Part shown: piece by piece, positions 1 to 64,000 of the stretch
Numbering within the stretch: the stretch's first letter is position 1
How the letters are laid out: each line of letters begins with the position of its first letter
Source: an uncultured Roseivirga sp.
GTDB taxonomy: Bacteria; Bacteroidota; Bacteroidia; Cytophagales; Cyclobacteriaceae
Length of the DNA: 64,000 bases
Reading direction: 5' to 3'
NCBI GenBank assembly: GCA_947493005.1
Contig: CANLOY010000001.1
Location: forward strand, 248,001-312,000
Made by a program: the position numbers and the translations under genes
The notes under the pieces: model-generated
Told to the model about the DNA's origin: nothing
Database searches by the model: none
What the model saw: the letters and a program-made list of their open reading frames with translations, nothing else

Positions 1-567
1 GTAGCCAACCTGCCAAGAGTGATCAAGGTAGCGATAGACCCTGCATTTAGTCAGTCAGTACAGGATGCTTTAACTCAAACAATTAACATGTATAATGCTG
101 AAAACCTGAGTCTAACATTTCAGCAAACTTCAGTAACAATTTCAGGAAAAGGAAAAAGACAAACTGTAACTACCGATGCAGATATCTATATTTCTTCTTT
201 CCGAGAAAGGCCTAGAAGAGGGTTTATTACATTGGGTATTGCTGCCGGCTTTCCAACCTCTTCAGGAGACCCTGCTGATGGTTTTGGATTAAACACTTAC
301 TGGATAGACAACTTAGGCCCTTCAGTTCAGGAAATCAAAGGTGTAATGGCTCATGAAATCGGACATACTATTGGTTTCAGACACACGGATTATACCACTA
401 GAGAAAGTTGTGGTCAAAATACCAATGAAGGTAGTGCTGGAGTCGGAGCAATCTTTATTCCTGGTACACCAACAGGTTCAGATGCCACTTCTTTAATGCA
501 AGCTTGTGGACCTTCTGATGACTTCAATGCAAATGATGTAATTGCGTTGAATTACCTCTACAACTAA
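1..567 (+). CDS. HEIGH-type (M57-like) zinc metalloprotease, 5'-truncated
   Basis: This is the C-terminal part of a predicted secreted zinc peptidase. The reading frame is open from base 1, so the true start lies outside the window; an in-frame GTG at 19 is probably internal. Bases 352-384 encode HEIGHTIGFRH, a metzincin-type HExxHxxGxxH motif in which the three His bind zinc and the Glu is catalytic. The family resembles the dual-action HEIGH metallopeptidases (M57) common in Bacteroidota. Two Cys (in RESCGQN and MQACGPS) flank the active-site region and could form a disulfide. The end ANDVIALNYLYN resembles the end of other family members. A terminator follows directly. Substrate unknown. 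Confidence 0.8.
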   Translation, partial: VANLPRVIKVAIDPAFSQSVQDALTQTINMYNAENLSLTFQQTSVTISGKGKRQTVTTDADIYISSFRERPRRGFITLGIAAGFPTSSGDPADGFGLNTYWIDNLGPSVQEIKGVMAHEIGHTIGFRHTDYTTRESCGQNTNEGSAGVGAIFIPGTPTGSDATSLMQACGPSDDFNANDVIALNYLYN

Positions 568-596
568 GAACAGAATAGTTTACCAATCAACATTGA

Positions 597-626
597 AAGC
601 CCCTACCAGATTTGGAGGGGTTTTTT
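597..626 (+). terminator. Rho-independent terminator after the metalloprotease
   Basis: CCCCTACC at 600-607 pairs with GGAGGGG at 614-620 with one bulged base, and six T follow at 621-626. The T run touches the stop codon of the convergent CDF gene, so the site ends plus-strand transcription right at the boundary. Confidence 0.75.
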
Positions 627-1512
627 AACATCCTTCACACTCTTCTCCCTCCTCTTCAAACTCAAGGGTTGAATGCTCGATATTCAATTCAGCTAAAAGA
701 AGCTTAGCACGCGATTTAATATCAGTCAGTTCTCTTAAAGAATACACCTTATCCAACACAACGTGAGCAGAGAGCACATGATATTGCCCGTCCATAGACC
801 ATACATGGCAGTCATGAACATCAATAATTTCAGGTAGAGATTTTAACCCTTCATGTATGGCTGGAATATCCACATCACTCGGAGTAGTTTGTAGAATAAT
901 AGAGAAGCTTTTCTTAAGATTGGAAACTACATTGTAGATAATAAACACTCCTATCATTACTGACAACAAGGGGTCAATGAAGTACCAATCGAAATACATT
1001 ATTAAAAGACTACCTAACAGCACTGCCACCCAACCCAATACATCTTCCATAAGGTGAAGCCTGATGACCTTTTCGTTAAGTGACTTACCTTTTTCAAGGC
1101 GCAGGACAGCCGCACCATTAACAATCACTCCAAAAATGGCGATGATTAACATCCCCTGTTCATCAACTTCACCTGGGTTAGTGATTTGGGGAGCAGCCTC
1201 ACTGATAATAATCACCGAGCCTATCAGCAATATGGCAGCATTGATAATTGCGCCTAACAAGGAGTACCTCTTATATCCGTAGGTAAATTTTTGGTTACTG
1301 TCCCTGGTATCTGAAAGGTGCTGGAAATACCAGGACATCCCTATACTCAAGCTATCGCCCAAGTCGTGAAGTGCATCTGACATGATAGCAAGGCTCCCGG
1401 TTATTAACCCACCAATAAACTCAACAATTGTAAAGGACAGATTGAGAAAAAAAGCTGTCTTCAGATTCTTGGATCCATGGCTGTGTTCAGCATGGTGATG
1501 ATGATGTCCCAT
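625..1512 (-). CDS. Cation diffusion facilitator (CDF) metal exporter
   Basis: A 295-residue inner-membrane antiporter of the CzcD/ZitB class, expected to export Zn2+ or related divalent ions in exchange for protons. The N-terminus is His-rich (five consecutive His, then HSHG). The transmembrane metal site is visible as SDALHDLGDS at residues 45-54 and the second half as HLMEDVLG. About six hydrophobic segments are followed by a cytoplasmic ferredoxin-like domain with DVHDCHVWSMDG, typical of the CDF dimerisation domain. An acidic, Cys-containing tail (EEEGEECEGC) could be an extra metal site. The ion specificity cannot be read from sequence. It is convergent with the metalloprotease. Confidence 0.9.
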   Translation of the reverse strand: MGHHHHHAEHSHGSKNLKTAFFLNLSFTIVEFIGGLITGSLAIMSDALHDLGDSLSIGMSWYFQHLSDTRDSNQKFTYGYKRYSLLGAIINAAILLIGSVIIISEAAPQITNPGEVDEQGMLIIAIFGVIVNGAAVLRLEKGKSLNEKVIRLHLMEDVLGWVAVLLGSLLIMYFDWYFIDPLLSVMIGVFIIYNVVSNLKKSFSIILQTTPSDVDIPAIHEGLKSLPEIIDVHDCHVWSMDGQYHVLSAHVVLDKVYSLRELTDIKSRAKLLLAELNIEHSTLEFEEEGEECEGC

Positions 1513-1556
1513 AATCCAAGATAATAAATTAAGTCACGCAACAAGGCTACATCTGA

Positions 1557-2822
1557 TCACCTCTTTTTCCCTATAACATATTTCAACGTCAACGAGAAAC
1601 GGTCATAATTGACTTGGTTTGTAAAGAAATTTTCTCTTAATGATCTATCATAAGTCACAGCAATCTCAAACGAATGCTTTGAAATATAGAATTGTTTTCC
1701 TAAACCCAGCCTCAAATGCCCGAGGTAATAATTACTTTGCAGAGAGGTTCTGTTTGCATTGATGATATCCGTTGTAACAACACCAACCAAATCGGTCGTC
1801 TTAGTTGTAGTCTTAAAATTTTCAGACAAAGAAAAGCTTGAAACAAGCCCAATCGAAAAATACATACTTTCTTGTGAGGGTTTGAAACGATATTTAAGGG
1901 CTATAGGAATAACAACACCTTTTTGATGGTACTCCGATTGTAAGGCTACATGGGTGCCATTACCCGTTTGAGTAGAATCCATTTCCATAAACCCTGTTGA
2001 ATTAAAGGAGGTCATTTTAATACCAAACTCCAAACTCATCTGATCCGTCAAACTTCTCTCAATACCGAACCCAAATGAAGGGATGATCTTATTATCGAAA
2101 GATCCACTCCTCAAATAGTCAAAGGATTGTAATAGTTTGTAAGACCACCTGGTCCTTGCTATTGAACTATAATAAGTGGTTGAGTCAAAATAGTTTGAAG
2201 TCAATGTATCGTTGACGACTAAGTATTGATAGGGCTTCAATTTGGACAACTCTATTTTCAGGGCATTTTCCCTGATTATGAACCTCTTTCCCAACCCCTT
2301 TCTTTCATCCAGTTCTGAACCAGATACTGATTTAGTATCCTGAAGTTCATCAGGCAATTTTCCAATGTATGGTCTACCAAAGTCATTTTTGCTTATAATT
2401 TCTTCCTTTCCTCGGCTGTTGGCTACGGCTTTCTTTCTCTCTAGCTTCCTTTCCCGGTTTACCTCAGTGTCCGTAGCATTGGAATTATCAGTACCAGAAT
2501 GCTCATTATCCAGAATAATATCAAAACTTTCGGAGAAACCACTATCAACCTTTAGCTCAAGCGGTGCTGTGCCACTCTCGTATCTGGTAGAATCGCTGAC
2601 CTTTAAGGCAACAGGCTGTATTTCATTATCCGTACCCGGAACTGCCAAAAGATAAATGGCCAGAAACAAAATAATGCCCAAAAGGAATAGACGTGCTACC
2701 CACTTCAACCTTTTAACCCGCTTAACTTTTCTAAAGTGTTGCCAATTAGATGCTGAAGGAGAAACCGATGAGAGTTCCTTCTTGATCTTTTCGCTCAGTA
2801 TTTTGTCAAAATCAGCTTTCAT
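1557..2822 (-). CDS. Anti-sigma-like membrane protein with C-terminal outer-membrane beta-barrel domain
   Basis: A 421-residue protein whose start overlaps the stop of the upstream ECF sigma gene (ATGA), so the two are translationally coupled. The first ~40 residues are charged and predicted cytoplasmic. One hydrophobic segment follows at about 44-62 (LFLLGIILFLAIYLLAV), then a Ser/Asp/Glu-rich low-complexity linker to about residue 200. The last ~200 residues alternate hydrophobic and polar positions with aromatic ends, like Bacteroidota OMP beta-barrel domains. By position it is probably the anti-sigma factor, but I see no classical zinc-binding anti-sigma motif. An inner-membrane helix and a barrel in one chain is topologically odd. 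Confidence 0.6.
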   Translation of the reverse strand: MKADFDKILSEKIKKELSSVSPSASNWQHFRKVKRVKRLKWVARLFLLGIILFLAIYLLAVPGTDNEIQPVALKVSDSTRYESGTAPLELKVDSGFSESFDIILDNEHSGTDNSNATDTEVNRERKLERKKAVANSRGKEEIISKNDFGRPYIGKLPDELQDTKSVSGSELDERKGLGKRFIIRENALKIELSKLKPYQYLVVNDTLTSNYFDSTTYYSSIARTRWSYKLLQSFDYLRSGSFDNKIIPSFGFGIERSLTDQMSLEFGIKMTSFNSTGFMEMDSTQTGNGTHVALQSEYHQKGVVIPIALKYRFKPSQESMYFSIGLVSSFSLSENFKTTTKTTDLVGVVTTDIINANRTSLQSNYYLGHLRLGLGKQFYISKHSFEIAVTYDRSLRENFFTNQVNYDRFSLTLKYVIGKKR

Positions 2823-3379
2823 TGACAGAACTTCTCCGAATAAATGGCCCTTAAATTCCTTTTTGCCCGGGTTAATAACATTCGGGAATGTGAAGAACGT
2901 ATCTTACATAACTCCCCGACTTCATTATGATTATAACCTTCCATCTCATATAGTATGTAAACCATTCTCTGGTCATCTGGAAGTTCTTTGAGCATTTCAA
3001 AAACATCTTCGGCTTGCAACCTTGATATAGCTTCAACCTGACCATCAGAAATCACTTCGTGCTTGCTCTCAAGCGAATCGGTAATCCTTTTTTTATTTGA
3101 TTTTCTGAAATGGTCAACAGCCGTATTGATGGCAATACGCCCAATCCATGCTTTCAATGTTCCACCCTTTTCATTCTTATACTTTCTTTTGCTGTTAAAG
3201 ATTTTTATAAAGCAATCATTGGTCAATTCTTCAGCATCACCTCTATCAAGCACATATTTAAAGACTATGGAAAATACAAAGCCATAGAAGTGATTATAGA
3301 ATACTTCTTCTGACTTTGTTTTTCCTTCTATTAAATTAGAGAACAGCTCTAATTCACAATCTTCCAATACTTCACTCAC
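2819..3379 (-). CDS. ECF-type RNA polymerase sigma-70 factor
   Basis: A 186-residue sigma factor with region 2 at about residues 25-95 (GDAEELTNDCFIKIF and WIGRIAINTAVDHFRK) and region 4 at about 125-180 (LPDDQRMVYILYEMEGYNHNEVG). Regions 1 and 3 are lacking, as expected for ECF sigmas. It would direct core polymerase to a small regulon, probably in response to an envelope signal sensed by the downstream membrane protein. The start is GTG at 3379. The upstream lipoprotein gene ends 19 bases away, so a three-gene lipoprotein/sigma/anti-sigma operon is likely. The inducing signal is unknown. Confidence 0.88.
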   Translation of the reverse strand: MSEVLEDCELELFSNLIEGKTKSEEVFYNHFYGFVFSIVFKYVLDRGDAEELTNDCFIKIFNSKRKYKNEKGGTLKAWIGRIAINTAVDHFRKSNKKRITDSLESKHEVISDGQVEAISRLQAEDVFEMLKELPDDQRMVYILYEMEGYNHNEVGELCKIRSSHSRMLLTRAKRNLRAIYSEKFCQ

Positions 3380-3398
3380 TAAAAGTGATTTCGTTTAG

Positions 3399-3863
3399 TT
3401 ACCTTAAAGAAACATTTGCTTTCTGTGATTTATTGTAACTGTTAACTGTTGTAATGGAATTAACACTACTCAAAGATTCCGGTATCTTCACCTCCACCGT
3501 AGCATTCACCTTTTTACTTGTTCCATTACATTGCGGAGCATAGGTGACAAGGAATAGTTCAATCTCAGGATTAGAATTATTGCCGTCCCAGATTACCTCA
3601 AACTTCTCCAACTCTTGGCAAATTGAGTCTAACTCCAAAACCAAATACCCTTCTCTCTTAGACATTGAGCTAAGGAACATGGCACTACCGGTACTTTCCG
3701 TTGTATCAATCTTGTTCCACCTTTCAGTGCTCTCCGTTACTTCAATGGCACTCGTAGATATATCTTCTATCTCAATCTCTGGTGAAGTGTCAGAATGGTT
3801 TTCACATGAATAGGCCAGGATCATAATCACTACGCCCATAAGGCTCACTGCTAGTTTTTTCAT
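3399..3863 (-). CDS. Small predicted lipoprotein upstream of ECF sigma operon
   Basis: A 154-residue protein with a lipoprotein signal peptide: KK, a hydrophobic core and a lipobox ending at Cys20 (LAYSC). The mature part is acidic and Ser/Thr-rich, with two further Cys. No domain is recognised. It is the first gene of the apparent operon with the ECF sigma factor and the barrel-bearing membrane protein, so it may be a sensor or an envelope target of that system; this rests only on position. It does not resemble a peptidase or a TonB-type component. Confidence 0.6.
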   Translation of the reverse strand: MKKLAVSLMGVVIMILAYSCENHSDTSPEIEIEDISTSAIEVTESTERWNKIDTTESTGSAMFLSSMSKREGYLVLELDSICQELEKFEVIWDGNNSNPEIELFLVTYAPQCNGTSKKVNATVEVKIPESLSSVNSITTVNSYNKSQKANVSLR

Positions 3864-3980
3864 AGTTTTTTAACTTTTCCACCGTAACGGGAAAAAGTAT
3901 TAGAGTGCAACAAGCCAGTGAATCTTTTTTAAAAAACGCATTTTTACGTTCAAAAGGGCGCAAAAACTAAGGAGGAGGGA

Positions 3981-5741
3981 CTACTTGACTGATGGCACCC
4001 TGATGTCTTCTACCATATCATCAATCTCTTTTGGAGGCCGAGGGGTAAAACGACACACTGTTAGAGCAACTACAAAATTGATAACCATTCCAACCGTACC
4101 AAAGCCTTCAGGCGAAATCCCAAACCACCAATCTTCACTCGTAGTTGGTCCTCCGATCCATCCCAGTTTATATCTCATCATATAAAAAACTGTTACCCCC
4201 AGGCCGGCCAGCATACCAGCTATTGCACCTTCTCGGTTCATCCTTTTATAAAAGATTCCTAAGAATATGGCAGGAAAAAAAGAAGCTGCTGCCAATCCAA
4301 AAGCCAGAGCAACAACAGAGGCAACAAAACCTGGTGGGTTGATACCGAAGTACCCTGCAACTATAACGGCCAGTATAGCGGCCCCACGTGCAATCCAGAG
4401 TTCCCCCTTTTCACTTAAATCAGGAGCAATTTGTTTCTTTACTAAATCATGAGAAACTGAGGTAGATATAACAAGTAGTAGTCCTGCAGCTGTAGAAAGG
4501 GCTGCCGCCAAACCTCCTGCTGCAACCAAAGCAATCACCCAGTTTGGTAAATTGGCGATTTCAGGGTTGGCCAACACCATAATGTCGTTATCAATAAACA
4601 ATTCATTTTGATTACTTCGATCAATATCATTATTCAATAGTCTCTGCCCATAAAATCCTTCTTGGTCAATGAAAACAGGTTTTTTTTCAGAAAACAGTTT
4701 TCCTGGACCGTATTGAATTTTCCCATCTTCGTTCTTATCGCTCCATGCCAGCAACCCTGCATCTTCCCATGTTTCAAACCATTGTGGAACTTCACTATAA
4801 GCTTTGTTATTTATGGTTTCCATCAAGTTTGTTCTAGCAAAAGCAGCTACTGCAGGAGCAGTAGTATATAGAATAGCAATAAATGCCAAAGCATAGCCAG
4901 CAGAAAGTCTGGCATCCCGTACTTTAGGCACAGTGAAAAACCGAACAATTACATGAGGAAGTCCTGCGGTACCCACCATTAATGCGGCTGTAATAAAAAA
5001 GACATCTATTTTAGACTTATTGCCATCAGTAAAGGCGGTAAAGCCCAGTTCTGTCATTAGCCCATCTAATTTATCTAAGAGAGCCGTTTCACTCCCTACA
5101 ACATTACTTCCAAAGCCCAATTGAGGAATAGGATTACCAGTTAATTGAATGGATATAAAGATGGCTGGTACCATAAAGGCAAAGATCAATACACAATATT
5201 GAGCCACTTGTGTGTATGTAATTCCCTTCATTCCGCCCAACACTGCATAAAAGAATACAATACCCATTCCGATCAAAACACCGTTTGTAATGTCTGTCTC
5301 GAGAAACCTTGAAAACACAACTCCTACACCCCTCATTTGTCCAGCCACATAAGTAAATGACACAAATAGAGCACTGACAACTGCTACAGTTCTGGCCGTG
5401 TTGGAATAATACCTGTCTCCTATAAAATCAGGGACTGTAAACTTTCCAAACTTTCTAAGGTAGGGTGCCAATAATAGCGCTAACAGCACATAACCACCGG
5501 TCCAGCCCATTAAATAAACAGAGCCATCATAACCGGAAAAGGCAATAAGTCCGGCCATTGAAAGGAATGAAGCAGCCGACATCCAATCAGCAGCGGTAGC
5601 CATACCATTGGCCAATGGTGAAACATGACCTCCAGCTACATAGAATTCTTTCGTAGAGCCAGCTCTCGACCAAATGGCAATACCTATATACAGTGCAAAA
5701 GATATCCCTACTAGAATATAAGTCCAGACTTGTACGCTCAT
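3981..5741 (-). CDS. Sodium:solute symporter, VC_2705 / ActP-like subfamily
   Basis: A 586-residue polytopic inner-membrane SSS-family transporter, probably taking up a small monocarboxylate such as acetate or lactate with Na+. The start [19 protein letters not shown] and the segments [33 protein letters not shown] and [22 protein letters not shown] are typical. Between residues ~310 and 400 there is a large soluble loop that contains DKNEDGKIQ, an EF-hand-like calcium loop, at about residues 334-342. The upstream DUF4212 gene abuts it with no gap, the usual arrangement for this subfamily. The substrate cannot be fixed from sequence. Confidence 0.88.
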
Positions 5742-6002
5742 CTATTCTTCGTCCACATTAAATTTCTTATCTAATCGATTCATCAATCTGACATAGACAA
5801 AAATTAGAATTACAAATACATAGATGGAGCCCTGCTGAGCGAACCAAAAGCCTAACTTGAACCCACCTAAACGAATTGAGTTGAGTTGATCAACCAATAA
5901 AATTCCGAAACCAAAAGAAACCGTAAACCAAACTAGTAGTAGCACTGTAAGATACCTTAGGTTTACACTCCAATAAGCTTTAGAATTAGCAGAAGAAGCC
6001 AT
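5742..6002 (-). CDS. DUF4212 small membrane subunit of the symporter
   Basis: An 86-residue protein with two membrane segments (about residues 15-37 and 52-75). It matches the DUF4212 family, which typically sits directly upstream of VC_2705-type sodium/solute symporters and is thought to be an accessory subunit. KAYWSVNLRYLTVLLLVWF and LGFWFAQQGSIYVFVILIF are characteristic. I chose the ATG at 6002; a TTG at 6011 would add three residues. The last base of this gene abuts the first base of the symporter, so co-translation is likely. Confidence 0.85.
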   Translation of the reverse strand: MASSANSKAYWSVNLRYLTVLLLVWFTVSFGFGILLVDQLNSIRLGGFKLGFWFAQQGSIYVFVILIFVYVRLMNRLDKKFNVDEE

Positions 6003-6164
6003 AGCTGACAATATACGCTTTTAACTCATAGAGTCGGTTGACAATCAAGTCGATATCGCCCTATTTCATTACTCAATCTTACATTCAGCCTCAAATATTA
6101 TTTTTATTACTTTATATTTAAGAGGGCTTAGCAGCCATTTTACAAATCCACAAGTACTGACTAC

Positions 6165-7037
6165 ATGGGAGTTCTGACACCTAATACGATTACTATTTCG
6201 GTTGTCCTTTACAAAAACAGCCCTTTACATATAAAGCAGTTATCTGATAGTTTGTTGTCGACTAGTCTACCCATTGATGTCTTCTTTATCGACCATTCCC
6301 CGACTGATAGTTTAAAACGGAATATCCCGAAAGAAAAGAACTTTCATTATACATGGGGTAAAAAGAACAAAGGGTACGGAAGGGGACACAATTCTATTAT
6401 TGAAAAATTTCTTGATTCTGGAGAATATCATTTGGTCATCAATCCAGATGTGTACTTTAAATCTGGTACTCTGGAAAAAATAGTAAACTTCCTTGACGAC
6501 AGAGAAGATATTGGGCTATTGCTTCCTCGCGTCCTGAACCCTGATGGAACTGAACAACCCTTGTTTAAGTTACTACCAAAACCACAGGATTTATTCATTA
6601 GAAGGTTTATACCTTCAATTTTAAAAACACTGTTTGGAAAAAGTCAGGATTTGTACCAAATGTCTTTTGCCGATGAGAAAGAGAGTTTCGATGCCCCATA
6701 TCTTTCTGGGTGTTTTATGTTTATGAGAAAGAAGTGTTTGAAAGAGGTTGGGTTATTTGACCCTAGATTTTTTCTCTATTGTGAAGATGTAGACCTATCG
6801 AGAAGGATAAGAGCCCACTCAAGAACTACTTACTTTTCCGAGGCTTCCATTCACCATTACTTCAATAAAGGTTCTTACAAAAGCCTTAAACTACTATACT
6901 ATCATGTTTCTTCAGCCATTAAGTATTTTAATAAATATGGCTGGTTAAATGATATTGAAAGAGATCAGATAAATGAAGAAACGCTAAAAGCATTTCCAAA
7001 GCTAAAAAGGGTTACTTCCTTTTATCATGCAAAATGA
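6165..7037 (+). CDS. Family 2 glycosyltransferase (rhamnosyl/WcaA-like)
   Basis: A 290-residue cytoplasmic GT2 enzyme that should transfer an NDP-activated sugar onto a lipid-linked or glycan acceptor. The GT-A start is ITISVVLYKNS, the nucleotide-sugar site is NPDVYF near residue 94, and the acceptor/catalytic region is YLSGCFMFMRKKCL followed by FFLYCEDVDLSRRIR. This order is typical of rhamnosyltransferase-like GT2 proteins. It opens a nine-gene plus-strand operon in which each junction overlaps; its stop overlaps the next start by four bases. The ~160 bases upstream carry the divergent symporter operon and the likely promoter. Sugar specificity is unknown. Confidence 0.85.
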   Translation: MGVLTPNTITISVVLYKNSPLHIKQLSDSLLSTSLPIDVFFIDHSPTDSLKRNIPKEKNFHYTWGKKNKGYGRGHNSIIEKFLDSGEYHLVINPDVYFKSGTLEKIVNFLDDREDIGLLLPRVLNPDGTEQPLFKLLPKPQDLFIRRFIPSILKTLFGKSQDLYQMSFADEKESFDAPYLSGCFMFMRKKCLKEVGLFDPRFFLYCEDVDLSRRIRAHSRTTYFSEASIHHYFNKGSYKSLKLLYYHVSSAIKYFNKYGWLNDIERDQINEETLKAFPKLKRVTSFYHAK

Positions 7038-7981
7038 ATACACACGCAGCACACATCTCTATGCTTGAAAAAGCAATTCTTGAAGTATTGGCTTATACAC
7101 ACATATTCAATCACCCATTGAACAGAAGTGAAATTTTTTTACGCCTTAGTGTTAAGCATGTGGATGCATCGACATTCGATGACTCCATAAACAGGCTAAC
7201 AACTTCAGGAGCTATTCAACACTCCAATGGTTTCTATTTTCTAAAAAACTCAGCCTCTATTATTGACGAAAGAAAAGCAGGAGAATTGAGAGCTAAAAAA
7301 CTAATGAGAACTGCAAAACGCATGTCAGGAATTATTTATTGGTTTCCTTTCGTACGAGGAGTTTTCGTTTCAGGATCCCTATCAAAAGGTGTTATCCCAA
7401 AAGATGCGGATATAGATTACTTTATAATTACTAAAAGAAACAGGCTTTGGATTGCAAGAACACTACTTGTGGTTTTCAAGCGACTATTTCTTTTTGGCTC
7501 CAAAAAATACTTTTGCGTAAATTATTTTGTAGATGAGGGCAATCTGGAAATACCAGATAAAAATGTATTTACAGCTACAGAAGTTAGTACAATAATTCCA
7601 TTGAAAGGAACTCAATATTGTGAGCAATTCATAGCCAAAAATGATTGGTACAAAAATTTTTATCCTAACATCAACCTCCCCAAAATGCCAGTATCAAACC
7701 CTGGGCTTATGAAAAATTTTTCAATGTTAATTTTAGAGCCTCTTTTCTTTAACAGTTTAGCAGAAAAACTGGATAAAGACTTTATGAAGAGGACATACAA
7801 ACGCTGGACAAATATGTACGGCCAAGGATATTCTGATACTGAATTTGAACTTGCTTTCAGATCAAAAAGAGGCACTTCAAAAAATCATGATAAAAATTAT
7901 CAATCAAGAGTCCTCAAAGCCGTTGAGGAAAATGTAACGAGAGCTTTGGAAGGTGTAAAAACAGAAACTATCAATGCCTAA
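7034..7981 (+). CDS. Nucleotidyltransferase-domain protein with N-terminal winged-helix-like region
   Basis: A 315-residue protein. Residues ~10-75 look like a winged helix (LEKAILEVLAYTHIFNHPLN, then a short beta hairpin GAIQHSNGFYFL). Residues 114-128 carry the DNA-polymerase-beta-type nucleotidyltransferase motif GSLSKG...DADID, with acidic metal ligands at 124/126/128. The C-terminal half is helical and unassigned. It overlaps its neighbours by four and eight bases within a glycan/radical SAM operon, so a biosynthetic rather than toxin role is plausible. It might adenylylate or otherwise nucleotidylate an intermediate or partner protein; no substrate is evident. Its DNA is clearly AT-rich. 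Confidence 0.6.
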   Translation: MNTHAAHISMLEKAILEVLAYTHIFNHPLNRSEIFLRLSVKHVDASTFDDSINRLTTSGAIQHSNGFYFLKNSASIIDERKAGELRAKKLMRTAKRMSGIIYWFPFVRGVFVSGSLSKGVIPKDADIDYFIITKRNRLWIARTLLVVFKRLFLFGSKKYFCVNYFVDEGNLEIPDKNVFTATEVSTIIPLKGTQYCEQFIAKNDWYKNFYPNINLPKMPVSNPGLMKNFSMLILEPLFFNSLAEKLDKDFMKRTYKRWTNMYGQGYSDTEFELAFRSKRGTSKNHDKNYQSRVLKAVEENVTRALEGVKTETINA

Positions 7982-9440
7982 GGTACTTGTCACAAATACT
8001 TATTTTTATCCTCTGGATTCCAAGCAATGGCATTTTAAGAAACCATATCCTCCCCTTGGCACCATTCAGGTTTCTGCCTTGCTTAAAGAAAAAGGATTCG
8101 ATGTTCAGTTTTATGACAACTGTTTAAACGAAGACCCTTCAAAAATTGGTTCGGTAATAAACAGCTTTGAACCAGATTACTTCCTGATTTATGATGATGG
8201 CTTCAACTATCTGACCAAAATGTGTCTGACCGTAATGCGAGATGGAGCATATACTATGGCTTCATTAGCAAAAACGGCTGGTGCAAAAGTTATAATTAGC
8301 AGTTCAGATTCCAGTGATAGATTCGATCAATACCTTCAGCATAATATGGATTATGTCATTATGGGAGAAGGCGATGAAACTATTACGTCTCTAATTCAGA
8401 CTCTTGAAGAAGGTAATTCGGTTGAAAACGTTTCTGGAATATCATATCTCGATGAAAACGAAGGGGCAATAAAAACTCCTAAGAGAGCGGTTTTACAAAA
8501 ACTAGACGACCTCCCTCTTGCAGCATGGGACCTTGTAGATATAGAAGCTTATAAAAGAATATGGGTCTCTAACCATGGGTATTTTAGTATTAACATTGCT
8601 ACAACCAGAGGCTGCCCCTATAAATGTAATTGGTGTGCCAAACCCATCTATGGGAACCGATACAACTCCCGTTCTCCTGAGCATGTGATTAAAGAGATAA
8701 AGCTGTTGACCAGCAAATATGGTGTCAACCATTTTTGGATGTGTGATGACATTTTTGGGTTAAAACCAAACTGGGTTCAACATTTCAACAAGTTGGTTAA
8801 AGAACATGGTTTGAGTTTTCAATATATGATTCAGTCGAGAGTGGATTTACTATTGCAAGAAGATACAATAGATGCTCTTGTAGAGTCAGGGCTCGAAACC
8901 ATCTGGCTTGGAGCTGAGTCAGGTTCTCAACATATTCTAGATGCCATGGACAAAGGCATTACTGTGGAACAAATCCATGATGCCGTACCAAAACTTCAAA
9001 GAAAGGGGGTAAATGTGGCCTTGTTTCTTCAATTTGGTTATTTGGGAGAAACCTTAGAAGATATTTATAAGACCATCAATATGGTATTAGAAATTATGCC
9101 TGAAGAAATAGGCATATCCGTTTCTTATCCTCTTCCGGGCACCAAGTTTTATGATAAAGTAAAAGATGACTTACAGGCAAAAGCCAATTGGGTAGATTCT
9201 GATGATTTAGATTTAATGTTTGAGAACACCTACTCTCCAACATTCTACAAAAAGCTTCATCGATATGTACACAATAAGCATAAGCTGAAAAGAGGAGTTA
9301 TGGCAATGAAAAAAGGGTTAACCTCGCCTAAACAAATCAACAAAAAACTAGCTCGTCAAATTCTTACAACTGGATATCACCTTCCGATGTCAATTATCAA
9401 TGGAGCAACATTTAGGAGGCTGGCCAAAAATAGTAGATGA
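7974..9440 (+). CDS. B12-binding-type radical SAM protein
   Basis: A 488-residue enzyme with an N-terminal Rossmann-like cobalamin-binding-type domain (about 1-150; KPYPPLGTIQVSALL, then MGEGDETI) and a radical SAM barrel. The [4Fe-4S] cluster ligands are C214, C218 and C221 in TTRGCPYKCNWC. The downstream ESGSQHILDAMDKGI segment is typical of the BchE/class B-like group. The usual DxHxxG cobalamin signature is not visible, so B12 binding is uncertain. It shares layout and motifs with the protein at 10228-11637; the two flank a methyltransferase. Possible reactions include C-methylation or ring rearrangement of a sugar or lipid; the actual one is unknown. Confidence 0.8.
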   Translation: MPKVLVTNTYFYPLDSKQWHFKKPYPPLGTIQVSALLKEKGFDVQFYDNCLNEDPSKIGSVINSFEPDYFLIYDDGFNYLTKMCLTVMRDGAYTMASLAKTAGAKVIISSSDSSDRFDQYLQHNMDYVIMGEGDETITSLIQTLEEGNSVENVSGISYLDENEGAIKTPKRAVLQKLDDLPLAAWDLVDIEAYKRIWVSNHGYFSINIATTRGCPYKCNWCAKPIYGNRYNSRSPEHVIKEIKLLTSKYGVNHFWMCDDIFGLKPNWVQHFNKLVKEHGLSFQYMIQSRVDLLLQEDTIDALVESGLETIWLGAESGSQHILDAMDKGITVEQIHDAVPKLQRKGVNVALFLQFGYLGETLEDIYKTINMVLEIMPEEIGISVSYPLPGTKFYDKVKDDLQAKANWVDSDDLDLMFENTYSPTFYKKLHRYVHNKHKLKRGVMAMKKGLTSPKQINKKLARQILTTGYHLPMSIINGATFRRLAKNSR

Positions 9441-10231
9441 CAGAACTCTTCGACATAGCGTCCAAAACATATGATCATGACTTCACTTATACTAAGACGG
9501 GAAGACTTCAGAGAGACATGGTATGGAAATATCTAAACCCGAATGTTCAATCATCCAAGCCACTAAAAATTTTAGAACTCAACTGTGGTACTGGTGAAGA
9601 TGCTATACACATGGCAAAATCAGGAAATTCGGTACTTGCCACTGATATTTCACCTGAAATGGTTTCTCGAACAAGAGAGAAATCAATTCAACACAAATTA
9701 GAGACTCTGGTTTCTTCTCGCACCATTGACATGAGAATGATAAGTGAAGATATTGGAGAAGAGCGTTTTGACATCATTTTCTCAAACTTTGGGGGACTTA
9801 ATTGCATTAGTCAGATAGAGATTCAAAGATTCAAACAATCCATTAAGCGTCTATTAAAACCAAATGGAAGAGTTATTCTTGTCATAATGCCTAAACTGTG
9901 CCTTTGGGAGAGCTTCTATTTTCTAACTAAACTTAAGGTAAAAGATGCTTTCAGGAGAAAGAAAGAATCAGTTAATGCAAATGTGTCTGGAGTGTTTGTG
10001 AAAACATGGTATTACTCCCCGAATGATATTAAAAAGATTTTTGCTCCAGAATTCAAAAGCGTCAAAGTAAAGCCTATTGGTTTTTTTGGCCCACCATCAT
10101 ATCTGGAATCGTTCTTCGTCAAAAAGAAGCTACTATTTCGAGTATTTGAACAATTAGAAAAAGGGCTATCCCGTTTTTCATGGCAAAGCAAAATGGCCGA
10201 TCATTTCTACATTGAACTGCAAGCTAAATGA
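9437..10231 (+). CDS. Class I SAM-dependent methyltransferase
   Basis: A 264-residue enzyme with motif I at residues 46-53 (LELNCGTG), an acidic end of strand 2 (ATDISPEMV) and motif IV-like FDIIFSNFGGLNCI. It should transfer a methyl group from SAM to a small molecule or sugar, probably O- or N-methylation. It lies between two B12-type radical SAM genes and overlaps both by four bases, which suggests that the three act on the same intermediate. The C-terminal ~100 residues are Lys/Phe-rich and unassigned. Confidence 0.82.
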   Translation: MTELFDIASKTYDHDFTYTKTGRLQRDMVWKYLNPNVQSSKPLKILELNCGTGEDAIHMAKSGNSVLATDISPEMVSRTREKSIQHKLETLVSSRTIDMRMISEDIGEERFDIIFSNFGGLNCISQIEIQRFKQSIKRLLKPNGRVILVIMPKLCLWESFYFLTKLKVKDAFRRKKESVNANVSGVFVKTWYYSPNDIKKIFAPEFKSVKVKPIGFFGPPSYLESFFVKKKLLFRVFEQLEKGLSRFSWQSKMADHFYIELQAK

Positions 10232-11637
10232 AGGTGCTTCTAACACATGGCTACTTTATAGCTGAGGACGAGAAAGAACAACAGATTATGCGTCCCTACC
10301 CTCCGCTAGGTCTGCTATATATATCTGGTTTCTTAGAACAGCAAGGTATACTCAATACTGTATTTGACAGTACATTCTCTACCAAAAAAGACCTATTCAA
10401 TGAAATAGAAAATAGTCAGCCCGAGGTTCTTGCTATTTATGCTAACCTTATGACCAAGCTGAATGTACTTGAAATTGCAAAAAAGTGTAGTGTGCTTTCT
10501 CCAAATACAAAGGTTGTTATGGGGGGTCCGGATGTCACCTACAACCTGGAAAATTACCTTAAGCATGGTGCTGACTACATAGTCATAGGAGAGGGTGAAA
10601 ATACAATGCATGAACTGGTGAGCTTTTTGTCTGAGGGTAATGATCAACAACCTTTGGGGATTTCTGGCCTGGCATTTCTAGATGCCCATGGAGAACTCAT
10701 AAAAACAGCACCAAGAACAAAAGTCAGAGACATTAATGAATTGCCTTTCCCTAACCGGGATGCGATACCTCTTCAAAAGTATCTAGAGGCTTGGAAAAGT
10801 CATCATGGCCAAAGTGCCTTGAATGTTAGTACGCAACGCGGCTGCCCATATACCTGCAAATGGTGTAGTACAGCAGTTTATGGACAAAGTTATCGCAGAA
10901 GGTCTCCGGAAAAGGTTGTGGCAGAGCTCAAAGAAATTCAGGAAAAGTATAACCCCGATACGATCTGGTTTGTTGATGATGTTTTTACAGTTAGCCATAA
11001 GTGGTTAAAAGCCTTCTGTGAGGAACTGGAAAAAGAACAGGTTAGCATTTCATTCGAGTGCATCAGCAGAGCCGATCGCATGAACGAGGAAGTCATTGGT
11101 TTATTAAAAAGAGCTGGGTGTTTTCGTATATGGATTGGTGCGGAAAGTGGCTCTCAAAAAATCATTGATGCCATGGATCGTAGAGTTTCGGTAGATCAGG
11201 TACGGGATATGATCATAGAAGCCAGAAAACAAAGTATCGAGACAGGTACTTTCATCATGTTGGGGTATCCTGGCGAAACAGAGGAAGATATTAAAGAAAC
11301 AATTAATCACCTTAAAATCTCCAATCCTGATCACTTTACGATTACTGTTGCCTACCCCATCAAGGGAACCGATTTATATGATGAAATAGAATCTATTAAA
11401 GTAAACAGTCCAGAATGGCACTTAAGCACCGATAGAGACATTGACTTTAAAAGAACTTATAATCGTAAATATTATGACCATGCTGTTAGTCATGTTATCT
11501 CTGAAGTAAATTTCCACAAGCGCATTTCTCATGGAAAAAGGGACATTCAAGGGCTCAAATCATGGCTCAAAAGCAAACGAGCTCGTCTGATGATGAATAT
11601 GTATCGAGGAAAAGCAGCCAAGGAATCAGCCAATTAA
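10228..11637 (+). CDS. B12-binding-type radical SAM protein (second of pair)
   Basis: A 469-residue paralogue of the enzyme at 7974-9440. It starts with a Rossmann-like B12-type domain (RPYPPLGLLYISGFLEQQG; VVMGGPDVTYNLENYL; VIGEGENTMHEL) that is better preserved than in its partner. The radical SAM cluster ligands are C206, C210 and C213 (QRGCPYTCKWC). GAESGSQKIIDAMDRRVS and GYPGETEEDIKETI follow, as in the HpnJ/BchE-like group. The start overlaps the methyltransferase stop (ATGA). Its stop overlaps the next start (TAATG at 11635-11639). Substrate unknown. Confidence 0.82.
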   Translation: MKVLLTHGYFIAEDEKEQQIMRPYPPLGLLYISGFLEQQGILNTVFDSTFSTKKDLFNEIENSQPEVLAIYANLMTKLNVLEIAKKCSVLSPNTKVVMGGPDVTYNLENYLKHGADYIVIGEGENTMHELVSFLSEGNDQQPLGISGLAFLDAHGELIKTAPRTKVRDINELPFPNRDAIPLQKYLEAWKSHHGQSALNVSTQRGCPYTCKWCSTAVYGQSYRRRSPEKVVAELKEIQEKYNPDTIWFVDDVFTVSHKWLKAFCEELEKEQVSISFECISRADRMNEEVIGLLKRAGCFRIWIGAESGSQKIIDAMDRRVSVDQVRDMIIEARKQSIETGTFIMLGYPGETEEDIKETINHLKISNPDHFTITVAYPIKGTDLYDEIESIKVNSPEWHLSTDRDIDFKRTYNRKYYDHAVSHVISEVNFHKRISHGKRDIQGLKSWLKSKRARLMMNMYRGKAAKESAN

Positions 11638-12785
11638 TGCTTGCGCCAAAACGAAATATCACCAGGTTATTGACCAATGCTGCCCTGTCCATCGTGAGCC
11701 TGAGTCTTGTCTTATTTTTTGCAGAGGTTTTTTTGAGAAACTGGAAACCCCATGACCGGTTTTACTCACTGGCTCCTGAAATCGATTTATCTGTAGATTT
11801 CCCTGCCACAGACCTTTACCCAGGGCTACCAAAGCAATTCACATTTACCACCAACCACCAGGGACATCGCTCTGCCAACCTGTTTGAAAAAGGCAGGTAT
11901 GGTATTTTGGCCATTGGCGGCAGTACTACTGAGTGTACCTATGTGGGCGATGAAAACCTCTGGACAAATTTGCTGGAAGCGAAATTGAATCAGGAGTATG
12001 ACCAACCTGTAACCATTGGCAATGTTGGTGTGGCTTCTCTCAATTCTGAACATCATTTGCTGCAGCTCCAACATCTGAGCCCACAATATGAAGGTGTTGA
12101 GGCGGTACTCATCCTTGTAGGTGTAAATGACTTCCTCAAGGCGCTTTATCCTAATGTCTATATGGGAGACAGTGCTAAGCAGGCTCGCAGGGCTTTTTCC
12201 GGTTTTCCACGCTCTTTAAATAACCGGTGGTACAAAAGAACCGAACTTTGGATGCACCTGAGAGACTTTAAGATCAACCGGTTAAGATCTGGTGGAGTAG
12301 GAGGAAATTTCAGACAAGAAGTTTCAAGCCGTAGGACCATGCTGGCTCAGGCTAAGCGAATCAATACATTGCCCGATCTTTCTGTGGACCTAGAACGCTA
12401 TGAAAATACCATTACTAAAATATATGAGTACTGCCAGACCCACTCTAAAGAATTGATTCTGGTAACTCAACCCTTGCTTTGGAATCAGGAAATGCCAGAG
12501 CATGACTTTGCACTTACAGCCAATGGCGCCTACTTTTCAGCAGACAGCACACTCAATCCAGGCTTATATCATACTGGTATTTCACTGTACAACAAAGTGC
12601 TCCAAGGCTTTGACAGCCTCGATGGCGCAACTGTCATAGATCTGGCTGCCACACTACCACAAGACACCACTGTCTTTTATGACTATTGTCATTTCAATAT
12701 TCGAGGATCGCATCAAGTGGCCGATATCATCTTTCAGAGTATACAATCACTTTTTGACGAAATTGCGGGAGATCAACATGATTAG
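11637..12785 (+). CDS. SGNH/GDSL-type hydrolase or acyltransferase-like protein, membrane-anchored
   Basis: A 382-residue protein with one N-terminal membrane anchor (about residues 15-35), placing the rest in the periplasm. Block I is AIGGSTTE with the nucleophile Ser, a GVNDF block lies in the middle, and the C-terminal catalytic pair is YDYCHFNIRGSHQVAD. SGNH proteins in glycan loci usually remove or transfer acyl groups on polysaccharide. I chose ATG at 11637, which overlaps the upstream stop as TAATG; an upstream in-frame ATG at 11562 would cause a 76-base overlap and adds a polar, unlikely leader. Confidence 0.72.
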   Translation: MLAPKRNITRLLTNAALSIVSLSLVLFFAEVFLRNWKPHDRFYSLAPEIDLSVDFPATDLYPGLPKQFTFTTNHQGHRSANLFEKGRYGILAIGGSTTECTYVGDENLWTNLLEAKLNQEYDQPVTIGNVGVASLNSEHHLLQLQHLSPQYEGVEAVLILVGVNDFLKALYPNVYMGDSAKQARRAFSGFPRSLNNRWYKRTELWMHLRDFKINRLRSGGVGGNFRQEVSSRRTMLAQAKRINTLPDLSVDLERYENTITKIYEYCQTHSKELILVTQPLLWNQEMPEHDFALTANGAYFSADSTLNPGLYHTGISLYNKVLQGFDSLDGATVIDLAATLPQDTTVFYDYCHFNIRGSHQVADIIFQSIQSLFDEIAGDQHD

Positions 12786-13593
12786 TTCAAGGGTAGATAT
12801 TCTCAAGCCATTTTTAAATGATGGAGTAAAAACCAGCGCATTGTCCAATTCACTTTTTGTAGTTGGTGAGCAAGTCGACAATGCCTTTGAACAAGCATAT
12901 CTGGAAATAAGAAAGAAAGAAAACCGAGTGCTCTCAGACAAGGAGGTGCTTCAATTGCCTGTATTACCCAGGAAGCATCAGCACCACAAGGAGTGGGTTT
13001 TGCGTCTGGATAGTCTGAATCGCTTTTTTAAATACCTCTACAAAAACCCGGTAAAAGGCCCTGTTTTAGACATTGGTTGCGGCAATGGTTGGTTTACAAA
13101 TATCCTTCAACAACGAACCAAAGAGCAAGTCATTGGAATCGATGTGAACATGGAAGAGCTCAGACAAGCAAGCAAACTCTTTCGGAATGAAAAATTAATT
13201 TTCTGCTATACAGATATCTTGAAACCCTGCTTTCGAGATAATCAATTTGCAATAATTACTCTCAATGCTTCAGTTCAATACTTTCATTCACTACCTGTTC
13301 TTTTACGGAAGCTTAACAAACTGCTATTACCAGGTGGTGAAATTCATTTAATCGACACTCCTTTCTACAAAGATAAAGAGGTCAATGCTGCCAAAAAAAG
13401 ATCAGCAAAGTACTATAGTAATCTTGGGCACAAATATTTTGCTAATCAGTATTTTGCTAGGTCATGGAATGAACTTGAAGGGTTTCAATACACCGTAAAA
13501 TATCGTCCTAGTTTTTTAAGAAAGAAGCTCCAAAAGTCACCTTTCCCTTGGGTAGTCATACATTCACAAAACAAGAAACCACAATATGCTTAA
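12778..13593 (+). CDS. Class I SAM-dependent methyltransferase
   Basis: A 271-residue enzyme with motif I at about residues 96-104 (VLDIGCGNG), the acidic residue after strand 2 in GIDVNMEEL, and a motif IV region AIITLNASVQYFHSL. It resembles UbiE/type 11 methyltransferases acting on lipids or small molecules. ATG at 12778 overlaps the SGNH stop by eight bases; the longer in-frame start at 12679 would overlap by over 100 bases and is less likely. The stop overlaps the following GT2 start by eight bases. The substrate is not evident. Confidence 0.78.
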   Translation: MISSRVDILKPFLNDGVKTSALSNSLFVVGEQVDNAFEQAYLEIRKKENRVLSDKEVLQLPVLPRKHQHHKEWVLRLDSLNRFFKYLYKNPVKGPVLDIGCGNGWFTNILQQRTKEQVIGIDVNMEELRQASKLFRNEKLIFCYTDILKPCFRDNQFAIITLNASVQYFHSLPVLLRKLNKLLLPGGEIHLIDTPFYKDKEVNAAKKRSAKYYSNLGHKYFANQYFARSWNELEGFQYTVKYRPSFLRKKLQKSPFPWVVIHSQNKKPQYA

Positions 13594-14329
13594 TGGGAAA
13601 AAGATCATTGTTATTATGCCAGCATATAATGCAGCTAAAACACTGGAGCAAGTTTACAGAGAAATACCTTTTAACATTGTCGATGAGGTAGTGCTAACTG
13701 ACGATTTTAGCAATGATGAAACTTCAAAACTTGCGGGTGAATTAGGTATTAAGCACGTAAAACGGCATGAAGAAAACCGGGGCTATGGTGCCAATCAAAA
13801 GACCTGCTATGGCATGGCCAAAGAATTGAATGCAGACATAATACTCATGGTACATCCCGACTACCAATATACCCCAAAGCTCATAGAAGCAATGGCCTCT
13901 ATTATCGCCAATGACGTATATCCTGTGGTATTGGGCTCACGCATTTTGGGCAAAGGGGCATTGAAAGGCGGTATGCCCATATACAAGTATGTTGCCAACC
14001 GGTTTTTGACACTTTCTCAAAACATACTCATGAACCAAAAACTTTCAGAGTATCATACTGGTCTCAGGGCCTTTTCGGTCAAAGCCTTGGAAGAAGTACC
14101 CTATCGTCAAAACTCTGACGATTTCATTTTCGACAATGAATTACTAGCTCAAATCCTCTACAATGGTCATGAAATAGCAGAGGTCACCTGCCCTACTCGC
14201 TACTTTGAAGATGCTTCTTCCATTAACTTTTCGAGAAGTGTCAAATACGGGCTGGGCGTTCTAAGAGTCTCCTTCCAGTATTTCCTGGGAAAGACTGGTA
14301 TCTACACCTCCAAGATCTTTAAAAAATGA
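13586..14329 (+). CDS. DPM1-like family 2 glycosyltransferase (polyprenyl-phosphate sugar synthase type)
   Basis: A 247-residue GT2 enzyme of the dolichol-phosphate mannosyltransferase type. IIVIMPAYNAAKTLEQVY and LTDDFSNDET form the nucleotide site, ENRGYGANQKTC the second motif, and HPDYQY replaces the usual DAD. SEYHTGLRAFSVKALEEV matches the conserved C-terminal region of DPM1-like proteins. Such enzymes make polyprenyl-phosphate sugars on the cytoplasmic face. The next gene, overlapping by four bases, encodes a membrane GT-C-like protein that could use this donor. Confidence 0.82.
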   Translation: MLNGKKIIVIMPAYNAAKTLEQVYREIPFNIVDEVVLTDDFSNDETSKLAGELGIKHVKRHEENRGYGANQKTCYGMAKELNADIILMVHPDYQYTPKLIEAMASIIANDVYPVVLGSRILGKGALKGGMPIYKYVANRFLTLSQNILMNQKLSEYHTGLRAFSVKALEEVPYRQNSDDFIFDNELLAQILYNGHEIAEVTCPTRYFEDASSINFSRSVKYGLGVLRVSFQYFLGKTGIYTSKIFKK

Positions 14330-15750
14330 GTAGCCTCAAGCTAAGTACCGAAAATTGGCTCTTTGGGTTAGCCCTCTCGTTACTATTTTCAATCATTTTT
14401 CTCACAGGGTTCAATGGGCTTTATGGCCAGGACAGCCATGAATACTACCGTTATAGCGAAATACTCATGGAGTATCTTAAGGGTGATGGTCCAAACGAAA
14501 ATTTCTATTGGACCGTCTTATACCCACTCACCGGTACACTGATAGGATTTATAATCGGACATAGCCCCTTTAATCTACAGCTTATCTCCATATTAGCTTT
14601 TTCCTTTTCCTTAGTTCTGCTCTACAAAACTGTGAAAACTAAAACCTCTGACTCCTTCCTAATCGCCTTTTTAGTCATAGGGTTTTTGTTGAGTCCAAGC
14701 CCTCTGAAAATGGCCATGCTCGTCATGTCAGATACACTTGCCGCCTTTTTTGTGGTGAGTTCTATCTTCCTTTTTAAGATTTTTCTCAAGCGCCCCCATA
14801 CATGGTCACTTAGCCTGTTGGCCGCCAGTATTTTGTTGGCTACCTATTGCCGCTATCAAATGGGTGTCTTGCTTTTGCCCATGGCTCTTTATGCACTGGT
14901 CATTGCCATTCAAACTCGCTTATATAAGGGTATTTTGGCTTCGCTGGTAGTTCTAATTATTTGTTCTCTCCCCGAATGGCTGCTGTCGCCTTCATTGCAA
15001 GACAATATTAGTAGTAATTACTTCCTGAGTGCCTGGTCTTTCAAAAACATGTGGTCGAGCAGCTTTCTTTCAATAGACGGCACTCTGAACTACAGCTTAC
15101 CAAACATCATTTTTAACAGCAGCATTTTTTGGCACCCTTCATTTATGTTGGTGCTATTTATGAGCATATTCTGGCTCAAAAAATCAGATTTCACAAGGTT
15201 TGAAGTCACCCTATTGATAGGCTTGGTGATATACATCTTGCTGTTAAGTGGGCTTCCTTTTCAAAACAACCGTATGCTCATACCTGCATACCCTATAGCA
15301 CTAGTAGTACTTTACAAGCCATTTAGAAGAGGTATGGATTGGCTTTGGAGCAAGTCGAACAAGCTGGCACTGGCCGGACTGACCGGTTTCTTGTTGCTTC
15401 AGGTAGCTTTTACGGTGTACCTGAGTCGCATTTTCATACAACGAAATCAGCTGGAACAGGATGTTTCTGCCTACCTGGAAATGCTGCCTGCCAACAGGTA
15501 TTACGCATTCGACCTGGACGTGAGCATGAATACTTACCTTCCCGATAAGGAAATTAAAAACCTGTTGAAAGAAACCTACGAATTTACAGGGGGTGACCTC
15601 ATTATATTCAACCAAACCGAATTCGACAGACTCTGGTCAAGGTCCAGAATTGCTGACAATCTGCAATTGATACAATTGCAGTTTAGCATGGAGACCGTGC
15701 ATAATTTCGGGCAGGGCTGGGCCCTTTTTGAATTGAAGAAAAGAGAATAA
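14326..15750 (+). CDS. Polytopic membrane glycosyltransferase-like protein (GT-C / GT39-like)
   Basis: A 474-residue inner-membrane protein with about ten hydrophobic segments. After the first segment it has GQDSHEYYRYSE, which matches the acidic catalytic motif in the first periplasmic loop of GT-C enzymes such as ArnT/PMT. The C-terminal ~90 residues are soluble and probably periplasmic. It should transfer a sugar from a polyprenyl phosphate to an extracytoplasmic acceptor. It is the last gene of the nine-gene operon and is coupled to the DPM1-like GT2 by a four-base overlap. It is convergent with the next gene, five bases away. Confidence 0.7.
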   Translation: MSSLKLSTENWLFGLALSLLFSIIFLTGFNGLYGQDSHEYYRYSEILMEYLKGDGPNENFYWTVLYPLTGTLIGFIIGHSPFNLQLISILAFSFSLVLLYKTVKTKTSDSFLIAFLVIGFLLSPSPLKMAMLVMSDTLAAFFVVSSIFLFKIFLKRPHTWSLSLLAASILLATYCRYQMGVLLLPMALYALVIAIQTRLYKGILASLVVLIICSLPEWLLSPSLQDNISSNYFLSAWSFKNMWSSSFLSIDGTLNYSLPNIIFNSSIFWHPSFMLVLFMSIFWLKKSDFTRFEVTLLIGLVIYILLLSGLPFQNNRMLIPAYPIALVVLYKPFRRGMDWLWSKSNKLALAGLTGFLLLQVAFTVYLSRIFIQRNQLEQDVSAYLEMLPANRYYAFDLDVSMNTYLPDKEIKNLLKETYEFTGGDLIIFNQTEFDRLWSRSRIADNLQLIQLQFSMETVHNFGQGWALFELKKRE

Positions 15751-15755
15751 TAAGC

Positions 15756-16694
15756 TTACAGCAGTTCGTGCTCATACGATGGGGGACACCTTGAATATCG
15801 CAATCGCTGAATATGTGCCAAAGCAAGCCTTGCATTTTCAGCGCTTACCTCATTGAGTATCCTGGCCTGGAACAAATTTTGATGATCAAAAGGAAAGGTT
15901 TCCACGATTTCCAACTCAAGGTAATGGTTGAAAATTGAAGGCAGCGATAGTCCAAATTCTTCTGATGCAACCCAATCGGGTGCGTCTTCTTCATTGCCTC
16001 CGAACTTACCAAGCCTGTATATAATACCACGATAATCAGACGCTACATCAGACAGGCACAAACGTGTACCTATTTTCAGCTGTGCCACCGCCTCATTAGT
16101 TTTTCTCAATCCGAAAAAGGCTTGTTCAGAAGTGCGCATAAACAAATCGAGCGGGAATTGTAAAAGACTGCCATTCTCACCTTGCAAGGTCAACAACCTA
16201 ACCTGTCTTGGATGTAAAAAGAAATTGCTGATAATGCGGTATACTGTGGGATTAAAATGACTAAGAAAGTTATGGTGGTTCTTTTTTAGCCTGCGAAACA
16301 AAATGTTGTTAATAAGCCTGTTTTGTAAAGAACCCAGAATCAGCTCACTGTCTGCTATACGGTAAACCAAAAAAGATCCTTGATTCAATTCGATTTCTGT
16401 ATCGGCAGGTAATTTCATAGTACCGAGAACTTCCTGTTGGCCATCGTCTGAAAAAGTGAGTCTGGAAGAAGTAGACCGTAAATCAATAGGTAGAGGCTTA
16501 TCTTCAAGGTCTATCGCCACCAAAGGCGGATCATACATAACAAATGCCGAACGTACTTCCAGTCGTTCACTGCCTATTTGCCACTGTGCTCTACTATCCA
16601 GGTTTGACGGCACGCCAATGGCCAAGTAGTCTGTTATAGGCAAAGAGCCAAAAGTCAAACGTCTAAGGAAGAGTCGGGTTTTTTTCAGCGACAT
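15756..16694 (-). CDS. Uncharacterised protein, C-terminal half resembling a split-barrel flavin reductase
   Basis: A 312-residue soluble protein with no signal peptide or membrane segment. The C-terminal half, from about residue 170, has the pattern LLQFPLDLFMRTSEQAFFG, then LCLSDVASDYRGIIYRLGKFGG and LEIVETFPFDHQNLFQARI. This resembles FMN-binding split-barrel (flavin reductase-like) proteins. The N-terminal half is beta-rich and unassigned. It is a lone minus-strand gene between two plus-strand glycan blocks and could supply reduced flavin or act as an oxidoreductase on the glycan pathway. The fold call is from pattern resemblance only. Confidence 0.45.
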   Translation of the reverse strand: MSLKKTRLFLRRLTFGSLPITDYLAIGVPSNLDSRAQWQIGSERLEVRSAFVMYDPPLVAIDLEDKPLPIDLRSTSSRLTFSDDGQQEVLGTMKLPADTEIELNQGSFLVYRIADSELILGSLQNRLINNILFRRLKKNHHNFLSHFNPTVYRIISNFFLHPRQVRLLTLQGENGSLLQFPLDLFMRTSEQAFFGLRKTNEAVAQLKIGTRLCLSDVASDYRGIIYRLGKFGGNEEDAPDWVASEEFGLSLPSIFNHYLELEIVETFPFDHQNLFQARILNEVSAENARLALAHIQRLRYSRCPPSYEHELL

Positions 16695-16775
16695 ACGATC
16701 GTTTTAGGAGAAATAAGCTAGCAATTAATCGTGATAATCTCTTTATATTTTCTGGTAATTCACAAATAACCCAGC

Positions 16776-17918
16776 ATGTCGACAGTCTTAAAAATATTGA
16801 ACTTAATTAATCACAAACCCCTATGGATCATCATTGTTGTTATGAGCTTAGCCTATGTCGCCAAAGTAGCGGTTTTTCAGGAAACCAGACCCGATAAATT
16901 GTGGAACCGTGGTGATGCCATATTCTACCAGTATATGGGTACCTCGCTGGTAAAAGACAAGGACCTTGATCTGAGTAATAATCATGATATCATGCCACTT
17001 TACGAGGGCCACTTTGCACTTTCAAAAGCAGGATATCCTACAGCCAAACAATCTCCCCTCATGACCATTATATCGCTACCTTTTCGATGGTTAATGGGTC
17101 CTGTGGGCACTTTATGGTTCAACATCATCTGTTCTCTCATCATAATACTACTGTTATACCAGTTACTGGCACATTGGGTATCACCGGTAGCCGCCTGTTT
17201 GGGTAGTCTGGTTGTAGGCATTGGCAGTGTTTTGTTCCGTTACGCATTCAACTTTTCGCCTGATGTATTCAGCACCTTATTATTAATCGGGCTTCTTTTG
17301 GCCGCCTTTAAAAAAAAATACCTGCTGACTAGCCTGCTAGCGGCCCTGGCCATAAGCGCCAAAATCGGCAATATCATAGTGGTATTCCCAATTATGCTTT
17401 ATGTCTTGTGGAGCCTTCGGAACTCCACACGATCAGAAATCATAAAAAAGCTCGCCATCTTGTCGATTACCTTTCTACTTGGTCTGCTCCCTTTCATGCT
17501 TTACAATCAATGGCTTTTTGGCTCCTTTATGGAAAACGGTTACCAGCATATTTTATATGCCAATGAGCAGGGCATACCTTATACCCACTCTCACACCAGA
17601 GACTTTAACATCCCATTGTTTCAAGGCCTCGGTTCACTATTATTCAACATGAACAACGGTATCATAAAACATAACATCATTGTAGTAGTACTCATGCTAC
17701 CAGGTTTGTTCTTCTTACCCAAAAAAGGGCACGGCCGACTTATACTCGTAGGCGCCATTGCACTCATTCAGTTGGTGTTTTATGCTAAATATGACCATCA
17801 GCTGGCCAGTCATCTTGGCAATCGGTTCTTGCTAATAAGTATTGCCTTTATGGCATTGCCGGTGAGTTGGTTTGCACAATGGTTTATTGACAGGCTGAAA
17901 CCTAAAGTAATGAGCTGA
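16776..17918 (+). CDS. Polytopic membrane glycosyltransferase-like protein (GT-C type)
   Basis: A 380-residue inner-membrane protein with about eight to nine hydrophobic segments. NRGDAIFYQYMGTSL after the first segment carries an acidic residue in the position of the GT-C catalytic Asp. NYNQWLFGSFMENGY-like features (here YNQWLFGSFMENGY) and the loop pattern are common in bacterial GT39-like proteins. It is shorter than the other two GT-C proteins of the locus. A DPM1-like GT2 follows 106 bases downstream and is the likely donor-making partner. Acceptor and sugar are unknown. Confidence 0.65.
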   Translation: MSTVLKILNLINHKPLWIIIVVMSLAYVAKVAVFQETRPDKLWNRGDAIFYQYMGTSLVKDKDLDLSNNHDIMPLYEGHFALSKAGYPTAKQSPLMTIISLPFRWLMGPVGTLWFNIICSLIIILLLYQLLAHWVSPVAACLGSLVVGIGSVLFRYAFNFSPDVFSTLLLIGLLLAAFKKKYLLTSLLAALAISAKIGNIIVVFPIMLYVLWSLRNSTRSEIIKKLAILSITFLLGLLPFMLYNQWLFGSFMENGYQHILYANEQGIPYTHSHTRDFNIPLFQGLGSLLFNMNNGIIKHNIIVVVLMLPGLFFLPKKGHGRLILVGAIALIQLVFYAKYDHQLASHLGNRFLLISIAFMALPVSWFAQWFIDRLKPKVMS

Positions 17919-18024
17919 AGGGAACAGCCTTTTCTTACAATCAACCGTATTAGTTACAATTATTATAAACCAATCATTCTTTTTATTTTTCCTTTTTGGT
18001 AGATCATAACATCAGGTCATTTTC

Positions 18025-18744
18025 ATGCGAATATTAACCATAATCATACCTGTTTTTAATGAGGCTCCTTCAATAGCCAAGGTGCTCAACAATGTAACTC
18101 AAACAACGCTTGGAGCCCAATGGAAAGCAGAACTAATCGTGGTTGATGATGGGTCAAACGATGGGTCATATGACATCATTGATACCTATATCAAAGAGCA
18201 TCCAGATTTCAACATAAAACTGTTGAAACACGAGATAAATAAGGGCAAAGGCATGGGAATTCAAACAGCACTCAAAAAGGCAACGGGAGACTATGTGCTC
18301 ATTCAGGATGCCGACTTTGAATACGACCCCAACGACTATGCAGAACTATTGACCCCCATTGAAAAGGGTTATGCCAATGTAGTCTATGGCTCGAGGTTTG
18401 TGGGTAGTAAACCTCACCGTATTCTCCTGTTCTACCATTACATGGGCAATCGTTTTCTTACCTTCCTGTCCAATATTTTCACCAACCTCAATCTCACCGA
18501 TATGGAGGTTGGTTACAAGGTTTTTTCAAGAGAGCTATTGAAAGATATTAGGTTGAAAGAAAAAAGTTTTGGATTCGAACCGGAGGTGACTGCGAAAATT
18601 TCGCGAAAAAAAGATCTGAGACTCTACGAGGTGGGCATATCTTATTTTGGTCGGTCGTATGCAGAAGGGAAGAAGATTAACTGGAAAGATGGCATTCATG
18701 CCATTTATTGTGTTTTGAAATACAACCTTTGGTCTAGGAGATAA
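18025..18744 (+). CDS. DPM1-like family 2 glycosyltransferase
   Basis: A 239-residue GT2 enzyme with a clear DPM1-type core: LTIIIPVFNEAPSIAKVL, VVDDGSNDGS, INKGKGMGIQTALKKATG and the metal-binding DAD in IQDADFEYDPND. MEVGYKVFSRELL and FGFEPEVTAKI are conserved in polyprenyl-phosphate glucose/mannose synthases. No C-terminal membrane segments are present, so it is the soluble class. It probably loads a sugar on undecaprenyl phosphate for one of the GT-C proteins of the locus. It starts a three-gene run with the GT4 and flippase genes. Confidence 0.88.
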   Translation: MRILTIIIPVFNEAPSIAKVLNNVTQTTLGAQWKAELIVVDDGSNDGSYDIIDTYIKEHPDFNIKLLKHEINKGKGMGIQTALKKATGDYVLIQDADFEYDPNDYAELLTPIEKGYANVVYGSRFVGSKPHRILLFYHYMGNRFLTFLSNIFTNLNLTDMEVGYKVFSRELLKDIRLKEKSFGFEPEVTAKISRKKDLRLYEVGISYFGRSYAEGKKINWKDGIHAIYCVLKYNLWSRR

Positions 18745-18769
18745 CAGGTAAAACAATACAGACCAAGAC

Positions 18770-19822
18770 GTGAAAAGCAAGCTGCTCATATTGACCCCTG
18801 GTTTTACTCCTTCCGAAGAAGATGACACTTGCGTACCAGCTATGTTGGTCTACCTCAATGCACTGTTGGAGCATATGGACGCCAGGCAGATATACATAAT
18901 AGCTATGAATTACCCTTACCAACCGGTGGAATATCACTGGCAAGATATCAAAGTACATGGCTTAGGACTCAAACAAAATTCATTTTTGCAAAGGCGCATT
19001 TCCAGCCTTAAGGCTTACCAGCAGGTTGTACGCATAGCCAGAGAGTTTCAACCACAACTAATACATAGTTTTTGGTTAAACCAAATGGCACCTCTAGGTA
19101 ACCAGCTGAGCAAGGCCATTGGTGCTCCACACCTGTGCACCATGATGGGTCAGGATGTATTGCTGTCGCAAAAAACCGCATTTATGCGACTAAAAAATAC
19201 TGCCCTGGTAGCCGTTAGTGAGTTTCAAAAAGAACAATGCGCCCTGCCTGTAGAAGCTGTAATACACTGGGGGATGGAGACTATAGTCGATCTACCTGAG
19301 AAAGCCGAACGGTCCGTTGATATTTTAGGGGTTGGCTGGCTCAACGAAGTAAAGAATTATGCCAAATTCATAAGGATAGTAGAGGCCGCTATAAAAGTAA
19401 AACCCAATCTAAATGTATTGATCATGGGCACTGGCACCGAAGAGGAACGGTTAAAAGTCCAAATATCCGAAGCAGGACTGCAAACACACATATCTATGAC
19501 AGGCCTCACAACTAGGAAAGAGGTGCTTTCACAAATGAAAAAGTCGAAAGTACTGCTCCATACCTCCGACTTCGAATCATTTGGTATGGTACTGCTGGAA
19601 GCAGTGGGTTGTGGTATGAATACGCTTTCTCATGCCGTGGGCATTGCAGGCAAAATGGATGGCAGCCATGTAGCAGAAAACGAGCAGGAAATGATTGACC
19701 AATTGATCTCGCTGCTTGACCAACCAGCCCCTTCTAAACCACATGGCTTTCCTATAGAAAACACGGTAGACAACTATCTTAAACTCTACCAAAGACTCAT
19801 CTGCTCAAATCAGAAAAAATGA
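18770..19822 (+). CDS. Family 4 glycosyltransferase
   Basis: A 350-residue GT-B enzyme. The C-terminal domain has GVGWLNEVKNYAKFI, the nucleotide loop VLIMGTGTEEERLK, and the EX7E-type motif SDFESFGMVLLEAVGCGMN with both Glu residues. It should be a retaining transferase using an NDP-sugar to extend a lipid-linked glycan at the cytoplasmic face. The start is GTG at 18770. The stop overlaps the flippase start by four bases, consistent with synthesis and export of one unit. Sugar unknown. Confidence 0.87.
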   Translation: MKSKLLILTPGFTPSEEDDTCVPAMLVYLNALLEHMDARQIYIIAMNYPYQPVEYHWQDIKVHGLGLKQNSFLQRRISSLKAYQQVVRIAREFQPQLIHSFWLNQMAPLGNQLSKAIGAPHLCTMMGQDVLLSQKTAFMRLKNTALVAVSEFQKEQCALPVEAVIHWGMETIVDLPEKAERSVDILGVGWLNEVKNYAKFIRIVEAAIKVKPNLNVLIMGTGTEEERLKVQISEAGLQTHISMTGLTTRKEVLSQMKKSKVLLHTSDFESFGMVLLEAVGCGMNTLSHAVGIAGKMDGSHVAENEQEMIDQLISLLDQPAPSKPHGFPIENTVDNYLKLYQRLICSNQKK

Positions 19823-20979
19823 GGCTTTCAAGGTTAAAGTTGATGGCCACCAGCGCCTTACAGGCCGCAGTGTTGCCGCTTTCAAACCTCTTAATTACCA
19901 CCCTAGGCATACTCCGATTCAATGATGCCAATTGGGGATATTATATAGAAATTCAGCTATGGATCATACCCCTGATATTACTGTCGAATTGGGGCAGCCG
20001 AAACTACCTAATTGAGGTTTTTAGTCAGAAGCCTGCCACCGTGGCACCCGAGTTTTTAAAAAACCTGTGCGGAAGGCTTATTTTACTACCCAGTGCAGTT
20101 GTTTTGCTACTTTTTGTTCCTTCAAACATTGCCATATGGGCCCTATTGGTCATTCTAACACAATACATCTATCTGAGCTATGATGGGGTCACAGTATTCA
20201 AAGAGCGATACAAAGATCGGATCATTGCAGAAATAACAGGGACAATCGCATTTCTTGTAGGGTTATTATTCATGCCGGAATTTGAGCTACAACAGCTGCT
20301 AATGCTGCAATTTGCTAGTTCGCTGATTAAGCTTATGTATATGTCCGTTCGGCTGCGGGACCTGAAACTGTGGCAAGGCCCTTTGGTCTTTTCTCTGGGT
20401 GAAACACTAAAAAAAGGATTCCCCTTCCTAATGATAGGGTTTAGTGGTTGGCTACAGTCAAAGTCTGATCTTTATATGCTTTCGTTTCTAAAAGGCACTT
20501 CTGAAATCGCCTCCTATCAGCTTTTTATTGGTGGCATCCTGGTCCTGCACAGTGCTGTGAGTTTTATGTTAGACCCCTTGGTTAAGTTTATTTATCGTTC
20601 AAAAAGCAGCATTACCTTTCAAATTTCCCGTTTTGTCCTTCGCACAGGCCTGCCCATGGTTATCCTTGGTTTAGTACTGATGAGTATTGGGCTGCAATGG
20701 CTGGTGCCCAATAAGTTTGGTATAGAATCTTACATCTATGGTCTCAGCTGCCTCATTCCCTTTCTTATCTATTCTCCCCACATTTTTAGCATTTACAAAG
20801 CGGGGCAACATCAGATGATGGTGAAAATCAACATTATGGGAGCTATTATCAATGGAGTGGTCAGTTGGCTCTTGATACCTACCATGGGTGTTAATGGAGC
20901 CATCTTGGGTACAGCGCTATCTCAGGTAGCCGTACTGCCATTCATACTTTTGGCAGCAAGAAAGTATCTGAAACCCTGA
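19819..20979 (+). CDS. Wzx-like lipid-linked oligosaccharide flippase
   Basis: A 386-residue polytopic protein with about twelve predicted membrane segments, similar to the polysaccharide transporter (MATE/Wzx) family. KKGFPFLMIGFSGWLQSKSD and DLYMLSFLKGTSEIASYQL are typical of such flippases. It would move a polyprenyl-pyrophosphate-linked glycan unit to the periplasmic side. It is somewhat shorter than many Wzx proteins (400-480 residues). It overlaps the GT4 gene by four bases and is convergent with an SGNH gene seven bases away. I see no Wzy polymerase I can name in the window. Confidence 0.72.
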   Translation: MRLSRLKLMATSALQAAVLPLSNLLITTLGILRFNDANWGYYIEIQLWIIPLILLSNWGSRNYLIEVFSQKPATVAPEFLKNLCGRLILLPSAVVLLLFVPSNIAIWALLVILTQYIYLSYDGVTVFKERYKDRIIAEITGTIAFLVGLLFMPEFELQQLLMLQFASSLIKLMYMSVRLRDLKLWQGPLVFSLGETLKKGFPFLMIGFSGWLQSKSDLYMLSFLKGTSEIASYQLFIGGILVLHSAVSFMLDPLVKFIYRSKSSITFQISRFVLRTGLPMVILGLVLMSIGLQWLVPNKFGIESYIYGLSCLIPFLIYSPHIFSIYKAGQHQMMVKINIMGAIINGVVSWLLIPTMGVNGAILGTALSQVAVLPFILLAARKYLKP

Positions 20980-20986
20980 TTGGTAT

Positions 20987-22108
20987 TTACTGCTGTTTGG
21001 TAGTAAATGTCCCGGACAGGTTGAATACAGAATCAATGACCTGAGCAACCCATTGATGACCCTCTGGACTCCAGTGTGTATCACAATCAAAGTAACGCTC
21101 TCTTTCCTTTCCAGCATCTTCTTTGCGGTAAACATCCAATAAGTCAAAATAGGCAAAACCTTTTTCTTGGCTGTAGACCTTAAGGCTATCACTGAGAGGT
21201 GTATTCAATCCTTCCTGACTAATAGCCGATATGATATTGTACTTGCCAGGTATGGTCACTAGGTAAATGGGCTTTTCACCAGCCCATTGTTGTAAAAGAC
21301 TTATGTTATGTTTTATACGCGACCATTGATCATGGGTCAATTCAAAATAACCGGTGACTCCTTCCAGATAATTGCGTGCTTCAGGCGATTGAGCCACATA
21401 TCTGAGCTTGAGATACCTGATTAAATGATAAGTATATGTGAAATTTCTCAATACTCCCTGCCAGCCTCCAAGGCCCGATTTCTTTTGTTTGGCTGCTTCA
21501 AAGCTTAAAGGGCCATAGCGCAATTGATAGTTGGGAGCAGTGCCATACCAGTAAGGCTTGTATTGGTCTTTATGTATTGCCTCACCTACTTTCGGGTCAT
21601 CGTCTAAAAGGTCATTCTCAGGAAAAATCGTCCAGATGACAGCATCATGATCATAGACTGATGCAAAGGTTTTGTAGAGCAGGTACTGCTGTGTAAGTCC
21701 CGAATTGCTAATACCAAAATTGAGAAATTCGACCCCGGTCTTTTCTTCTAATTGATTGGTATAGCGATCCTCCAGATCTACCCCCCAGCCTTCGGTAAAC
21801 GAATCGCCCAAAACCAGGAATCTCTTTTTTTCCGATTGCTCTTGTCGATCTAAATCGCGCATTCCCTGTTGGTTAGACATATATTCTACGTTGAAACAGC
21901 TAGTCATATGTCTATACCTATGGCCAGGAGTGCGCCATGTGGCAATGGTCGAATCCGGAAGATTCCAAAAATGCTCTATCCCTTTGAAGTTATAAGTAGG
22001 TTGCCCCAGGTTGACAAAACCAAAAGTAGTGCAAAGAGCCAGACCTAGTTCAAGAAAAATTGCAAGAAAGAAGAGTTGAACCACTAATACTTTTAGTTTC
22101 TTTTTCAT
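20987..22108 (-). CDS. SGNH hydrolase/acyltransferase-like membrane-anchored protein (tandem copy A)
   Basis: A 373-residue periplasmic protein anchored by one N-terminal segment. Block I is LVLGDSFTEGWGV with the catalytic Ser, block III-like FPENDLLDDD is in the middle, and the C-terminal Asp-His pair is in CDTHWSPEGHQW. The layout resembles AlgX/DltD-like SGNH proteins that act on extracellular polymers. It is a clear paralogue of the next gene (22139-23236), arranged head-to-tail with 30 bases between, so the pair arose by tandem duplication. The acyl substrate is unknown, and no MBOAT partner lies in the window. Confidence 0.75.
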   Translation of the reverse strand: MKKKLKVLVVQLFFLAIFLELGLALCTTFGFVNLGQPTYNFKGIEHFWNLPDSTIATWRTPGHRYRHMTSCFNVEYMSNQQGMRDLDRQEQSEKKRFLVLGDSFTEGWGVDLEDRYTNQLEEKTGVEFLNFGISNSGLTQQYLLYKTFASVYDHDAVIWTIFPENDLLDDDPKVGEAIHKDQYKPYWYGTAPNYQLRYGPLSFEAAKQKKSGLGGWQGVLRNFTYTYHLIRYLKLRYVAQSPEARNYLEGVTGYFELTHDQWSRIKHNISLLQQWAGEKPIYLVTIPGKYNIISAISQEGLNTPLSDSLKVYSQEKGFAYFDLLDVYRKEDAGKERERYFDCDTHWSPEGHQWVAQVIDSVFNLSGTFTTKQQ

Positions 22109-22138
22109 GATCGGTGCTGTTAAATCACATTAGAGGTT

Positions 22139-23236
22139 TTAAAATGAAAAAGCTTCCATAATACTTTTAGCAGCCCATTGATGCCCTTGTTCATTCCAGT
22201 GGGCATCACACTTAAAATCATAATAATAGCTGACCCAGTCGGTCTCGGCAGCAGCATCTCCATCTGTCAGTAAATCCAGGTATTCGAAGTCCAAGGTTTG
22301 GCTCAAGCCTTTCAGGCTATCGACCAAAGGTAAACTTCCGCCATTAGCCTGATACTCTCTGAAAGTATGTTCACCCGGCAATGTTACTAGATAGAGTTTT
22401 TTATCTCCTATCAGTTTTTTCATTTGCTCTATGTTAAATCTAATACGGTTCCACTGTCCTGCATTGAACTGAAAGTATCCAGGTTCATTGGTGGGATCAA
22501 ATTTAGGTTTGTCAGAAACACGCTTACGGTACTTCATCCAGCGCAACAAGTTATAAGTGTATGTAAAATTCTTTAATAAGACTTTAAGACGCTCCGGTTT
22601 CTCTAAGTAATAATGCGACTGCTCCAGTGACTGTAAACCGTGCTCAATGTGGTAATCGGGGTATTCGCCTACCCAATAGGCACGATACCGATCATAAGAA
22701 TACTTAGCATGAAAATCAATATCGTCATCAATTAGATCATTGATAGGAAAAACCATCCATAGCACAGCTTCATGTTCATATGGCATGGCTTTTTGCTGGT
22801 AAATGAGATACTCTTGAGTCATACCTGCACTACCAACTGCAAAATTCAAAAAAGGTCGTCCGGTATTTTCTTCCAGAATATTGGAAAACCGGTCTTCAAC
22901 ATTAACCCCCCAACCTTCGGCAAAAGAGTCTCCAATGACCACCACCCTGCTTTGATTGCTGGATGATACAGTCCTCTCTCTATCTCTGGCCCCAATTGAA
23001 TTAGTTTCATAAATAACATCAAAGCAAGTTTTCTTATGTCTAAAATGATAGTCGGAAGGTCTCCAAATACCAAAAGTAGTATCGATTTCAGCCCAGTATC
23101 TTCTAGAGTTTTCAAAGGTATAAATAGGTTCTTCGAGATCAATCACATTTGCTTTGGTGACAAGCATCAAACCGACCTCCAAAAAAACAAAGATCAATCC
23201 CAACTGAATGACTATTCTAAAAAATCTCTTTTTCAT
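22139..23236 (-). CDS. SGNH hydrolase/acyltransferase-like membrane-anchored protein (tandem copy B)
   Basis: A 365-residue paralogue of the gene at 20987-22108, with the same blocks: an N-terminal anchor, VVIGDSFAEGWGV, FPINDLIDDD and CDAHWNEQGHQWAA. The catalytic Ser, Asp and His are all preserved, so both copies are probably active. It is the first gene of the minus-strand pair; about 230 non-coding bases separate it from the divergent radical SAM gene and should hold both promoters. The copies differ mostly in the middle third, which may set substrate choice. Confidence 0.75.
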   Translation of the reverse strand: MKKRFFRIVIQLGLIFVFLEVGLMLVTKANVIDLEEPIYTFENSRRYWAEIDTTFGIWRPSDYHFRHKKTCFDVIYETNSIGARDRERTVSSSNQSRVVVIGDSFAEGWGVNVEDRFSNILEENTGRPFLNFAVGSAGMTQEYLIYQQKAMPYEHEAVLWMVFPINDLIDDDIDFHAKYSYDRYRAYWVGEYPDYHIEHGLQSLEQSHYYLEKPERLKVLLKNFTYTYNLLRWMKYRKRVSDKPKFDPTNEPGYFQFNAGQWNRIRFNIEQMKKLIGDKKLYLVTLPGEHTFREYQANGGSLPLVDSLKGLSQTLDFEYLDLLTDGDAAAETDWVSYYYDFKCDAHWNEQGHQWAAKSIMEAFSF

Positions 23237-23470
23237 TTCTTCTATCGGAAAAGTATTGATGACAATGCGCTAAAATAGGAAAACAATCGGGTACGCCATT
23301 AAAAATTGATATACTAGATGTAGCGCTTAAAAGAATCAGGCTTCAATATGTGCTTCATTTAAAACACGTAATCATAGATAACTAATACTTTTTGTAATGC
23401 AGAAATTCCTTCTTAACCTGTATATTGGCTGATTGAAGAGAAAGCACCATTAGGAATTGAGCATTTAAGG

Positions 23471-24562
23471 ATGGGAAGAGCAGAAAATCTGGCCAAACGT
23501 ATGAATGGAAGGTTATTACCCCAAAAGCTTTTTTATGGTCCTCGCTGGGTGGTTTTGGGTGTGAATAATACATGTAACCTACACTGCAAAATGTGTGACG
23601 TAGGTACCAGTAATCTAAATACCAACTTTGCTACGAACCTAGTAGGTACGCACCCGATTAACATGCCATTACCACTGATCAAAGATGTTATCGATCAGTC
23701 ACATCGTTACTTTCCCAACACGCGATTAGGTTATGGATTCACCGAACCGCTGGTTTATCCTCACCTGATGGAATCGCTGGAATATGCCCAGCAAAAGGGG
23801 ATTTATACCTCCATTACTACCAATGCGCTGACGCTACCTAAAAAGGCAGCACCACTGGTAAAGGCCGGCCTTGATGCCATTTACATTTCTTTAGATGGTC
23901 CACAGGATATTCACAATCACATTCGCGGGCACAAGATGTCTTTCCAAATGGCCTTAAAGGGAATTGAGGCCCTGTTTGCACAGGACAGAGTACCGGAAAT
24001 TGGCATCTATTGCGTGATCACAGAATGGAACATTGGCTATCTGAAAGCATTCGCTGATATTTTCAAAGAATATCCCATCACAGAATTGGGCTTTATGCAC
24101 ACCAATTTCACTCCTCAGCACATAGCCGACATGCATAATGTGGTTTATGGAGGCAGCTACCCGGCCACCGACTCGAATGTAGACGAGATTGATATTGATG
24201 CCATGGACCTGGATCTGCTATGGGAAGAAATAGAAGAAATTACATCAACAAACTATCCATTTCCAGTGTCTTTTTCGCCTGGTGTAGAAAGTAAATCAAC
24301 TTTAATGGACTTTTATCATAAGCCGGAAAAACTAATGGGCAAAAGATGCCATGACGCCTTTCACAATGTGATGGTAAAATCTGATGGCTCAGTTATACCG
24401 GCACATGGCAGGTGCTATAACCTCACTATTGGCAACTTATACGACCAATCGCTAAAAGACATTTGGAATTCCTCTGCTATATCAAAATTCAGATCTACAC
24501 TGAACAAAGCAGGGGGCTTATTACCGGCATGCAGCCGTTGCTGCAGTGCCTTTGGCAGTTAA
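23471..24562 (+). CDS. Radical SAM protein with SPASM-like C-terminus
   Basis: A 363-residue enzyme. The [4Fe-4S] site is C35, C39 and C42 in NNTCNLHCKMC. The barrel continues with YGFTEPLVYPHLMES and YISLDGPQDIHNHIRG. The C-terminal part has RCHDAFHNVMVKSDGS, HGRCYNLTIGNLYDQ, DIWN and a final CSRCC, the arrangement of SPASM/twitch domains that bind auxiliary clusters. SPASM proteins often modify peptides or oxidise sugars (for example alcohol oxidation in aminoglycosides). Five bases downstream lies a B12-type radical SAM gene. The substrate is unknown. The start is ATG with AAGG just upstream. Confidence 0.82.
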   Translation: MGRAENLAKRMNGRLLPQKLFYGPRWVVLGVNNTCNLHCKMCDVGTSNLNTNFATNLVGTHPINMPLPLIKDVIDQSHRYFPNTRLGYGFTEPLVYPHLMESLEYAQQKGIYTSITTNALTLPKKAAPLVKAGLDAIYISLDGPQDIHNHIRGHKMSFQMALKGIEALFAQDRVPEIGIYCVITEWNIGYLKAFADIFKEYPITELGFMHTNFTPQHIADMHNVVYGGSYPATDSNVDEIDIDAMDLDLLWEEIEEITSTNYPFPVSFSPGVESKSTLMDFYHKPEKLMGKRCHDAFHNVMVKSDGSVIPAHGRCYNLTIGNLYDQSLKDIWNSSAISKFRSTLNKAGGLLPACSRCCSAFGS

Positions 24563-24567
24563 ATCTT

Positions 24568-26091
24568 ATGAGCAAGAAAGCAGGAATCATTTTATTCAAC
24601 CCAAGAAGTGCTGAGGGTAAACACCGCATCCCTAACTCCATACTACAAGTTGGGGCAAGTATTGAGAGTAAATATCCTTACGTCTTTGTAGACGGCAACC
24701 GTGAAAAAGACCCTTGGAAAACCATCAAAGGCTATCTGGATAGCGGAGATTATCAATATTTTGGTAGTACTGTAATGCCCGGCCCACAGCTTAAGCAGGC
24801 TATCCCTTTCAGCAAACAAGCCAAGACAGACTATCCAGAACTAAAAATCATTTGGGGTGGGTATTTCCCCTCCAATCAGTCGCAGGTATGCCTGGATAGC
24901 GGTTTTGTCGATTATATCATTAACGGCCCGGGAGACGATGTTTTCCCCAGACTACTAGATGCTCTTGAATCTGAAGAACCTGTAGGGACCATAGAAAACA
25001 TCATTTATAAAGATGAAAAGGGCGAAATGACCAGTACCCGCAAGCAAGGCCTGCTCAATCAAGATCAATTACCTCGACTGCCCTATGAGTACCTGGATGA
25101 GTTCTATCCGTTGGACCAGTATTTTGGAAAGACTTTTTTGGGTGAAAAAACCCTGGCGTACCATTCTAGTTTTGGTTGTCCGTTTACCTGTTCATTCTGT
25201 GCAGTAGTACCTATTTATAATGCGCGCTGGAAAGGCAAATCAGCCAAGAGCATCTATGCCGATGTGAAAAAGCTAAAAACCGATTATGGCATAGATGCCA
25301 TTGAGTTTCATGACAATAACTTCTTCACTTCACGAAAGCGAGTAGTAGAATTTGCAGAACTCATACTAGACGAAGGCATCAGTTGGTGGGGAGAAGGCAG
25401 AATAGATACCATGGACCAATACAAGGATGAAGACTTGGCGCTGATGAGTAAAGCCGGCTGTCGCATGATCTTTTTTGGGGCCGAAACTGGAAATGACGAA
25501 GTACTGAAGCAAATGGACAAAGGCGGGACCCAGTCTTCAGCCCAAATTCTTGCTTTTGCCAAACGACTACGCCAGTTCAATATTATACCTGAATACTCCT
25601 TTGTACTGGGACTGCCCGGCAAGGACGAAAAGGCGGTAATGAGACAAATAGATCAGGACATTGACTTTATCAAAAAAGTCAAGGAGGTGAACTCTGAAAC
25701 CGAAATCATCATATACATCTATAGTCCAGTGCCTACAGAAGGCTCTGACCTGAATCAGCAAATAACTGCGGCAGGCTTCAAGTTTCCTGAAAAGCTTGAA
25801 GACTGGCTTGACCCTGCCTGGGAAAATTTCGATTTGCGCAAAAATCCGCTGACTCCCTGGCTGACTCCGCAGATGATTGATAAGATCAAAAACTTTGAGA
25901 CCGTACTCAACGCTTACTACCCAACCGCATCTGACTTCAAAGTATCAGATTTTCAAAAGCGTGTGATGAAAACACTTTCTGGTATTAGGTATAAAACCAA
26001 CCTGTTTAAATATCCCTACGAACTAAAAGCACTACAGAAATACTGGCTCAATTACAGGCAGCCAGAGATTGAAGGTTTTTATTCGGAATAG
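24568..26091 (+). CDS. B12-binding-type radical SAM protein (third)
   Basis: A 507-residue enzyme with an N-terminal B12-type Rossmann region (IIWGGYFPSNQSQVCL; INGPGDDVFPRLL) and a radical SAM barrel with C204, C208 and C211 (FGCPFTCSFC). FHDNNFFTSRKRVVEFAELI and FFGAETGNDEVLKQMDKGG follow the usual class B-like order. I use the ATG at 24568, five bases after the preceding stop; an upstream start at 24463 would overlap that gene by 100 bases. It is less similar to the first two B12-type proteins than they are to each other. Substrate unknown. Confidence 0.82.
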   Translation: MSKKAGIILFNPRSAEGKHRIPNSILQVGASIESKYPYVFVDGNREKDPWKTIKGYLDSGDYQYFGSTVMPGPQLKQAIPFSKQAKTDYPELKIIWGGYFPSNQSQVCLDSGFVDYIINGPGDDVFPRLLDALESEEPVGTIENIIYKDEKGEMTSTRKQGLLNQDQLPRLPYEYLDEFYPLDQYFGKTFLGEKTLAYHSSFGCPFTCSFCAVVPIYNARWKGKSAKSIYADVKKLKTDYGIDAIEFHDNNFFTSRKRVVEFAELILDEGISWWGEGRIDTMDQYKDEDLALMSKAGCRMIFFGAETGNDEVLKQMDKGGTQSSAQILAFAKRLRQFNIIPEYSFVLGLPGKDEKAVMRQIDQDIDFIKKVKEVNSETEIIIYIYSPVPTEGSDLNQQITAAGFKFPEKLEDWLDPAWENFDLRKNPLTPWLTPQMIDKIKNFETVLNAYYPTASDFKVSDFQKRVMKTLSGIRYKTNLFKYPYELKALQKYWLNYRQPEIEGFYSE

Positions 26092-26098
26092 CCCACCT

Positions 26099-26776
26099 AT
26101 GAGCCTTCGAAACTTCCTCAAAAAACTTTTCTTTCTGCCGCTAAGGCTGCTTTATGGTTTTCACAGTCGCAAAGCTCGGCAGATCCGCTTCAACGGCCTA
26201 AAACTCTCTATAGCGCCTGGTGTTTTTCACCCTAAGCTTTTTTTCAGCACCAAATACCTGGTGACTCACCTGGCAGGCCATGACCTTGTTGGCAAAAGAC
26301 TGATGGACGTGGGCACTGGCTCAGGTGCTATTGCCATCTCTGCAGCCAAACTGGGCGCACAAGTCACCGCTTTAGATGTGAACCCAGCAGCCGTTGAAAA
26401 TGCCAAAGACAATGCCAAGCAAAACGGGGTGAGCATGGCAGCTGTCCATTCAGACTTATGGCAAAATGTAAAGCCAGAAGCCTTTGATTTCATAGTTATC
26501 AACCCACCCTACTACCCTAAAAAACCTGAGAACGATGCCCAAAAGGCCTGGTATTGTGGTGAAGGTTTTGAATACTTTCACAGACTTTTCGAAAAGCTAG
26601 ATGATTACATGGCCACTGATGCAGAAGTGATGATGGTGCTGAGTCAGGATTGTGACTTTGAAAGTATTGGTAAAATAGCCGCCAGTCACGAATTCAAAAT
26701 GGTAGAAACGGACCAAAAAAGAACAGCCTGGGAGATGAATTATATTTTTAATTTTATACCTGAATATGCCCACTAG
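26099..26776 (+). CDS. SAM-dependent methyltransferase with NPPY motif
   Basis: A 225-residue class I methyltransferase. Motif I is LMDVGTGSGAIAISAAKLG, followed by TALDVNPAAVENAK and the catalytic motif INPPYYPKKP. NPPY is typical of enzymes that methylate amide or ring nitrogens (PrmC/HemK group), though small-molecule relatives also exist. The basic, hydrophobic N-terminus could touch the membrane. ATG at 26099 is chosen over a TTG at 26069 inside the previous gene. The stop lies inside the next gene, an 11-base overlap. Its position after two radical SAM genes suggests a small-molecule or glycan substrate. Confidence 0.75.
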   Translation: MSLRNFLKKLFFLPLRLLYGFHSRKARQIRFNGLKLSIAPGVFHPKLFFSTKYLVTHLAGHDLVGKRLMDVGTGSGAIAISAAKLGAQVTALDVNPAAVENAKDNAKQNGVSMAAVHSDLWQNVKPEAFDFIVINPPYYPKKPENDAQKAWYCGEGFEYFHRLFEKLDDYMATDAEVMMVLSQDCDFESIGKIAASHEFKMVETDQKRTAWEMNYIFNFIPEYAH

Positions 26777-27413
26777 CCATCCTTACCAACTAAACCAGAT
26801 CATGCACCTAGTGATCCAACAAAAACCCAAAACCGTTTTGGAAATTGGGATCGGCTTTGGTAAGTATGGCATGCTATTGCGTGAATATCTGGAAATATGG
26901 GGCGAGGGAGATTATTATGATCAATACACCAGAACCATTGATGGTATTGAAATATATGAACCCTATATACTGGCTCATCATGAACAAATCTATGACCGAA
27001 TCTACAGAGGCAATGCGCTGGACATTTTACCCGATCTGCAACGATATGATTTGATACTACTCATAGATGTTTTGGAGCATTTTGATCATAACGAAGCCGT
27101 AAGACTGTTGGCCCTTTGTCAGGAAAAATGCAAGGCTTTGATTATATCTACCCCGAAAGACATTGGACATCAGGAAGGAGGCTATGGCAATGATTATGAA
27201 GCTCATCGTTCACAATGGACACGTCAGCTACTGAGCAAGACACTTGGGAAAGAAAATTTTTTCATCCCCAATCCTCATTCTCACTTGGTAATGCATGGAT
27301 ACTCTGATATCATCAAGCCTATTCAAAAAAGAACTCGAAAATCCTGGAAGGTCTCGGCATTAAAGCAGTATTTCTATCCGTTTTACCAAATACTTATGAA
27401 GCTCAAGCCTTGA
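26766..27413 (+). CDS. Class I SAM-dependent methyltransferase-like protein
   Basis: A 215-residue protein with motif I VLEIGIGFGKYGMLLREYL at about residues 21-39, an acidic strand-2 end (DGIEIYEPYI) and LILLIDVLEHFDHNEA, the motif IV/LEHF signature of glycan-locus methyltransferases. It begins inside the preceding methyltransferase gene and is the last of the plus-strand block. The next gene is convergent, one base away. Its close coupling to the radical SAM pair suggests a shared pathway. No substrate can be assigned. Confidence 0.72.
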   Translation: MPTSHPYQLNQIMHLVIQQKPKTVLEIGIGFGKYGMLLREYLEIWGEGDYYDQYTRTIDGIEIYEPYILAHHEQIYDRIYRGNALDILPDLQRYDLILLIDVLEHFDHNEAVRLLALCQEKCKALIISTPKDIGHQEGGYGNDYEAHRSQWTRQLLSKTLGKENFFIPNPHSHLVMHGYSDIIKPIQKRTRKSWKVSALKQYFYPFYQILMKLKP

Positions 27414-27414
27414 A

Positions 27415-28263
27415 CTATTTCTTCTTACCATTGAAAAATCGTAGCATATTGCTGGCAAAATCATCCTTCAAGCTCAGTCTCTTTTTTAGCTGAGTATAGA
27501 TCATCACCAACTGCTTATCGGCCCAAATGAAGAATGCCTTGATTCCATCGCCTGGCCGGGATCTGTAATTGGTCGATTTTATTTTTAGCTTCTGATCACT
27601 CTTTGTGTAATAATATAAAGCGATGGACTTTCTGCTCTGTCCTTCCGGACATTCGAGTGGTACCGGAAAACCATGATATGAGTCAGCGTCAGTGGCAAAA
27701 ATGACACAACGGTTAAAAAGCGGGGCAACGCTGGCAACACAGGTTTTCATATCTTTCGACCACAACTCCAGGTCACCTTTAAAATCTGGTTGCCAATCTT
27801 CATTCAGGTATAAGATGAGGTTTAATCTCCGCTGCCAATCGTCATGATGTGGATGGACCGTAAAATCTGCATGAATATTCAGAAAACCACCCCGATCGCT
27901 TAAATGAAGGCCGCCTCCCTCCAGACTGTCATCTGCTATCAGACCTTCTATTCCGGTAAGTCTTGAAAGGTAAGACAGGAATGCATCATCATGCAACTGG
28001 GTAATCACCGCCTGAATGGGCTTGGGTAGGGATTCAAACCGATTGAGGCCAAACTTTTTCTCATTATAATGAACATAATGAATCCATTGGTCCCGATTGC
28101 CGGAAGGAAATGAGGCTACCAGGTCTTTGGCTACTCCTTCATCCAGAAACTCTTCAATAACAGTGTAGGGAAAGGGTTCTGCTTCTTTAAAAGCCTTCTT
28201 TTGTTTTTCCAGTTCGCCCATTTGTGCGTGCAGGTTCAATAAGGCTGCTGTTTCGGTATTCAT
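27415..28263 (-). CDS. 2-oxoglutarate/Fe(II) oxygenase, prolyl-4-hydroxylase-like
   Basis: A 282-residue protein with the double-stranded beta-helix motif: HADFTVHPHH carries the first His and Asp of the HxD pair, RRLNLILYLNEDW follows, and the second His and Arg are in SYHGFPVPLECPEGQSRKSI. These match the prolyl-4-hydroxylase-like 2OG-Fe(II) family often found in glycan loci, where it may hydroxylate a sugar, lipid or peptide. It is last in a minus-strand operon, and its start overlaps the stop of the GT-C gene. The C-terminal ~50 residues are basic. Substrate unknown. Confidence 0.8.
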   Translation of the reverse strand: MNTETAALLNLHAQMGELEKQKKAFKEAEPFPYTVIEEFLDEGVAKDLVASFPSGNRDQWIHYVHYNEKKFGLNRFESLPKPIQAVITQLHDDAFLSYLSRLTGIEGLIADDSLEGGGLHLSDRGGFLNIHADFTVHPHHDDWQRRLNLILYLNEDWQPDFKGDLELWSKDMKTCVASVAPLFNRCVIFATDADSYHGFPVPLECPEGQSRKSIALYYYTKSDQKLKIKSTNYRSRPGDGIKAFFIWADKQLVMIYTQLKKRLSLKDDFASNMLRFFNGKKK

Positions 28264-29903
28264 GGTTTTAGTTTCGTAACAGTTATTTTATTTTCTCCCG
28301 GGAGCCAACGAGCGTATTGAACCACCTTGATTGTTTCCTGCTCCATACCCGGCACAAACCTGACCTGGTATCTAGGCTCATCTCGTTTCCACCAGGTAGG
28401 ATTTTCATTGTCAAACAAATACCAGCCTTCAAACTCAACCCCTCCTCCAATTTCTAAATTATTGATGCCTTTTGTCTGCAATTCTTCAATTAAGCGCCAA
28501 CGCAGTCTGTTATAGGACATATAATCGTGGGTAGCCGCTGTGGAAAAGCATATGAACAAGGTCAAAAAGCTAAAGCCAGCCCGCAACAGAATCGTTTTGG
28601 TCCCTTCCCATTGCAGCCACCTGATTATTAACATAGCCACCAGGGGCATCATAAAAATCAGGTAGCGATCATAGTAACCGGTGATCATAAATGGCCCCAT
28701 ATAGCAAACAATCAGCACCAAAAGAAAGCTCTCTATGCTTTGTAGTTTCCAGGACCTTTCACGAATGTCATTAAACAGCAGTACTGCCATCACCGTCCCA
28801 AAAAACGCCCCGATGATGGTGATCAAGGATAGTAGCCAAACTGGTGCAGCCCCTCCCGGAGGAGCCATTCGAAAACTGCCAAAGTAGTCCATCATGGTAT
28901 TGGGGCCTACACCAAGATTGATAAACACATTGTCTACAGCCGGAATGGTTTTATTAGTGGCAATGAGCATTCCTGCCAACAAAACAGTCGAAATGACTAT
29001 CAGCCACCATTGTTTAAACTCAATACTCCGCCACCGAAGGAAAAAGAGCAATGGCGATAAAAACAGCCCCATATAAACGAAAAACAGAGCAATATACCCT
29101 ATGGTATTGCGCAACTGCCTGAGGCCTGCCTCCTGAAGAAACCCTTTCAATACCCTGAGTTTTGAGCCATAGGTATCAGGTAGCAAACCATAGTCGCCCA
29201 TCAGTTTGTTGAAGATCAGCAACACCGCCAAGCTTACTAAGAAAGGTAAACCCTTCCATGCCCAGGATCGGTCATTTTCTCTTTTGACTAACCAATGACT
29301 AATCAACCAGGCAAAAGGGATGACAAGGGCCAATTGCCGGGACAGCATGGCCCAAATGGTAAACAAAATAGCATAAATCAATGCCCTCCCTGACTGTTTC
29401 AAATCGGCTCTTATGAAAAAGTAAACAGCCCAGATGCAAAATGTGGTAAAGGGCAGATCGGTCATGTATGAAAATGACAGAGCCATATAAACCGGGCAAG
29501 CCAAAACGACCAGACCGGCCATGAATGCAATTTGTCTGGATGGTTGTACTAACAATAGCAACCTGTAGACACCAAACAAACCTAAAAATGATAGGATCAG
29601 GGTGGTGACACGTAATAGCACAAAAGAAAAACCAAAGATTTTGGCCAGTAGGGTTGCCGGAATCAAATGACTCACCAAGCTCATCTCTCCCCAGTTAATC
29701 AATTGAAACTGGCCTTTCTCCGCCCACTTCTTCACAATGATGGCATAGGCCCAATCATCATTAATGGGGAATTCGCCCAGAGGGTTGACCAACAAGATGA
29801 TGCCCAGCCACATAAGAAAAATGATCAGTATATGAGGATAATTCCCCGATTGGAGATTATTGGAGAAGCCATGGCCGTGTTTAAAAAGTGTCATGGTCAC
29901 CAT
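28260..29903 (-). CDS. Polytopic GT39/ArnT-like glycosyltransferase
   Basis: A 547-residue inner-membrane protein with about eleven hydrophobic segments. FPINDDWAYAIIVKKW after the first segment is the acidic DD/DE catalytic motif of GT39/ArnT-type GT-C enzymes. The C-terminal ~70 residues are periplasmic. It should transfer a sugar from a polyprenyl phosphate onto an exported glycan, lipid or protein. It overlaps the upstream GNAT gene by 23 bases (14 if the ATG at 29894 is used) and the downstream oxygenase by four. It is the longest of the three GT-C proteins in the locus. Confidence 0.8.
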   Translation of the reverse strand: MVTMTLFKHGHGFSNNLQSGNYPHILIIFLMWLGIILLVNPLGEFPINDDWAYAIIVKKWAEKGQFQLINWGEMSLVSHLIPATLLAKIFGFSFVLLRVTTLILSFLGLFGVYRLLLLVQPSRQIAFMAGLVVLACPVYMALSFSYMTDLPFTTFCIWAVYFFIRADLKQSGRALIYAILFTIWAMLSRQLALVIPFAWLISHWLVKRENDRSWAWKGLPFLVSLAVLLIFNKLMGDYGLLPDTYGSKLRVLKGFLQEAGLRQLRNTIGYIALFFVYMGLFLSPLLFFLRWRSIEFKQWWLIVISTVLLAGMLIATNKTIPAVDNVFINLGVGPNTMMDYFGSFRMAPPGGAAPVWLLSLITIIGAFFGTVMAVLLFNDIRERSWKLQSIESFLLVLIVCYMGPFMITGYYDRYLIFMMPLVAMLIIRWLQWEGTKTILLRAGFSFLTLFICFSTAATHDYMSYNRLRWRLIEELQTKGINNLEIGGGVEFEGWYLFDNENPTWWKRDEPRYQVRFVPGMEQETIKVVQYARWLPGENKITVTKLKP

Positions 29904-30804
29904 AATTCAATTTAAAGCTGTCGAAATCAAGGCCAGATTCTAAGTCTAAATAACCAACTGTCCATGATTCATACCCGGTATAAAGAGATTGCAACTGCAT
30001 ATTTTGATTAGAGTTTACCGAAACATGAAACTGGATTTCATGAATACCTAGTTTTCTACACAAGATTGTCAACTGTAAAATGGCATTCTTCAAGTCTTGC
30101 ACAGATGGTGACTCGAAAGTCCCAACATGAATGGCACTTTTAATCTTTAACCACAGCTTTACATTGTCGATCATGATAACCCTATTGAATGAGAAAAGCT
30201 TATAATCGAAATAACTCTGATCATATAGCTGAGCCAAGCGACCTTCTGCCAACAGTGGGTTTGACATGTAGCTTAAAGTCTCAAATTTCTTTAATGCACT
30301 TTCGACAGTGGAGCAATAAACTCTATTCAATGCCGCCATGCGATTGGCAACTTTACTCACAGGAAGAGTTTTAATTCTAATGTGATATCTTTTCATAGAT
30401 TCGCCCACAACCCAACCTAGTTTTTTAGTCGCCCTCAAGGTGTTTAAGCTATGCATGGCATATACGAATCTAACATCATTTTCTCTCATAAATTCATAAG
30501 AACGTAAAGCCAAGTTGGTATGTAATCCTCTTCTGTGATGTGCTGGAAGTGTGAATGAATCACAGGCATGTACTGCCTTTATTAATTTCCCGTTTTGCTG
30601 AAAGAGTTGGGGCAACCCTCCGTACATTGCTACAGGTTTATCATTCTCATATGCTAAAAAACCTACATATTTTAATCCTGTGTATTCAGTACCATACTTT
30701 TTAAGTAAGTACTCGTTTGACACATTTTTATTAAAAACTGATTTAAAAAGGAACTTTACATCGGATATCCGATCATCAGACATCCTCTGATAATGATAGC
30801 TCAT
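29881..30804 (-). CDS. GNAT-family acyltransferase
   Basis: A 307-residue protein with a GNAT core in the first ~170 residues: YVGFLAYENDKPVAMYGGLP, DSFTLPAHHRRGLHTNLAL (the acyl-CoA loop RRGLHT) and RFVYAMHSLNTLRATKKLGW. The C-terminal half is a second, diverged domain as in double-GNAT or FemX-like proteins. It should acylate an amino group of a sugar or a small molecule. It begins the three-gene stretch ending with the oxygenase; 102 non-coding bases separate it from the deacetylase gene upstream. An N-acetylated amino sugar fits the deacetylase in the same locus, but that is inference. Confidence 0.75.
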   Translation of the reverse strand: MSYHYQRMSDDRISDVKFLFKSVFNKNVSNEYLLKKYGTEYTGLKYVGFLAYENDKPVAMYGGLPQLFQQNGKLIKAVHACDSFTLPAHHRRGLHTNLALRSYEFMRENDVRFVYAMHSLNTLRATKKLGWVVGESMKRYHIRIKTLPVSKVANRMAALNRVYCSTVESALKKFETLSYMSNPLLAEGRLAQLYDQSYFDYKLFSFNRVIMIDNVKLWLKIKSAIHVGTFESPSVQDLKNAILQLTILCRKLGIHEIQFHVSVNSNQNMQLQSLYTGYESWTVGYLDLESGLDFDSFKLNYGDHDTF

Positions 30805-30906
30805 TCACAAAAGTCATTTAGTCTGCCTATTTCATAAAAATTTAAAGGAGGTGAAAGTTGCCTAACAGCTATTCTACCAACATAGATTAAAGTAGCCAAT
30901 TTTAGT

Positions 30907-31881
30907 TTAATATCTACCTTTTATGATGGCTTTTGCCTGATGATGAAGTTTAATATAGGGATTTAAGCCAAAACGAGACCAAACCCTTGGGTCTGTTTCG
31001 TGGGCTTGAGACTGGTAATCTACTGCTAATTGATATCGATACCCTGCCTGCTCAGCCAAGTCTATGACCTTATCATTATAAGACCCATCCGGGTAGGCCA
31101 GTGAGTCTATTTTCTCTTGTAAAGTGTTTTCCAGATATTCTTTTGAGCGTTTCAAATCTTCAATCACTGTGGACTCAGATACCTCATCATAGTTGTTATG
31201 ATACAGACCATGCGCCCCAATACTCACCCATTTTGATTGATTTAACTGTCTCAATTCATCAGCATTCATTAGTTTCCAGTACAAGTTCAGTTCCTCATTT
31301 TTTCGAAAATCCTCTGACACCTGTTCCATCATGGCCAGTTTAAAAGAAAAGTCTTCTTGTCGGCAGATGTTTTTGAGCGAATGACCCATAGTCGCCTCAT
31401 AAAATTCGTGTTTTCCTTTTACGAAGCTTCTACCAGCAATTTCAATGTTATCACGAGAAAACTGAAAACCGAGATCTAAATAATCTGACCACAAAATATC
31501 TTGATTAATTGCCTGAATGGTTGTGACAAAAAAAGTAGCGGGTAACTCATACTTTTCAAGCAATGGCAAAGCCAATTGTAAATTATTCAGATAGCCATCA
31601 TCAAAAGTTAAGGCAATATTAAAGCGATCAGGTTTCTGTTTGCCTTCCAACAAATCAGTAAGCGGAAGTACGTGAAAGTGCTCCTTGAAAAATGCCAACT
31701 GACGTTCAAAATATGTCTGACTTATAAATCGGGTATTAAAGGCCAATGAACCATGATAGTCGATGCCATGATAAATGAAAATACGAGAACCCCGAGCATT
31801 TTGCCAATAGGTATCGGGTAGCCATTGAGCAGAATAATCATGCCAAGTCCAGTTGACCCTTTTCTTAATTTTACTAATCAA
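30907..31881 (-). CDS. Polysaccharide deacetylase family protein
   Basis: A 324-residue NodB-like (CE4) protein. The core motif is ALTFDDGYLNNLQLALPLL, with the catalytic Asp and metal-binding Asp. The second metal motif is weakened: IGAHGLYHNNYDEVS gives H..H, and LAYPDGSYNDKV replaces the usual RPPxG region. It would remove acetyl groups from glycan. I prefer the TTG at 31881, preceded by GAGGGTGAAGG, giving an eight-base overlap with the upstream SGNH gene; an in-frame TTG at 31923 is possible. I see no clear signal peptide with this start. Confidence 0.78.
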   Translation of the reverse strand: MISKIKKRVNWTWHDYSAQWLPDTYWQNARGSRIFIYHGIDYHGSLAFNTRFISQTYFERQLAFFKEHFHVLPLTDLLEGKQKPDRFNIALTFDDGYLNNLQLALPLLEKYELPATFFVTTIQAINQDILWSDYLDLGFQFSRDNIEIAGRSFVKGKHEFYEATMGHSLKNICRQEDFSFKLAMMEQVSEDFRKNEELNLYWKLMNADELRQLNQSKWVSIGAHGLYHNNYDEVSESTVIEDLKRSKEYLENTLQEKIDSLAYPDGSYNDKVIDLAEQAGYRYQLAVDYQSQAHETDPRVWSRFGLNPYIKLHHQAKAIIKGRY

Positions 31882-32887
31882 TACCTTCACCCTCTTGTAT
31901 ATTTTGCAATAAGTACTCTCCAATTAACCTCTGGCCTTCAAAATTGAGATGATTGTCGTTATTGAAATAGGTCCGAATGCCCATTTCCTCCTGAGTCTTT
32001 AAAAATGTAATCGGGTTAAGAAGCTTTACCCGGGAATCATCCTTAAAAAAAGATTGAAAGCGTCTTGTCAGCGGTGTATCCTCTGTTCCTACCTCAAAGT
32101 CTTTAGAAAACACAGCCCCTAATTGTATGGTTCTATCATTATAGGTATGGCTGACCTGAGAAGCATGAGGTATAACCAATACATAAATGTGGCAATCTGA
32201 ATCTGCTTTAGCAAACAATTTTCGCACCCTGCTGAGGTAATCCTCTAAGTGTGCTGCTCTGCCTTCCTTGAGGTAAACTGAATTCTCAATGAGCATTGGT
32301 TCCACCCGATAATATAGTTTGTCTCTTCCTGTAAAAAAATCAGGCGAAAAATCCTTAGAAAGAAAATCATATGCTACCACGGGTTTACTCGAACTGCGCA
32401 GTACAGCTAACCTTTGGTTGAGGTAATTAAGACACCATAGATGCTCAGATATTTGCCAATAGAGGTTTCTAGCCATACTAGCCTCCGACCAGCGTACAGG
32501 ATGATCCCAGCTAAAAAGGTCATTACCCACATAGTACTGAAAAATCAATACGTCTGGACTCAGCTGCTTCAATTTGTGTTTGCCAAAAAGGTATTGCTCT
32601 CGGATGTTAGTACCGGATACACTGGCATTATACGTATTATGACTGGTCAGATGATCATTTAAAAAAGAAGCATAACCTTCCTTAAAAGCAGTAAAAGAAT
32701 CACCAATTAAGAGTAAGTCATCATTATCCTCAACTCTTCTGAAACCTTCATTCAAACCATTGATAGCGTAGCCATAAAAGTCGATGACATAAAAGCGAAA
32801 GCCGACTTCAAAAATAAATAATGTAGTACTCCCAATAATGGCACATTTGAAAAGTAGTCTAAAGGACTTCTTAACAAAGCTTTGCAT
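31874..32887 (-). CDS. SGNH hydrolase/acyltransferase-like membrane-anchored protein
   Basis: A 337-residue protein with an N-terminal anchor (LLFKCAIIGSTTLFIFEVGF) and a periplasmic SGNH domain: LLIGDSFTAFKEG, the FQYYVGNDLF block and NDNHLNFEGQRLIGEYL with the catalytic Asp-His. ATG at 32887 overlaps the SxtJ-like stop as TGATG. SGNH genes next to carbamoyltransferase/SxtJ-like units suggest a role in decorating the same product. It is diverged from the tandem SGNH pair at 21-23 kb. Confidence 0.75.
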   Translation of the reverse strand: MQSFVKKSFRLLFKCAIIGSTTLFIFEVGFRFYVIDFYGYAINGLNEGFRRVEDNDDLLLIGDSFTAFKEGYASFLNDHLTSHNTYNASVSGTNIREQYLFGKHKLKQLSPDVLIFQYYVGNDLFSWDHPVRWSEASMARNLYWQISEHLWCLNYLNQRLAVLRSSSKPVVAYDFLSKDFSPDFFTGRDKLYYRVEPMLIENSVYLKEGRAAHLEDYLSRVRKLFAKADSDCHIYVLVIPHASQVSHTYNDRTIQLGAVFSKDFEVGTEDTPLTRRFQSFFKDDSRVKLLNPITFLKTQEEMGIRTYFNNDNHLNFEGQRLIGEYLLQNIQEGEGID

Positions 32888-33282
32888 CACCAAAGCTCCT
32901 CCAAATCTTTACTTGAAAACCAATGCTTTCTTGCAACCCATGTGGATCTAAAATTGTCATTTTCTGTCTTAAATTTTCCTTTCCCAGAGAATAGTTTCTG
33001 AAGCAAGGATATAGGCGTAAGAATCAAAAAATAAACCAATGTGAGTAGTACACTTCCAACGACCTTGCCCATAACATGGCCTAAAAACATCCATCCTTGA
33101 GCAACTATTCTGGCAATTGTTTTGGATAGTGCTGACGCCAAACCAATAACCCCAGCCATGTAAATCAAGGTGATCACATTCTCCTCCCATTTCCATTCTA
33201 TCAGAAAATAAATAGCAATGAGTCCTGAGACTAAACCGAGCACAATTGCTTCAGAGCTTTGTTTTAGCTTAGGAGTCTTCAA
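32887..33282 (-). CDS. SxtJ-family membrane protein
   Basis: A 131-residue membrane protein with two to four hydrophobic segments (SSEAIVLGLVSGLIAIYFL; LIYMAGVIGLASALSKTI; VGSVLLTLVYFLILTPISLL) and a polar tail ending in RKHWFSSKDLEELW. It matches the SxtJ family, named from the saxitoxin cluster and found next to O-carbamoyltransferases in many bacteria. I take TTG at 33282, five bases after the DUF5989 stop; a longer frame from 33333 would read through that gene. Function unknown; it probably helps the carbamoyltransferase at the membrane. Confidence 0.75.
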   Translation of the reverse strand: MKTPKLKQSSEAIVLGLVSGLIAIYFLIEWKWEENVITLIYMAGVIGLASALSKTIARIVAQGWMFLGHVMGKVVGSVLLTLVYFLILTPISLLQKLFSGKGKFKTENDNFRSTWVARKHWFSSKDLEELW

Positions 33283-33286
33283 AAGT

Positions 33287-33436
33287 CTAGAATAGAGAAT
33301 AAATGAATGGCGACATAGCGGAACCTCCACCAAAAACGATCAGGAACCCTAATAGTAATAATACTAGTATGATTGGCATCAACCAGTACTTTTTTCTCTG
33401 CATCAAAAATTTACCAAGATCTCTAACTACTGACAT
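33287..33436 (-). CDS. DUF5989 / SxtK-like 49-residue membrane protein
   Basis: A very short gene between carbamoyltransferase and SxtJ-like genes. The 49-residue product starts MSVVRDLGKFLMQRKKYW, has one hydrophobic segment (MPIILVLLLLGFLIVF) and ends GSAMSPFIYSLF. This is the pattern of the DUF5989 family, whose members lie beside NodU/CmcH-type carbamoyltransferases, like SxtK of the saxitoxin cluster. Its ATG lies inside the carbamoyltransferase coding end (14-base overlap), so translation is probably coupled. It is too short for most gene finders. Function unknown. Confidence 0.85.
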   Translation of the reverse strand: MSVVRDLGKFLMQRKKYWLMPIILVLLLLGFLIVFGGGSAMSPFIYSLF

Positions 33437-35240
33437 TACGGTTCTTTTTTAAAAGGTAATTTCCTAAAAATAAATAATCCATATCCGTTTTCATAAAACA
33501 GTCATAAGCATCTTTCGGTGAGCAGACAATCGGTTCGTCTTTTACATTGAAACTAGTATTAATTAATATGGAATTACCTGTTAGTTTTTTATACGCAGAT
33601 AGTAATGGGTGAAAGTTGGGATTAGTTACCTCATCAACTGTTTGAATTCTGGAGGAATAATCAACATGTGTAATACCAGGAAAAGTGGATTTTTCAGTTC
33701 TGCTCTTATCTAAAATAGAAAGCTCTTCGAAATCTGATGGAAGCGGTTTTTGAAATTCCTCGTTTATATCAGCTACCAATGCCATGTATGGCGAAGCTTC
33801 GGATAACTCGAAGTATTTTTCAAGATCTTCCTCCAACATTACAGGAGCAAAAGGTCTGAAGGATTCTCTGAATTTAATTTTTTGATTCACGATTCGTTGT
33901 ATGTCCTGAGTTAAAGGGCTAGCAACAATACTTCTGGCTCCTAAAGCACGAGCTCCAAACTCCATTCGTCCTTGCATCCAGCCAATGACGGCACCTTCCA
34001 CAAGAAGTTGTGCTGCTTTACCACAAAGCACCTCCTCATCTGGTATCTGTTCGAATTGTACATCTTTAGATAGCAGGAAAGCCTCTATTTGAGAATCAAC
34101 ATATTCAGGCCCAAGGAAGGAAATTCTGTTTTTTTCAAATTGATCCAAATCTCTCTGCTTATCTGACTCCAAGTAATAACTAGCCAAAGCGGCTCCTCCA
34201 GCACCTCCAGAATCTCCTACAGAAGGTGGAACAAATACATTCTTGAATATTTCTTCCTTAAGAAGTCTTCCATTGGCAACACAGTTATAAGCAACCCCAC
34301 CAGAAAGACATAGGTTTGTTTGGCCTGTTACTCTTTTGGCTTCCTTTGCCAACTTAATAACAATTTCTTCGGTCAAATCCTGAGCTGCCAAAGCAAAGTC
34401 ACAATGACTCTGTTCTAAAGCATCCGATTCTTTCCTGGGAGATAAATCAAACAGGCTCTCCCATTTATCTGGAGATATCATCCGTTTACCTAAAAGGAAT
34501 TCAAAGTAATCCATCTGAAGCTGAATGGAGCCGTCTTCAAAAACATCGACAAGCTCTGGTAGTTTCTTTTTAAACCTTTGATAGGCTTCGTTTTTTCTGT
34601 CACCATACGGAGCTAGTCCCATCATTTTATACTCTCCATCATTCACCTTGAAACCCAAAAACTGAGTAAATGAAGAATAAAGAAGCCCCACAGAATGTGG
34701 GAAATGTTGTTCTTTTACTACCTCAATATTGTTCCCTTTTGCGTTAAAAATTGAAGTAGTTGTCCACTCTCCAACACCATCAATGGTAAGAACAGCACTA
34801 TCCTGAAAAGGAGAGGTATAGTATGCCCATGCAGCATGAGAAAGATGGTGCTCCGAAAACAGTAGTTTTGCTTTTTTATATTGGCCTCTGTTCACATCTT
34901 TCAGGCCATCCTTAAGCAGTTTTTTGAAAAAGATTTTTTCGCTAATCCATTCAGGCATATGTTTCACAAATGCTCCCAGTCCTTTTGGAGCAATGGCATA
35001 AAACGTTTCTAGAATACGCTCGAACTTGATAAATGGCTTATCATAGAAAACAATCGTCTCTATATCATCAAGTCTAATTTGTGCCTGATCGAGACAAAAC
35101 TGAATTGAGTTTATCGGGAAAGAGGAATCATGCTTTTTTCTGGTAAATCTTTCTTCCTGAGCGGCTGCAGAAATCAAACCATTCCTTAACAAACAAGCAG
35201 CTGAGTCATGGTAAAAAGCGCTAATTCCTAATGTGTACAT
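33423..35240 (-). CDS. O-carbamoyltransferase (NodU/CmcH/SxtI family)
   Basis: A 605-residue cytoplasmic enzyme of full family length. The N-terminal Kae1-like domain begins YTLGISAFYHDSAACLL and carries EHHLSHAAWAYY (metal-binding His residues, about 130-141) and LTIDGVGEWTT; NLCLSGGVAYNCVANGR follows. The C-terminal domain has FGARALGARSIVASP and NTSFNVKDEPIVCSP, typical of Carbam_trans_C. It forms carbamoyl-adenylate from carbamoyl phosphate and ATP and transfers the carbamoyl group to a hydroxyl of a sugar or other product. The ATG at 35240 is preferred over an in-frame TTG at 35261. It heads the minus-strand operon. Confidence 0.92.
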   Translation of the reverse strand: MYTLGISAFYHDSAACLLRNGLISAAAQEERFTRKKHDSSFPINSIQFCLDQAQIRLDDIETIVFYDKPFIKFERILETFYAIAPKGLGAFVKHMPEWISEKIFFKKLLKDGLKDVNRGQYKKAKLLFSEHHLSHAAWAYYTSPFQDSAVLTIDGVGEWTTTSIFNAKGNNIEVVKEQHFPHSVGLLYSSFTQFLGFKVNDGEYKMMGLAPYGDRKNEAYQRFKKKLPELVDVFEDGSIQLQMDYFEFLLGKRMISPDKWESLFDLSPRKESDALEQSHCDFALAAQDLTEEIVIKLAKEAKRVTGQTNLCLSGGVAYNCVANGRLLKEEIFKNVFVPPSVGDSGGAGGAALASYYLESDKQRDLDQFEKNRISFLGPEYVDSQIEAFLLSKDVQFEQIPDEEVLCGKAAQLLVEGAVIGWMQGRMEFGARALGARSIVASPLTQDIQRIVNQKIKFRESFRPFAPVMLEEDLEKYFELSEASPYMALVADINEEFQKPLPSDFEELSILDKSRTEKSTFPGITHVDYSSRIQTVDEVTNPNFHPLLSAYKKLTGNSILINTSFNVKDEPIVCSPKDAYDCFMKTDMDYLFLGNYLLKKNRNVSS

Positions 35241-35335
35241 CAAGGCGAATATATAAAACAACCTAAGTAGTTTTACATCAAGTCTGAGAAAAAGGAATTC
35301 TTAATTGAAATGTAAAATGTACTCTCCTTTTTATC

Positions 35336-36082
35336 TTAGAAACTAAGTTGAGCTAATACAGCAGCTAAGGCTCCTAAAATTGAAATAGAAAACCTTCTCC
35401 AGTTGAGCTTGTGATGAGGATCTGATTCAATAAAGATTGTAGTAGAAATCTGAAGAAAACTTCCAGCCACAATTGCAAAAAAGATAATCATATACCTTTC
35501 TGCCAATAGTTCTGAATGCCCAAAGAACTCCGAAAAGAGCAACCCCAGCGGAGAAGCTAATGCAAATATTAGAAGTAACAGTACAGCTTTACTTTTCTTC
35601 TTTATTTGAGATAATAACAAGGCCATTAATGCAAATGCAGCCGGAATTTTGTGCATTACTATTCCTAATAGAATTTTTGGTGAGCTCCCATGACTGTAAA
35701 CCGAATCAGGTAAATGGTTAGAATGGATTGAATCAGTCATGATGCTGCCCTCTAAAAAAGAATGTAATCCCAATGCAATCAATAAATAAGGGATCGAGTA
35801 ACTCCCATGTGCATGAAAATGACCATGCTCAACCCCATTGGAAAAGTTTTCCAGCACTTTTTGAATAAAAAAACCAATAAGAATGTATAACCCAAGATTA
35901 AAAGGATCCTCATCACTTAGGAATAAGTCAGGAATCAAGTGGATAACCGTCATTGAAAACAAATAGGCACCCGCAAAAACCAGAAAATAGTTAATACGCT
36001 TCTCGTTGAAGGTTCCCATCCTAATCATGAGTAAGCCAGGAACAGCTACACTCAGAAACAATATGACAGCATTAATAGTCAT
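35336..36082 (-). CDS. ZIP-family metal transporter
   Basis: A 248-residue inner-membrane protein with about eight hydrophobic segments. It has the ZIP signatures: a His-rich loop (GVEHGHFHAHGS), the TM4 site ALGLHSFLEGSIM and the TM5 site GIVMHKIPAAFALMALL with metal-binding His. It would import Zn2+ or Fe2+. The start is ATG at 36082; an in-frame TTG at 36115 would place the start inside a palindromic operator-like site at 36097-36117, so the shorter form is favoured. The palindrome suggests repression by a metal-responsive Fur/Zur-type regulator. Confidence 0.87.
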   Translation of the reverse strand: MTINAVILFLSVAVPGLLMIRMGTFNEKRINYFLVFAGAYLFSMTVIHLIPDLFLSDEDPFNLGLYILIGFFIQKVLENFSNGVEHGHFHAHGSYSIPYLLIALGLHSFLEGSIMTDSIHSNHLPDSVYSHGSSPKILLGIVMHKIPAAFALMALLLSQIKKKSKAVLLLLIFALASPLGLLFSEFFGHSELLAERYMIIFFAIVAGSFLQISTTIFIESDPHHKLNWRRFSISILGALAAVLAQLSF

Positions 36083-36096
36083 TCGTACATATTCTG

Positions 36097-36117
36097 ATTT
36101 GCAATATTGTTGCAAAT
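36097..36117. promoter_or_regulatory. Palindromic operator-like site upstream of the ZIP gene
   Basis: ATTTGCAA at 36097-36104 and TTGCAAAT at 36110-36117 form a perfect eight-base inverted repeat with a five-base spacer. It lies 15-35 bases before the ZIP start codon. Its length and AT-rich TTGCAA arms resemble Fur/Zur-family operators. The regulator is not in the window, so the assignment is inference. Confidence 0.5.
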
Positions 36118-36158
36118 ATCTGAAAGTAAATGATAATTCAGAAAAAAAGGTTCAATAC

Positions 36159-37190
36159 CTATTCAGTAGTCTTTAAGGTTTTTCCTTTTAATCCTTGAGA
36201 TACGTAAGATGCAACCTTACCTTGCTCATCGGTATAAATAAAATAGGCCTCAAGATTCTTATCTGCTTCAACCAAAGTGATGCTCTCTTCCAGGCCTAAA
36301 ACCATACATGCCGTAGCATACCCATCGGCAAGCATACAACTAGGCGCCAGTATAGTGGCACTTAATAGAGTCTGCATCTTCGGAAAGCCTGTTCTAGGAT
36401 CAATTGTGTGAGCTACCTTTCTGCCGTCATCCAATAATCTGAAATTTCTGTAATTTCCTGATGATGCCATTCCTTGATTTTCCAAGTAAATCGCATCAAA
36501 AAGACCTCCAAGTCGTGACTCATCTGGTACTTCTATACCAATTGTCCATGTTGTTCCTTCAATATTCTTTCCGTTAGCACGCACTTCTCCTCCAATCTCC
36601 ACCATATAATCCATGATATCCATTGTCCCAAGCCAGTCTGCCACCACATCAATGGCTTGCCCTTTAGCTATTGCTGAAAAATTCAGTTTAACCTCGGGTC
36701 TAAGTTTGGTTACAGTATTTTGATCAAATTCGATTTTATCAAAACCAACAAACTCTAACAGAGAATCTACTTTTGAAGAATCAAGATTCAGTGTTTTTCC
36801 ATCACCAAACCCCCAGGCATCAACCAAGGTACCTACTGTAGGATCGAAAGCTCCACTGGATTTTTCATAAACCATAGTACTAGCTTCGAGCACATCATAG
36901 AAGTAAGGAAAAACAAAAGAAGCTTTACCAGTCTGATTAAAAGTAGAAATCTCCGAATCGGGAATATAAGTTGAAAGCGATTTGTTGAAGTCTTGAAGCA
37001 GAGAATCAATCTCCTTTTTAAAGTTTCGTTTTTCACTATCCAGATATTTGATGTTATATGCTATGGTTCCCATTGTCATACCTTGCACATAAACCTCCTT
37101 GGGCTGATTTTGCCTATACTTCCAAACCACAAAGATGGCTATCATCAATACCAGCAAATAAATCCGCGATTTGGTATTCTTGTTCATCAC
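36159..37190 (-). CDS. apbE: FAD:protein FMN transferase (ApbE)
   Basis: A 343-residue periplasm-facing protein with an N-terminal membrane anchor (IYLLVLMIAIFVVW). The ApbE fold is shown by VQGMTMGTIAYNIKY, the Ser/Thr-rich site LSTYIPDSEISTFNQ, VDAWGFGDGKT, NFSAIAKGQAIDVVADWL, VEIGGEVRANG and AHTIDPRTGFPK, with a C-terminal LADGYATACMVLG that carries metal-binding residues. It attaches FMN through a phosphoester to Ser/Thr of exported flavoproteins such as NqrB/C or RnfG, using FAD and Mg2+. No target is in the window. It is divergent from ruvB. Confidence 0.92.
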   Translation of the reverse strand: MMNKNTKSRIYLLVLMIAIFVVWKYRQNQPKEVYVQGMTMGTIAYNIKYLDSEKRNFKKEIDSLLQDFNKSLSTYIPDSEISTFNQTGKASFVFPYFYDVLEASTMVYEKSSGAFDPTVGTLVDAWGFGDGKTLNLDSSKVDSLLEFVGFDKIEFDQNTVTKLRPEVKLNFSAIAKGQAIDVVADWLGTMDIMDYMVEIGGEVRANGKNIEGTTWTIGIEVPDESRLGGLFDAIYLENQGMASSGNYRNFRLLDDGRKVAHTIDPRTGFPKMQTLLSATILAPSCMLADGYATACMVLGLEESITLVEADKNLEAYFIYTDEQGKVASYVSQGLKGKTLKTTE

Positions 37191-37306
37191 TCCAAATTTG
37201 ATTCAAAGATAGCTCAAAAGTTAACCCTGAGCATATCTCCATACATTAAACTTATTAGAAGAAGCATCATCAACTCTAATCTTTTATCTTGTGAAAAAAT
37301 TTCAGC

Positions 37307-38335
37307 ATGCGGGAAGACTATTTGAGTGCAAGTGATGATGAACTAAGCTCTTCAGAAAGGGATATAGAACGTGCTTTAAGGCCTTTAAGCTTTGAAGATT
37401 TCACTGGCCAATACAAAATAGTTGAGAATATTAAGGTATTCGTTTTAGCTGCTAAGCAAAGATCGGAACCGTTAGATCACGTTTTGCTACATGGCCCTCC
37501 CGGACTAGGAAAAACTACCCTGTCCCACATCATAGCAAACGAATTAGGTTCTGAAATCAAAGTCACTTCAGGGCCTGTATTGGATAAACCAAGTGATTTG
37601 GCAGGTCTATTAACCAATTTAGAAGAGGGGGATGTCCTTTTCATAGACGAGATTCATAGGCTCAATCCCATAGTTGAGGAATATCTGTATTCAGCTATGG
37701 AAGACTACAAAATTGATATCATGCTGGACTCAGGCCCCAATGCCAGAACAGTACAAATCAGCTTGAGCCCGTTTACTTTGATTGGTGCCACTACCCGTTC
37801 TGGTTTGTTAACTTCTCCGTTAAGGGCACGCTTCGGTATCAATGCAAGGCTAGAGTATTACGATTCCAAGTTACTCACACTGATAGTTCAGCGTTCTTCA
37901 GAAATTCTGAACACTCCAATCAATGAAGATGCTGCGTTCGAAATTGCTCGAAGAAGCAGAGGAACCCCAAGAATTGCTAACAACCTTTTGAGAAGAACAC
38001 GTGATTTTGCCCAAATTAAAGGCACAGGAACCATTACTATCGACATTAGTCAAATGGCGCTCAATGCTTTAGATGTTGATTCTCATGGGCTGGACGAAAT
38101 GGATAACCGAATTTTGTCTACTATTATCGAAAAATTCAAAGGTGGCCCCGTTGGTATTTCTACAATAGCCACTGCCGTGGGAGAAGAGGCGGAAACAATA
38201 GAAGAGGTCTATGAGCCTTTCCTGATTCAAGAAGGTTTCCTGAAAAGAACGTCCAGGGGCAGGGAAGCTACTGACGCTGCCTATGAGCATCTCAAATTAA
38301 AAAAACCTGGCCAAACAGGAACTTTGTTTGGGTAA
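37307..38335 (+). CDS. ruvB: Holliday junction branch migration ATPase RuvB
   Basis: A 342-residue AAA+ motor of full length. Walker A is GPPGLGKT at residues 63-70, Walker B is FIDEIHR, sensor I is in GATTRSGLL, and the RuvA-binding and lid regions follow. The C-terminal winged helix includes [16 protein letters not shown] and the DNA-wing pattern [10 protein letters not shown]. With RuvA it drives branch migration, which RuvC resolves; neither lies here. The stop overlaps the next start (TAATG at 38333-38337). Confidence 0.97.
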
Positions 38336-38727
38336 TGTTTAAGCCAAAAATATACTATGATAAAGAGCTGAAAGAGAAAGCTCGGTTTCTAAGAAACAAC
38401 AGTACTCTGACAGAAGTGCTCCTTTGGAATCATCTGAAAAGAGGGCAAAGAAGAGGCTATGACTTCCATAGGCAAAAGCCAATCCTTCATTGGATTGTTG
38501 ACTTCTTCTGCTATGACTTAATGTTAGCTATAGAGGTTGATGGTGATTACCATGAGTTTGATGAGGTTAAGACAAAGGACAAATACCGACAAGAGCAAAT
38601 TGAAGCTTTGGGTATTTCATTTCTTAGATTCAAGGATGATACAATTAAATATGATATAGAAAGTGCTCTAATCGCTATTGAGAAACATATTGACGAGCAT
38701 GAAAAACACTCCCCTAGCCCCTCTTAA
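38335..38727 (+). CDS. DUF559 / Vsr-like endonuclease-domain protein
   Basis: A 130-residue protein. EKARFLRNNSTLTEVLLWNHL and GYDFHRQKPI are the family's opening; IVDFFCYDLMLAIEVDGDYH carries the D...ExD active-site pattern of the PD-(D/E)xK/Vsr-like DUF559 group. It may nick or cleave DNA; no member of this class is well characterised. Its start overlaps the ruvB stop by one base, yet the last codons (HSPSPS) lie in the left arm of a large palindrome at 38707-38773, so its 3' end may have been set by that element. It could be a mobile or REP-associated gene. Confidence 0.8.
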   Translation: MFKPKIYYDKELKEKARFLRNNSTLTEVLLWNHLKRGQRRGYDFHRQKPILHWIVDFFCYDLMLAIEVDGDYHEFDEVKTKDKYRQEQIEALGISFLRFKDDTIKYDIESALIAIEKHIDEHEKHSPSPS

Positions 38728-38773
38728 AGAGGAGAATAGTTGTTCCCTCCTATTAAGGAGGGTTAGGGAGGTG
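38707..38773. repeat. REP-like compound palindrome
   Basis: A 67-base element with outer arms CACTCCCCTAGCCC (from 38707) and GGGTTAGGGAGGTG (to 38773) that pair imperfectly. Inside are two hairpins: CCTCTT/AAGAGG at 38720-38732, and CCCTCCT/AGGAGGG at 38745-38762 with an ATTA loop. Similar GGGAGG-rich palindromes occur beside DUF559 genes in Bacteroidota (from memory). The left arm overlaps the DUF559 end; QueG starts 11 bases after the right arm. Confidence 0.65.
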
Positions 38774-38784
38774 TTAGCAATCTT

Positions 38785-39720
38785 ATGAAAACACAGGTCA
38801 CATATAACACCCAAATTGTTAAGCAAACAGCAAGAGAATTAGGGTTTGACTTTTGTGGGGTATCTAAGGCTGAGTTTCTTCAAGAGGAAGCACCCAGGCT
38901 AGAGAAGTGGTTGAAAGCAGAAGCTCACGGGAAAATGAGCTATATGGAAAACCATTTTGAAAAGCGGCTTAACCCTTCAAAATTGGTTCCTGGAGCTAAG
39001 TCGGTTGTTTCTTTACTTTACAACTACTACCCCGAAGAAGATTTAGCAAAAGACAGGCCTAGTCATTCCAAAATAGCTAAGTACGCCTATGGCCAGGATT
39101 ATCATTTTGTAATAAAAGATAAACTCAAAACATTCCTGAAAATGCTTCAGGAAAAAATAGGTCAGATCGAAGGGCGTGTTTTCGTAGATTCTGCGCCCGT
39201 AATGGAAAGACAATGGGCAGCGAAATCCGGACTAGGTTGGATAGGTAAAAACACTTTGCTCATCAATAAGGATCAAGGAAGCTTCTTTTTCTTAGCAGAA
39301 CTCATTATCGACCTTGAGCTGGAAGCTGATGGGCCAATCAAAGATTATTGTGGCACTTGTACAAAGTGTATAGATGCTTGCCCTACCGATGCGATCACTC
39401 CTTATGAGCTCAATGCCAGTCAGTGTATCTCATACTTAACAATTGAATTAAAGGATGGCATACCTGATGAGTTTAAAAACAAGATGGAAGGTTGGGCTTT
39501 TGGCTGTGATATATGTCAGGATGTTTGTCCTTGGAATCGCTTCTCAAAAAAGCATCAAGAACACAATTTCACTCCTAAAGAAGAGCTGTTAGAATTATTT
39601 AACAATAATTGGCAAGATTTAACAGAAGAGGTTTTCAGGTCAGCTTTCAAGGGTTCTGCTGTAAAAAGAACAAAATTTGAAGGCCTGAAAAGGAATTTAA
39701 AATTCCTTGAAAATAATTAA
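38785..39720 (+). CDS. queG: Epoxyqueuosine reductase QueG
   Basis: A 311-residue cytoplasmic enzyme that reduces epoxyqueuosine to queuosine in tRNA, the last step of Q biosynthesis, using cobalamin and two [4Fe-4S] clusters. The B12 domain contains [11 protein letters not shown] and the [19 protein letters not shown] region. The cluster motifs are [16 protein letters not shown] (about 190-205) and [11 protein letters not shown] (about 237-247). It is shorter than QueG with C-terminal HEAT repeats but typical for Bacteroidota. A hairpin with a nine-base stem follows the stop. Confidence 0.95.
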
Positions 39721-39741
39721 GCCCATCATTTCTGATGGGCT
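39720..39741 (+). terminator. Terminator-like hairpin after queG
   Basis: AGCCCATCA at 39720-39728 and TGATGGGCT at 39733-39741 form a perfect nine-base stem with a four-base loop. It starts on the last base of the queG stop. There is no clear T run after it on the plus strand, so termination may be weak or the hairpin may protect mRNA ends. Confidence 0.55.
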
Positions 39742-39756
39742 AGGTGATTAATTCAT

Positions 39757-39945
39757 TTACTGTGCTAGAACAAACTGGCGATCTATGATGGGGCCATAAA
39801 CCGTACCAAAATGCATGTAGCACCATTTTTTAAGCTCATTCAATTCATCTTCCACGAGTGACTTGATTGCTTTTCTTAACTCTCTCTCAAATAATCTCTT
39901 ATCAAAGCTAACCTTCGAGAGGATAAGTTTGAAATACTCCAACAT
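39757..39945 (-). CDS. Small conserved-looking hypothetical protein
   Basis: A 62-residue cytoplasmic protein starting MLEYFKLILSKVSFDKRLF, then an amphipathic helix rich in Glu, Arg and Lys (ERELRKAIKSLVEDELNEL) and an ending KKWCYMHFGTVYGPIID. It has no membrane segment or known motif. I use the ATG at 39945; a longer frame would start at 39996. Charge pattern and codon use suggest a real gene, but I do not recognise the family. It faces queG convergently and lies next to the BatD promoter region. Confidence 0.55.
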   Translation of the reverse strand: MLEYFKLILSKVSFDKRLFERELRKAIKSLVEDELNELKKWCYMHFGTVYGPIIDRQFVLAQ

Positions 39946-40044
39946 GTTAAGAACGTTTAGGGTTATGAATCTAAAACTAGTATTCGGTCGTACCACTTAT
40001 ACGAACGAATTATACTATTGGTTATTCCCTTTTAAAAATGAATT

Positions 40045-40052
40045 TATATTTG
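40045..40052 (+). promoter_or_regulatory. Candidate -7 promoter element for batD
   Basis: TATATTTG fits the Bacteroidota TAnnTTTG -7 consensus and lies 38 bases before the batD start. A TTG at 40018-40020 could be the -33 element; the 24-base spacing is at or beyond the long end. Weak support. Confidence 0.35.
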
Positions 40053-40090
40053 AAGTAGATTTAAAGGGGAAATGAAAATATGAAATTTTT

Positions 40091-41545
40091 ATGAGAAAGT
40101 CCAGTCGATTTCTTGTTGCCTGTGTAATAACCTTGGTTTCCTTGGTTCAGATTAACGCTCAGGAAATAACCGTTCAGTTGGGCAACGATGAAGTTGGCCT
40201 GAATGAGTTATTTACCATTACAGTTACCCTTAAAAATGGCACTATAAAAAATTACACTGATTTCCCTGAAATAGATGGATTTGCAAAAAGAGGCACTTCG
40301 TCTTCCAGCAAAACCAATATCATCAACGGCCAGATAACTTCTTCACAAAGCATCATTCAAAGGTACCTTCCTTTGGAAGAAGGAACCTATACATTGAGCT
40401 CTTTCACTATGAAGGTGAATGGCAAAGAAATAAGTTCGGGTGGAAAAACTATCAAAATCACCCCTCCTGTCGAACGCAAAAGGAATAGCAGAAGAGGTAG
40501 GTTTGACCCCTTTTCTGGTTTCTTTGGAGAGGATGAGGGTTCTAGAAGAAATACGGAGTTTGTTGATGTAAAAGAAGATGCCTTTTTAGCACTCACAACA
40601 GATAAAGATGAAGTCTACGTTGGAGAAGGGTTTACTACCACTTTCGCTTTCTATGTAGCAGATGCCAACAGAGCGCCTCTGCAATTTTATGAAGCTGGAA
40701 AGCAACTTTCTAAAATCCTTAAAGATTTGAAACCAGAGAACTGCTGGGAAGAAAACTTCAACATTGAAAATATTTATGGTGAACGTGTAACGATAAATGG
40801 AAAGAGTTATACACGTTATAAAATTTATCAAGCCGCTTTCTATCCACTTAATCTCGAACCTGTGGAATTTCCTTCGGTTCCATTTGAAATGATTAAGTAC
40901 CGTGTCGCCAAGTCTCCTTCTTTCTTCGGGCGTGATCGAAAAGAAGATTTTAAAACATTTCACACACGTCCCAAAACCGTAAGAGTAAAAGCATTGCCTC
41001 CACATCCTTTAAAGGATGCTGTGGCTGTTGGAGAGTTTCAGCTAGATGAAAAAATAGATAAAACTACAGTTGAAACGGGCGAAAGCTTTGAGTACAATTT
41101 CAACATCTATGGAGAGGGAAACATTGCTGGCATACCTGATCTGGAGATACCTAATTCGAAAGATCTTGATGTTTACCCTCCCAACATTAGTCAGGATGTA
41201 AACAGAGGAGCAGGTCGAGTAACTGGTTCTAAAAAGTATAGTTATTTCGGTATTCCAAATGAGCCCGGAGACTATAACCTCAAAGATTACTTTAGCTGGG
41301 TATTTTTCAACCCTGAAAAAGAAAAATACGACACATTAAAAGCTTCTGTAAAACTTAATGTGACGGGAGAGAGTAAAAAGAACGTTTCAATTTCTTCATC
41401 AGATTTAGGCTCTTTCTACGACAATATAGATGTGGCTTCTAACAAGCTTGAAAAGCTTAGAGACGATAATACAGCACAGGTCATTGCCAATATTTTAATA
41501 TTCGCTATGTTAGCGGCTGCAGGTTTTTTATTCTTTAAGAAATAG
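40091..41545 (+). CDS. batD: BatD-family protein
   Basis: A 484-residue protein with a cleavable signal peptide (residues 1-23, ending NAQ). Repeated Ig-like beta domains follow: EITVQLGNDEVGLNELFTIT, then FVDVKEDAFLALTTDKDEVY and VAVGEFQLDEKIDKTTVETG. One C-terminal membrane segment (VIANILIFAMLAAAGFLFF) anchors it. BatD belongs to the Bacteroides aerotolerance locus (BatA-E), but no other bat gene is here. The gene abuts aroC with no gap. Its exact role is not settled; it is likely an envelope protein interacting with the VWA proteins BatA/B. Confidence 0.88.
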   Translation: MRKSSRFLVACVITLVSLVQINAQEITVQLGNDEVGLNELFTITVTLKNGTIKNYTDFPEIDGFAKRGTSSSSKTNIINGQITSSQSIIQRYLPLEEGTYTLSSFTMKVNGKEISSGGKTIKITPPVERKRNSRRGRFDPFSGFFGEDEGSRRNTEFVDVKEDAFLALTTDKDEVYVGEGFTTTFAFYVADANRAPLQFYEAGKQLSKILKDLKPENCWEENFNIENIYGERVTINGKSYTRYKIYQAAFYPLNLEPVEFPSVPFEMIKYRVAKSPSFFGRDRKEDFKTFHTRPKTVRVKALPPHPLKDAVAVGEFQLDEKIDKTTVETGESFEYNFNIYGEGNIAGIPDLEIPNSKDLDVYPPNISQDVNRGAGRVTGSKKYSYFGIPNEPGDYNLKDYFSWVFFNPEKEKYDTLKASVKLNVTGESKKNVSISSSDLGSFYDNIDVASNKLEKLRDDNTAQVIANILIFAMLAAAGFLFFKK

Positions 41546-42622
41546 ATGGGGAGTTCATTTGGCAAGCTTTTTAAAATTCATACTTACGGTGAATCACATG
41601 GCTCTGCATTGGGTGTCATCATTGATGGCTGTCCGGCAGGATTGGTAATTGATGAGTCTTTCATTCAGGCAGAATTAGACAGGCGAAAACCTGGTCAATC
41701 TAAAATAACCACTCAAAGAAAAGAGGCTGACGATTTTGAAATACTTTCTGGAGTTTTTGAAGGAAAGTCTACCGGAACCCCTATTAGTATTCTAATCCGA
41801 AACCAAGATCAGAAGAGTAAGGACTATTCCCATATAGCAGAAAAATACAGGCCTTCTCATGCTGATTACACTTTTCAAGAGAAATATGGTATCAGAGATT
41901 ATCGTGGTGGAGGCAGAAGTTCGGCAAGGGAAACTGTTGCTAGGGTTGCTGCTGGAGCCATAGCCAAGTTACTCTTAAAACACTACGGTGTTGAATGTCA
42001 GTCTTACGTGTCTCAGGTAGGAGAATTAAAGCTGGAGAAAAACTATACAGACCTTGACCTCTCTAAAACAGAAGATAACATTGTAAGATGCCCCGACCCT
42101 GAAGTTGCCGAGGCTATGATTGAACTAATCGATCAGACAAGAAAAAACAGAGATACTATTGGTGGTATTGTTACAGGAGTAATCAAAGGAGCACCAGTTG
42201 GTTTAGGCGAGCCTGTTTTTGATAAATTACATGCCGAATTAGGTAAAGCCATGCTTAGCATAAATGCGGTAAAAGGATTTGAGTATGGCAGTGGATTTGA
42301 TGGAGTAAAACTAAGCGGGTCGGAGCATAACGATGCCTTCTACACAGAAGATGGTAAAGTAAAAACTAAAACCAACTACTCTGGTGGTATACAAGGTGGT
42401 ATATCAAACGGACAGGATATTTACTTCAATGTAGCCTTTAAACCTGTTGCCACAATTATGATGGATCAGGAGAGTATAGATACTGCCGGCAATAAGGTAA
42501 CCGTTTCTGGCAAAGGACGTCACGACCCTTGTGTCGTTTCGCGTGCCGTACCTATCGTTGAAGCAATGTCTGCTTTGGTTATTGCCGATTATTTGCTAAT
42601 TAGCAAGGCTAACCGTTTGTAA
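41546..42622 (+). CDS. aroC: Chorismate synthase
   Basis: A 358-residue FMN-dependent enzyme making chorismate from EPSP, the last shared step of aromatic biosynthesis. The family signatures are visible: [19 protein letters not shown] near the N-terminus, the RRPGQ-like [34 protein letters not shown] and the C-terminal [16 protein letters not shown]. Length is normal. The start codon follows the batD stop with no gap, so it may be co-transcribed with batD, an unusual neighbour for an amino-acid gene. Confidence 0.97.
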
Positions 42623-42641
42623 ATAAATCCAATTTCAGATT

Positions 42642-44036
42642 ATGAAAAAACTTCCTCTTCATGTAAAAATCATGATTGGACTCGTTGCCGGTATTATTTG
42701 GGCATTCGTTTCCAGTGGATTAGGCTGGAACCAATTCACTATTGATTGGATAGACCCCTTTGGTCAGATTTTCATCAGAATGCTAAAGTATATTGCAGTG
42801 CCACTAGTACTGTTCTCTATCATTAGTGGTATTTCAAGCCTCAAGGACATGTCCAAACTTGGAAGAATGGGAGGTAAAACTCTAGGCTTCTATTTGATTA
42901 CCACAGTAGCTGCAGTTGGTGTAGGTTTATTGTTAGTGAATCTGGTAAAACCGGGTAATCTCGTTGACGAAGAATCTCGAATCAAAAACCGACTTAGTTA
43001 CGAAAATTGGGCCAATTCAAACGGTGTTGAAATTCTTGACGGCAAGGACTTTACGAATGATCCTAAGTATGCCAGTTATGAAAAGGCTGCTGAAATGACC
43101 GAGGCCCAAAAGAAAATGGTCGCTGAGAAAAGAGCAACAGCCGAACAGAATAAGGATGCAGGACCAATGAAGTTCCTCATAGACATGGTCCCTCAAAATA
43201 TTGTTACATCGCTCGGCAATGATAAACTCATGCTGCAGGTTATTTTCTTCGGTATTTTCTTCGGTATATGTATGGCTGCCTTACCAGATGAGAAAGTCTC
43301 TGGACTAGCATCTTTTGTACACGGAGCTAATGAAGTATTCTTGAAAATGGTAGACTTTGTAATGAAGGCCGCCCCTTTCTTTGTCTTCTGCTTATTGGCC
43401 GGTGTAGTAGCAAAAATGGCTGATACTCCAGGAGAAGTATTTGAAATCTTTAAAGGACTTGCCTCATATTCACTTACACTTGTGGCTGGTTTGTTATTCC
43501 TGATTTTTGTTTTCTACCCTACCATAGTCAGAAGCTTTGTAAAGTCTTTGAAGTATAGAAAATTCTTTAAGAAGATAAGTCCAGCACAGCTCATGGCATT
43601 CTCTACCAGTTCAAGTGCAGCAACACTTCCTGTAACGATGGAATGCGTGGAGGACAATCTGGGAGTATCTAAGAATGTATCCAGTTTTGTCTTACCTATT
43701 GGAGCAACTGTTAACATGGATGGTACAAGCTTGTATCAGGCAGTTGCAGTAGTTTTCATGGCCCAACTCCACATGGTAGATCTTTCTTTCACTCAACAAC
43801 TCACAATTGTACTTACAGCTACGCTTGCTTCAATAGGTTCTGCAGCAGTTCCAAGTGCAGGCTTAGTAATGATGGTGGTTGTCCTTCAGTCCGTTGGACT
43901 TAACCCTGCATGGATAGCCATTATTTTCCCAGTCGATAGGCCTTTGGATATGTTAAGGACTGTTGTTAATGTAACAGGAGATGCTACGGTTTCTACAATT
44001 GTTGCTAAATCTGAAGGCGAATTAAAGGAAGACTAA
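42642..44036 (+). CDS. Dicarboxylate/amino acid:cation symporter (DAACS family)
   Basis: A 464-residue inner-membrane symporter of the GltP/DctA group, with about eight membrane segments and two re-entrant hairpins. The Ser-rich hairpin AFSTSSSAATLPVTMEC and NMDGTSLYQAVAVVFMAQ are hallmark substrate and Na+-site motifs, and DRPLDMLRTVVNVTGDA forms the last conserved segment. Residues ~105-160 hold an acidic, Lys-rich insertion in the TM3-4 loop, longer than in E. coli GltP. It imports glutamate, aspartate or C4-dicarboxylates with Na+ or H+. The substrate is not decided by sequence. Confidence 0.92.
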   Translation: MKKLPLHVKIMIGLVAGIIWAFVSSGLGWNQFTIDWIDPFGQIFIRMLKYIAVPLVLFSIISGISSLKDMSKLGRMGGKTLGFYLITTVAAVGVGLLLVNLVKPGNLVDEESRIKNRLSYENWANSNGVEILDGKDFTNDPKYASYEKAAEMTEAQKKMVAEKRATAEQNKDAGPMKFLIDMVPQNIVTSLGNDKLMLQVIFFGIFFGICMAALPDEKVSGLASFVHGANEVFLKMVDFVMKAAPFFVFCLLAGVVAKMADTPGEVFEIFKGLASYSLTLVAGLLFLIFVFYPTIVRSFVKSLKYRKFFKKISPAQLMAFSTSSSAATLPVTMECVEDNLGVSKNVSSFVLPIGATVNMDGTSLYQAVAVVFMAQLHMVDLSFTQQLTIVLTATLASIGSAAVPSAGLVMMVVVLQSVGLNPAWIAIIFPVDRPLDMLRTVVNVTGDATVSTIVAKSEGELKED

Positions 44037-44048
44037 GAACTATTCGGC

Positions 44049-44056
44049 TAACTTTG
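44049..44056 (+). promoter_or_regulatory. Candidate -7 promoter element for the Nfu gene
   Basis: TAACTTTG matches the TAnnTTTG -7 consensus of Bacteroidota and lies 28 bases before the ATG. No good TTG is found at -33 spacing, so support is partial. Confidence 0.35.
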
Positions 44057-44083
44057 CAGTTGGTATTCTAAATTCAGAAAAAT

Positions 44084-44653
44084 ATGAGACCAGTAAGCAT
44101 ATATATGGAAGCCAACCCCAATCCTAATTCCATGAAGTTTGTGGTGAACTTTATGTTGTTACAGGATGGTGTTAGTTTCGATTACCCTAACGTAGAATCT
44201 GCCAAGGACTCTCCTCTCGCTCAATCACTTTTCGAATTACCACATGTGGAAAGAGTGTTCTACATGAGTAATTTTGTGACAGTAACTAAATCTGAAAGTG
44301 TTGATTGGATTGAGATTCAAGATGGCATTCGCGACACTATTAAGCCATATCTGGAAGAGGAGAAACCTTTGATCCTTGAAGAGTTGGATAAAGATCCACT
44401 GTTTGATGAAAATGACTCAGAGGTGGTTAAAAAGATCAAAGGAATATTAGATGAGTATATAAGGCCTGCCGTAGAACAAGATGGTGGAGCTATTGGTTTT
44501 TCTTCTTTTGATGATGGTGTTGTAAAAGTAAGTCTACAAGGTTCATGCAGTGGTTGCCCTGCCTCAGCCATTACACTAAAGTCGGGGATTGAAAACTTGC
44601 TAAAACGAATGCTTCCAAACGATGTTAAGGAGGTTGTTGCCGAAGCAAGTTAG
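44084..44653 (+). CDS. Nfu/NifU-type iron-sulfur scaffold protein
   Basis: A 189-residue cytoplasmic protein with an N-terminal Nfu_N domain (SIYMEANPNPNSMKFVVN, residues ~4-90) and a C-terminal NifU domain (PAVEQDGGAIGFSSFDDGVV, then CSGCPASAITLKSGIENLL). The CxxC Cys pair binds a [4Fe-4S] cluster between two subunits and passes it to apo-proteins. The radical SAM enzymes of the glycan locus and QueG would be among possible clients, but that is inference. A strong terminator follows. Confidence 0.93.
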   Translation: MRPVSIYMEANPNPNSMKFVVNFMLLQDGVSFDYPNVESAKDSPLAQSLFELPHVERVFYMSNFVTVTKSESVDWIEIQDGIRDTIKPYLEEEKPLILEELDKDPLFDENDSEVVKKIKGILDEYIRPAVEQDGGAIGFSSFDDGVVKVSLQGSCSGCPASAITLKSGIENLLKRMLPNDVKEVVAEAS

Positions 44654-44670
44654 ATAAAATATTAACTCAC

Positions 44671-44696
44671 AAAAAGCCGCATAAACGGCTTTTTTT
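44671..44696 (+). terminator. Rho-independent terminator after the Nfu gene
   Basis: AAAAAGCCG at 44671-44679 pairs with CGGCTTTTT beginning at 44686 around a six-base loop, and the T run continues to 44696. A textbook intrinsic terminator 17 bases after the stop. Confidence 0.85.
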
Positions 44697-44708
44697 ATGC
44701 CTCATAAA

Positions 44709-44718
44709 CAAACGTTTG
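44709..44718. promoter_or_regulatory. Short palindrome upstream of pfkA
   Basis: CAAACGTTTG is a perfect ten-base palindrome 71 bases before pfkA. It resembles the centre of LacI/CcpA-like operators. It is short enough to occur by chance, so its role is only suggested. Confidence 0.25.
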
Positions 44719-44789
44719 CACGGCTATCAAGGTGATTATAGTACTTTCATTTAGTTCAAAAGCTTATTTTTAGACTGATATAATTTATT

Positions 44790-45773
44790 ATGGCTTCTAA
44801 TATCAAGAGAATTGGCGTGCTAACTTCAGGAGGAGATGCTCCTGGAATGAATGCTGCTGTAAGGGCAGTAGTAAGGGCATGCATCTATTATGACATCGAA
44901 GTATTTGGTATTTACAAAGGCTATGATGGTCTGATCAACGGAAATATTGAGCAGCTCTTTGTGCGTTCTGTGTCTAATATCTTAAGTAGAGGAGGTACTT
45001 TTTTACTGTCTGCCAGAAGTCAGGAGTTCAGAACCAAAGCTGGTCGAAAAAAGGCTTTTGAAAACTTCAAGTCTCACAACCTCGATGCGCTGGTTGTTGT
45101 TGGAGGGGATGGGTCATTTACGGGGGCTGACATTTTCAGCCAGGAATTTGATGTTCCTGTGATAGGGGTACCAGGTACTATAGACAATGATCTTGCTGGC
45201 ACTGACTTTACCATAGGATTTGATACTGCCTGCAACACTGCACGAGAAGCCATTGATAAAATCAGAGATACGGCATCTTCTCATGAACGTTTGTTTTTTG
45301 TAGAAGTAATGGGAAGAGACACTGGTTTTATTGCTGTCAATTCAGCCATTGGTGGAGGAGCCGTAGCCATGATTGTTCCCGAACACAACTGGACACTTGA
45401 AAAATTAATCCGAAGACTACAAAAAGGTGCTTCCAACCAAAAGGCATCTAACATTGTTGTAGTGGCAGAAGGTTGTCAACTAGGCAATGCCTATGACATA
45501 GCTGGCCAAGTCAAGGAAAGGTTAGACTACTTTGACATACGTGTTACAGTACTAGGACATCTTCAAAGGGGTGGTTCTCCAACTACAATGGATCGTGTTT
45601 TAGCTAGTAGATTGGGAGTAGCTGCGGTAGAAGGCCTAAAACAGGGGCAATCAAAAGTAATGGTTGGAATAATCAACAATCAAATTGCCTATACAAATAT
45701 TCACGAAGCAGTTAAGACAGAAAAGAGGTTAGATTCTGAAGAGTTTCGCGTTGCAAAAATCTTGTCTATATAA
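44790..45773 (+). CDS. pfkA: ATP-dependent 6-phosphofructokinase
   Basis: A 327-residue enzyme phosphorylating fructose-6-phosphate to fructose-1,6-bisphosphate, the committed step of glycolysis. Motifs: LTSGGDAPGMNAAVRAVVR (ATP and phosphate site), VVGGDGSFTGA, the catalytic PGTIDNDLAGTDFTIGFDTA, MGRDTGFIA, the substrate Arg region LGHLQRGGSPTTMDRVLASR. The Gly after GGDG favours ATP rather than pyrophosphate as donor. It is convergent with class II aldolase, so two successive steps meet tail-to-tail across one terminator. Confidence 0.96.
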   Translation: MASNIKRIGVLTSGGDAPGMNAAVRAVVRACIYYDIEVFGIYKGYDGLINGNIEQLFVRSVSNILSRGGTFLLSARSQEFRTKAGRKKAFENFKSHNLDALVVVGGDGSFTGADIFSQEFDVPVIGVPGTIDNDLAGTDFTIGFDTACNTAREAIDKIRDTASSHERLFFVEVMGRDTGFIAVNSAIGGGAVAMIVPEHNWTLEKLIRRLQKGASNQKASNIVVVAEGCQLGNAYDIAGQVKERLDYFDIRVTVLGHLQRGGSPTTMDRVLASRLGVAAVEGLKQGQSKVMVGIINNQIAYTNIHEAVKTEKRLDSEEFRVAKILSI

Positions 45774-45774
45774 T

Positions 45775-45798
45775 AAAAAAGGGAGGTCTCCCTCCCTT
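45775..45798 (-). terminator. Shared terminator between fbaA and pfkA
   Basis: GGGAGG at 45781-45786 pairs with CCTCCC at 45791-45796 around a TCTC loop, with AA/TT extending the stem. Read on the minus strand the stem is followed by six T (bases 45780-45775), making a strong terminator for fbaA; on the plus strand the T run is short. Confidence 0.75.
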
Positions 45799-45820
45799 CT
45801 CATTCTATTTCCTTCAGCAA

Positions 45821-46885
45821 TTAATTTCTATTCATTGCATTCAACTCTCTGAAAGCCTGCTCCAATCTGGTAACAACACTTTCTTCTCCTTTTCTTAACC
45901 AAACTCTAGGGTCGTAGTGCTTCTTATTTGGAGAATCTTCTCCATCAGGGTTCCCAATTTGTCCTTGTAAATAGTCCTTCTTTCCATTGTAGTAATTGTG
46001 GACACCATCCCAGAAGGCCCATTGAATATCAGTATCAATATTCATTTTAATTGAACCATAAGAAGTAGCTTCTTCTATTTTTTCTGGCTCTGACCCGGAT
46101 CCACCATGGAAAACAAAGTAAACTGGCTTTTCCTCTGTACCAAACTTCTCCTGAATGTAGTCCTGAGAGTTCTTAAGAATCTCTGGTCTCAATTCAACAT
46201 TACCTGGCTTATACACACCATGAACATTACCAAAAGAAGCCGCAATAGTGAATATCTCTCCAACCTTTCTCAAAGCATCCCATGCTTCCGCTACCTCTTC
46301 AGGCTGCGTGTAAAGTCTTGAAGAATCAACATCAGTGTTGTCAACACCATCTTCTTCTCCACCAGTGATACCAAGCTCTATCTCAATACCCATTTCAATG
46401 GCATTCATTCGCTTGAAGTACTCACAGCTTATTCCAATATTCTCCTCAAGACTTTCTTCAGAAAGGTCGAGCATATGCGTACTGAAAAGTGGCTGACCAT
46501 GTTTCTCATAGTATTTCTCACCTGCATCCAGTAGTCCATCAATCCAAGGTAAAAGTTTCTTTGCAGCATGATCGGTATGAAGAATAACCGGAACACCATA
46601 GTGTTCGGCCATTTGATGTACGTGCATTGCTCCAGAGATAGCTCCCTGGATTGAAGCGTTATAGTTTGAATTATCTAGTGACTTGCCAGCATAAAAAGCG
46701 GCACCACTAACAGAGAACTGAACCATTACCGGTGAATTCACCTTGCTGGCCACCTCCAATACTGAGTTAATACTATTGGTACCAACTACATTTACTGCAG
46801 GTAGTGCAAATTGATTTTCTTTGGCATAGTTCAGGCAATCTTTAAGTTCCTGACCATAAAGCACTCCGCTTCTGAATTTTCCCAT
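45821..46885 (-). CDS. fbaA: Class II fructose-bisphosphate aldolase
   Basis: A 354-residue Zn2+-dependent enzyme cleaving fructose-1,6-bisphosphate to DHAP and glyceraldehyde-3-phosphate. Zinc and active-site motifs are HTDHAAKKLLPWIDGLLD (His, Asp), ELGITGGEEDGVDN, GNVHGVYKPGNV (His) and FHGGSGSEPEKIEEA (His, Gly loop). Length and order match the E. coli FbaA type. A terminator-like hairpin lies about 95 bases upstream of the start, a possible leader control. The gene is convergent with pfkA. Confidence 0.96.
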   Translation of the reverse strand: MGKFRSGVLYGQELKDCLNYAKENQFALPAVNVVGTNSINSVLEVASKVNSPVMVQFSVSGAAFYAGKSLDNSNYNASIQGAISGAMHVHQMAEHYGVPVILHTDHAAKKLLPWIDGLLDAGEKYYEKHGQPLFSTHMLDLSEESLEENIGISCEYFKRMNAIEMGIEIELGITGGEEDGVDNTDVDSSRLYTQPEEVAEAWDALRKVGEIFTIAASFGNVHGVYKPGNVELRPEILKNSQDYIQEKFGTEEKPVYFVFHGGSGSEPEKIEEATSYGSIKMNIDTDIQWAFWDGVHNYYNGKKDYLQGQIGNPDGEDSPNKKHYDPRVWLRKGEESVVTRLEQAFRELNAMNRN

Positions 46886-47376
46886 TTTTGTCTAGCGTTT
46901 GAATTCTAATTTTATCAGTTGCAAAGAAAAGAAAATTTCTAATGACAGTGAACTCAATACATATTCAAATATGATGTCCAAAAACACTTATAGCGCATCA
47001 AGTGCGCTATAAGCAAAGTAAACTATAATAGAAATGGAGGAAATTACTGACAATAACCAGATGAATTCGGAAGCTTATGCACCTGTCCTTCATTGTTTAT
47101 CGTCTAGACCAAAGTATAAATTTAATATTCAATTAACAAGCTAACTATCTTACCATCAATTCATTGCAAACGATTGAAATCCTTCATACTCCCATTAATT
47201 GCACAAAAAATATTTTCATATTTTTTTTACATGCGCAGAATACCCCACCATTACTTGAACATATTATCAGTTTCTTCTTAAGAATTTATATAGCATACTT
47301 TTCTTACACCGATTGTGATATTTCATTTTTGAGATAACCTCCTTATTTCTATCTTCAGGGCCTTACCCAAATCCTT
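46886..47376. other. 491-base non-coding region between divergent fbaA and M28 peptidase genes
   Basis: No convincing gene is present. The region holds a perfect hairpin (46987-47013), several AT-rich stretches including a run of T near 47221, and presumably both divergent promoters. A 36-codon frame at 47034-47144 lacks any supporting feature. Confidence 0.6.
46980..47013 (-). promoter_or_regulatory. Terminator-like hairpin in the fbaA leader
   Basis: CTTATAGCGCA (46987-46997) and TGCGCTATAAG (47003-47013) form a perfect eleven-base stem with a five-base loop. Read toward fbaA the stem is followed by TGTTTTT (46986-46980). It could be an attenuator in the leader or an insulator against antisense read-through. 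Confidence 0.45.
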
Positions 47377-48846
47377 ATGAAGAAATCACTTTTACTACTA
47401 GCCCTGTGCGCTCTCGTATTTGTCAATTGTACTCAAAACAAGGAGAGTCTAGAAACTACATTTAAAAGAATTGACCAAGAAGTACTATCTAACTCAAAAG
47501 CCTATGCTACTCTTGGCGAAGCTACTTCTACCATAGGGCACAGATTAACAGGCTCAGAAAATGGTGCCAAAGCCGAGGAATACGCTTATAACCTTCTCAA
47601 ATCTTATGGTTTTGACAATGTAAAGTATGCCCCCTTTGAAGTTGAGACATGGATGAGAGGTGATATTGAGCTTGAAATTGGCGGCCTTAACAAGAGAAGT
47701 TATGAAACTTACTCGGCTGTTAGTCTGGCACACTCACCTGTTGCTGCTGATATAGATTTAGAAATTGTGGATATGGGCAATGGTCTGGAGGCAGATTATG
47801 AAGCAAAACCTGGTGCTGTTGAAGGTAAAATTGCATTGGTTTACATTGGAGTATTGCCTGGTTCTCCTGAAGGTACATCAAACCTTCACCGCTCAGAGAA
47901 AACTTCTCTGGCCACTAAAAATGGGGCCAAAGGTATTATTATAATCAACCAAGTTGATGGTGGCGTTTTACTTACAGGTACCGCATCAGTAACCGGAGGA
48001 CTAATTGACATTCCGGCAGTATGTATTGGTAAAGAAGATGGAATAGCACTTAAAGAAACACTCGTTAAAACCAGGAAAAGAGCTAAAATCAAAATGTCAA
48101 ACACTTCGGACCAGATTAAAGCCCGAAATGTTATAGCTACTATTAAAGGGTCTGAATTACCCGATGAAAAAGTTATAGTTGGTGGGCACCTGGATTCGTG
48201 GGATTTGGCAGAAGGTGCTATTGACAATGGCATTGGATCATTTGCTGTTTTAGACATGGCCAGAACTTTTAAAGCATTGAACCTGAAACCTAAAAGAACG
48301 ATAGAGTTTATCATGTTCATGGGTGAAGAACAAGGATTACTTGGATCAAGGGCTTATGTAAAAAAGGCATTGGAAGATGGGTCAATTGATCAGGTAAAAT
48401 ATGTAATGAATCAGGATATGTCTGGTAACCCAAGAGGTTTTAATGCGGGAGGAAGGCAAGAAGCTGAATCGTTTTTCAATGAGGTTGGTATAAAAATTAA
48501 AGCCATTGATTCAACTTTTTTCACTAATGCGAATAGTAATGGTGCCGGACTTCATAGTGATCATCAATCCTTTATGATTCATGGTATCCCCTACACCTCT
48601 CCTAACTCAAATTTAGATCGTTCTATTTATGGCTGTTACCATTCAGATTGTGATGATTTCAACCTGGTTAATGAGGAGCATATCCGAAACAATGTGAGGT
48701 TTTCTTCTATGATGCTATATGCACTTGCAGACGCACAAGAATTACCGGCAAAACGACTTTCTGATGCTGAAACGAAGGCATTTTTAGAAGGAAACGGGCT
48801 TAAACTAAAGCTCCAGATTGGTGGCGACTGGCGTTGGGAGGATTAA
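47377..48846 (+). CDS. M28-family zinc aminopeptidase, predicted lipoprotein
   Basis: A 489-residue exported peptidase with a lipoprotein signal (LLLALCALVFVNC, Cys near residue 19). A PA-like insert follows at about 130-240. The M28 di-zinc site is visible: GGHLDSWDLAEGAIDNGIG (His, bridging Asp), FMGEEQGLLGSRAY (catalytic Glu pair), MNQDMSGNP (Asp) and GCYHSDCDDFNLV (His). It should cleave N-terminal residues from peptides in the periplasm or at the cell surface. TauE follows four bases downstream, so both may be co-transcribed. Confidence 0.9.
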   Translation: MKKSLLLLALCALVFVNCTQNKESLETTFKRIDQEVLSNSKAYATLGEATSTIGHRLTGSENGAKAEEYAYNLLKSYGFDNVKYAPFEVETWMRGDIELEIGGLNKRSYETYSAVSLAHSPVAADIDLEIVDMGNGLEADYEAKPGAVEGKIALVYIGVLPGSPEGTSNLHRSEKTSLATKNGAKGIIIINQVDGGVLLTGTASVTGGLIDIPAVCIGKEDGIALKETLVKTRKRAKIKMSNTSDQIKARNVIATIKGSELPDEKVIVGGHLDSWDLAEGAIDNGIGSFAVLDMARTFKALNLKPKRTIEFIMFMGEEQGLLGSRAYVKKALEDGSIDQVKYVMNQDMSGNPRGFNAGGRQEAESFFNEVGIKIKAIDSTFFTNANSNGAGLHSDHQSFMIHGIPYTSPNSNLDRSIYGCYHSDCDDFNLVNEEHIRNNVRFSSMMLYALADAQELPAKRLSDAETKAFLEGNGLKLKLQIGGDWRWED

Positions 48847-48849
48847 CCT

Positions 48850-49596
48850 TTGGAGGTTGTAGAAATACTTATTCTGTTTGGAGTTGGCCTGTTGGCCGGG
48901 GTAATAAACACGCTGGCTGGCGGAGGTTCTTTACTTACCTTACCAGTCTTAATTTTCATGGGCTTACCTCCAAATGTTGCCAATGGAACCAATCGAATTG
49001 GCATTTTCTTCAATGGTTTATTTGCCATCAAAGGCTTTCAAAGCAAGGGAGCCAAAATATCCAAGTACAGTATATGGTTAGGAATATCGGCTTTTTTTGG
49101 TGCCATTATCGGTTCCTATATTGCGGTAGACATTAAAGGAGAAACATTTAATAAGATACTGGCAGCAGTAATTGTACTTATAGTTGGCTACATGTTATTC
49201 GGTGCAAAACCTGATGCAGATCTGGATGAAAGAAATGACTCTAAAACCAATGTTAAAGGTATTGTCTCGTTTTTCTTTATAGGTATTTATGGAGGTTTTC
49301 TTCAGGCCGGTGTTGGGTACCTTATTATGGCTTCCTTAACCTTAATCAACAGATTTTCTTTGCTCAAAACCAATATTGCCAAAGTAGTAACAGTACCAAT
49401 TTATACACTTGCTTCCCTAGGCGTATTCATTTATAATGACTTGATTGATTGGGAGCTTGGGATAGCTCTGGCAATTGGTAGTGCCCTTGGTGGTTGGCTA
49501 ACAAGCCGCTGGAGTGTTGGAATAAACGATAAGTGGGTTCGTTACTTTGTCATGTTCACAGCTATTGTCTTTGCTGTTAAACTATTTTTCTTTTGA
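48850..49596 (+). CDS. TauE/SafE-family membrane permease
   Basis: A 248-residue inner-membrane protein with about eight hydrophobic segments in two repeats. The family hallmarks are LLAGVINTLAGGGSLLTLPVL and LPPNVANGTNRIGIFF in the first repeat, and GGFLQAGVGYLIMASLTL in the second. TauE/SafE proteins export sulfite or organosulfur/anionic compounds. The start is TTG at 48850, four bases after the peptidase stop. It overlaps the convergent nucleotidyltransferase gene by 15 bases. Substrate unknown. Confidence 0.88.
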   Translation: MEVVEILILFGVGLLAGVINTLAGGGSLLTLPVLIFMGLPPNVANGTNRIGIFFNGLFAIKGFQSKGAKISKYSIWLGISAFFGAIIGSYIAVDIKGETFNKILAAVIVLIVGYMLFGAKPDADLDERNDSKTNVKGIVSFFFIGIYGGFLQAGVGYLIMASLTLINRFSLLKTNIAKVVTVPIYTLASLGVFIYNDLIDWELGIALAIGSALGGWLTSRWSVGINDKWVRYFVMFTAIVFAVKLFFF

Positions 49597-50061
49597 CCTT
49601 TTTTCATAGTAAGCTTCTGCCTCTTCGAGCTTAGAGAAGTCATCTAAATCTTTGTATCGTTTTGATCTTGATTTTTCATTTTTCAAATCGGTAAGTGAAA
49701 TAACCCTAAACTTAATATCATTTAACAGCCTCGTATCTGCCCTGCGAAGTGCTTCTTCAAAAGATACTTCATTGCTGATATTCAATCTTGTCATCAATTC
49801 AACCACACACTCTTCATCTGAAAACGTAACCATTCTATCAGATTTCAGTTCAGCTATGGCTTCTTCTGGTAACTCGAAACCCAAATCATTCAAAGCCATT
49901 TTTAGATTATTCAAATTCTCATGTGTATTTGAAATCCATAAGTCCAGATCACCTGTGCTCCTGTTATAGCCATGAAAATTGACGGCAAAACCTCCTACAA
50001 CCATATATTTAACCTCCAGATGATTGAAGGCATGGATTACCTGAAAGTAAAAATTATCCAT
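49582..50061 (-). CDS. Nucleotidyltransferase-fold protein (AbiEii/DUF6036-like)
   Basis: A 159-residue protein with the polymerase-beta-type motif VGGFAVNFHGYNRSTGDLDLWI at about residues 21-42, where GG and DLD are the nucleotide and metal sites, and a third acidic region ECVVELMT. This is the pattern of AbiEii/MNT-like nucleotidyltransferases, several of which are toxins or TA partners. The upstream small gene overlaps it by eight bases. A toxin/antitoxin-like or defence role is possible but not shown. It resembles neither kanamycin resistance enzymes nor poly(A) polymerase in length. Confidence 0.68.
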   Translation of the reverse strand: MDNFYFQVIHAFNHLEVKYMVVGGFAVNFHGYNRSTGDLDLWISNTHENLNNLKMALNDLGFELPEEAIAELKSDRMVTFSDEECVVELMTRLNISNEVSFEEALRRADTRLLNDIKFRVISLTDLKNEKSRSKRYKDLDDFSKLEEAEAYYEKRSKEK

Positions 50062-50296
50062 GTTTTAGAGGAAGTTTATATCCTGAAGACTTTTTCCTTA
50101 GAGGGTTGAGCTTATTCATTAGTTGAATTTGGTTCATAAGCCAGGCAATACGTTCTTCAGGAGTCCTCATAAAAGAATTCTCTAGAATTCGTCTTTCAGC
50201 TTCTTTGTGGTCACCAACAACCTCAACTTTCTTCATCATACATAAATCTATCAAAAATGATTCCCAATTAAAATGCCTATAACTAAATTCAGTCAT
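50054..50296 (-). CDS. Small protein coupled to the nucleotidyltransferase gene
   Basis: An 80-residue basic protein (61 residues if the ATG at 50239 is the true start). The centre reads KKVEVVGDHKEAERRILENS and the end TPEERIAWLMNQIQLMNKLN, then a basic tail. No known family is recognised. With the longer start, its ATG overlaps the start of the divergent Crp/Fnr gene in a shared CATG, leaving no promoter space, so the 50239 start is more plausible. It may be a partner or antitoxin-like regulator of the nucleotidyltransferase; that rests on the eight-base overlap only. Confidence 0.5.
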   Translation of the reverse strand: MTEFSYRHFNWESFLIDLCMMKKVEVVGDHKEAERRILENSFMRTPEERIAWLMNQIQLMNKLNPLRKKSSGYKLPLKHG

Positions 50297-50876
50297 GGAA
50301 GAAATGATTGCAGGACTCAAGGCGAGTGTCAAACAATTTGTGAATCTTACAGAAAATGAAGAAGAAGCTTTTATTAGCCCTTGGAGTAAATTCGAATACA
50401 ATAAAAATACTGTAATCACTGACTTTGGTCAGACAGAGAAGTACTTCTATTATGTACATAAAGGTGTAATGCGTGGCTATTTCATCAAAAATGGAATAGA
50501 CTATAACATGGGCTTTTCTTATGATGGCGAATACAGCGGAGTGTTTGATTCTTTTCTTGACCAATCTCCCGCTGTCTGGGCGCTGGAAACTATCACTCCA
50601 ACTTATGGTCTAAGAATAGAGTACCAAGCACTAATGAAACTCTATGATGATCATAAAGTCTTTGAACGCTGGGCTCGCCTTTTTTATCAAAGAGTATTAG
50701 TCGGGTATGGCGTTTTTTCAAGGAGTATTCTAGCCGATACTGCAGAAGAAAAGTTTAACAGGCTTGTTAAACAAAGTCCTCATGTTTTACAATTAATACC
50801 CCAAAAACATCTGGCCTCTTACCTTGGAATGACCCCTGAAACATTTTCCAGAATGAGAAAAAAGGCCATGTCATAA
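50295..50876 (+). CDS. Crp/Fnr-family transcription regulator
   Basis: A 193-residue cNMP-binding-type regulator. The beta-roll covers about residues 20-110 (FEYNKNTVITDFGQTEKYFY, VHKGVMRGYFIKNGIDYN, GFSYDGEYSGVFDSFL), with a helix-turn-helix at the C-terminus (LASYLGMTPETFSRMRKKAM). No Cys cluster is present, so it is not an FNR-type oxygen sensor; the ligand is unknown, as usual for this Bacteroidota subgroup. It is divergent from the small protein/nucleotidyltransferase pair. A DinB-like gene follows 71 bases downstream and may be a target. Confidence 0.85.
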   Translation: MEEMIAGLKASVKQFVNLTENEEEAFISPWSKFEYNKNTVITDFGQTEKYFYYVHKGVMRGYFIKNGIDYNMGFSYDGEYSGVFDSFLDQSPAVWALETITPTYGLRIEYQALMKLYDDHKVFERWARLFYQRVLVGYGVFSRSILADTAEEKFNRLVKQSPHVLQLIPQKHLASYLGMTPETFSRMRKKAMS

Positions 50877-50947
50877 TTTCTTGATACAGATCAATTTATG
50901 AAAATGCTTCTTTTCCGAATTTTACTTTCGTAAAAAAACAGATAGAA

Positions 50948-51526
50948 ATGGTCATTAAGTCAGAACAACATATCGGCAATTCTAAAAGGGCTCTTGAACA
51001 AGTCATCACTGATGTTCAGGAAATTCTCGAAGGTATGGATCAATCAAGTCTCAACCTTTTAGAAGGTGAAGGAAAATGGAGTATACTTCAATGTTTGAAG
51101 CACATGTCTCTTGCTATTAAAGTCTATGTCGAGAATACTGAAAATGCTCTGGCCTCCAACAGGCATAGAAACCCTACAGATGAATTTGTATCACACTGGA
51201 AAGGAGATATGTTCACTAATATGGTTGCCCCAAAATCAAAGGGTGAAATAAAGGGCAAAATGAAAACATTTAAAAGCATGAACCCCTCAAGCTCTTTAGA
51301 TGCGGAAAGCACAATTAGTGAATTCTTTGCATTGCATAAGAAGTTTATTAGCCAGATAGAACAAGCAAAAGACTTTAATATTAACAAAGTAAAAGTAAAT
51401 ACAGCACTTGGTCCTTTAGTAAAACTAAGGCTTGGCGATGCTTTTAGGTTTATAATAGGGCATGCTGAAAGACATGTAATTCAATTGAAAAGAATTAAGA
51501 CTTCAATTCACCAAACGGCAGCATAA
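50948..51526 (+). CDS. DinB-family (four-helix-bundle) protein
   Basis: A 192-residue protein. Its segments GEGKWSILQCLKHMSLAIKVY, FFALHKKFISQIEQA and FRFIIGHAERHVIQLKRI fit the DinB/YfiT bundle with His residues that could bind a metal (HxxxH pattern at the end). DinB proteins often act as metal-dependent thiol or bacillithiol transferases, but most are uncharacterised. A 20-base gap leads to the next small gene. The Crp/Fnr gene upstream makes stress-related expression possible. Confidence 0.8.
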   Translation: MVIKSEQHIGNSKRALEQVITDVQEILEGMDQSSLNLLEGEGKWSILQCLKHMSLAIKVYVENTENALASNRHRNPTDEFVSHWKGDMFTNMVAPKSKGEIKGKMKTFKSMNPSSSLDAESTISEFFALHKKFISQIEQAKDFNINKVKVNTALGPLVKLRLGDAFRFIIGHAERHVIQLKRIKTSIHQTAA

Positions 51527-51546
51527 TTTGTTACCTTGTTAGGGTA

Positions 51547-51741
51547 ATGTCAACACCCGATAAAGACGAAGATCCAAAAGAAGACTATTATCCCAGACGT
51601 AAAGGTTTTGGAAGCATCGGAACAGGTATAGCCATTGGTATAGGTATTGGAGTTGCTATGGGCAATATTGGTATTGGTGTAGGGGTTGGTATTGCTATGG
51701 GTATTGGTTTTGAAGTGATCAACCGACAGAGAAACAAGTAA
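51547..51741 (+). CDS. Small glycine-zipper membrane protein
   Basis: A 64-residue protein with a polar, Pro/Asp-rich start (PDKDEDPKEDYYPRRKGFG) and a long Gly/Ile/Val/Ala repeat (GIGIGVAMGNIGIGVGVGIA) forming two close-packed hydrophobic segments. Such glycine zippers favour helix packing in membranes. No function can be assigned. It ends one base before the convergent DUF4221 gene stop. Confidence 0.6.
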   Translation: MSTPDKDEDPKEDYYPRRKGFGSIGTGIAIGIGIGVAMGNIGIGVGVGIAMGIGFEVINRQRNK

Positions 51742-53070
51742 CTACTCCTCTAACAATTCAAGTTTAAAAACCCGAATCAACTCGTAATCACGCTCAACAT
51801 CTCCTTGGTTGGGGATGAATACGAATATTTCGCTTAACCCATTTCCTCCGATTATTTTTCCATGGGTAAATGCATTGTTAATAAACTCCATATCACCTTC
51901 CTGTGGTTCAAGAATGGGTAATTCAAAGTCAGGAAGAACCTTTTCTCCATTCTTAATAAGTTGATAGTAAAAGCGATAATACTTACGCCTGATTCTAGGC
52001 CAATCTTCACTCTTTCTATACCCCGGTCCACTGACCAACTTGTTAATAATATCTAATGGAATGGCACTACTATATCTCAGCAGTGTATGGTCTCCAAGTT
52101 GAATGATTTCATGGTAGCCGGAATTGGCCATTCTACCTCCTCTATTCTCCCAAAGCAGCCCTTCATACCCCTTAATTCCTCCGGTAGCTTTCCCTATTTC
52201 AATCCCGAATTCAAAATGGTCAGGTTTCAAATCAACCTCATCAACTAAATGGCCATTCTCAGCATTGTAAACTGCCATACTGGGTATTTCAGGATAAACC
52301 GCGTACAGCTGATTCTTTTTATGGTTAAGTGCCATTTTTGGTGGAAATGCGCTGTGAGGCAGCTTGCTACCAGGTGCATAAACAGGGTCATCTGGATATC
52401 CAAAAGATGTCATTACAAGTTCTTTTCCATTTTCAGAAGACTTTTCTAAATCGTAAAACCATAGAGGTTTGATTACTTGAAAGATACTATCCCGATGATG
52501 TTCCGCACTTTCGTTCATTCCAATTGGCAAACCGATAGCCAGTTTTTTACCTGTTTTCGAGAACCCAAAGTGTCCCATTGAAAAACCAGCTACATTTTTC
52601 ATGTTGATATCCCGATATTTCTTCTCGAAACTTCCATCAATATTATATTGAAACAGCCCTGGTTTACCCATGACTCCAATTTTATCGGGGCCTAAAAAGA
52701 AACTATTATAAACTCCTTTCCCATGCTCCTCTGGCCCATCGCCTATGCAGTTAAATTGGTGAAGGACTTCTCCTTCTCTGTTAACTACTATGTATCCTAA
52801 TTCATTGAACTTTGGGCCAGCACCAACAATGCGAAACAGTGGCCCCAAGTCTCCTCCTAAAAAGAGTTTTGATTGTGGTTGATAATCGTAAAAATCTATG
52901 TTACCTATGACATCTATCATGATAGAGTCAACCTGTACCATTCTGACTTTTTTATAGACTTTATCCGATGAATCAGAAGTTTTCAGGACGTTCTTCTGCT
53001 CTGAACCTGAACCGCAGGAGCTAAGAAAAAGAATAAGTGCAATTGAAAGAGACCTTAGTAGTAAGTTCAT
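51742..53070 (-). CDS. DUF4221-family lipoprotein
   Basis: A 442-residue predicted lipoprotein. The signal is LLLRSLSIALILFLSSC, with the lipobox Cys near residue 19. The mature part is beta-rich with repeated aromatic and Gly residues, resembling the beta-propeller-like DUF4221 proteins that are frequent in Cytophagales; examples are VDSIMIDVIGNIDFYDY, FNCIGDGPEEHG and YPEIPSMAVYNAENG. It lies outside the cytoplasm, anchored to a membrane. ATG at 53070 is used; a TTG two codons upstream is in frame. Function unknown. Confidence 0.8.
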   Translation of the reverse strand: MNLLLRSLSIALILFLSSCGSGSEQKNVLKTSDSSDKVYKKVRMVQVDSIMIDVIGNIDFYDYQPQSKLFLGGDLGPLFRIVGAGPKFNELGYIVVNREGEVLHQFNCIGDGPEEHGKGVYNSFFLGPDKIGVMGKPGLFQYNIDGSFEKKYRDINMKNVAGFSMGHFGFSKTGKKLAIGLPIGMNESAEHHRDSIFQVIKPLWFYDLEKSSENGKELVMTSFGYPDDPVYAPGSKLPHSAFPPKMALNHKKNQLYAVYPEIPSMAVYNAENGHLVDEVDLKPDHFEFGIEIGKATGGIKGYEGLLWENRGGRMANSGYHEIIQLGDHTLLRYSSAIPLDIINKLVSGPGYRKSEDWPRIRRKYYRFYYQLIKNGEKVLPDFELPILEPQEGDMEFINNAFTHGKIIGGNGLSEIFVFIPNQGDVERDYELIRVFKLELLEE

Positions 53071-53148
53071 GACCAAATGAATTTACTACTAAATAAGTAG
53101 TTACTTAACTACAATAAAAGTTTTATACGCAAATTATGACACCTCTAT

Positions 53149-54027
53149 TTAATCAGTAACAGGTTTTACCTTATAGCCTGCCTTCTTGAGTAGTGCTATT
53201 ACGCCATTTTTCCCACCTAAGTGAGCGGCACCAACGGCAACAAACAGAGGTTGTTCTTTTGCCATTTTCAGGATTTGAGGTATCCAACGTTCATTTCTCT
53301 TGGTTAGCAGCTCATCTTCATACTTTTTATACTCTGGATAATTATCGAAGCTTGTCGCCATGGCTTTTATATCCTGCGACTTGTATTCCGCCACCATTTC
53401 CTTCCACATCTTCTTAGCTTTATCCTCATCCTTCAAAAATTCTTTCAACCACTCTATCTGCTCTTCTACGGGAATGGCATCAAAAATTGACATCTGAAAA
53501 GCTGCCGTTTCTAATCCAACAATTTCCTTTTCCTGTTTTTTAGACATCTCTGTAAAACTGTTTTCATAAGAAGCAGGCTGCGCACAATCCAGTACGCTTA
53601 GCTGTAAAACAGAACTCAAAGCAAAAGGCTTCATCGTCTTGAGAAATGCCATTCCAACCCCCATTTTCTCTTTAAAAATGGCATCCATTCTATTATACTG
53701 GTCTTCCGTCAACAAGCCTTTGTAGTCAACTGGCTCTTTAGAAATCATAAGTTGCTGAAGACTCCCCACCTCTCCAAGGTTATCCATATCTAGCTCCATC
53801 ACCACTTTTTCAGACTTTGCAAAAGCTTCTTTTATCCTATCATCTAACTTAAAATCATCGGGACAGATGATGTGAATTGTACCGTATAAATAAGAAGGCT
53901 CGCTTAAGTCTTTACCTGTAATTTTCCACAATAGAGAGTTCTTCTTCTGAGCTTCTGAAGTCTTTGTTGTCGTTAGGCCTATTAATAAAACCAGTAGTAA
54001 GTAGAATAACCTGTTTACCTTTTTCAT
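53149..54027 (-). CDS. TraB/GumN-family protein
   Basis: A 292-residue exported protein with a signal peptide (residues 1-26). The family motifs are LLWKITGKDLSEPSYLYGTI (the GTIH motif), KVVMELDMDN, VGLETAAFQMSIFDAIPVEEQ and the C-terminal VAVGAAHLGGKNGVIALL. TraB/GumN proteins are distant relatives of EreA/ChaN-like enzymes and the Tiki protease fold, so a peptidase-like activity is possible. GxxH and the conserved His/Glu residues are present. It is alone, with short flanks. Substrate unknown. Confidence 0.87.
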   Translation of the reverse strand: MKKVNRLFYLLLVLLIGLTTTKTSEAQKKNSLLWKITGKDLSEPSYLYGTIHIICPDDFKLDDRIKEAFAKSEKVVMELDMDNLGEVGSLQQLMISKEPVDYKGLLTEDQYNRMDAIFKEKMGVGMAFLKTMKPFALSSVLQLSVLDCAQPASYENSFTEMSKKQEKEIVGLETAAFQMSIFDAIPVEEQIEWLKEFLKDEDKAKKMWKEMVAEYKSQDIKAMATSFDNYPEYKKYEDELLTKRNERWIPQILKMAKEQPLFVAVGAAHLGGKNGVIALLKKAGYKVKPVTD

Positions 54028-54258
54028 GCTTTTATATTTGTTATCAAGTTAAAACCCATTGTAGTTATAGAGCTACTATTAATGCTAAACGGAAGATCAG
54101 ATATTTGAATGTTTCCCATAAAGGTTGGTGAACCGGTGTATTAATTAATTCAGACTATTTGACCACTGAAGCTCATCAAAGTATCAACCTTCGATTCTTT
54201 AACTATGGATAGAGGCATTTCCTGTTGATAATGAAAGCTTTATTTCTCACATTTAAGC

Positions 54259-55092
54259 ATGCAAAAACTCTTTTTCTGTGTGTTAATGAGCTTTTTATGT
54301 TTCCAATATAAAGCATCTGCTCAGGAATCAGTTAAAGTGGTTTCTTTCAATATAAGATATGGAACTCCCGGAGATGGCGACAATAAATGGAAAAATAGAA
54401 AAAACCGGGTTTTTAGCATTTTCAAAAAATACAAAGATGGCATCATTGCCACTCAGGAAGCCCTTCCTTTACAAATCGAACAGATATTGAAAGAGACTCC
54501 ACAGTTAGATGTAGTGTATAGGTCAAGAACAAAGGAAGATAAGAAAGGGGAATCCAATGCCATATTCTACAACAAGCAAAAATGGAAACTGATCAGCAAT
54601 GAGACCTTCTGGTTTTCTGATACTCCTCAAGTTCCGGCTTCTAAAGGTTGGGGCAATACGCTTCCAAGAATCAGTACTTTGGCAGTATTTGAAAGTAAAA
54701 GCAGCGGTAAAAGAATAAAGCTTCTGAATACACATTTAGATAGAGCATCGGGCAATAGTAGAATTAGAAGCATTGAGCTGATCCTAAGAACGCTGATGAC
54801 TGAGGTTGAACCCATGCCCACAGTATTACTGGGTGATTTCAATGCCGAATTTGATAATGAAATTATACTAAGACTCAAAAAATTCTTCAACGATGCTTAT
54901 ACAGGCCCTGATCTTGAGGGCTGTACCTACCATGGTTGGAATGGAGGAAGTCATTGCCCAAGAATAGACTACATCTTCTATAACAGCTCCGAAGGTTTGT
55001 CACTCTTAGATTTCAAAATTGATAAGTGGAGGCAGAAGCGTCTATACCCTTCAGATCATTATCCGCTGGTTGCTACTTTTGAGCTCAAGTAG
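54259..55092 (+). CDS. Exported endonuclease/exonuclease/phosphatase (EEP) family protein
   Basis: A 277-residue metallo-phosphoesterase with a signal peptide (MQKLFFCVLMSFLCFQYKAS). Catalytic motifs: VVSFNIRYG (Asn), IATQEALP (Glu), LNTHLDRASGNSRIRSIEL (His, Asp region), LLGDFNAEFDN (Asp, Asn), RIDYIFYN (Asp) and SDHYPLVATFE (Asp, His). They match DNase I-like enzymes; secreted members can be nucleases, sphingomyelinases or inositol phosphatases, so the substrate stays open. It ends eight bases inside the convergent EamA gene. Confidence 0.87.
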   Translation: MQKLFFCVLMSFLCFQYKASAQESVKVVSFNIRYGTPGDGDNKWKNRKNRVFSIFKKYKDGIIATQEALPLQIEQILKETPQLDVVYRSRTKEDKKGESNAIFYNKQKWKLISNETFWFSDTPQVPASKGWGNTLPRISTLAVFESKSSGKRIKLLNTHLDRASGNSRIRSIELILRTLMTEVEPMPTVLLGDFNAEFDNEIILRLKKFFNDAYTGPDLEGCTYHGWNGGSHCPRIDYIFYNSSEGLSLLDFKIDKWRQKRLYPSDHYPLVATFELK

Positions 55093-55975
55093 TCTTCTTT
55101 TTTCCTCTATTGGTAATGAATACACCTGCCAGAATTGCGGCTATTGCCAACAGTTGACTAGTTACCAACTTTTCACCATCCAATATACCCCATGTCAAAG
55201 CAACAATTGGTATCAAATAAGTAACCATACTCGAAAAGATAGGGGTCGTAATTTGAACAAGCTTGTTGAAAAGGATCAATGCAATTGAAGTACTCATTAC
55301 CCCCAGAAGGCTTACATAACCCAACGCTTCTACCGCACCAGGGGTGGTTGCCAGTTTTTCTGAGAACTCTGTTCCAACCAGAAGATAAATTCCTGCAAAG
55401 GGTCCCACTAACAAGATACTTACCCCTGTTATTACCACTGCATTCAGGTCTGCCAGATAGTACTTAATAATGTTCAGGTTGGTGCCATAGCAAACTGTTG
55501 CCAACACTATAAATATCGCATAGTAATTGAACCCTGAAAGCCCATTGTCACTCCCTGAAAAAAGTAATATTGCCGTGCCCACAAAGGCCAAAGCAACACC
55601 TAAATACTTCGCTTTCTCAAACTTTTGTTTAAAAAACAGCGCCCCTACCAAGAGTACAAAAACCGGGGTTAGCCCATTTAGTACTCCAGTAATACCACTA
55701 TCCAACTGGGTTTGACCTAAGGCGAAAAGAAATGCTGGTATAAAACTACCAAGCATACCAATACCTAGCAATAGCTTCAGGTGTCTGGCAGAAAGCTTTC
55801 TCAACTTTGGAAGACTCACAGGTAACAGGAAAAAGCACGCTGCTAGAATTCTGAGAGCACCTACTTCTCCAGCACTATACACTTCCAGTCCCCTCTTTAT
55901 CAAAATAAAAGAAGTTCCCCAAACCAAGGCTAAAACAATCAGGATGGTCCAGGAGAGTACTTTGATGTTTTTCAT
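55085..55975 (-). CDS. EamA/DMT-superfamily transporter
   Basis: A 296-residue inner-membrane protein with ten hydrophobic segments in two EamA repeats. TILIVLALVWGTSFILIKRG opens repeat one and GFNYYAIFIVLATVCYGTNL repeat two; YLIPIVALTWGILDGEKL is the family's end motif. DMT proteins export metabolites such as amino acids or small drugs. ATG at 55975 is used; an in-frame TTG at 55981 is possible. Substrate unknown. Confidence 0.87.
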   Translation of the reverse strand: MKNIKVLSWTILIVLALVWGTSFILIKRGLEVYSAGEVGALRILAACFFLLPVSLPKLRKLSARHLKLLLGIGMLGSFIPAFLFALGQTQLDSGITGVLNGLTPVFVLLVGALFFKQKFEKAKYLGVALAFVGTAILLFSGSDNGLSGFNYYAIFIVLATVCYGTNLNIIKYYLADLNAVVITGVSILLVGPFAGIYLLVGTEFSEKLATTPGAVEALGYVSLLGVMSTSIALILFNKLVQITTPIFSSMVTYLIPIVALTWGILDGEKLVTSQLLAIAAILAGVFITNRGKKKTT

Positions 55976-56031
55976 GAGCAATTTAGAATGCCCAAATGTA
56001 GACTTTTTGCTTGTGCAATCCGAAATATAAA

Positions 56032-57027
56032 TCAGACTAGTGCATAGGCATCTTCAAACACCACTGACACCTCTTCTAAAATGTCGAAAAGCTCCTGAGG
56101 GCTTTCAGATTCTACCAGTTTAGTTCTGTAAGGCTTGAAGTTTGGTATACCTCTGAAATAATTGGTATAGTGTCTTCTCATTTCATAAATACCCTGTCGT
56201 TCATTCTTCCACTCAAGAGAGAATTCAAGGTGTGCCTTGGTTATCCGAACCCGCTCTTTCATATTAGGTGGATCCAACAACTCACCGGTAGCCATATAGT
56301 GCTTTATTTCATTAAAAATCCAAGGGTAACCAATAGCAGCCCTACCAATCATTATTCCGTCAACTCCATAGGTATTCCTATATTCTAAAGCCTTTTCTGG
56401 AGAATCTATGTCCCCATTTCCAAAAATAGGAATATGAATATCTGGGTGATTTTTTACTTCTGCAATTTTGGTCCAGTCGGCCACTCCCTTATACATTTGT
56501 TTTCGGGTACGACCATGAATGGTTAAAGCTTGAATACCCACATCTTGTAAACGCTTTGCCACTTCTACTATTTGGATGGTACTGTCGTCCCATCCTAATC
56601 GAGTCTTTACAGTAACAGGAAGACTTACTTGTTTCACAATCTCCTCTGTCATTTTCTGCATCTTAGGTATATCCAGCAATATACCCGCGCCAGCACCTTT
56701 GCAAGCTACTTTCTTAACAGGGCAACCGTAATTGATATCTACTAACTCAGGTTGTGCTCCTTCAGCAATTGCCGCAGCCTGACGCATCGATTCGATTTTA
56801 TCTCCAAAAATCTGAATGCCAATAGGACGCTCATAATCATAGATATCCAACTTCTGGACACTTTTTTCAGCATTCCTGATTAAGCCTTCAGAGGAAATAA
56901 ACTCTGTATACATCATGTCAGCACCGTTTTCTTTACAAACAGCTCTGAATGGAGGATCACTCACGTCTTCCATTGGCGCCAACAACAACGGGAATTCTCC
57001 CAACTCTATGTTTCCTATTCTTACCAA
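56032..57027 (-). CDS. dusB: tRNA-dihydrouridine synthase DusB
   Basis: A 331-residue FMN enzyme that reduces uridine to dihydrouridine in the tRNA D-loop. It has LLAPMEDVSDPPFR (FMN site), INYGCPVKKVACKGAGAGIL with the catalytic Cys, VKTRLGWDD and IHGRTRKQMYKGVADW, then GNGDIDSPEKAL and GIMIGRAAIGYPW. The C-terminal helical domain is of normal length. The likely start is TTG at 57027 (MVRIGNIEL, the usual family opening); an earlier TTG at 57033 is in frame. A perfect 18-base palindrome lies in the short gap to the divergent CPBP gene. Confidence 0.94.
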   Translation of the reverse strand: MVRIGNIELGEFPLLLAPMEDVSDPPFRAVCKENGADMMYTEFISSEGLIRNAEKSVQKLDIYDYERPIGIQIFGDKIESMRQAAAIAEGAQPELVDINYGCPVKKVACKGAGAGILLDIPKMQKMTEEIVKQVSLPVTVKTRLGWDDSTIQIVEVAKRLQDVGIQALTIHGRTRKQMYKGVADWTKIAEVKNHPDIHIPIFGNGDIDSPEKALEYRNTYGVDGIMIGRAAIGYPWIFNEIKHYMATGELLDPPNMKERVRITKAHLEFSLEWKNERQGIYEMRRHYTNYFRGIPNFKPYRTKLVESESPQELFDILEEVSVVFEDAYALV

Positions 57028-57042
57028 ACCCAATTCGAAAAT

Positions 57043-57060
57043 TCGCGTAAATTTACGCGA
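57043..57060. promoter_or_regulatory. Perfect 18-base palindrome between dusB and CPBP genes
   Basis: TCGCGTAAATTTACGCGA (57043-57060) is its own reverse complement with no spacer. It fills half of the 35-base gap between two divergent starts and ends two bases before the CPBP ATG. It could be an operator acting on both genes, or a cruciform. Confidence 0.45.
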
Positions 57061-57062
57061 TT

Positions 57063-58010
57063 ATGACGAGAATTGATAAAGGGATAGATATCACAGGCGG
57101 AAGATCTGATAAGTCCACTTTTTTAATAGTATTGGGGCTTTTGTTTGTTGGCTTCTTTGTTGGACAATTTGTAAGTGCATTGATGGCCTTCATTTTTGCT
57201 TTTATCAATGGAGCACAACTGGATGCCCTCGGAGAAGATCCTAACGCCTTATACGATTACCTGGGACTTGGAGAGGTGCTTACAGCTCAAATGCTCTATA
57301 CAATTGTTTTTACTTTTTTGACTCCATGGTTCTATTTAAGACTCATCGCAAAGAAGCAATTGAGTGTTGTTTCTAATGAAAGACAAATAAACCCAGTTCT
57401 TTTACTAGCCACCATTATAGGCACATTTGGCTTCATGTTTATCAACGCCTTTTTTGTAGAATGGAATGCTAATATCAACTTCCCTGAATTCATGTCTGGT
57501 TTCGAAGAGTGGGCCAGAGGACTGGAAGATCAGCTAGCCGAAGCCACAGAAAAGTTTACCACCTTCAATAACTTTGGTCAATTCTTATTAGGGTTTGTGG
57601 CCATTGCCATTTTACCTGGTGTTGGAGAAGAGCTATTGTTTAGAGGTGTGCTTCAAAACAGCCTTCACAAATGGACAAAAAATGCACATGTAGCTATCTG
57701 GGTGTCCGCCTTTTTGTTTGCTGCCATTCACATGCAGTTTTATGGTTTAGTACCGAGAATGATGCTAGGAGCTGTATTTGGATATCTCTACGTATGGTCT
57801 GGAAATATCTGGTACCCAATCATTTCACATATTGCCAACAATGGCATTTCCGTAATAATGGTATATTGGGCACATGTCAATGAGGAAGGTGTTGATATTG
57901 ATAGTACAGAATCAGCCCCCATTGCACTTCAGGTGGGCGGAGCATTAGTCTTCATAGCTTTTATTATCTTTTTCAGAAATCATTACCTTCGAGCTAAACA
58001 AACCCCTTGA
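57063..58010 (+). CDS. CPBP-family intramembrane glutamic endopeptidase
   Basis: A 315-residue inner-membrane protease of the Rce1/CAAX-like CPBP family, with about seven to eight hydrophobic segments. The motifs are GVGEELLFRGVLQ (catalytic Glu pair and Arg, about 198-210), FAAIHMQFYG (His) and ISHIANNGISVIMV (His, Asn). The stop overlaps the DUF2007 start. Members help in lantibiotic immunity, surface display or prenyl-protein maturation in other organisms; here the substrate is unknown. Confidence 0.87.
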   Translation: MTRIDKGIDITGGRSDKSTFLIVLGLLFVGFFVGQFVSALMAFIFAFINGAQLDALGEDPNALYDYLGLGEVLTAQMLYTIVFTFLTPWFYLRLIAKKQLSVVSNERQINPVLLLATIIGTFGFMFINAFFVEWNANINFPEFMSGFEEWARGLEDQLAEATEKFTTFNNFGQFLLGFVAIAILPGVGEELLFRGVLQNSLHKWTKNAHVAIWVSAFLFAAIHMQFYGLVPRMMLGAVFGYLYVWSGNIWYPIISHIANNGISVIMVYWAHVNEEGVDIDSTESAPIALQVGGALVFIAFIIFFRNHYLRAKQTP

Positions 58011-58219
58011 GTAACTGGCAAACCGTATTTGAAAGTAAAGTCCCACATCAGGCAGAAATTGTCAAAGATATTCTGACCAATGCCGGACTTCAGGCAATAG
58101 TCATTAACAAACAAGATTATGCTTACAAATTTGGTGCTCTTGAGGTAAAAGTTAACCCTGATTCAGTGATGAGGGCATTAAAAATAATAGAAGAAGATAT
58201 CCACTTCGACAATGAGTAA
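58007..58219 (+). CDS. DUF2007 small signal-transducing-like protein
   Basis: A 70-residue cytoplasmic protein. MSNWQTVFESKVPHQAEIVK, then LTNAGLQAIVINKQDYAYKF and VKVNPDSVMRALKIIEED, match the DUF2007 family, which has a ferredoxin-like fold. The start is TTG overlapping the CPBP stop (TTGA), and its end overlaps cdsA by eight bases. The chain CPBP/DUF2007/CdsA is thus coupled. Function unknown. Confidence 0.8.
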   Translation: MSNWQTVFESKVPHQAEIVKDILTNAGLQAIVINKQDYAYKFGALEVKVNPDSVMRALKIIEEDIHFDNE

Positions 58220-59024
58220 TCTTACCACAAGGATTATAACAGCCTTAATAGGGGTGTCATTAATGATTACTGGCATTGTTTTTAGCTCCTGGTCGTTTGC
58301 TGCTGTATTTCTAATCATTGCCTTGCTTTCGCTAAAAGAATTCTATGGCTTGGCAAGAAAATCAGGATCTAACCCATTTGAAATCTGGGGGATTGTTTTC
58401 AGTGCCATCATATTTGTAATGGTCTTCTTAAATCAGCAAGGAGAAATTACAAAGGACATTTTTTGGGTGCTCCCAGCACTTTTCTCAACGGTTTTTATTT
58501 ATCCTTTAATGCGCCTTGAGCAGTCACATGCCATTAATTGTCTTGCTATTTCGATTCTTGGAGTGCTCTATATCACATTACCTTTTTCTCTTGTTTTCCC
58601 AATTGCCTATACATCAGGAGTTTTCGACTATGAAATTATAATAGGCATGCTGTTTACACAATGGGCCAACGATACTGGTGCATACTTTGCCGGCAAGGCC
58701 ATTGGTAAAACCAAGCTATTTGAAAAAGTCTCTCCAAATAAAACATGGGAGGGAGCGATTGGAGGCCTGGTACTATCAATTGCTATCTCTCAGGTGTTTT
58801 GCTACTTCTTTGGGGGACTTACATATATCGAATGGGCAGGGTTGGCCATTGTTGTCAGTACATTTGGTACTATTGGTGATTTAGTAGAATCTCTTTTTAA
58901 AAGAACTTTGGCAATAAAAGATTCGGGAAGCACTATCCCCGGGCATGGTGGATTTCTGGATAGATTCGATGGTTTACTATTGGCATTGCCATTTGTTCTG
59001 GCCTATTTAACCATGATTAATTAG
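58212..59024 (+). CDS. cdsA: Phosphatidate cytidylyltransferase
   Basis: A 270-residue inner-membrane enzyme making CDP-diacylglycerol from phosphatidate and CTP, needed for all phosphoglycerolipids. It has about seven to eight hydrophobic segments and the CdsA signature at the C-terminus: NDTGAYFAGKAIGKTKLF, SPNKTWEGAIGGLVLS, GDLVESLFKRTLAIKDSG and PGHGGFLDRFDGLL. It overlaps the DUF2007 gene by eight bases. Psd, acting two steps later in phosphatidylethanolamine synthesis, lies just past the glutamate dehydrogenase gene. Confidence 0.95.
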   Translation: MSNLTTRIITALIGVSLMITGIVFSSWSFAAVFLIIALLSLKEFYGLARKSGSNPFEIWGIVFSAIIFVMVFLNQQGEITKDIFWVLPALFSTVFIYPLMRLEQSHAINCLAISILGVLYITLPFSLVFPIAYTSGVFDYEIIIGMLFTQWANDTGAYFAGKAIGKTKLFEKVSPNKTWEGAIGGLVLSIAISQVFCYFFGGLTYIEWAGLAIVVSTFGTIGDLVESLFKRTLAIKDSGSTIPGHGGFLDRFDGLLLALPFVLAYLTMIN

Positions 59025-59117
59025 ACATTTTATATCTCAATGGTTTTATATCTGATAAATGACGAAAACCGATCGTTGAAATCGTTTCCATTGTAGATGT
59101 TTAGATAAAAAAATACT

Positions 59118-59125
59118 TAATTTTG
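59118..59125 (+). promoter_or_regulatory. Candidate -7 promoter element for glutamate dehydrogenase
   Basis: TAATTTTG fits the TAnnTTTG consensus and lies 30 bases before the ATG. A TTG at 59091-59093 is a possible -33 element with a longer-than-usual 24-base spacer. Confidence 0.4.
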
Positions 59126-59155
59126 ACGCAGACTTAAAATAACATTAAGCTCACT

Positions 59156-60433
59156 ATGGGTTACATTGAACCGGCTCCGATAAAGGACAAGGCAAATCCT
59201 TTCGAGTCAATGATGTCCAGATTTAATATTGCTACTGAAGCATTAGGACTGGACGAAGAAGTTTATAACGTTTTAAAATCCCCATCCAAACAAGTTTCTG
59301 TTTCATTACCTGTCACCATGGATGATGGTTCCATCAAAGTGTTTGAGGGTCACCGCGTGATTCACTCAAACATTCTTGGCCCTTCAAAAGGTGGCGTGCG
59401 TTATGCTATGGATGTTAATATCGATGAGGTAAAAGCACTAGCCGCTTGGATGACCTGGAAATGTGCTGTAGTTGATATTCCTTATGGTGGTGCTAAAGGC
59501 GGAATCAGGTGTAATCCCAGAGAAATGTCTGCTGGTGAAATAGAACGTCTGACAAGGGCTTATACTCAGTCAATGGCTGGTGTTTTTGGTCCAGACAGAG
59601 ATATTCCTGCTCCTGATATGGGTACTGGACCAAGAGAAATGGCCTGGTTAATGGATGAGTATTCAAGGTCAATGGGTACTACTGTAAATGCTGTAGTAAC
59701 TGGTAAACCACTTGTTTTGGGCGGTTCACTTGGTAGGGTTGAGGCAACAGGACGTGGTGTAATGGTTTCTGCCCTTGCAGCCATGGAAAAACTAAAGATT
59801 AACCCTTATCACGCAACTATTGCTGTTCAGGGTTTTGGAAATGTTGGTTCGTATGCAGCATTGCTGATGGCTGAAAGAGGTTGTACTATCGTTTCGGTGA
59901 GTGATATCTCTGGAGCATACTACAACGAAAATGGAATCGATATTAAGAAAGCTATTGGGTACAGAAATAATAACAACGGCACCTTGGAAGGTTTTGATGG
60001 TGCTGAGTTAATGAAAGACCCAAATGATCTTCTGACACTAGATGTTGATGTACTTGTTCCTGCGGCTATCGAAGATGTAATCCATCTAGGAAATGTAAAC
60101 GATGTGAAAGCTAAGTTGATAGTAGAAGGAGCCAATGGGCCAACTTCTGCCGAAGCAGATGCGATCATTAATGAGAAAGGAATAATGGTAGCACCAGACA
60201 TTTTAGCTAATGCAGGTGGTGTTACAGTTTCTTATTTCGAATGGGTTCAAAATCGTTTAGGTTATAAATGGACTCGCGAGCGTGTTAACAGAAGGTCCGA
60301 CAGAATTATGAAGGATGCTTTTGATAAGGTTTATCAGGCATCTTTAAAATATAAGGTACCTATGAGAATTGCAGCTTATATTGTTGCTATTGATAAGGTA
60401 GCCGAAACTTACAAATTCAGAGGTGGCTTCTAA
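59156..60433 (+). CDS. Glu/Leu/Phe/Val dehydrogenase, probably glutamate dehydrogenase
   Basis: A 425-residue cytoplasmic enzyme interconverting glutamate and 2-oxoglutarate plus ammonium with NAD(P)H. The substrate-site motif is VDIPYGGAKGGIRCNP, where the active-site Lys is in GAKGG. The dinucleotide fold is VQGFGNVGSYAALLMAERG. GPSKGGVRYAMDVN and EGANGPTSAEAD are further hallmarks. Length and motifs fit hexameric GluDH of the small type. It could also prefer Leu or Val, which sequence alone does not exclude. Confidence 0.92.
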   Translation: MGYIEPAPIKDKANPFESMMSRFNIATEALGLDEEVYNVLKSPSKQVSVSLPVTMDDGSIKVFEGHRVIHSNILGPSKGGVRYAMDVNIDEVKALAAWMTWKCAVVDIPYGGAKGGIRCNPREMSAGEIERLTRAYTQSMAGVFGPDRDIPAPDMGTGPREMAWLMDEYSRSMGTTVNAVVTGKPLVLGGSLGRVEATGRGVMVSALAAMEKLKINPYHATIAVQGFGNVGSYAALLMAERGCTIVSVSDISGAYYNENGIDIKKAIGYRNNNNGTLEGFDGAELMKDPNDLLTLDVDVLVPAAIEDVIHLGNVNDVKAKLIVEGANGPTSAEADAIINEKGIMVAPDILANAGGVTVSYFEWVQNRLGYKWTRERVNRRSDRIMKDAFDKVYQASLKYKVPMRIAAYIVAIDKVAETYKFRGGF

Positions 60434-60442
60434 CAGAAACCA

Positions 60443-61108
60443 ATGATTAAGATTCATAAAGAAGGAAGAGTACTATTGTTGGTACTCTTTCTTATTCTTA
60501 CAGCGATCGGCCTTGGCCTGTTTTACCTGGTCGATATCCAACAGGAGATTTTTTGGGGAATATCCGGAGCAGGCATTTTAATATTTTTATTCTTCCTCCA
60601 GTTTTTCAGGAATCCAAAACGCAAGATTGAAATCAATGACAAGCATATTCTTGCTCCTGCGGATGGAAAAGTTGTTGTGATTGAAAACACAAACGAAGAC
60701 GAGTATTTCAAAGGCAAGGAAAGAATTCAAGTGTCAATTTTCATGTCACCGTTAAATGTGCATGTAAACAGAAATCCAGTCACAGGCTTAATCAAGTACT
60801 TCAAGTACCATTCTGGAAAATACCTGGTGGCCTGGCATCCCAAATCGAGTACTGAGAATGAACGTACCACAGTAGTATATGAAATTCACAAAGGTGTAGA
60901 AATACTCATTAGACAAATAGCTGGTGCAGCTGCAAGAAGAATTAAATGGTACATTAAAGAAAACCAGAGCGTTATTCAAGGCAAAGAATTCGGCTTTATT
61001 AAGTTTGGTTCAAGGGTCGATATTTTTCTTCCTCCAGGCACTAAAATAACTGTAGAGAAAGGCCAGAAAACTAAAGGTGGTCAAACGGTAATTGCAGAAT
61101 TAGATTAG
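60443..61108 (+). CDS. psd: Phosphatidylserine decarboxylase (short, Psd-like)
   Basis: A 221-residue membrane-linked enzyme with two N-terminal membrane segments (about residues 8-50). It carries ILAPADGKVVVIENTNED, HVNRNPVTG and a C-terminal FIKFGSRVDIFLPPGT, where FGS provides the Gly-Ser self-cleavage site that yields the pyruvoyl group. It converts phosphatidylserine to phosphatidylethanolamine. This is the short archaetidylserine/Psd type of Bacteroidota. Nine bases follow the preceding stop. It overlaps the convergent fRMsr gene by nine bases. Confidence 0.92.
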   Translation: MIKIHKEGRVLLLVLFLILTAIGLGLFYLVDIQQEIFWGISGAGILIFLFFLQFFRNPKRKIEINDKHILAPADGKVVVIENTNEDEYFKGKERIQVSIFMSPLNVHVNRNPVTGLIKYFKYHSGKYLVAWHPKSSTENERTTVVYEIHKGVEILIRQIAGAAARRIKWYIKENQSVIQGKEFGFIKFGSRVDIFLPPGTKITVEKGQKTKGGQTVIAELD

Positions 61109-61582
61109 CTTTTCAATAATCCGCATAAGTTTTTCTAAATGTATTCGGTCTCTTTCGTCAAAATCACATAACTGATCAGAATCTACATCCAGAATAAGGA
61201 ACACCTCACCATCTTTTTTAGCTGGCAATACTATTTCAGACTTCGAATCAGAACTACAGGCAATGTGTCCAGGAAATTCATCAACATTTGGAACAATAAT
61301 AGTTTCTGCATTTGCCCAGCTAGTACCACATACACCCTTGCCTTTCATGATTCTGGTGCAGGCAATTGGGCCTTGAAAAGGGCCTAATACTAGTTCATCA
61401 TTCTTTACCTGATAAAAGCCAACCCAGAAAAAATCCATGCCGTACTTTAATGCGGCTGCAATATTGGCAAGGTTTGCAGTCAGATCATCTTCACCTGTTA
61501 CCAATGCTTCAATTTGAGGAATCAATGATTTATACTTTTCCTCCTTGGATGCTTCGTTTGCTATAATCAGTTCTTCTGCCAT
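61100..61582 (-). CDS. Free methionine-(R)-sulfoxide reductase (GAF domain)
   Basis: A 160-residue GAF-domain enzyme that reduces free Met-(R)-sulfoxide with Cys chemistry. The three conserved Cys are visible: PIACTRIMKG, GVCGTSWA and GHIACSSDSKSEI. The ligand-pocket residues WVGFYQVKNDELVLGPFQ and LDVDSDQLCDFDERDR fit the fRMsr group. It overlaps psd by nine bases at its end. It may be co-transcribed with ribD, which lies 15 bases upstream. Confidence 0.9.
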   Translation of the reverse strand: MAEELIIANEASKEEKYKSLIPQIEALVTGEDDLTANLANIAAALKYGMDFFWVGFYQVKNDELVLGPFQGPIACTRIMKGKGVCGTSWANAETIIVPNVDEFPGHIACSSDSKSEIVLPAKKDGEVFLILDVDSDQLCDFDERDRIHLEKLMRIIEKLI

Positions 61583-61597
61583 CTGTGTTTCTTTATC

Positions 61598-62629
61598 TCA
61601 ATGTTGGTTTTTATAGATAACCAAAGTATCTACCCCTGATTCCAGTTTTTCTTTTATTCCCCTTGAAATTTTAGGAGCTGCAATTCCCTTATCAAAATTC
61701 ACTGGAGCAGTAAAAACCCGAGCTTCATCCCATAAGTTCCTTTCAATAAATGAATTCAACAGTGCACTCCCTCCTTCAATAATAACTGACTGAATTTTCC
61801 TGTTGTACAAGTCATCTAAAACAGAAGACAGATAATCCCCAGTTTCTACCTTTACGTAATCGATGCCTTCAGCGGAGTCAGTTTTCAAGTCATTGTAAAC
61901 TACAGTATGTTGTTTGCCATTGAAAAGGTTGAGGTCAGTATTCAACTGTAGTTGTTTGTCAATAACTATTCTCAAAGGATTCTTTCCTGGCCAGCCTCTA
62001 ACGTTAAGTCTTGGATCATCATACTTAGCAGTATTTGTGCCTACCATTATCGCATCCTCTTCAGTCCTCCACTGATGAACCAGGTTTCTCGATTCTTCAC
62101 AACTTATCCATTTAGAATCATAGTTTTCTCTAGCCACAAAGCCATCAGCCGTTTGAGCCCATTTCAGAATAATATATGGCCTACTCTTTTCAATGGCAGT
62201 AAAAAACCTCTCATTCATCAACCTGCATTCTTCTTCAAGAAGCCCTACCTCAACCTCAACTCCGGCTTCTTCCAGACGTTTTATTCCTTCCCCTCCTACT
62301 TGAGGATTCGAATCAATGGCCCCTATAACAACTCTCTTGACTCCCTTTTCAGCCAACATGTCGGCACATGGAGGGGTTTTGCCATAGTGAGCGCAGGGTT
62401 CTAAAGTCACATATACCGTTGCTTTGGCAAGCAAATGTTGTTCTTTAACAGAGTTAACGGCCTGAACTTCAGCATGAGCCTGACCATATGGTTGTGTCCA
62501 GCCCTCACCTATAATTCTGTTCTCATGAACAATTACACAACCCACCATTGGGTTAGGGCTAGTTGTTCCTCTGCCAAACTCTGAAATCTCGAGGGCACGC
62601 CTCATGAAATGAATGTCACTCATGATCAT
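61598..62629 (-). CDS. ribD: Bifunctional riboflavin deaminase/reductase RibD
   Basis: A 343-residue enzyme of riboflavin synthesis. The N-terminal deaminase holds the zinc site HAEVQAVNS and PCAHYGKTPPCADML (His, two Cys), with GRGTTSPNPMVGCVIV upstream. The C-terminal reductase has LKWAQTADGFVA, DAIMVGTNTAKYDDPRLNVR and VIIEGGSALLNSF. It converts the pyrimidine diaminophosphate to the ribitylamino form. Two ATG codons (62629 and 62623) are possible starts. It is divergent from prmC. Confidence 0.96.
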   Translation of the reverse strand: MIMSDIHFMRRALEISEFGRGTTSPNPMVGCVIVHENRIIGEGWTQPYGQAHAEVQAVNSVKEQHLLAKATVYVTLEPCAHYGKTPPCADMLAEKGVKRVVIGAIDSNPQVGGEGIKRLEEAGVEVEVGLLEEECRLMNERFFTAIEKSRPYIILKWAQTADGFVARENYDSKWISCEESRNLVHQWRTEEDAIMVGTNTAKYDDPRLNVRGWPGKNPLRIVIDKQLQLNTDLNLFNGKQHTVVYNDLKTDSAEGIDYVKVETGDYLSSVLDDLYNRKIQSVIIEGGSALLNSFIERNLWDEARVFTAPVNFDKGIAAPKISRGIKEKLESGVDTLVIYKNQH

Positions 62630-62682
62630 TATTGAGGTCGCAAGTTAGCCAATGCATACGATTAATTCACTTATTTTGTGAT

Positions 62683-63540
62683 ATGCCCAAGGCCAAAGCC
62701 AAAGACCTTTTCAAAGCCATCAAAGAAGCATTAACAACTGTTTATGACGAACGGGAAGGTGTATCCATTGCTAAAAATTACTTATTGGACAGACTGCGCA
62801 TTGACTCGATCAAATTAGCACTTAACTCAGAGATTGTTTATGATGAAGGCTTGTTTTCGCATGATTTAAGAAGGCTGAAAAATGGGATACCCTATCAACA
62901 CGTAGTTGGCTTCACCGAATTCTACGGGCTACGGTTCATTAGTAATAAGCACGCACTTATTCCAAGGCCTGAAACCGAAGAGCTGGTTGATTGGATTATT
63001 AGAGAAAATGAGCAACTCTCTCCAGACATTCTGGATATTGGTACAGGTACAGGCTGTATTCCAATATGCCTGAAAAAGGAGATACAAGATAGTAAGTGCA
63101 TTGGCATAGATGTTTCAGAAGAAGCTCTAACCCTGGCAAAAACCAATGCCAAAAAAAATGAGGCAGAAATAGAATTTATGGTGCAAAACATTCTTATCGA
63201 TGATTTGCCAAATCAACAATTCGATATTATAGTCAGTAACCCACCCTACATTCCTGATGCCGATAAGGAAATGATGCATAGAAATGTGCTGGAACATGAA
63301 CCCGGTCTGGCCTTATTTGTTCCAGACAGTGACCCAATAATTTTTTATACCACCATTGCTCAAAAAGCAACAGAAAGATTAAAAAATGAAGGTTATTTAT
63401 ATTTCGAAATCCATGAGTGTTTCGGAAATGAAATAGAGTCAATGTTAATTTCTACTGGGTATACAGATGTAATTGTAAAGAAAGACATGCAAAACAAAGA
63501 CAGAATGATTCGAGCAATCTGGAAAAAGGCACAGCAATGA
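62683..63540 (+). CDS. prmC: Peptide chain release factor glutamine methyltransferase
   Basis: A 285-residue SAM methyltransferase that modifies the Gln in the GGQ motif of release factors. Motif I is LDIGTGTGCIPICLKKE and the catalytic motif is IVSNPPYIPDADK (NPPY). The N-terminal release-factor-binding helices include GIPYQHVVGFTEFYGLRF and LIPRPETEELVDWI, a PrmC hallmark. The ATG at 62683 is preferred; an upstream frame from 62632 adds residues unlike the family. Its stop overlaps the next start (ATGA). Confidence 0.93.
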   Translation: MPKAKAKDLFKAIKEALTTVYDEREGVSIAKNYLLDRLRIDSIKLALNSEIVYDEGLFSHDLRRLKNGIPYQHVVGFTEFYGLRFISNKHALIPRPETEELVDWIIRENEQLSPDILDIGTGTGCIPICLKKEIQDSKCIGIDVSEEALTLAKTNAKKNEAEIEFMVQNILIDDLPNQQFDIIVSNPPYIPDADKEMMHRNVLEHEPGLALFVPDSDPIIFYTTIAQKATERLKNEGYLYFEIHECFGNEIESMLISTGYTDVIVKKDMQNKDRMIRAIWKKAQQ

Positions 63541-64000
63541 AAAAGAACCTGATATTATTACACGGGGCCTTAGGCTCAGAAATACTCTTTGATCCGTTGA
63601 AGGAGCATTTATCAAACTATGAAATATACAGCCTCAATTTTTCTGGCCACGGAGGAAAACCATTTTCAGAAGAAGGCTTCGGTATCGAAATATTTGCATC
63701 CGAGTTAGAAGCCTATATCCTAAAACATAAACTTGAAGGCTGTTCTGTTTTCGGATATAGCATGGGCGGGTATGTCGCACTTCACCTTGCTACAAAAACT
63801 TCAGGTTTAATAAACCAAATTGTAACACTTGGAACTAAGTTTAGCTGGACACCTGAAAGTGGGGCAAAGGAGACTTCCAAGATGAACCCAGAACTTATGG
63901 AAGAAAAAATACCTGCTTATACTCAAGTACTTTCTGAAAGACACGGTAAGGAGTGGAAGGCTTTGATTTATCAAACAGCAGGCATGATGATTGAATTAGG
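63537..64000 (+). CDS. Alpha/beta hydrolase, 3'-truncated
   Basis: The first 154 residues of an alpha/beta hydrolase; the gene runs off the window. LILLHGALGSEILF holds the oxyanion-hole HG, NFSGHGGKPFSEEGF the second loop, and VFGYSMGGYVALHLA the nucleophile elbow GYSMGG with the catalytic Ser. The cap and the Asp/His of the triad are mostly outside. It overlaps prmC by four bases, so it may be co-transcribed. Substrate unknown; MhpC/YcjY-like small esterases are close in pattern. Confidence 0.8.
   Translation, partial: MKKNLILLHGALGSEILFDPLKEHLSNYEIYSLNFSGHGGKPFSEEGFGIEIFASELEAYILKHKLEGCSVFGYSMGGYVALHLATKTSGLINQIVTLGTKFSWTPESGAKETSKMNPELMEEKIPAYTQVLSERHGKEWKALIYQTAGMMIEL

What the first reader, a model, noticed from the sequence alone, without database searches (positions are those of the whole stretch)
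6165..35240. A 29 kb glycan-type locus rich in radical SAM, SGNH and GT-C genes
The stretch combines three B12-type and one SPASM-type radical SAM proteins, four methyltransferases, four SGNH proteins, three GT-C-like transferases, two DPM1-like GT2, GT4, another GT2, a flippase, a deacetylase, a GNAT, a 2OG oxygenase, a carbamoyltransferase with SxtJ/K-like partners, and a winged-helix nucleotidyltransferase. No sugar-nucleotide synthesis genes and no recognisable polymerase are present. That content is unlike a standard capsule or O-antigen locus. It would fit an unusual lipid-linked product heavily modified on a carbon skeleton. This is the best candidate in the window for an undescribed system.
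Basis: partly seen in the sequence, partly recalled or inferred. Interest (0 to 1): 0.78.

Follow-up and report, generated by a model that had tools for sequence, protein, structure and literature searches.

The report
Conserved radical-SAM core in glycan locus
A block of 28 genes in a Bacteroidota genome is built around a small set of radical enzymes of the vitamin-B12 type that keeps together with the same partner genes in distant relatives, perhaps to make an unusual surface sugar or lipid.

Summary
The block is not uniform. A core is conserved: nucleotidyltransferase g2, B12-type radical SAM g3, methyltransferase g4, extended by radical SAMs g5 and g18. In 395 phylum genomes g3 is in 27 and g2 in 28 (those 27 plus one weak hit), within 4.4 kb of each other; g18 (17) and g5 (7) occur only in those 27 at the thresholds used. 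One genome has g3 and g4 fused. Eight family genomes carry the locus at the same site (beside ZIP, with apbE and/or ruvB); two congeners have the site without it. SGNH, GT-C, carbamoyl and most other genes of the block are cargo: in eight wide family maps GT-C orthologues are absent, the carbamoyl cassette is in one. Best reading: a polyprenyl-linked surface glycan or lipid whose building block the radical enzymes modify at carbon. Substrate, product and reaction are unproven, and some relatives keep the core with few sugar genes nearby. A hopanoid role is unlikely (no cyclase found). Ten paper searches found no description. New variant of a known kind, possibly a new pathway.

The parts
6165..7037 (+). 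g1 GT2 glycosyltransferase
   Evidence: Pfam PF00535 3.5e-8; relatives in 15 of 80 g3 loci
7034..7981 (+). g2 pol-beta-type nucleotidyltransferase (core)
   Evidence: NTP_transf_2 17.7 bits, under cut-off 21; S113-G114, D126, D128 invariant and S115 nearly so in 48 sequences; 28 of 395 genomes incl. all 27 g3 genomes
7974..9440 (+). g3 B12-type radical SAM (core)
   Evidence: Radical_SAM 3.9e-20; the three Cys invariant in 15 sequences; 27 of 395 genomes
9437..10231 (+). g4 SAM methyltransferase (core)
   Evidence: Methyltransf_25 2.9e-15; 75 of 80 loci; fused to g3 in L144
10228..11637 (+). g5 B12-type radical SAM
   Evidence: B12-binding 3.9e-15 and Radical_SAM 7.4e-26; 56 of 80 loci; 7 of 395 genomes, all with g3
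11562..12785 (+). g6 SGNH hydrolase/acyltransferase-like; start may be later (11652)
   Evidence: Lipase_GDSL_2 7.1e-9
12679..13593 (+). g7 SAM methyltransferase; start may be later (12778)
   Evidence: Methyltransf_11 7.7e-15
13586..14329 (+). g8 DPM1-like GT2
   Evidence: PF00535 1.6e-17; AglJ, PpgS below cut-off; 11 of 80 loci
14326..15750 (+). g9 GT-C (PMT_2)
   Evidence: 27.1 vs cut-off 26.1; 12 of 80 loci
15756..16694 (-). g10 probable flavin split-barrel-like protein
   Evidence: no Pfam hit at E<=0.01; profile matches chain 4l82 at 1.9e-5 (fold and FMN recalled); relative L068 hits Flavin_Reduct at 0.0011, below cut-off; weak relatives in 5 of 8 wide family maps, 2 of 27 phylum loci
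16776..17918 (+). g11 GT-C (PMT_2)
   Evidence: 29.1 vs 26.1
18025..18744 (+). g12 DPM1-like GT2
   Evidence: PF00535 6.6e-33; AglJ 102.8 bits, below cut-off 325
18770..19822 (+). g13 GT4
   Evidence: PF00534 4.8e-21
19819..20979 (+). g14 putative Wzx-like flippase
   Evidence: no Pfam hit; about 8 hydrophobic segments; weak relatives in 13 of 80 loci
20987..22108 (-). g15 SGNH
   Evidence: 37.3 vs 32.9
22139..23236 (-). g16 SGNH
   Evidence: 30.6, under cut-off; GDS motif kept
23471..24562 (+). g17 radical SAM/SPASM
   Evidence: Radical_SAM 8e-18, SPASM 1.9e-10
24463..26091 (+). g18 B12-type radical SAM; likely start 24568
   Evidence: Radical_SAM 4e-15; 9 of 148 family and 17 of 395 phylum genomes, all with g3
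26069..26776 (+). g19 methyltransferase (PrmA/HemK-like), follows g18
   Evidence: MTS 3.1e-20; 6 of 8 wide family maps, 5 of 27 phylum loci
26766..27413 (+). g20 weak methyltransferase
   Evidence: 23.8 vs 27
27415..28263 (-). g21 2OG-Fe(II) oxygenase
   Evidence: 9.1e-16
28260..29903 (-). g22 GT-C (PMT_2)
   Evidence: 51.6 vs 26.1
29881..30804 (-). g23 GNAT
   Evidence: 33.1 vs 25
30907..31923 (-). g24 polysaccharide deacetylase
   Evidence: 1.3e-26
31874..32893 (-). g25 SGNH-like
   Evidence: 20.5, under cut-off 32.9
32887..33333 (-). g26 SxtJ-like membrane protein
   Evidence: 23.7 vs 24.4
33287..33436 (-). DUF5989 (SxtK-like), 49 aa
   Evidence: 82.6 vs 27
33423..35261 (-). g27 carbamoyltransferase
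   Evidence: PF02543 2.2e-81, PF16861 9.5e-68
1513..35335 (.). extra DNA relative to congener G057, in which the CDF gene (625-1512 here) and ZIP gene (35336-36115 here) are neighbours

Best explanation
The block is a chromosomal, presence/absence locus with a conserved enzymatic core and variable glycan-assembly cargo. Shown: the core (g2 nucleotidyltransferase, g3 B12-type radical SAM, g4 methyltransferase; often with radical SAM g5 or g18) stays together in distant relatives. Inferred: the radical SAM enzymes modify an unactivated carbon (most likely C-methylation; deoxygenation or ring rearrangement are alternatives) of a sugar- or lipid-type building block, with g2 nucleotidylating the substrate or an intermediate and g4 methylating the same substrate. 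Inferred: glycosyltransferases (g1, g13) extend it on a polyprenyl carrier, g14 flips it, g8/g12 make polyprenyl-phosphate sugars for the membrane GT-C enzymes g9/g11/g22 outside, and SGNH, deacetylase, GNAT, 2OG and carbamoyl enzymes decorate it. The variable cargo would give each species its own surface structure.
For: Joint distribution in whole-genome searches: g2 28 and g3 27 of 395 with 27 shared, g18 17 of 395 and g5 7 of 395 all inside the 27; Fisher 6e-41, 3e-23, 3e-9; with genera counted once 9e-27, 3e-15, 2e-5. g3 and g18 on one contig with starts at most 18 kb apart in 16 of 17. g3-g4 fusion. g2 in 76, g4 in 75, g5 in 56 of 80 g3 loci. Eight wide family maps: g2, g3, g4 in 8 of 8, g18 in 6, other contents different. 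In 13 g18 loci, 115 neighbouring ORFs include 18 GT4, 17 methyltransferases, 6 SPASM, 5 GT9, 5 GT87, 3 Wzy_C, 3 ABC. Of six hand-picked large neighbours four are ABC transporters and two GT87. Solved relatives of g3 include AprD4, OxsB, CysS, TokK (their substrates are recalled).
Against: In 9 loci without g18, 5 of 59 neighbouring ORFs are GT4, with histidine kinases, response regulators and deaminases among the rest; yet the GT4 share does not differ clearly from the g18 loci (18 of 115; Fisher 0.24), and no background set was scanned, so enrichment for sugar genes is not shown. g17, g19 and g10 are in only 1, 5 and 2 of 27 phylum loci. g3 and g18 do not pass Pfam's B12 cut-off. No substrate, product or reaction was tested; no structure could be predicted. 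No Rfam hit, so no known cobalamin riboswitch, in the window. The Fisher values ignore relatedness above genus.
Confidence: 0.45

Rival explanations
1. The nucleotidyltransferase-radical SAM-methyltransferase core makes its own small metabolite, cofactor or lipid, and the glycan genes are only frequent neighbours at a variable chromosomal site.
For: g3 is without g18 (E<=1e-100) in 10 of 27 phylum genomes, one of which (G435) has a partial g18 hit; several of the 9 such loci scanned have few sugar genes. The glycan genes differ between loci while the core does not. GT4 share of neighbours is not clearly higher with g18.
Against: In the window the core overlaps g1 and lies in one run of genes with GTs; one locus without g18 (L131) has two Wzy_C genes and a Polysacc_synt gene; the piece is absent as a whole, glycan genes included, from congener G057.
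Confidence: 0.33
2. An ordinary O-antigen/capsule-type locus in which radical SAM enzymes make a known kind of tailored sugar; nothing new beyond cargo.
For: Conserved core genes with variable content, GT2/GT4, flippase-like gene; Wzy_C in some relatives.
Against: No sugar-nucleotide family and no Wzy_C among the hits in the block; the conserved part is the radical SAM/NT/MT set; no listed NCBIfam hit of g3, g5 or g18 reaches its cut-off.
Confidence: 0.15
3. A hopanoid-tailoring (HpnJ-like) locus.
For: The HpnJ model matches g3, g5 and g18 (140.5, 146.2, 97.5 bits); deacetylase and GT2 present.
Against: Cut-off is 577.6; no squalene-hopene cyclase match in the genome (98.7% complete), while the control Bacillus subtilis rang.
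Confidence: 0.03

Closest known systems
Cobalamin-dependent radical SAM enzymes (CysS, TokK, OxsB, AprD4; NCBIfam BchE, HpnJ, rSAM_ladder_B12)
   Same: Radical_SAM domain with CxxxCxxC behind a B12-binding-like domain; sequence similarity
   Different: Below every NCBIfam cut-off listed; sits with a conserved NT/MT pair, which I do not recall for those enzymes
O-antigen / capsule biosynthesis loci
   Same: Glycosyltransferases, flippase-like gene, variable cargo at a fixed site
   Different: No sugar-nucleotide family or Wzy_C hit in the block; conserved part is radical SAM/NT/MT
Aminoglycoside tailoring (GenK, AprD4)
   Same: Radical SAM enzymes acting on sugars (GenK C-6' methylation seen in the start of the abstract of PMC4039129; the rest recalled)
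   Different: Here beside membrane GT-C and flippase-like genes
Carbamoyltransferase-DUF5989-SxtJ-SGNH cassette
   Same: This gene set at 31874-35261; carbamoyltransferase, SxtJ-like and SGNH-like genes also in G015, where DUF5989 was not looked for
   Different: Optional cargo, 1 of 8 wide family maps; no other saxitoxin genes seen in the block (names recalled)

Membership tests
HpnJ (TIGR03471) | score over curated cut-off 577.6 | tested here: not met
   g3 140.5, g5 146.2, g18 97.5 bits
BchE (TIGR02026) | score over cut-off 481.35 | tested here: not met
   148.3, 180.4, 96.4 bits
rSAM_ladder_B12 (TIGR04072) | score over cut-off 360 | tested here: not met
   114.3, 150.2, 57.4 bits
B12_rSAM_oligo (TIGR04295) | score over cut-off 400 | tested here: not met
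   85.5, 84.3, 37 bits
Cobalamin-dependent radical SAM (broad superfamily) | Radical_SAM domain with CxxxCxxC | tested here: met
Cobalamin-dependent radical SAM (broad superfamily) | B12-binding domain over Pfam cut-off | tested here: inconclusive
   g5 met; g3 and g18 below 32.1
Cobalamin-dependent radical SAM (broad superfamily) | binds cobalamin and makes 5'-deoxyadenosine | not testable with these tools
   needs purified protein
Wzx/Wzy O-antigen or capsule locus | polymerase in the locus | tested here: not met
   no Wzy_C hit in the block; one over cut-off elsewhere in the genome, C3:139691, and one below it, C6:63275; diverged Wzy proteins could be missed
Wzx/Wzy O-antigen or capsule locus | flippase | tested here: inconclusive
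   g14 has no Pfam or NCBIfam hit; hydrophobicity and weak relatives only
Hopanoid pathway | squalene-hopene cyclase in the genome | tested here: not met
Anti-phage defence | specific PADLOC model match over the whole protein | tested here: not met
   10 genes scanned; matches to PDC-M51A, viperin, mad2 and MTase models are partial or general radical SAM/MTase similarity (PADLOC's own cut-offs are not shown)
Saxitoxin-type carbamoyl cassette | carbamoyltransferase + SxtJ + SxtK/DUF5989 | tested here: inconclusive
   carbamoyltransferase and DUF5989 over cut-off, SxtJ 23.7 vs 24.4

The most novel reading that the evidence does not exclude
The nucleotidyltransferase, radical SAM and methyltransferase form an undescribed radical pathway, found in Bacteroidota and Ignavibacteriota, that builds a new carbon-branched sugar or lipid building block: the nucleotidyltransferase tags the substrate with a nucleotide, the radical enzymes alkylate or rearrange its carbon frame, and different species then assemble that block into different surface glycans.
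Probability: 0.3. Interest if true: 0.85.

Novelty: new variant of a known kind. Interest (0 to 1): 0.66.

Why it matters
It points to a set of radical enzymes that has kept the same partners in distant relatives (g3 in 27 of 395 sampled phylum genomes, all with g2) and to which the libraries and papers searched here give no specific function. If the product is a carbon-branched surface glycan or lipid, it would be new chemistry at the cell surface of environmental bacteria, with named hosts (Roseivirga, Flavobacterium, Winogradskyella, Aquimarina) in which it can be tested by deletion and mass spectrometry.

Tried and rejected
Hopanoid tailoring: unlikely, no squalene-hopene cyclase match and scores far under HpnJ. 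Defence: PADLOC gave only general or partial matches. Cobalamin riboswitch: no Rfam hit. Flanking repeats or plasmids: one 22-base inverted pair, taken as chance; no plasmid match for g3 at E<=1e-60. A fourth weak B12 hit about 10 kb past the window lies inside an IMP dehydrogenase gene. Amidohydrolase: my first profile wrongly held a GT4 and a GT9; rebuilt from 12 sequences it hits 13 loci, one a duplicate genome, 11 of the 13 with g18, none in the window genes. It and a nucleoside phosphorylase cluster in 8 loci could clear adenosyl by-products of SAM enzymes (nearest solved relatives 3v7p, weak, and an MTA phosphorylase): a lead only. A deaminase near three cores looks TadA-like in the one tested. 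Mantel correlations of g3 with g18, g5, g2, g4 (0.75, 0.87, 0.70, 0.60; n 40, 63, 108, 106) are confounded by species relatedness and not used as proof. The g3 tree puts the window with four Roseivirga and next to a mainly Saprospiraceae group, a hint of transfer. A claim that sugar genes are richer beside g18 failed its test (Fisher 0.24); I lowered the main reading from 0.5 to 0.45 and raised the first rival from 0.3 to 0.33 for that. The 80 genome-contig loci reach at most 10 kb from g3, so they cannot test the carbamoyl or far SGNH genes; the eight wide family maps were used instead. 9ccb could not be identified (unrelated papers). Paper searches, ten; I saw listings with starts of abstracts, and two passages of PMC8992657.

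Full report
What is there. The block 6165-35261 holds 28 genes on both strands. Weak points: g3 and g18 do not pass Pfam's B12 cut-off; g2, g16, g20, g25 and g26 are under their cut-offs; the flippase g14 has no family hit. Motifs are kept where looked for: CxxxCxxC in the four radical SAM proteins, GDS/GGS in the four SGNH proteins, G-S...D-x-D in g2, TFDDG in g24. Genes g1-g9 overlap or nearly touch one another in one direction, so they look like one operon.

Where it sits. The window is in a 4.88 Mb genome whose g3 groups with four Roseivirga sequences. In congener G057 the CDF gene and the ZIP gene that flank the extra DNA here are 30 bases apart; in G118 a CDF-type gene and ZIP are separated by ORFs of 419, 632 and 158 aa. 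In both, ApbE and RuvB follow ZIP as in the window. The locus is thus gained or lost as a piece of up to 34 kb. No RNA family hits or flanking repeats mark a mobile element, and g3 has no plasmid match.

A conserved core in the family. A search of 148 family genomes with g5 and the maps of neighbourhoods fetched show the locus beside ZIP, with ApbE and/or RuvB, in G011, G015, G074, G084, G093, G127, G136 and G137; in G129 g18 lies about 12 kb from ZIP. G061 and G133 have g3 without ZIP in the stretch fetched; G004, G046, G086 and G131 hold only distant radical SAM relatives; G044, G048, G051 and G062 lie on contigs without ZIP in view. In eight wide maps (28-60 kb: G011, G015, G074, G084, G127, G129, G136, G137) g2, g3 and g4 are in 8, g18 and g19 in 6, weak g10 in 5, g5 in 4, g17 and the carbamoyltransferase in 1, and GT-C g9, g11, g22 as well as g21, g23 and g24 in none. 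g18 is in 9 of 148 family genomes, all among the 16 with g3 (Fisher 1.6e-10).

Beyond the family. Their record titles name Cytophagales, Flavobacteriales, Saprospirales, Chitinophagales and Ignavibacteriota members, and one Acidobacteriota bin. These 80 were picked because they hold g3 and reach at most 10 kb from it.

The independent test. In 395 genomes of the phylum sample, searched gene by gene, g3 is in 27 (E<=1e-100), g18 in 17 (E<=1e-100), g5 in 7 (E<=1e-130) and g2 in 28 (E<=1e-20). All 17 and all 7 lie inside the 27; g2 is in all 27 and in one more (G267, 6e-23). Fisher values are 3e-23, 3e-9 and 6e-41; with each genus counted once 3e-15, 2e-5 and 9e-27. These ignore deeper relatedness. 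g3 and g18 lie on one contig, 1.5 to 18 kb apart, in 16 of 17; the exception G430 has a g2 gene split between the two contigs concerned. g2, or its nearer piece in G430, lies within 4.4 kb of g3 in all 27 (positions). In G246 g3 and g4 are fused in one 727-aa protein. g4 was not searched on its own; a g4-type protein is in 25 of 27 fetched phylum loci, the two misses being this fusion and the second contig of G430. In those 27 loci g19 is in 5, g10 in 2 and g17 in 1, so these three are not phylum-wide companions.

The cargo. Function classes recur rather than orthologues. In 13 g18 loci, 115 neighbouring ORFs include 18 GT4, 17 methyltransferases, 9 amidohydrolases, 6 SPASM, 5 GT9, 5 GT87, 3 ABC and 3 Wzy_C. 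Six large neighbours picked by hand are four ABC transporters and two GT87. In nine loci without g18, 59 neighbours include 5 GT4, 2 Wzy_C, 1 Bac_transf, and kinases, response regulators and deaminases. The GT4 shares do not differ clearly (Fisher 0.24). So some cores stand with few sugar genes near by; this is the main result against a purely glycan role.

What it probably does. Shown: the core is a unit. From the literature: cobalamin-dependent radical SAM enzymes methylate unactivated carbon or phosphorus, and the wider group contracts rings (PMC8992657, abstract passage). The closest solved relatives by sequence are 9ccb (not identified), AprD4, OxsB, CysS and TokK for g3, AprD4 for g18, and none at E<=1e-6 for g17. 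Inferred: carbon-level modification of a sugar or lipid building block that is then built into a polyprenyl-linked, flipped and decorated product. g8 and g12 have polyprenyl-phosphate-sugar synthases among their best matches, below cut-off, which fits the three GT-C enzymes. g10 may be a flavin split-barrel protein and could be a redox partner. For g2 the only solved relatives are two weak ones (MntA antitoxin, 0.12; another nucleotidyltransferase, 0.53); its reaction is a guess.

Against known kinds. No listed NCBIfam hit of the three B12-type radical SAM proteins reaches its cut-off. No squalene-hopene cyclase was found. A Wzy_C gene lies elsewhere in the genome, so a separate polysaccharide system may exist. 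Ten paper searches found no description of this locus; the library holds open-licence papers only.

Verdict. It is also narrower: the unit is the radical SAM/nucleotidyltransferase/methyltransferase core, not the whole block.

Noticed in passing
L144:9740-11920 (+): Natural fusion of g3 radical SAM with g4 methyltransferase (727 aa), a Rosetta-stone link.
   Followed up: yes
L134:14630-15784, L135:4032-5192 and others: An amidohydrolase family (12 non-duplicate loci, 10 of them with g18) accompanies the core in relatives but not in the window; it may clear adenosyl by-products.
   Followed up: partly
L094:14489-15232, L098:16596-17345: A nucleoside phosphorylase cluster recurs in 8 loci; for L094 the best solved relative is an MTA phosphorylase.
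   Followed up: partly
L014:87-1238: A 383-aa family with no Pfam hit recurs in 14 of the loci clustered (G015 and L068 are one genome).
   Followed up: no
L137 and L138 (G430): The g2 gene is split between two contigs, one with g3-g5 and one with g17-g19: assembly break or rearrangement.
   Followed up: no
window 1557-3863: A sigma-70-family factor with two unknown proteins (421 and 154 aa, no Pfam) next to a sodium symporter lies inside the DNA absent from G057.
   Followed up: no
window 38335-38727: A DUF559 / REase-like gene sits between ruvB and queG.
   Followed up: no
G000:C1:321776-322003: A weak B12-domain hit outside the window falls inside an IMP dehydrogenase gene, a false hit.
   Followed up: yes
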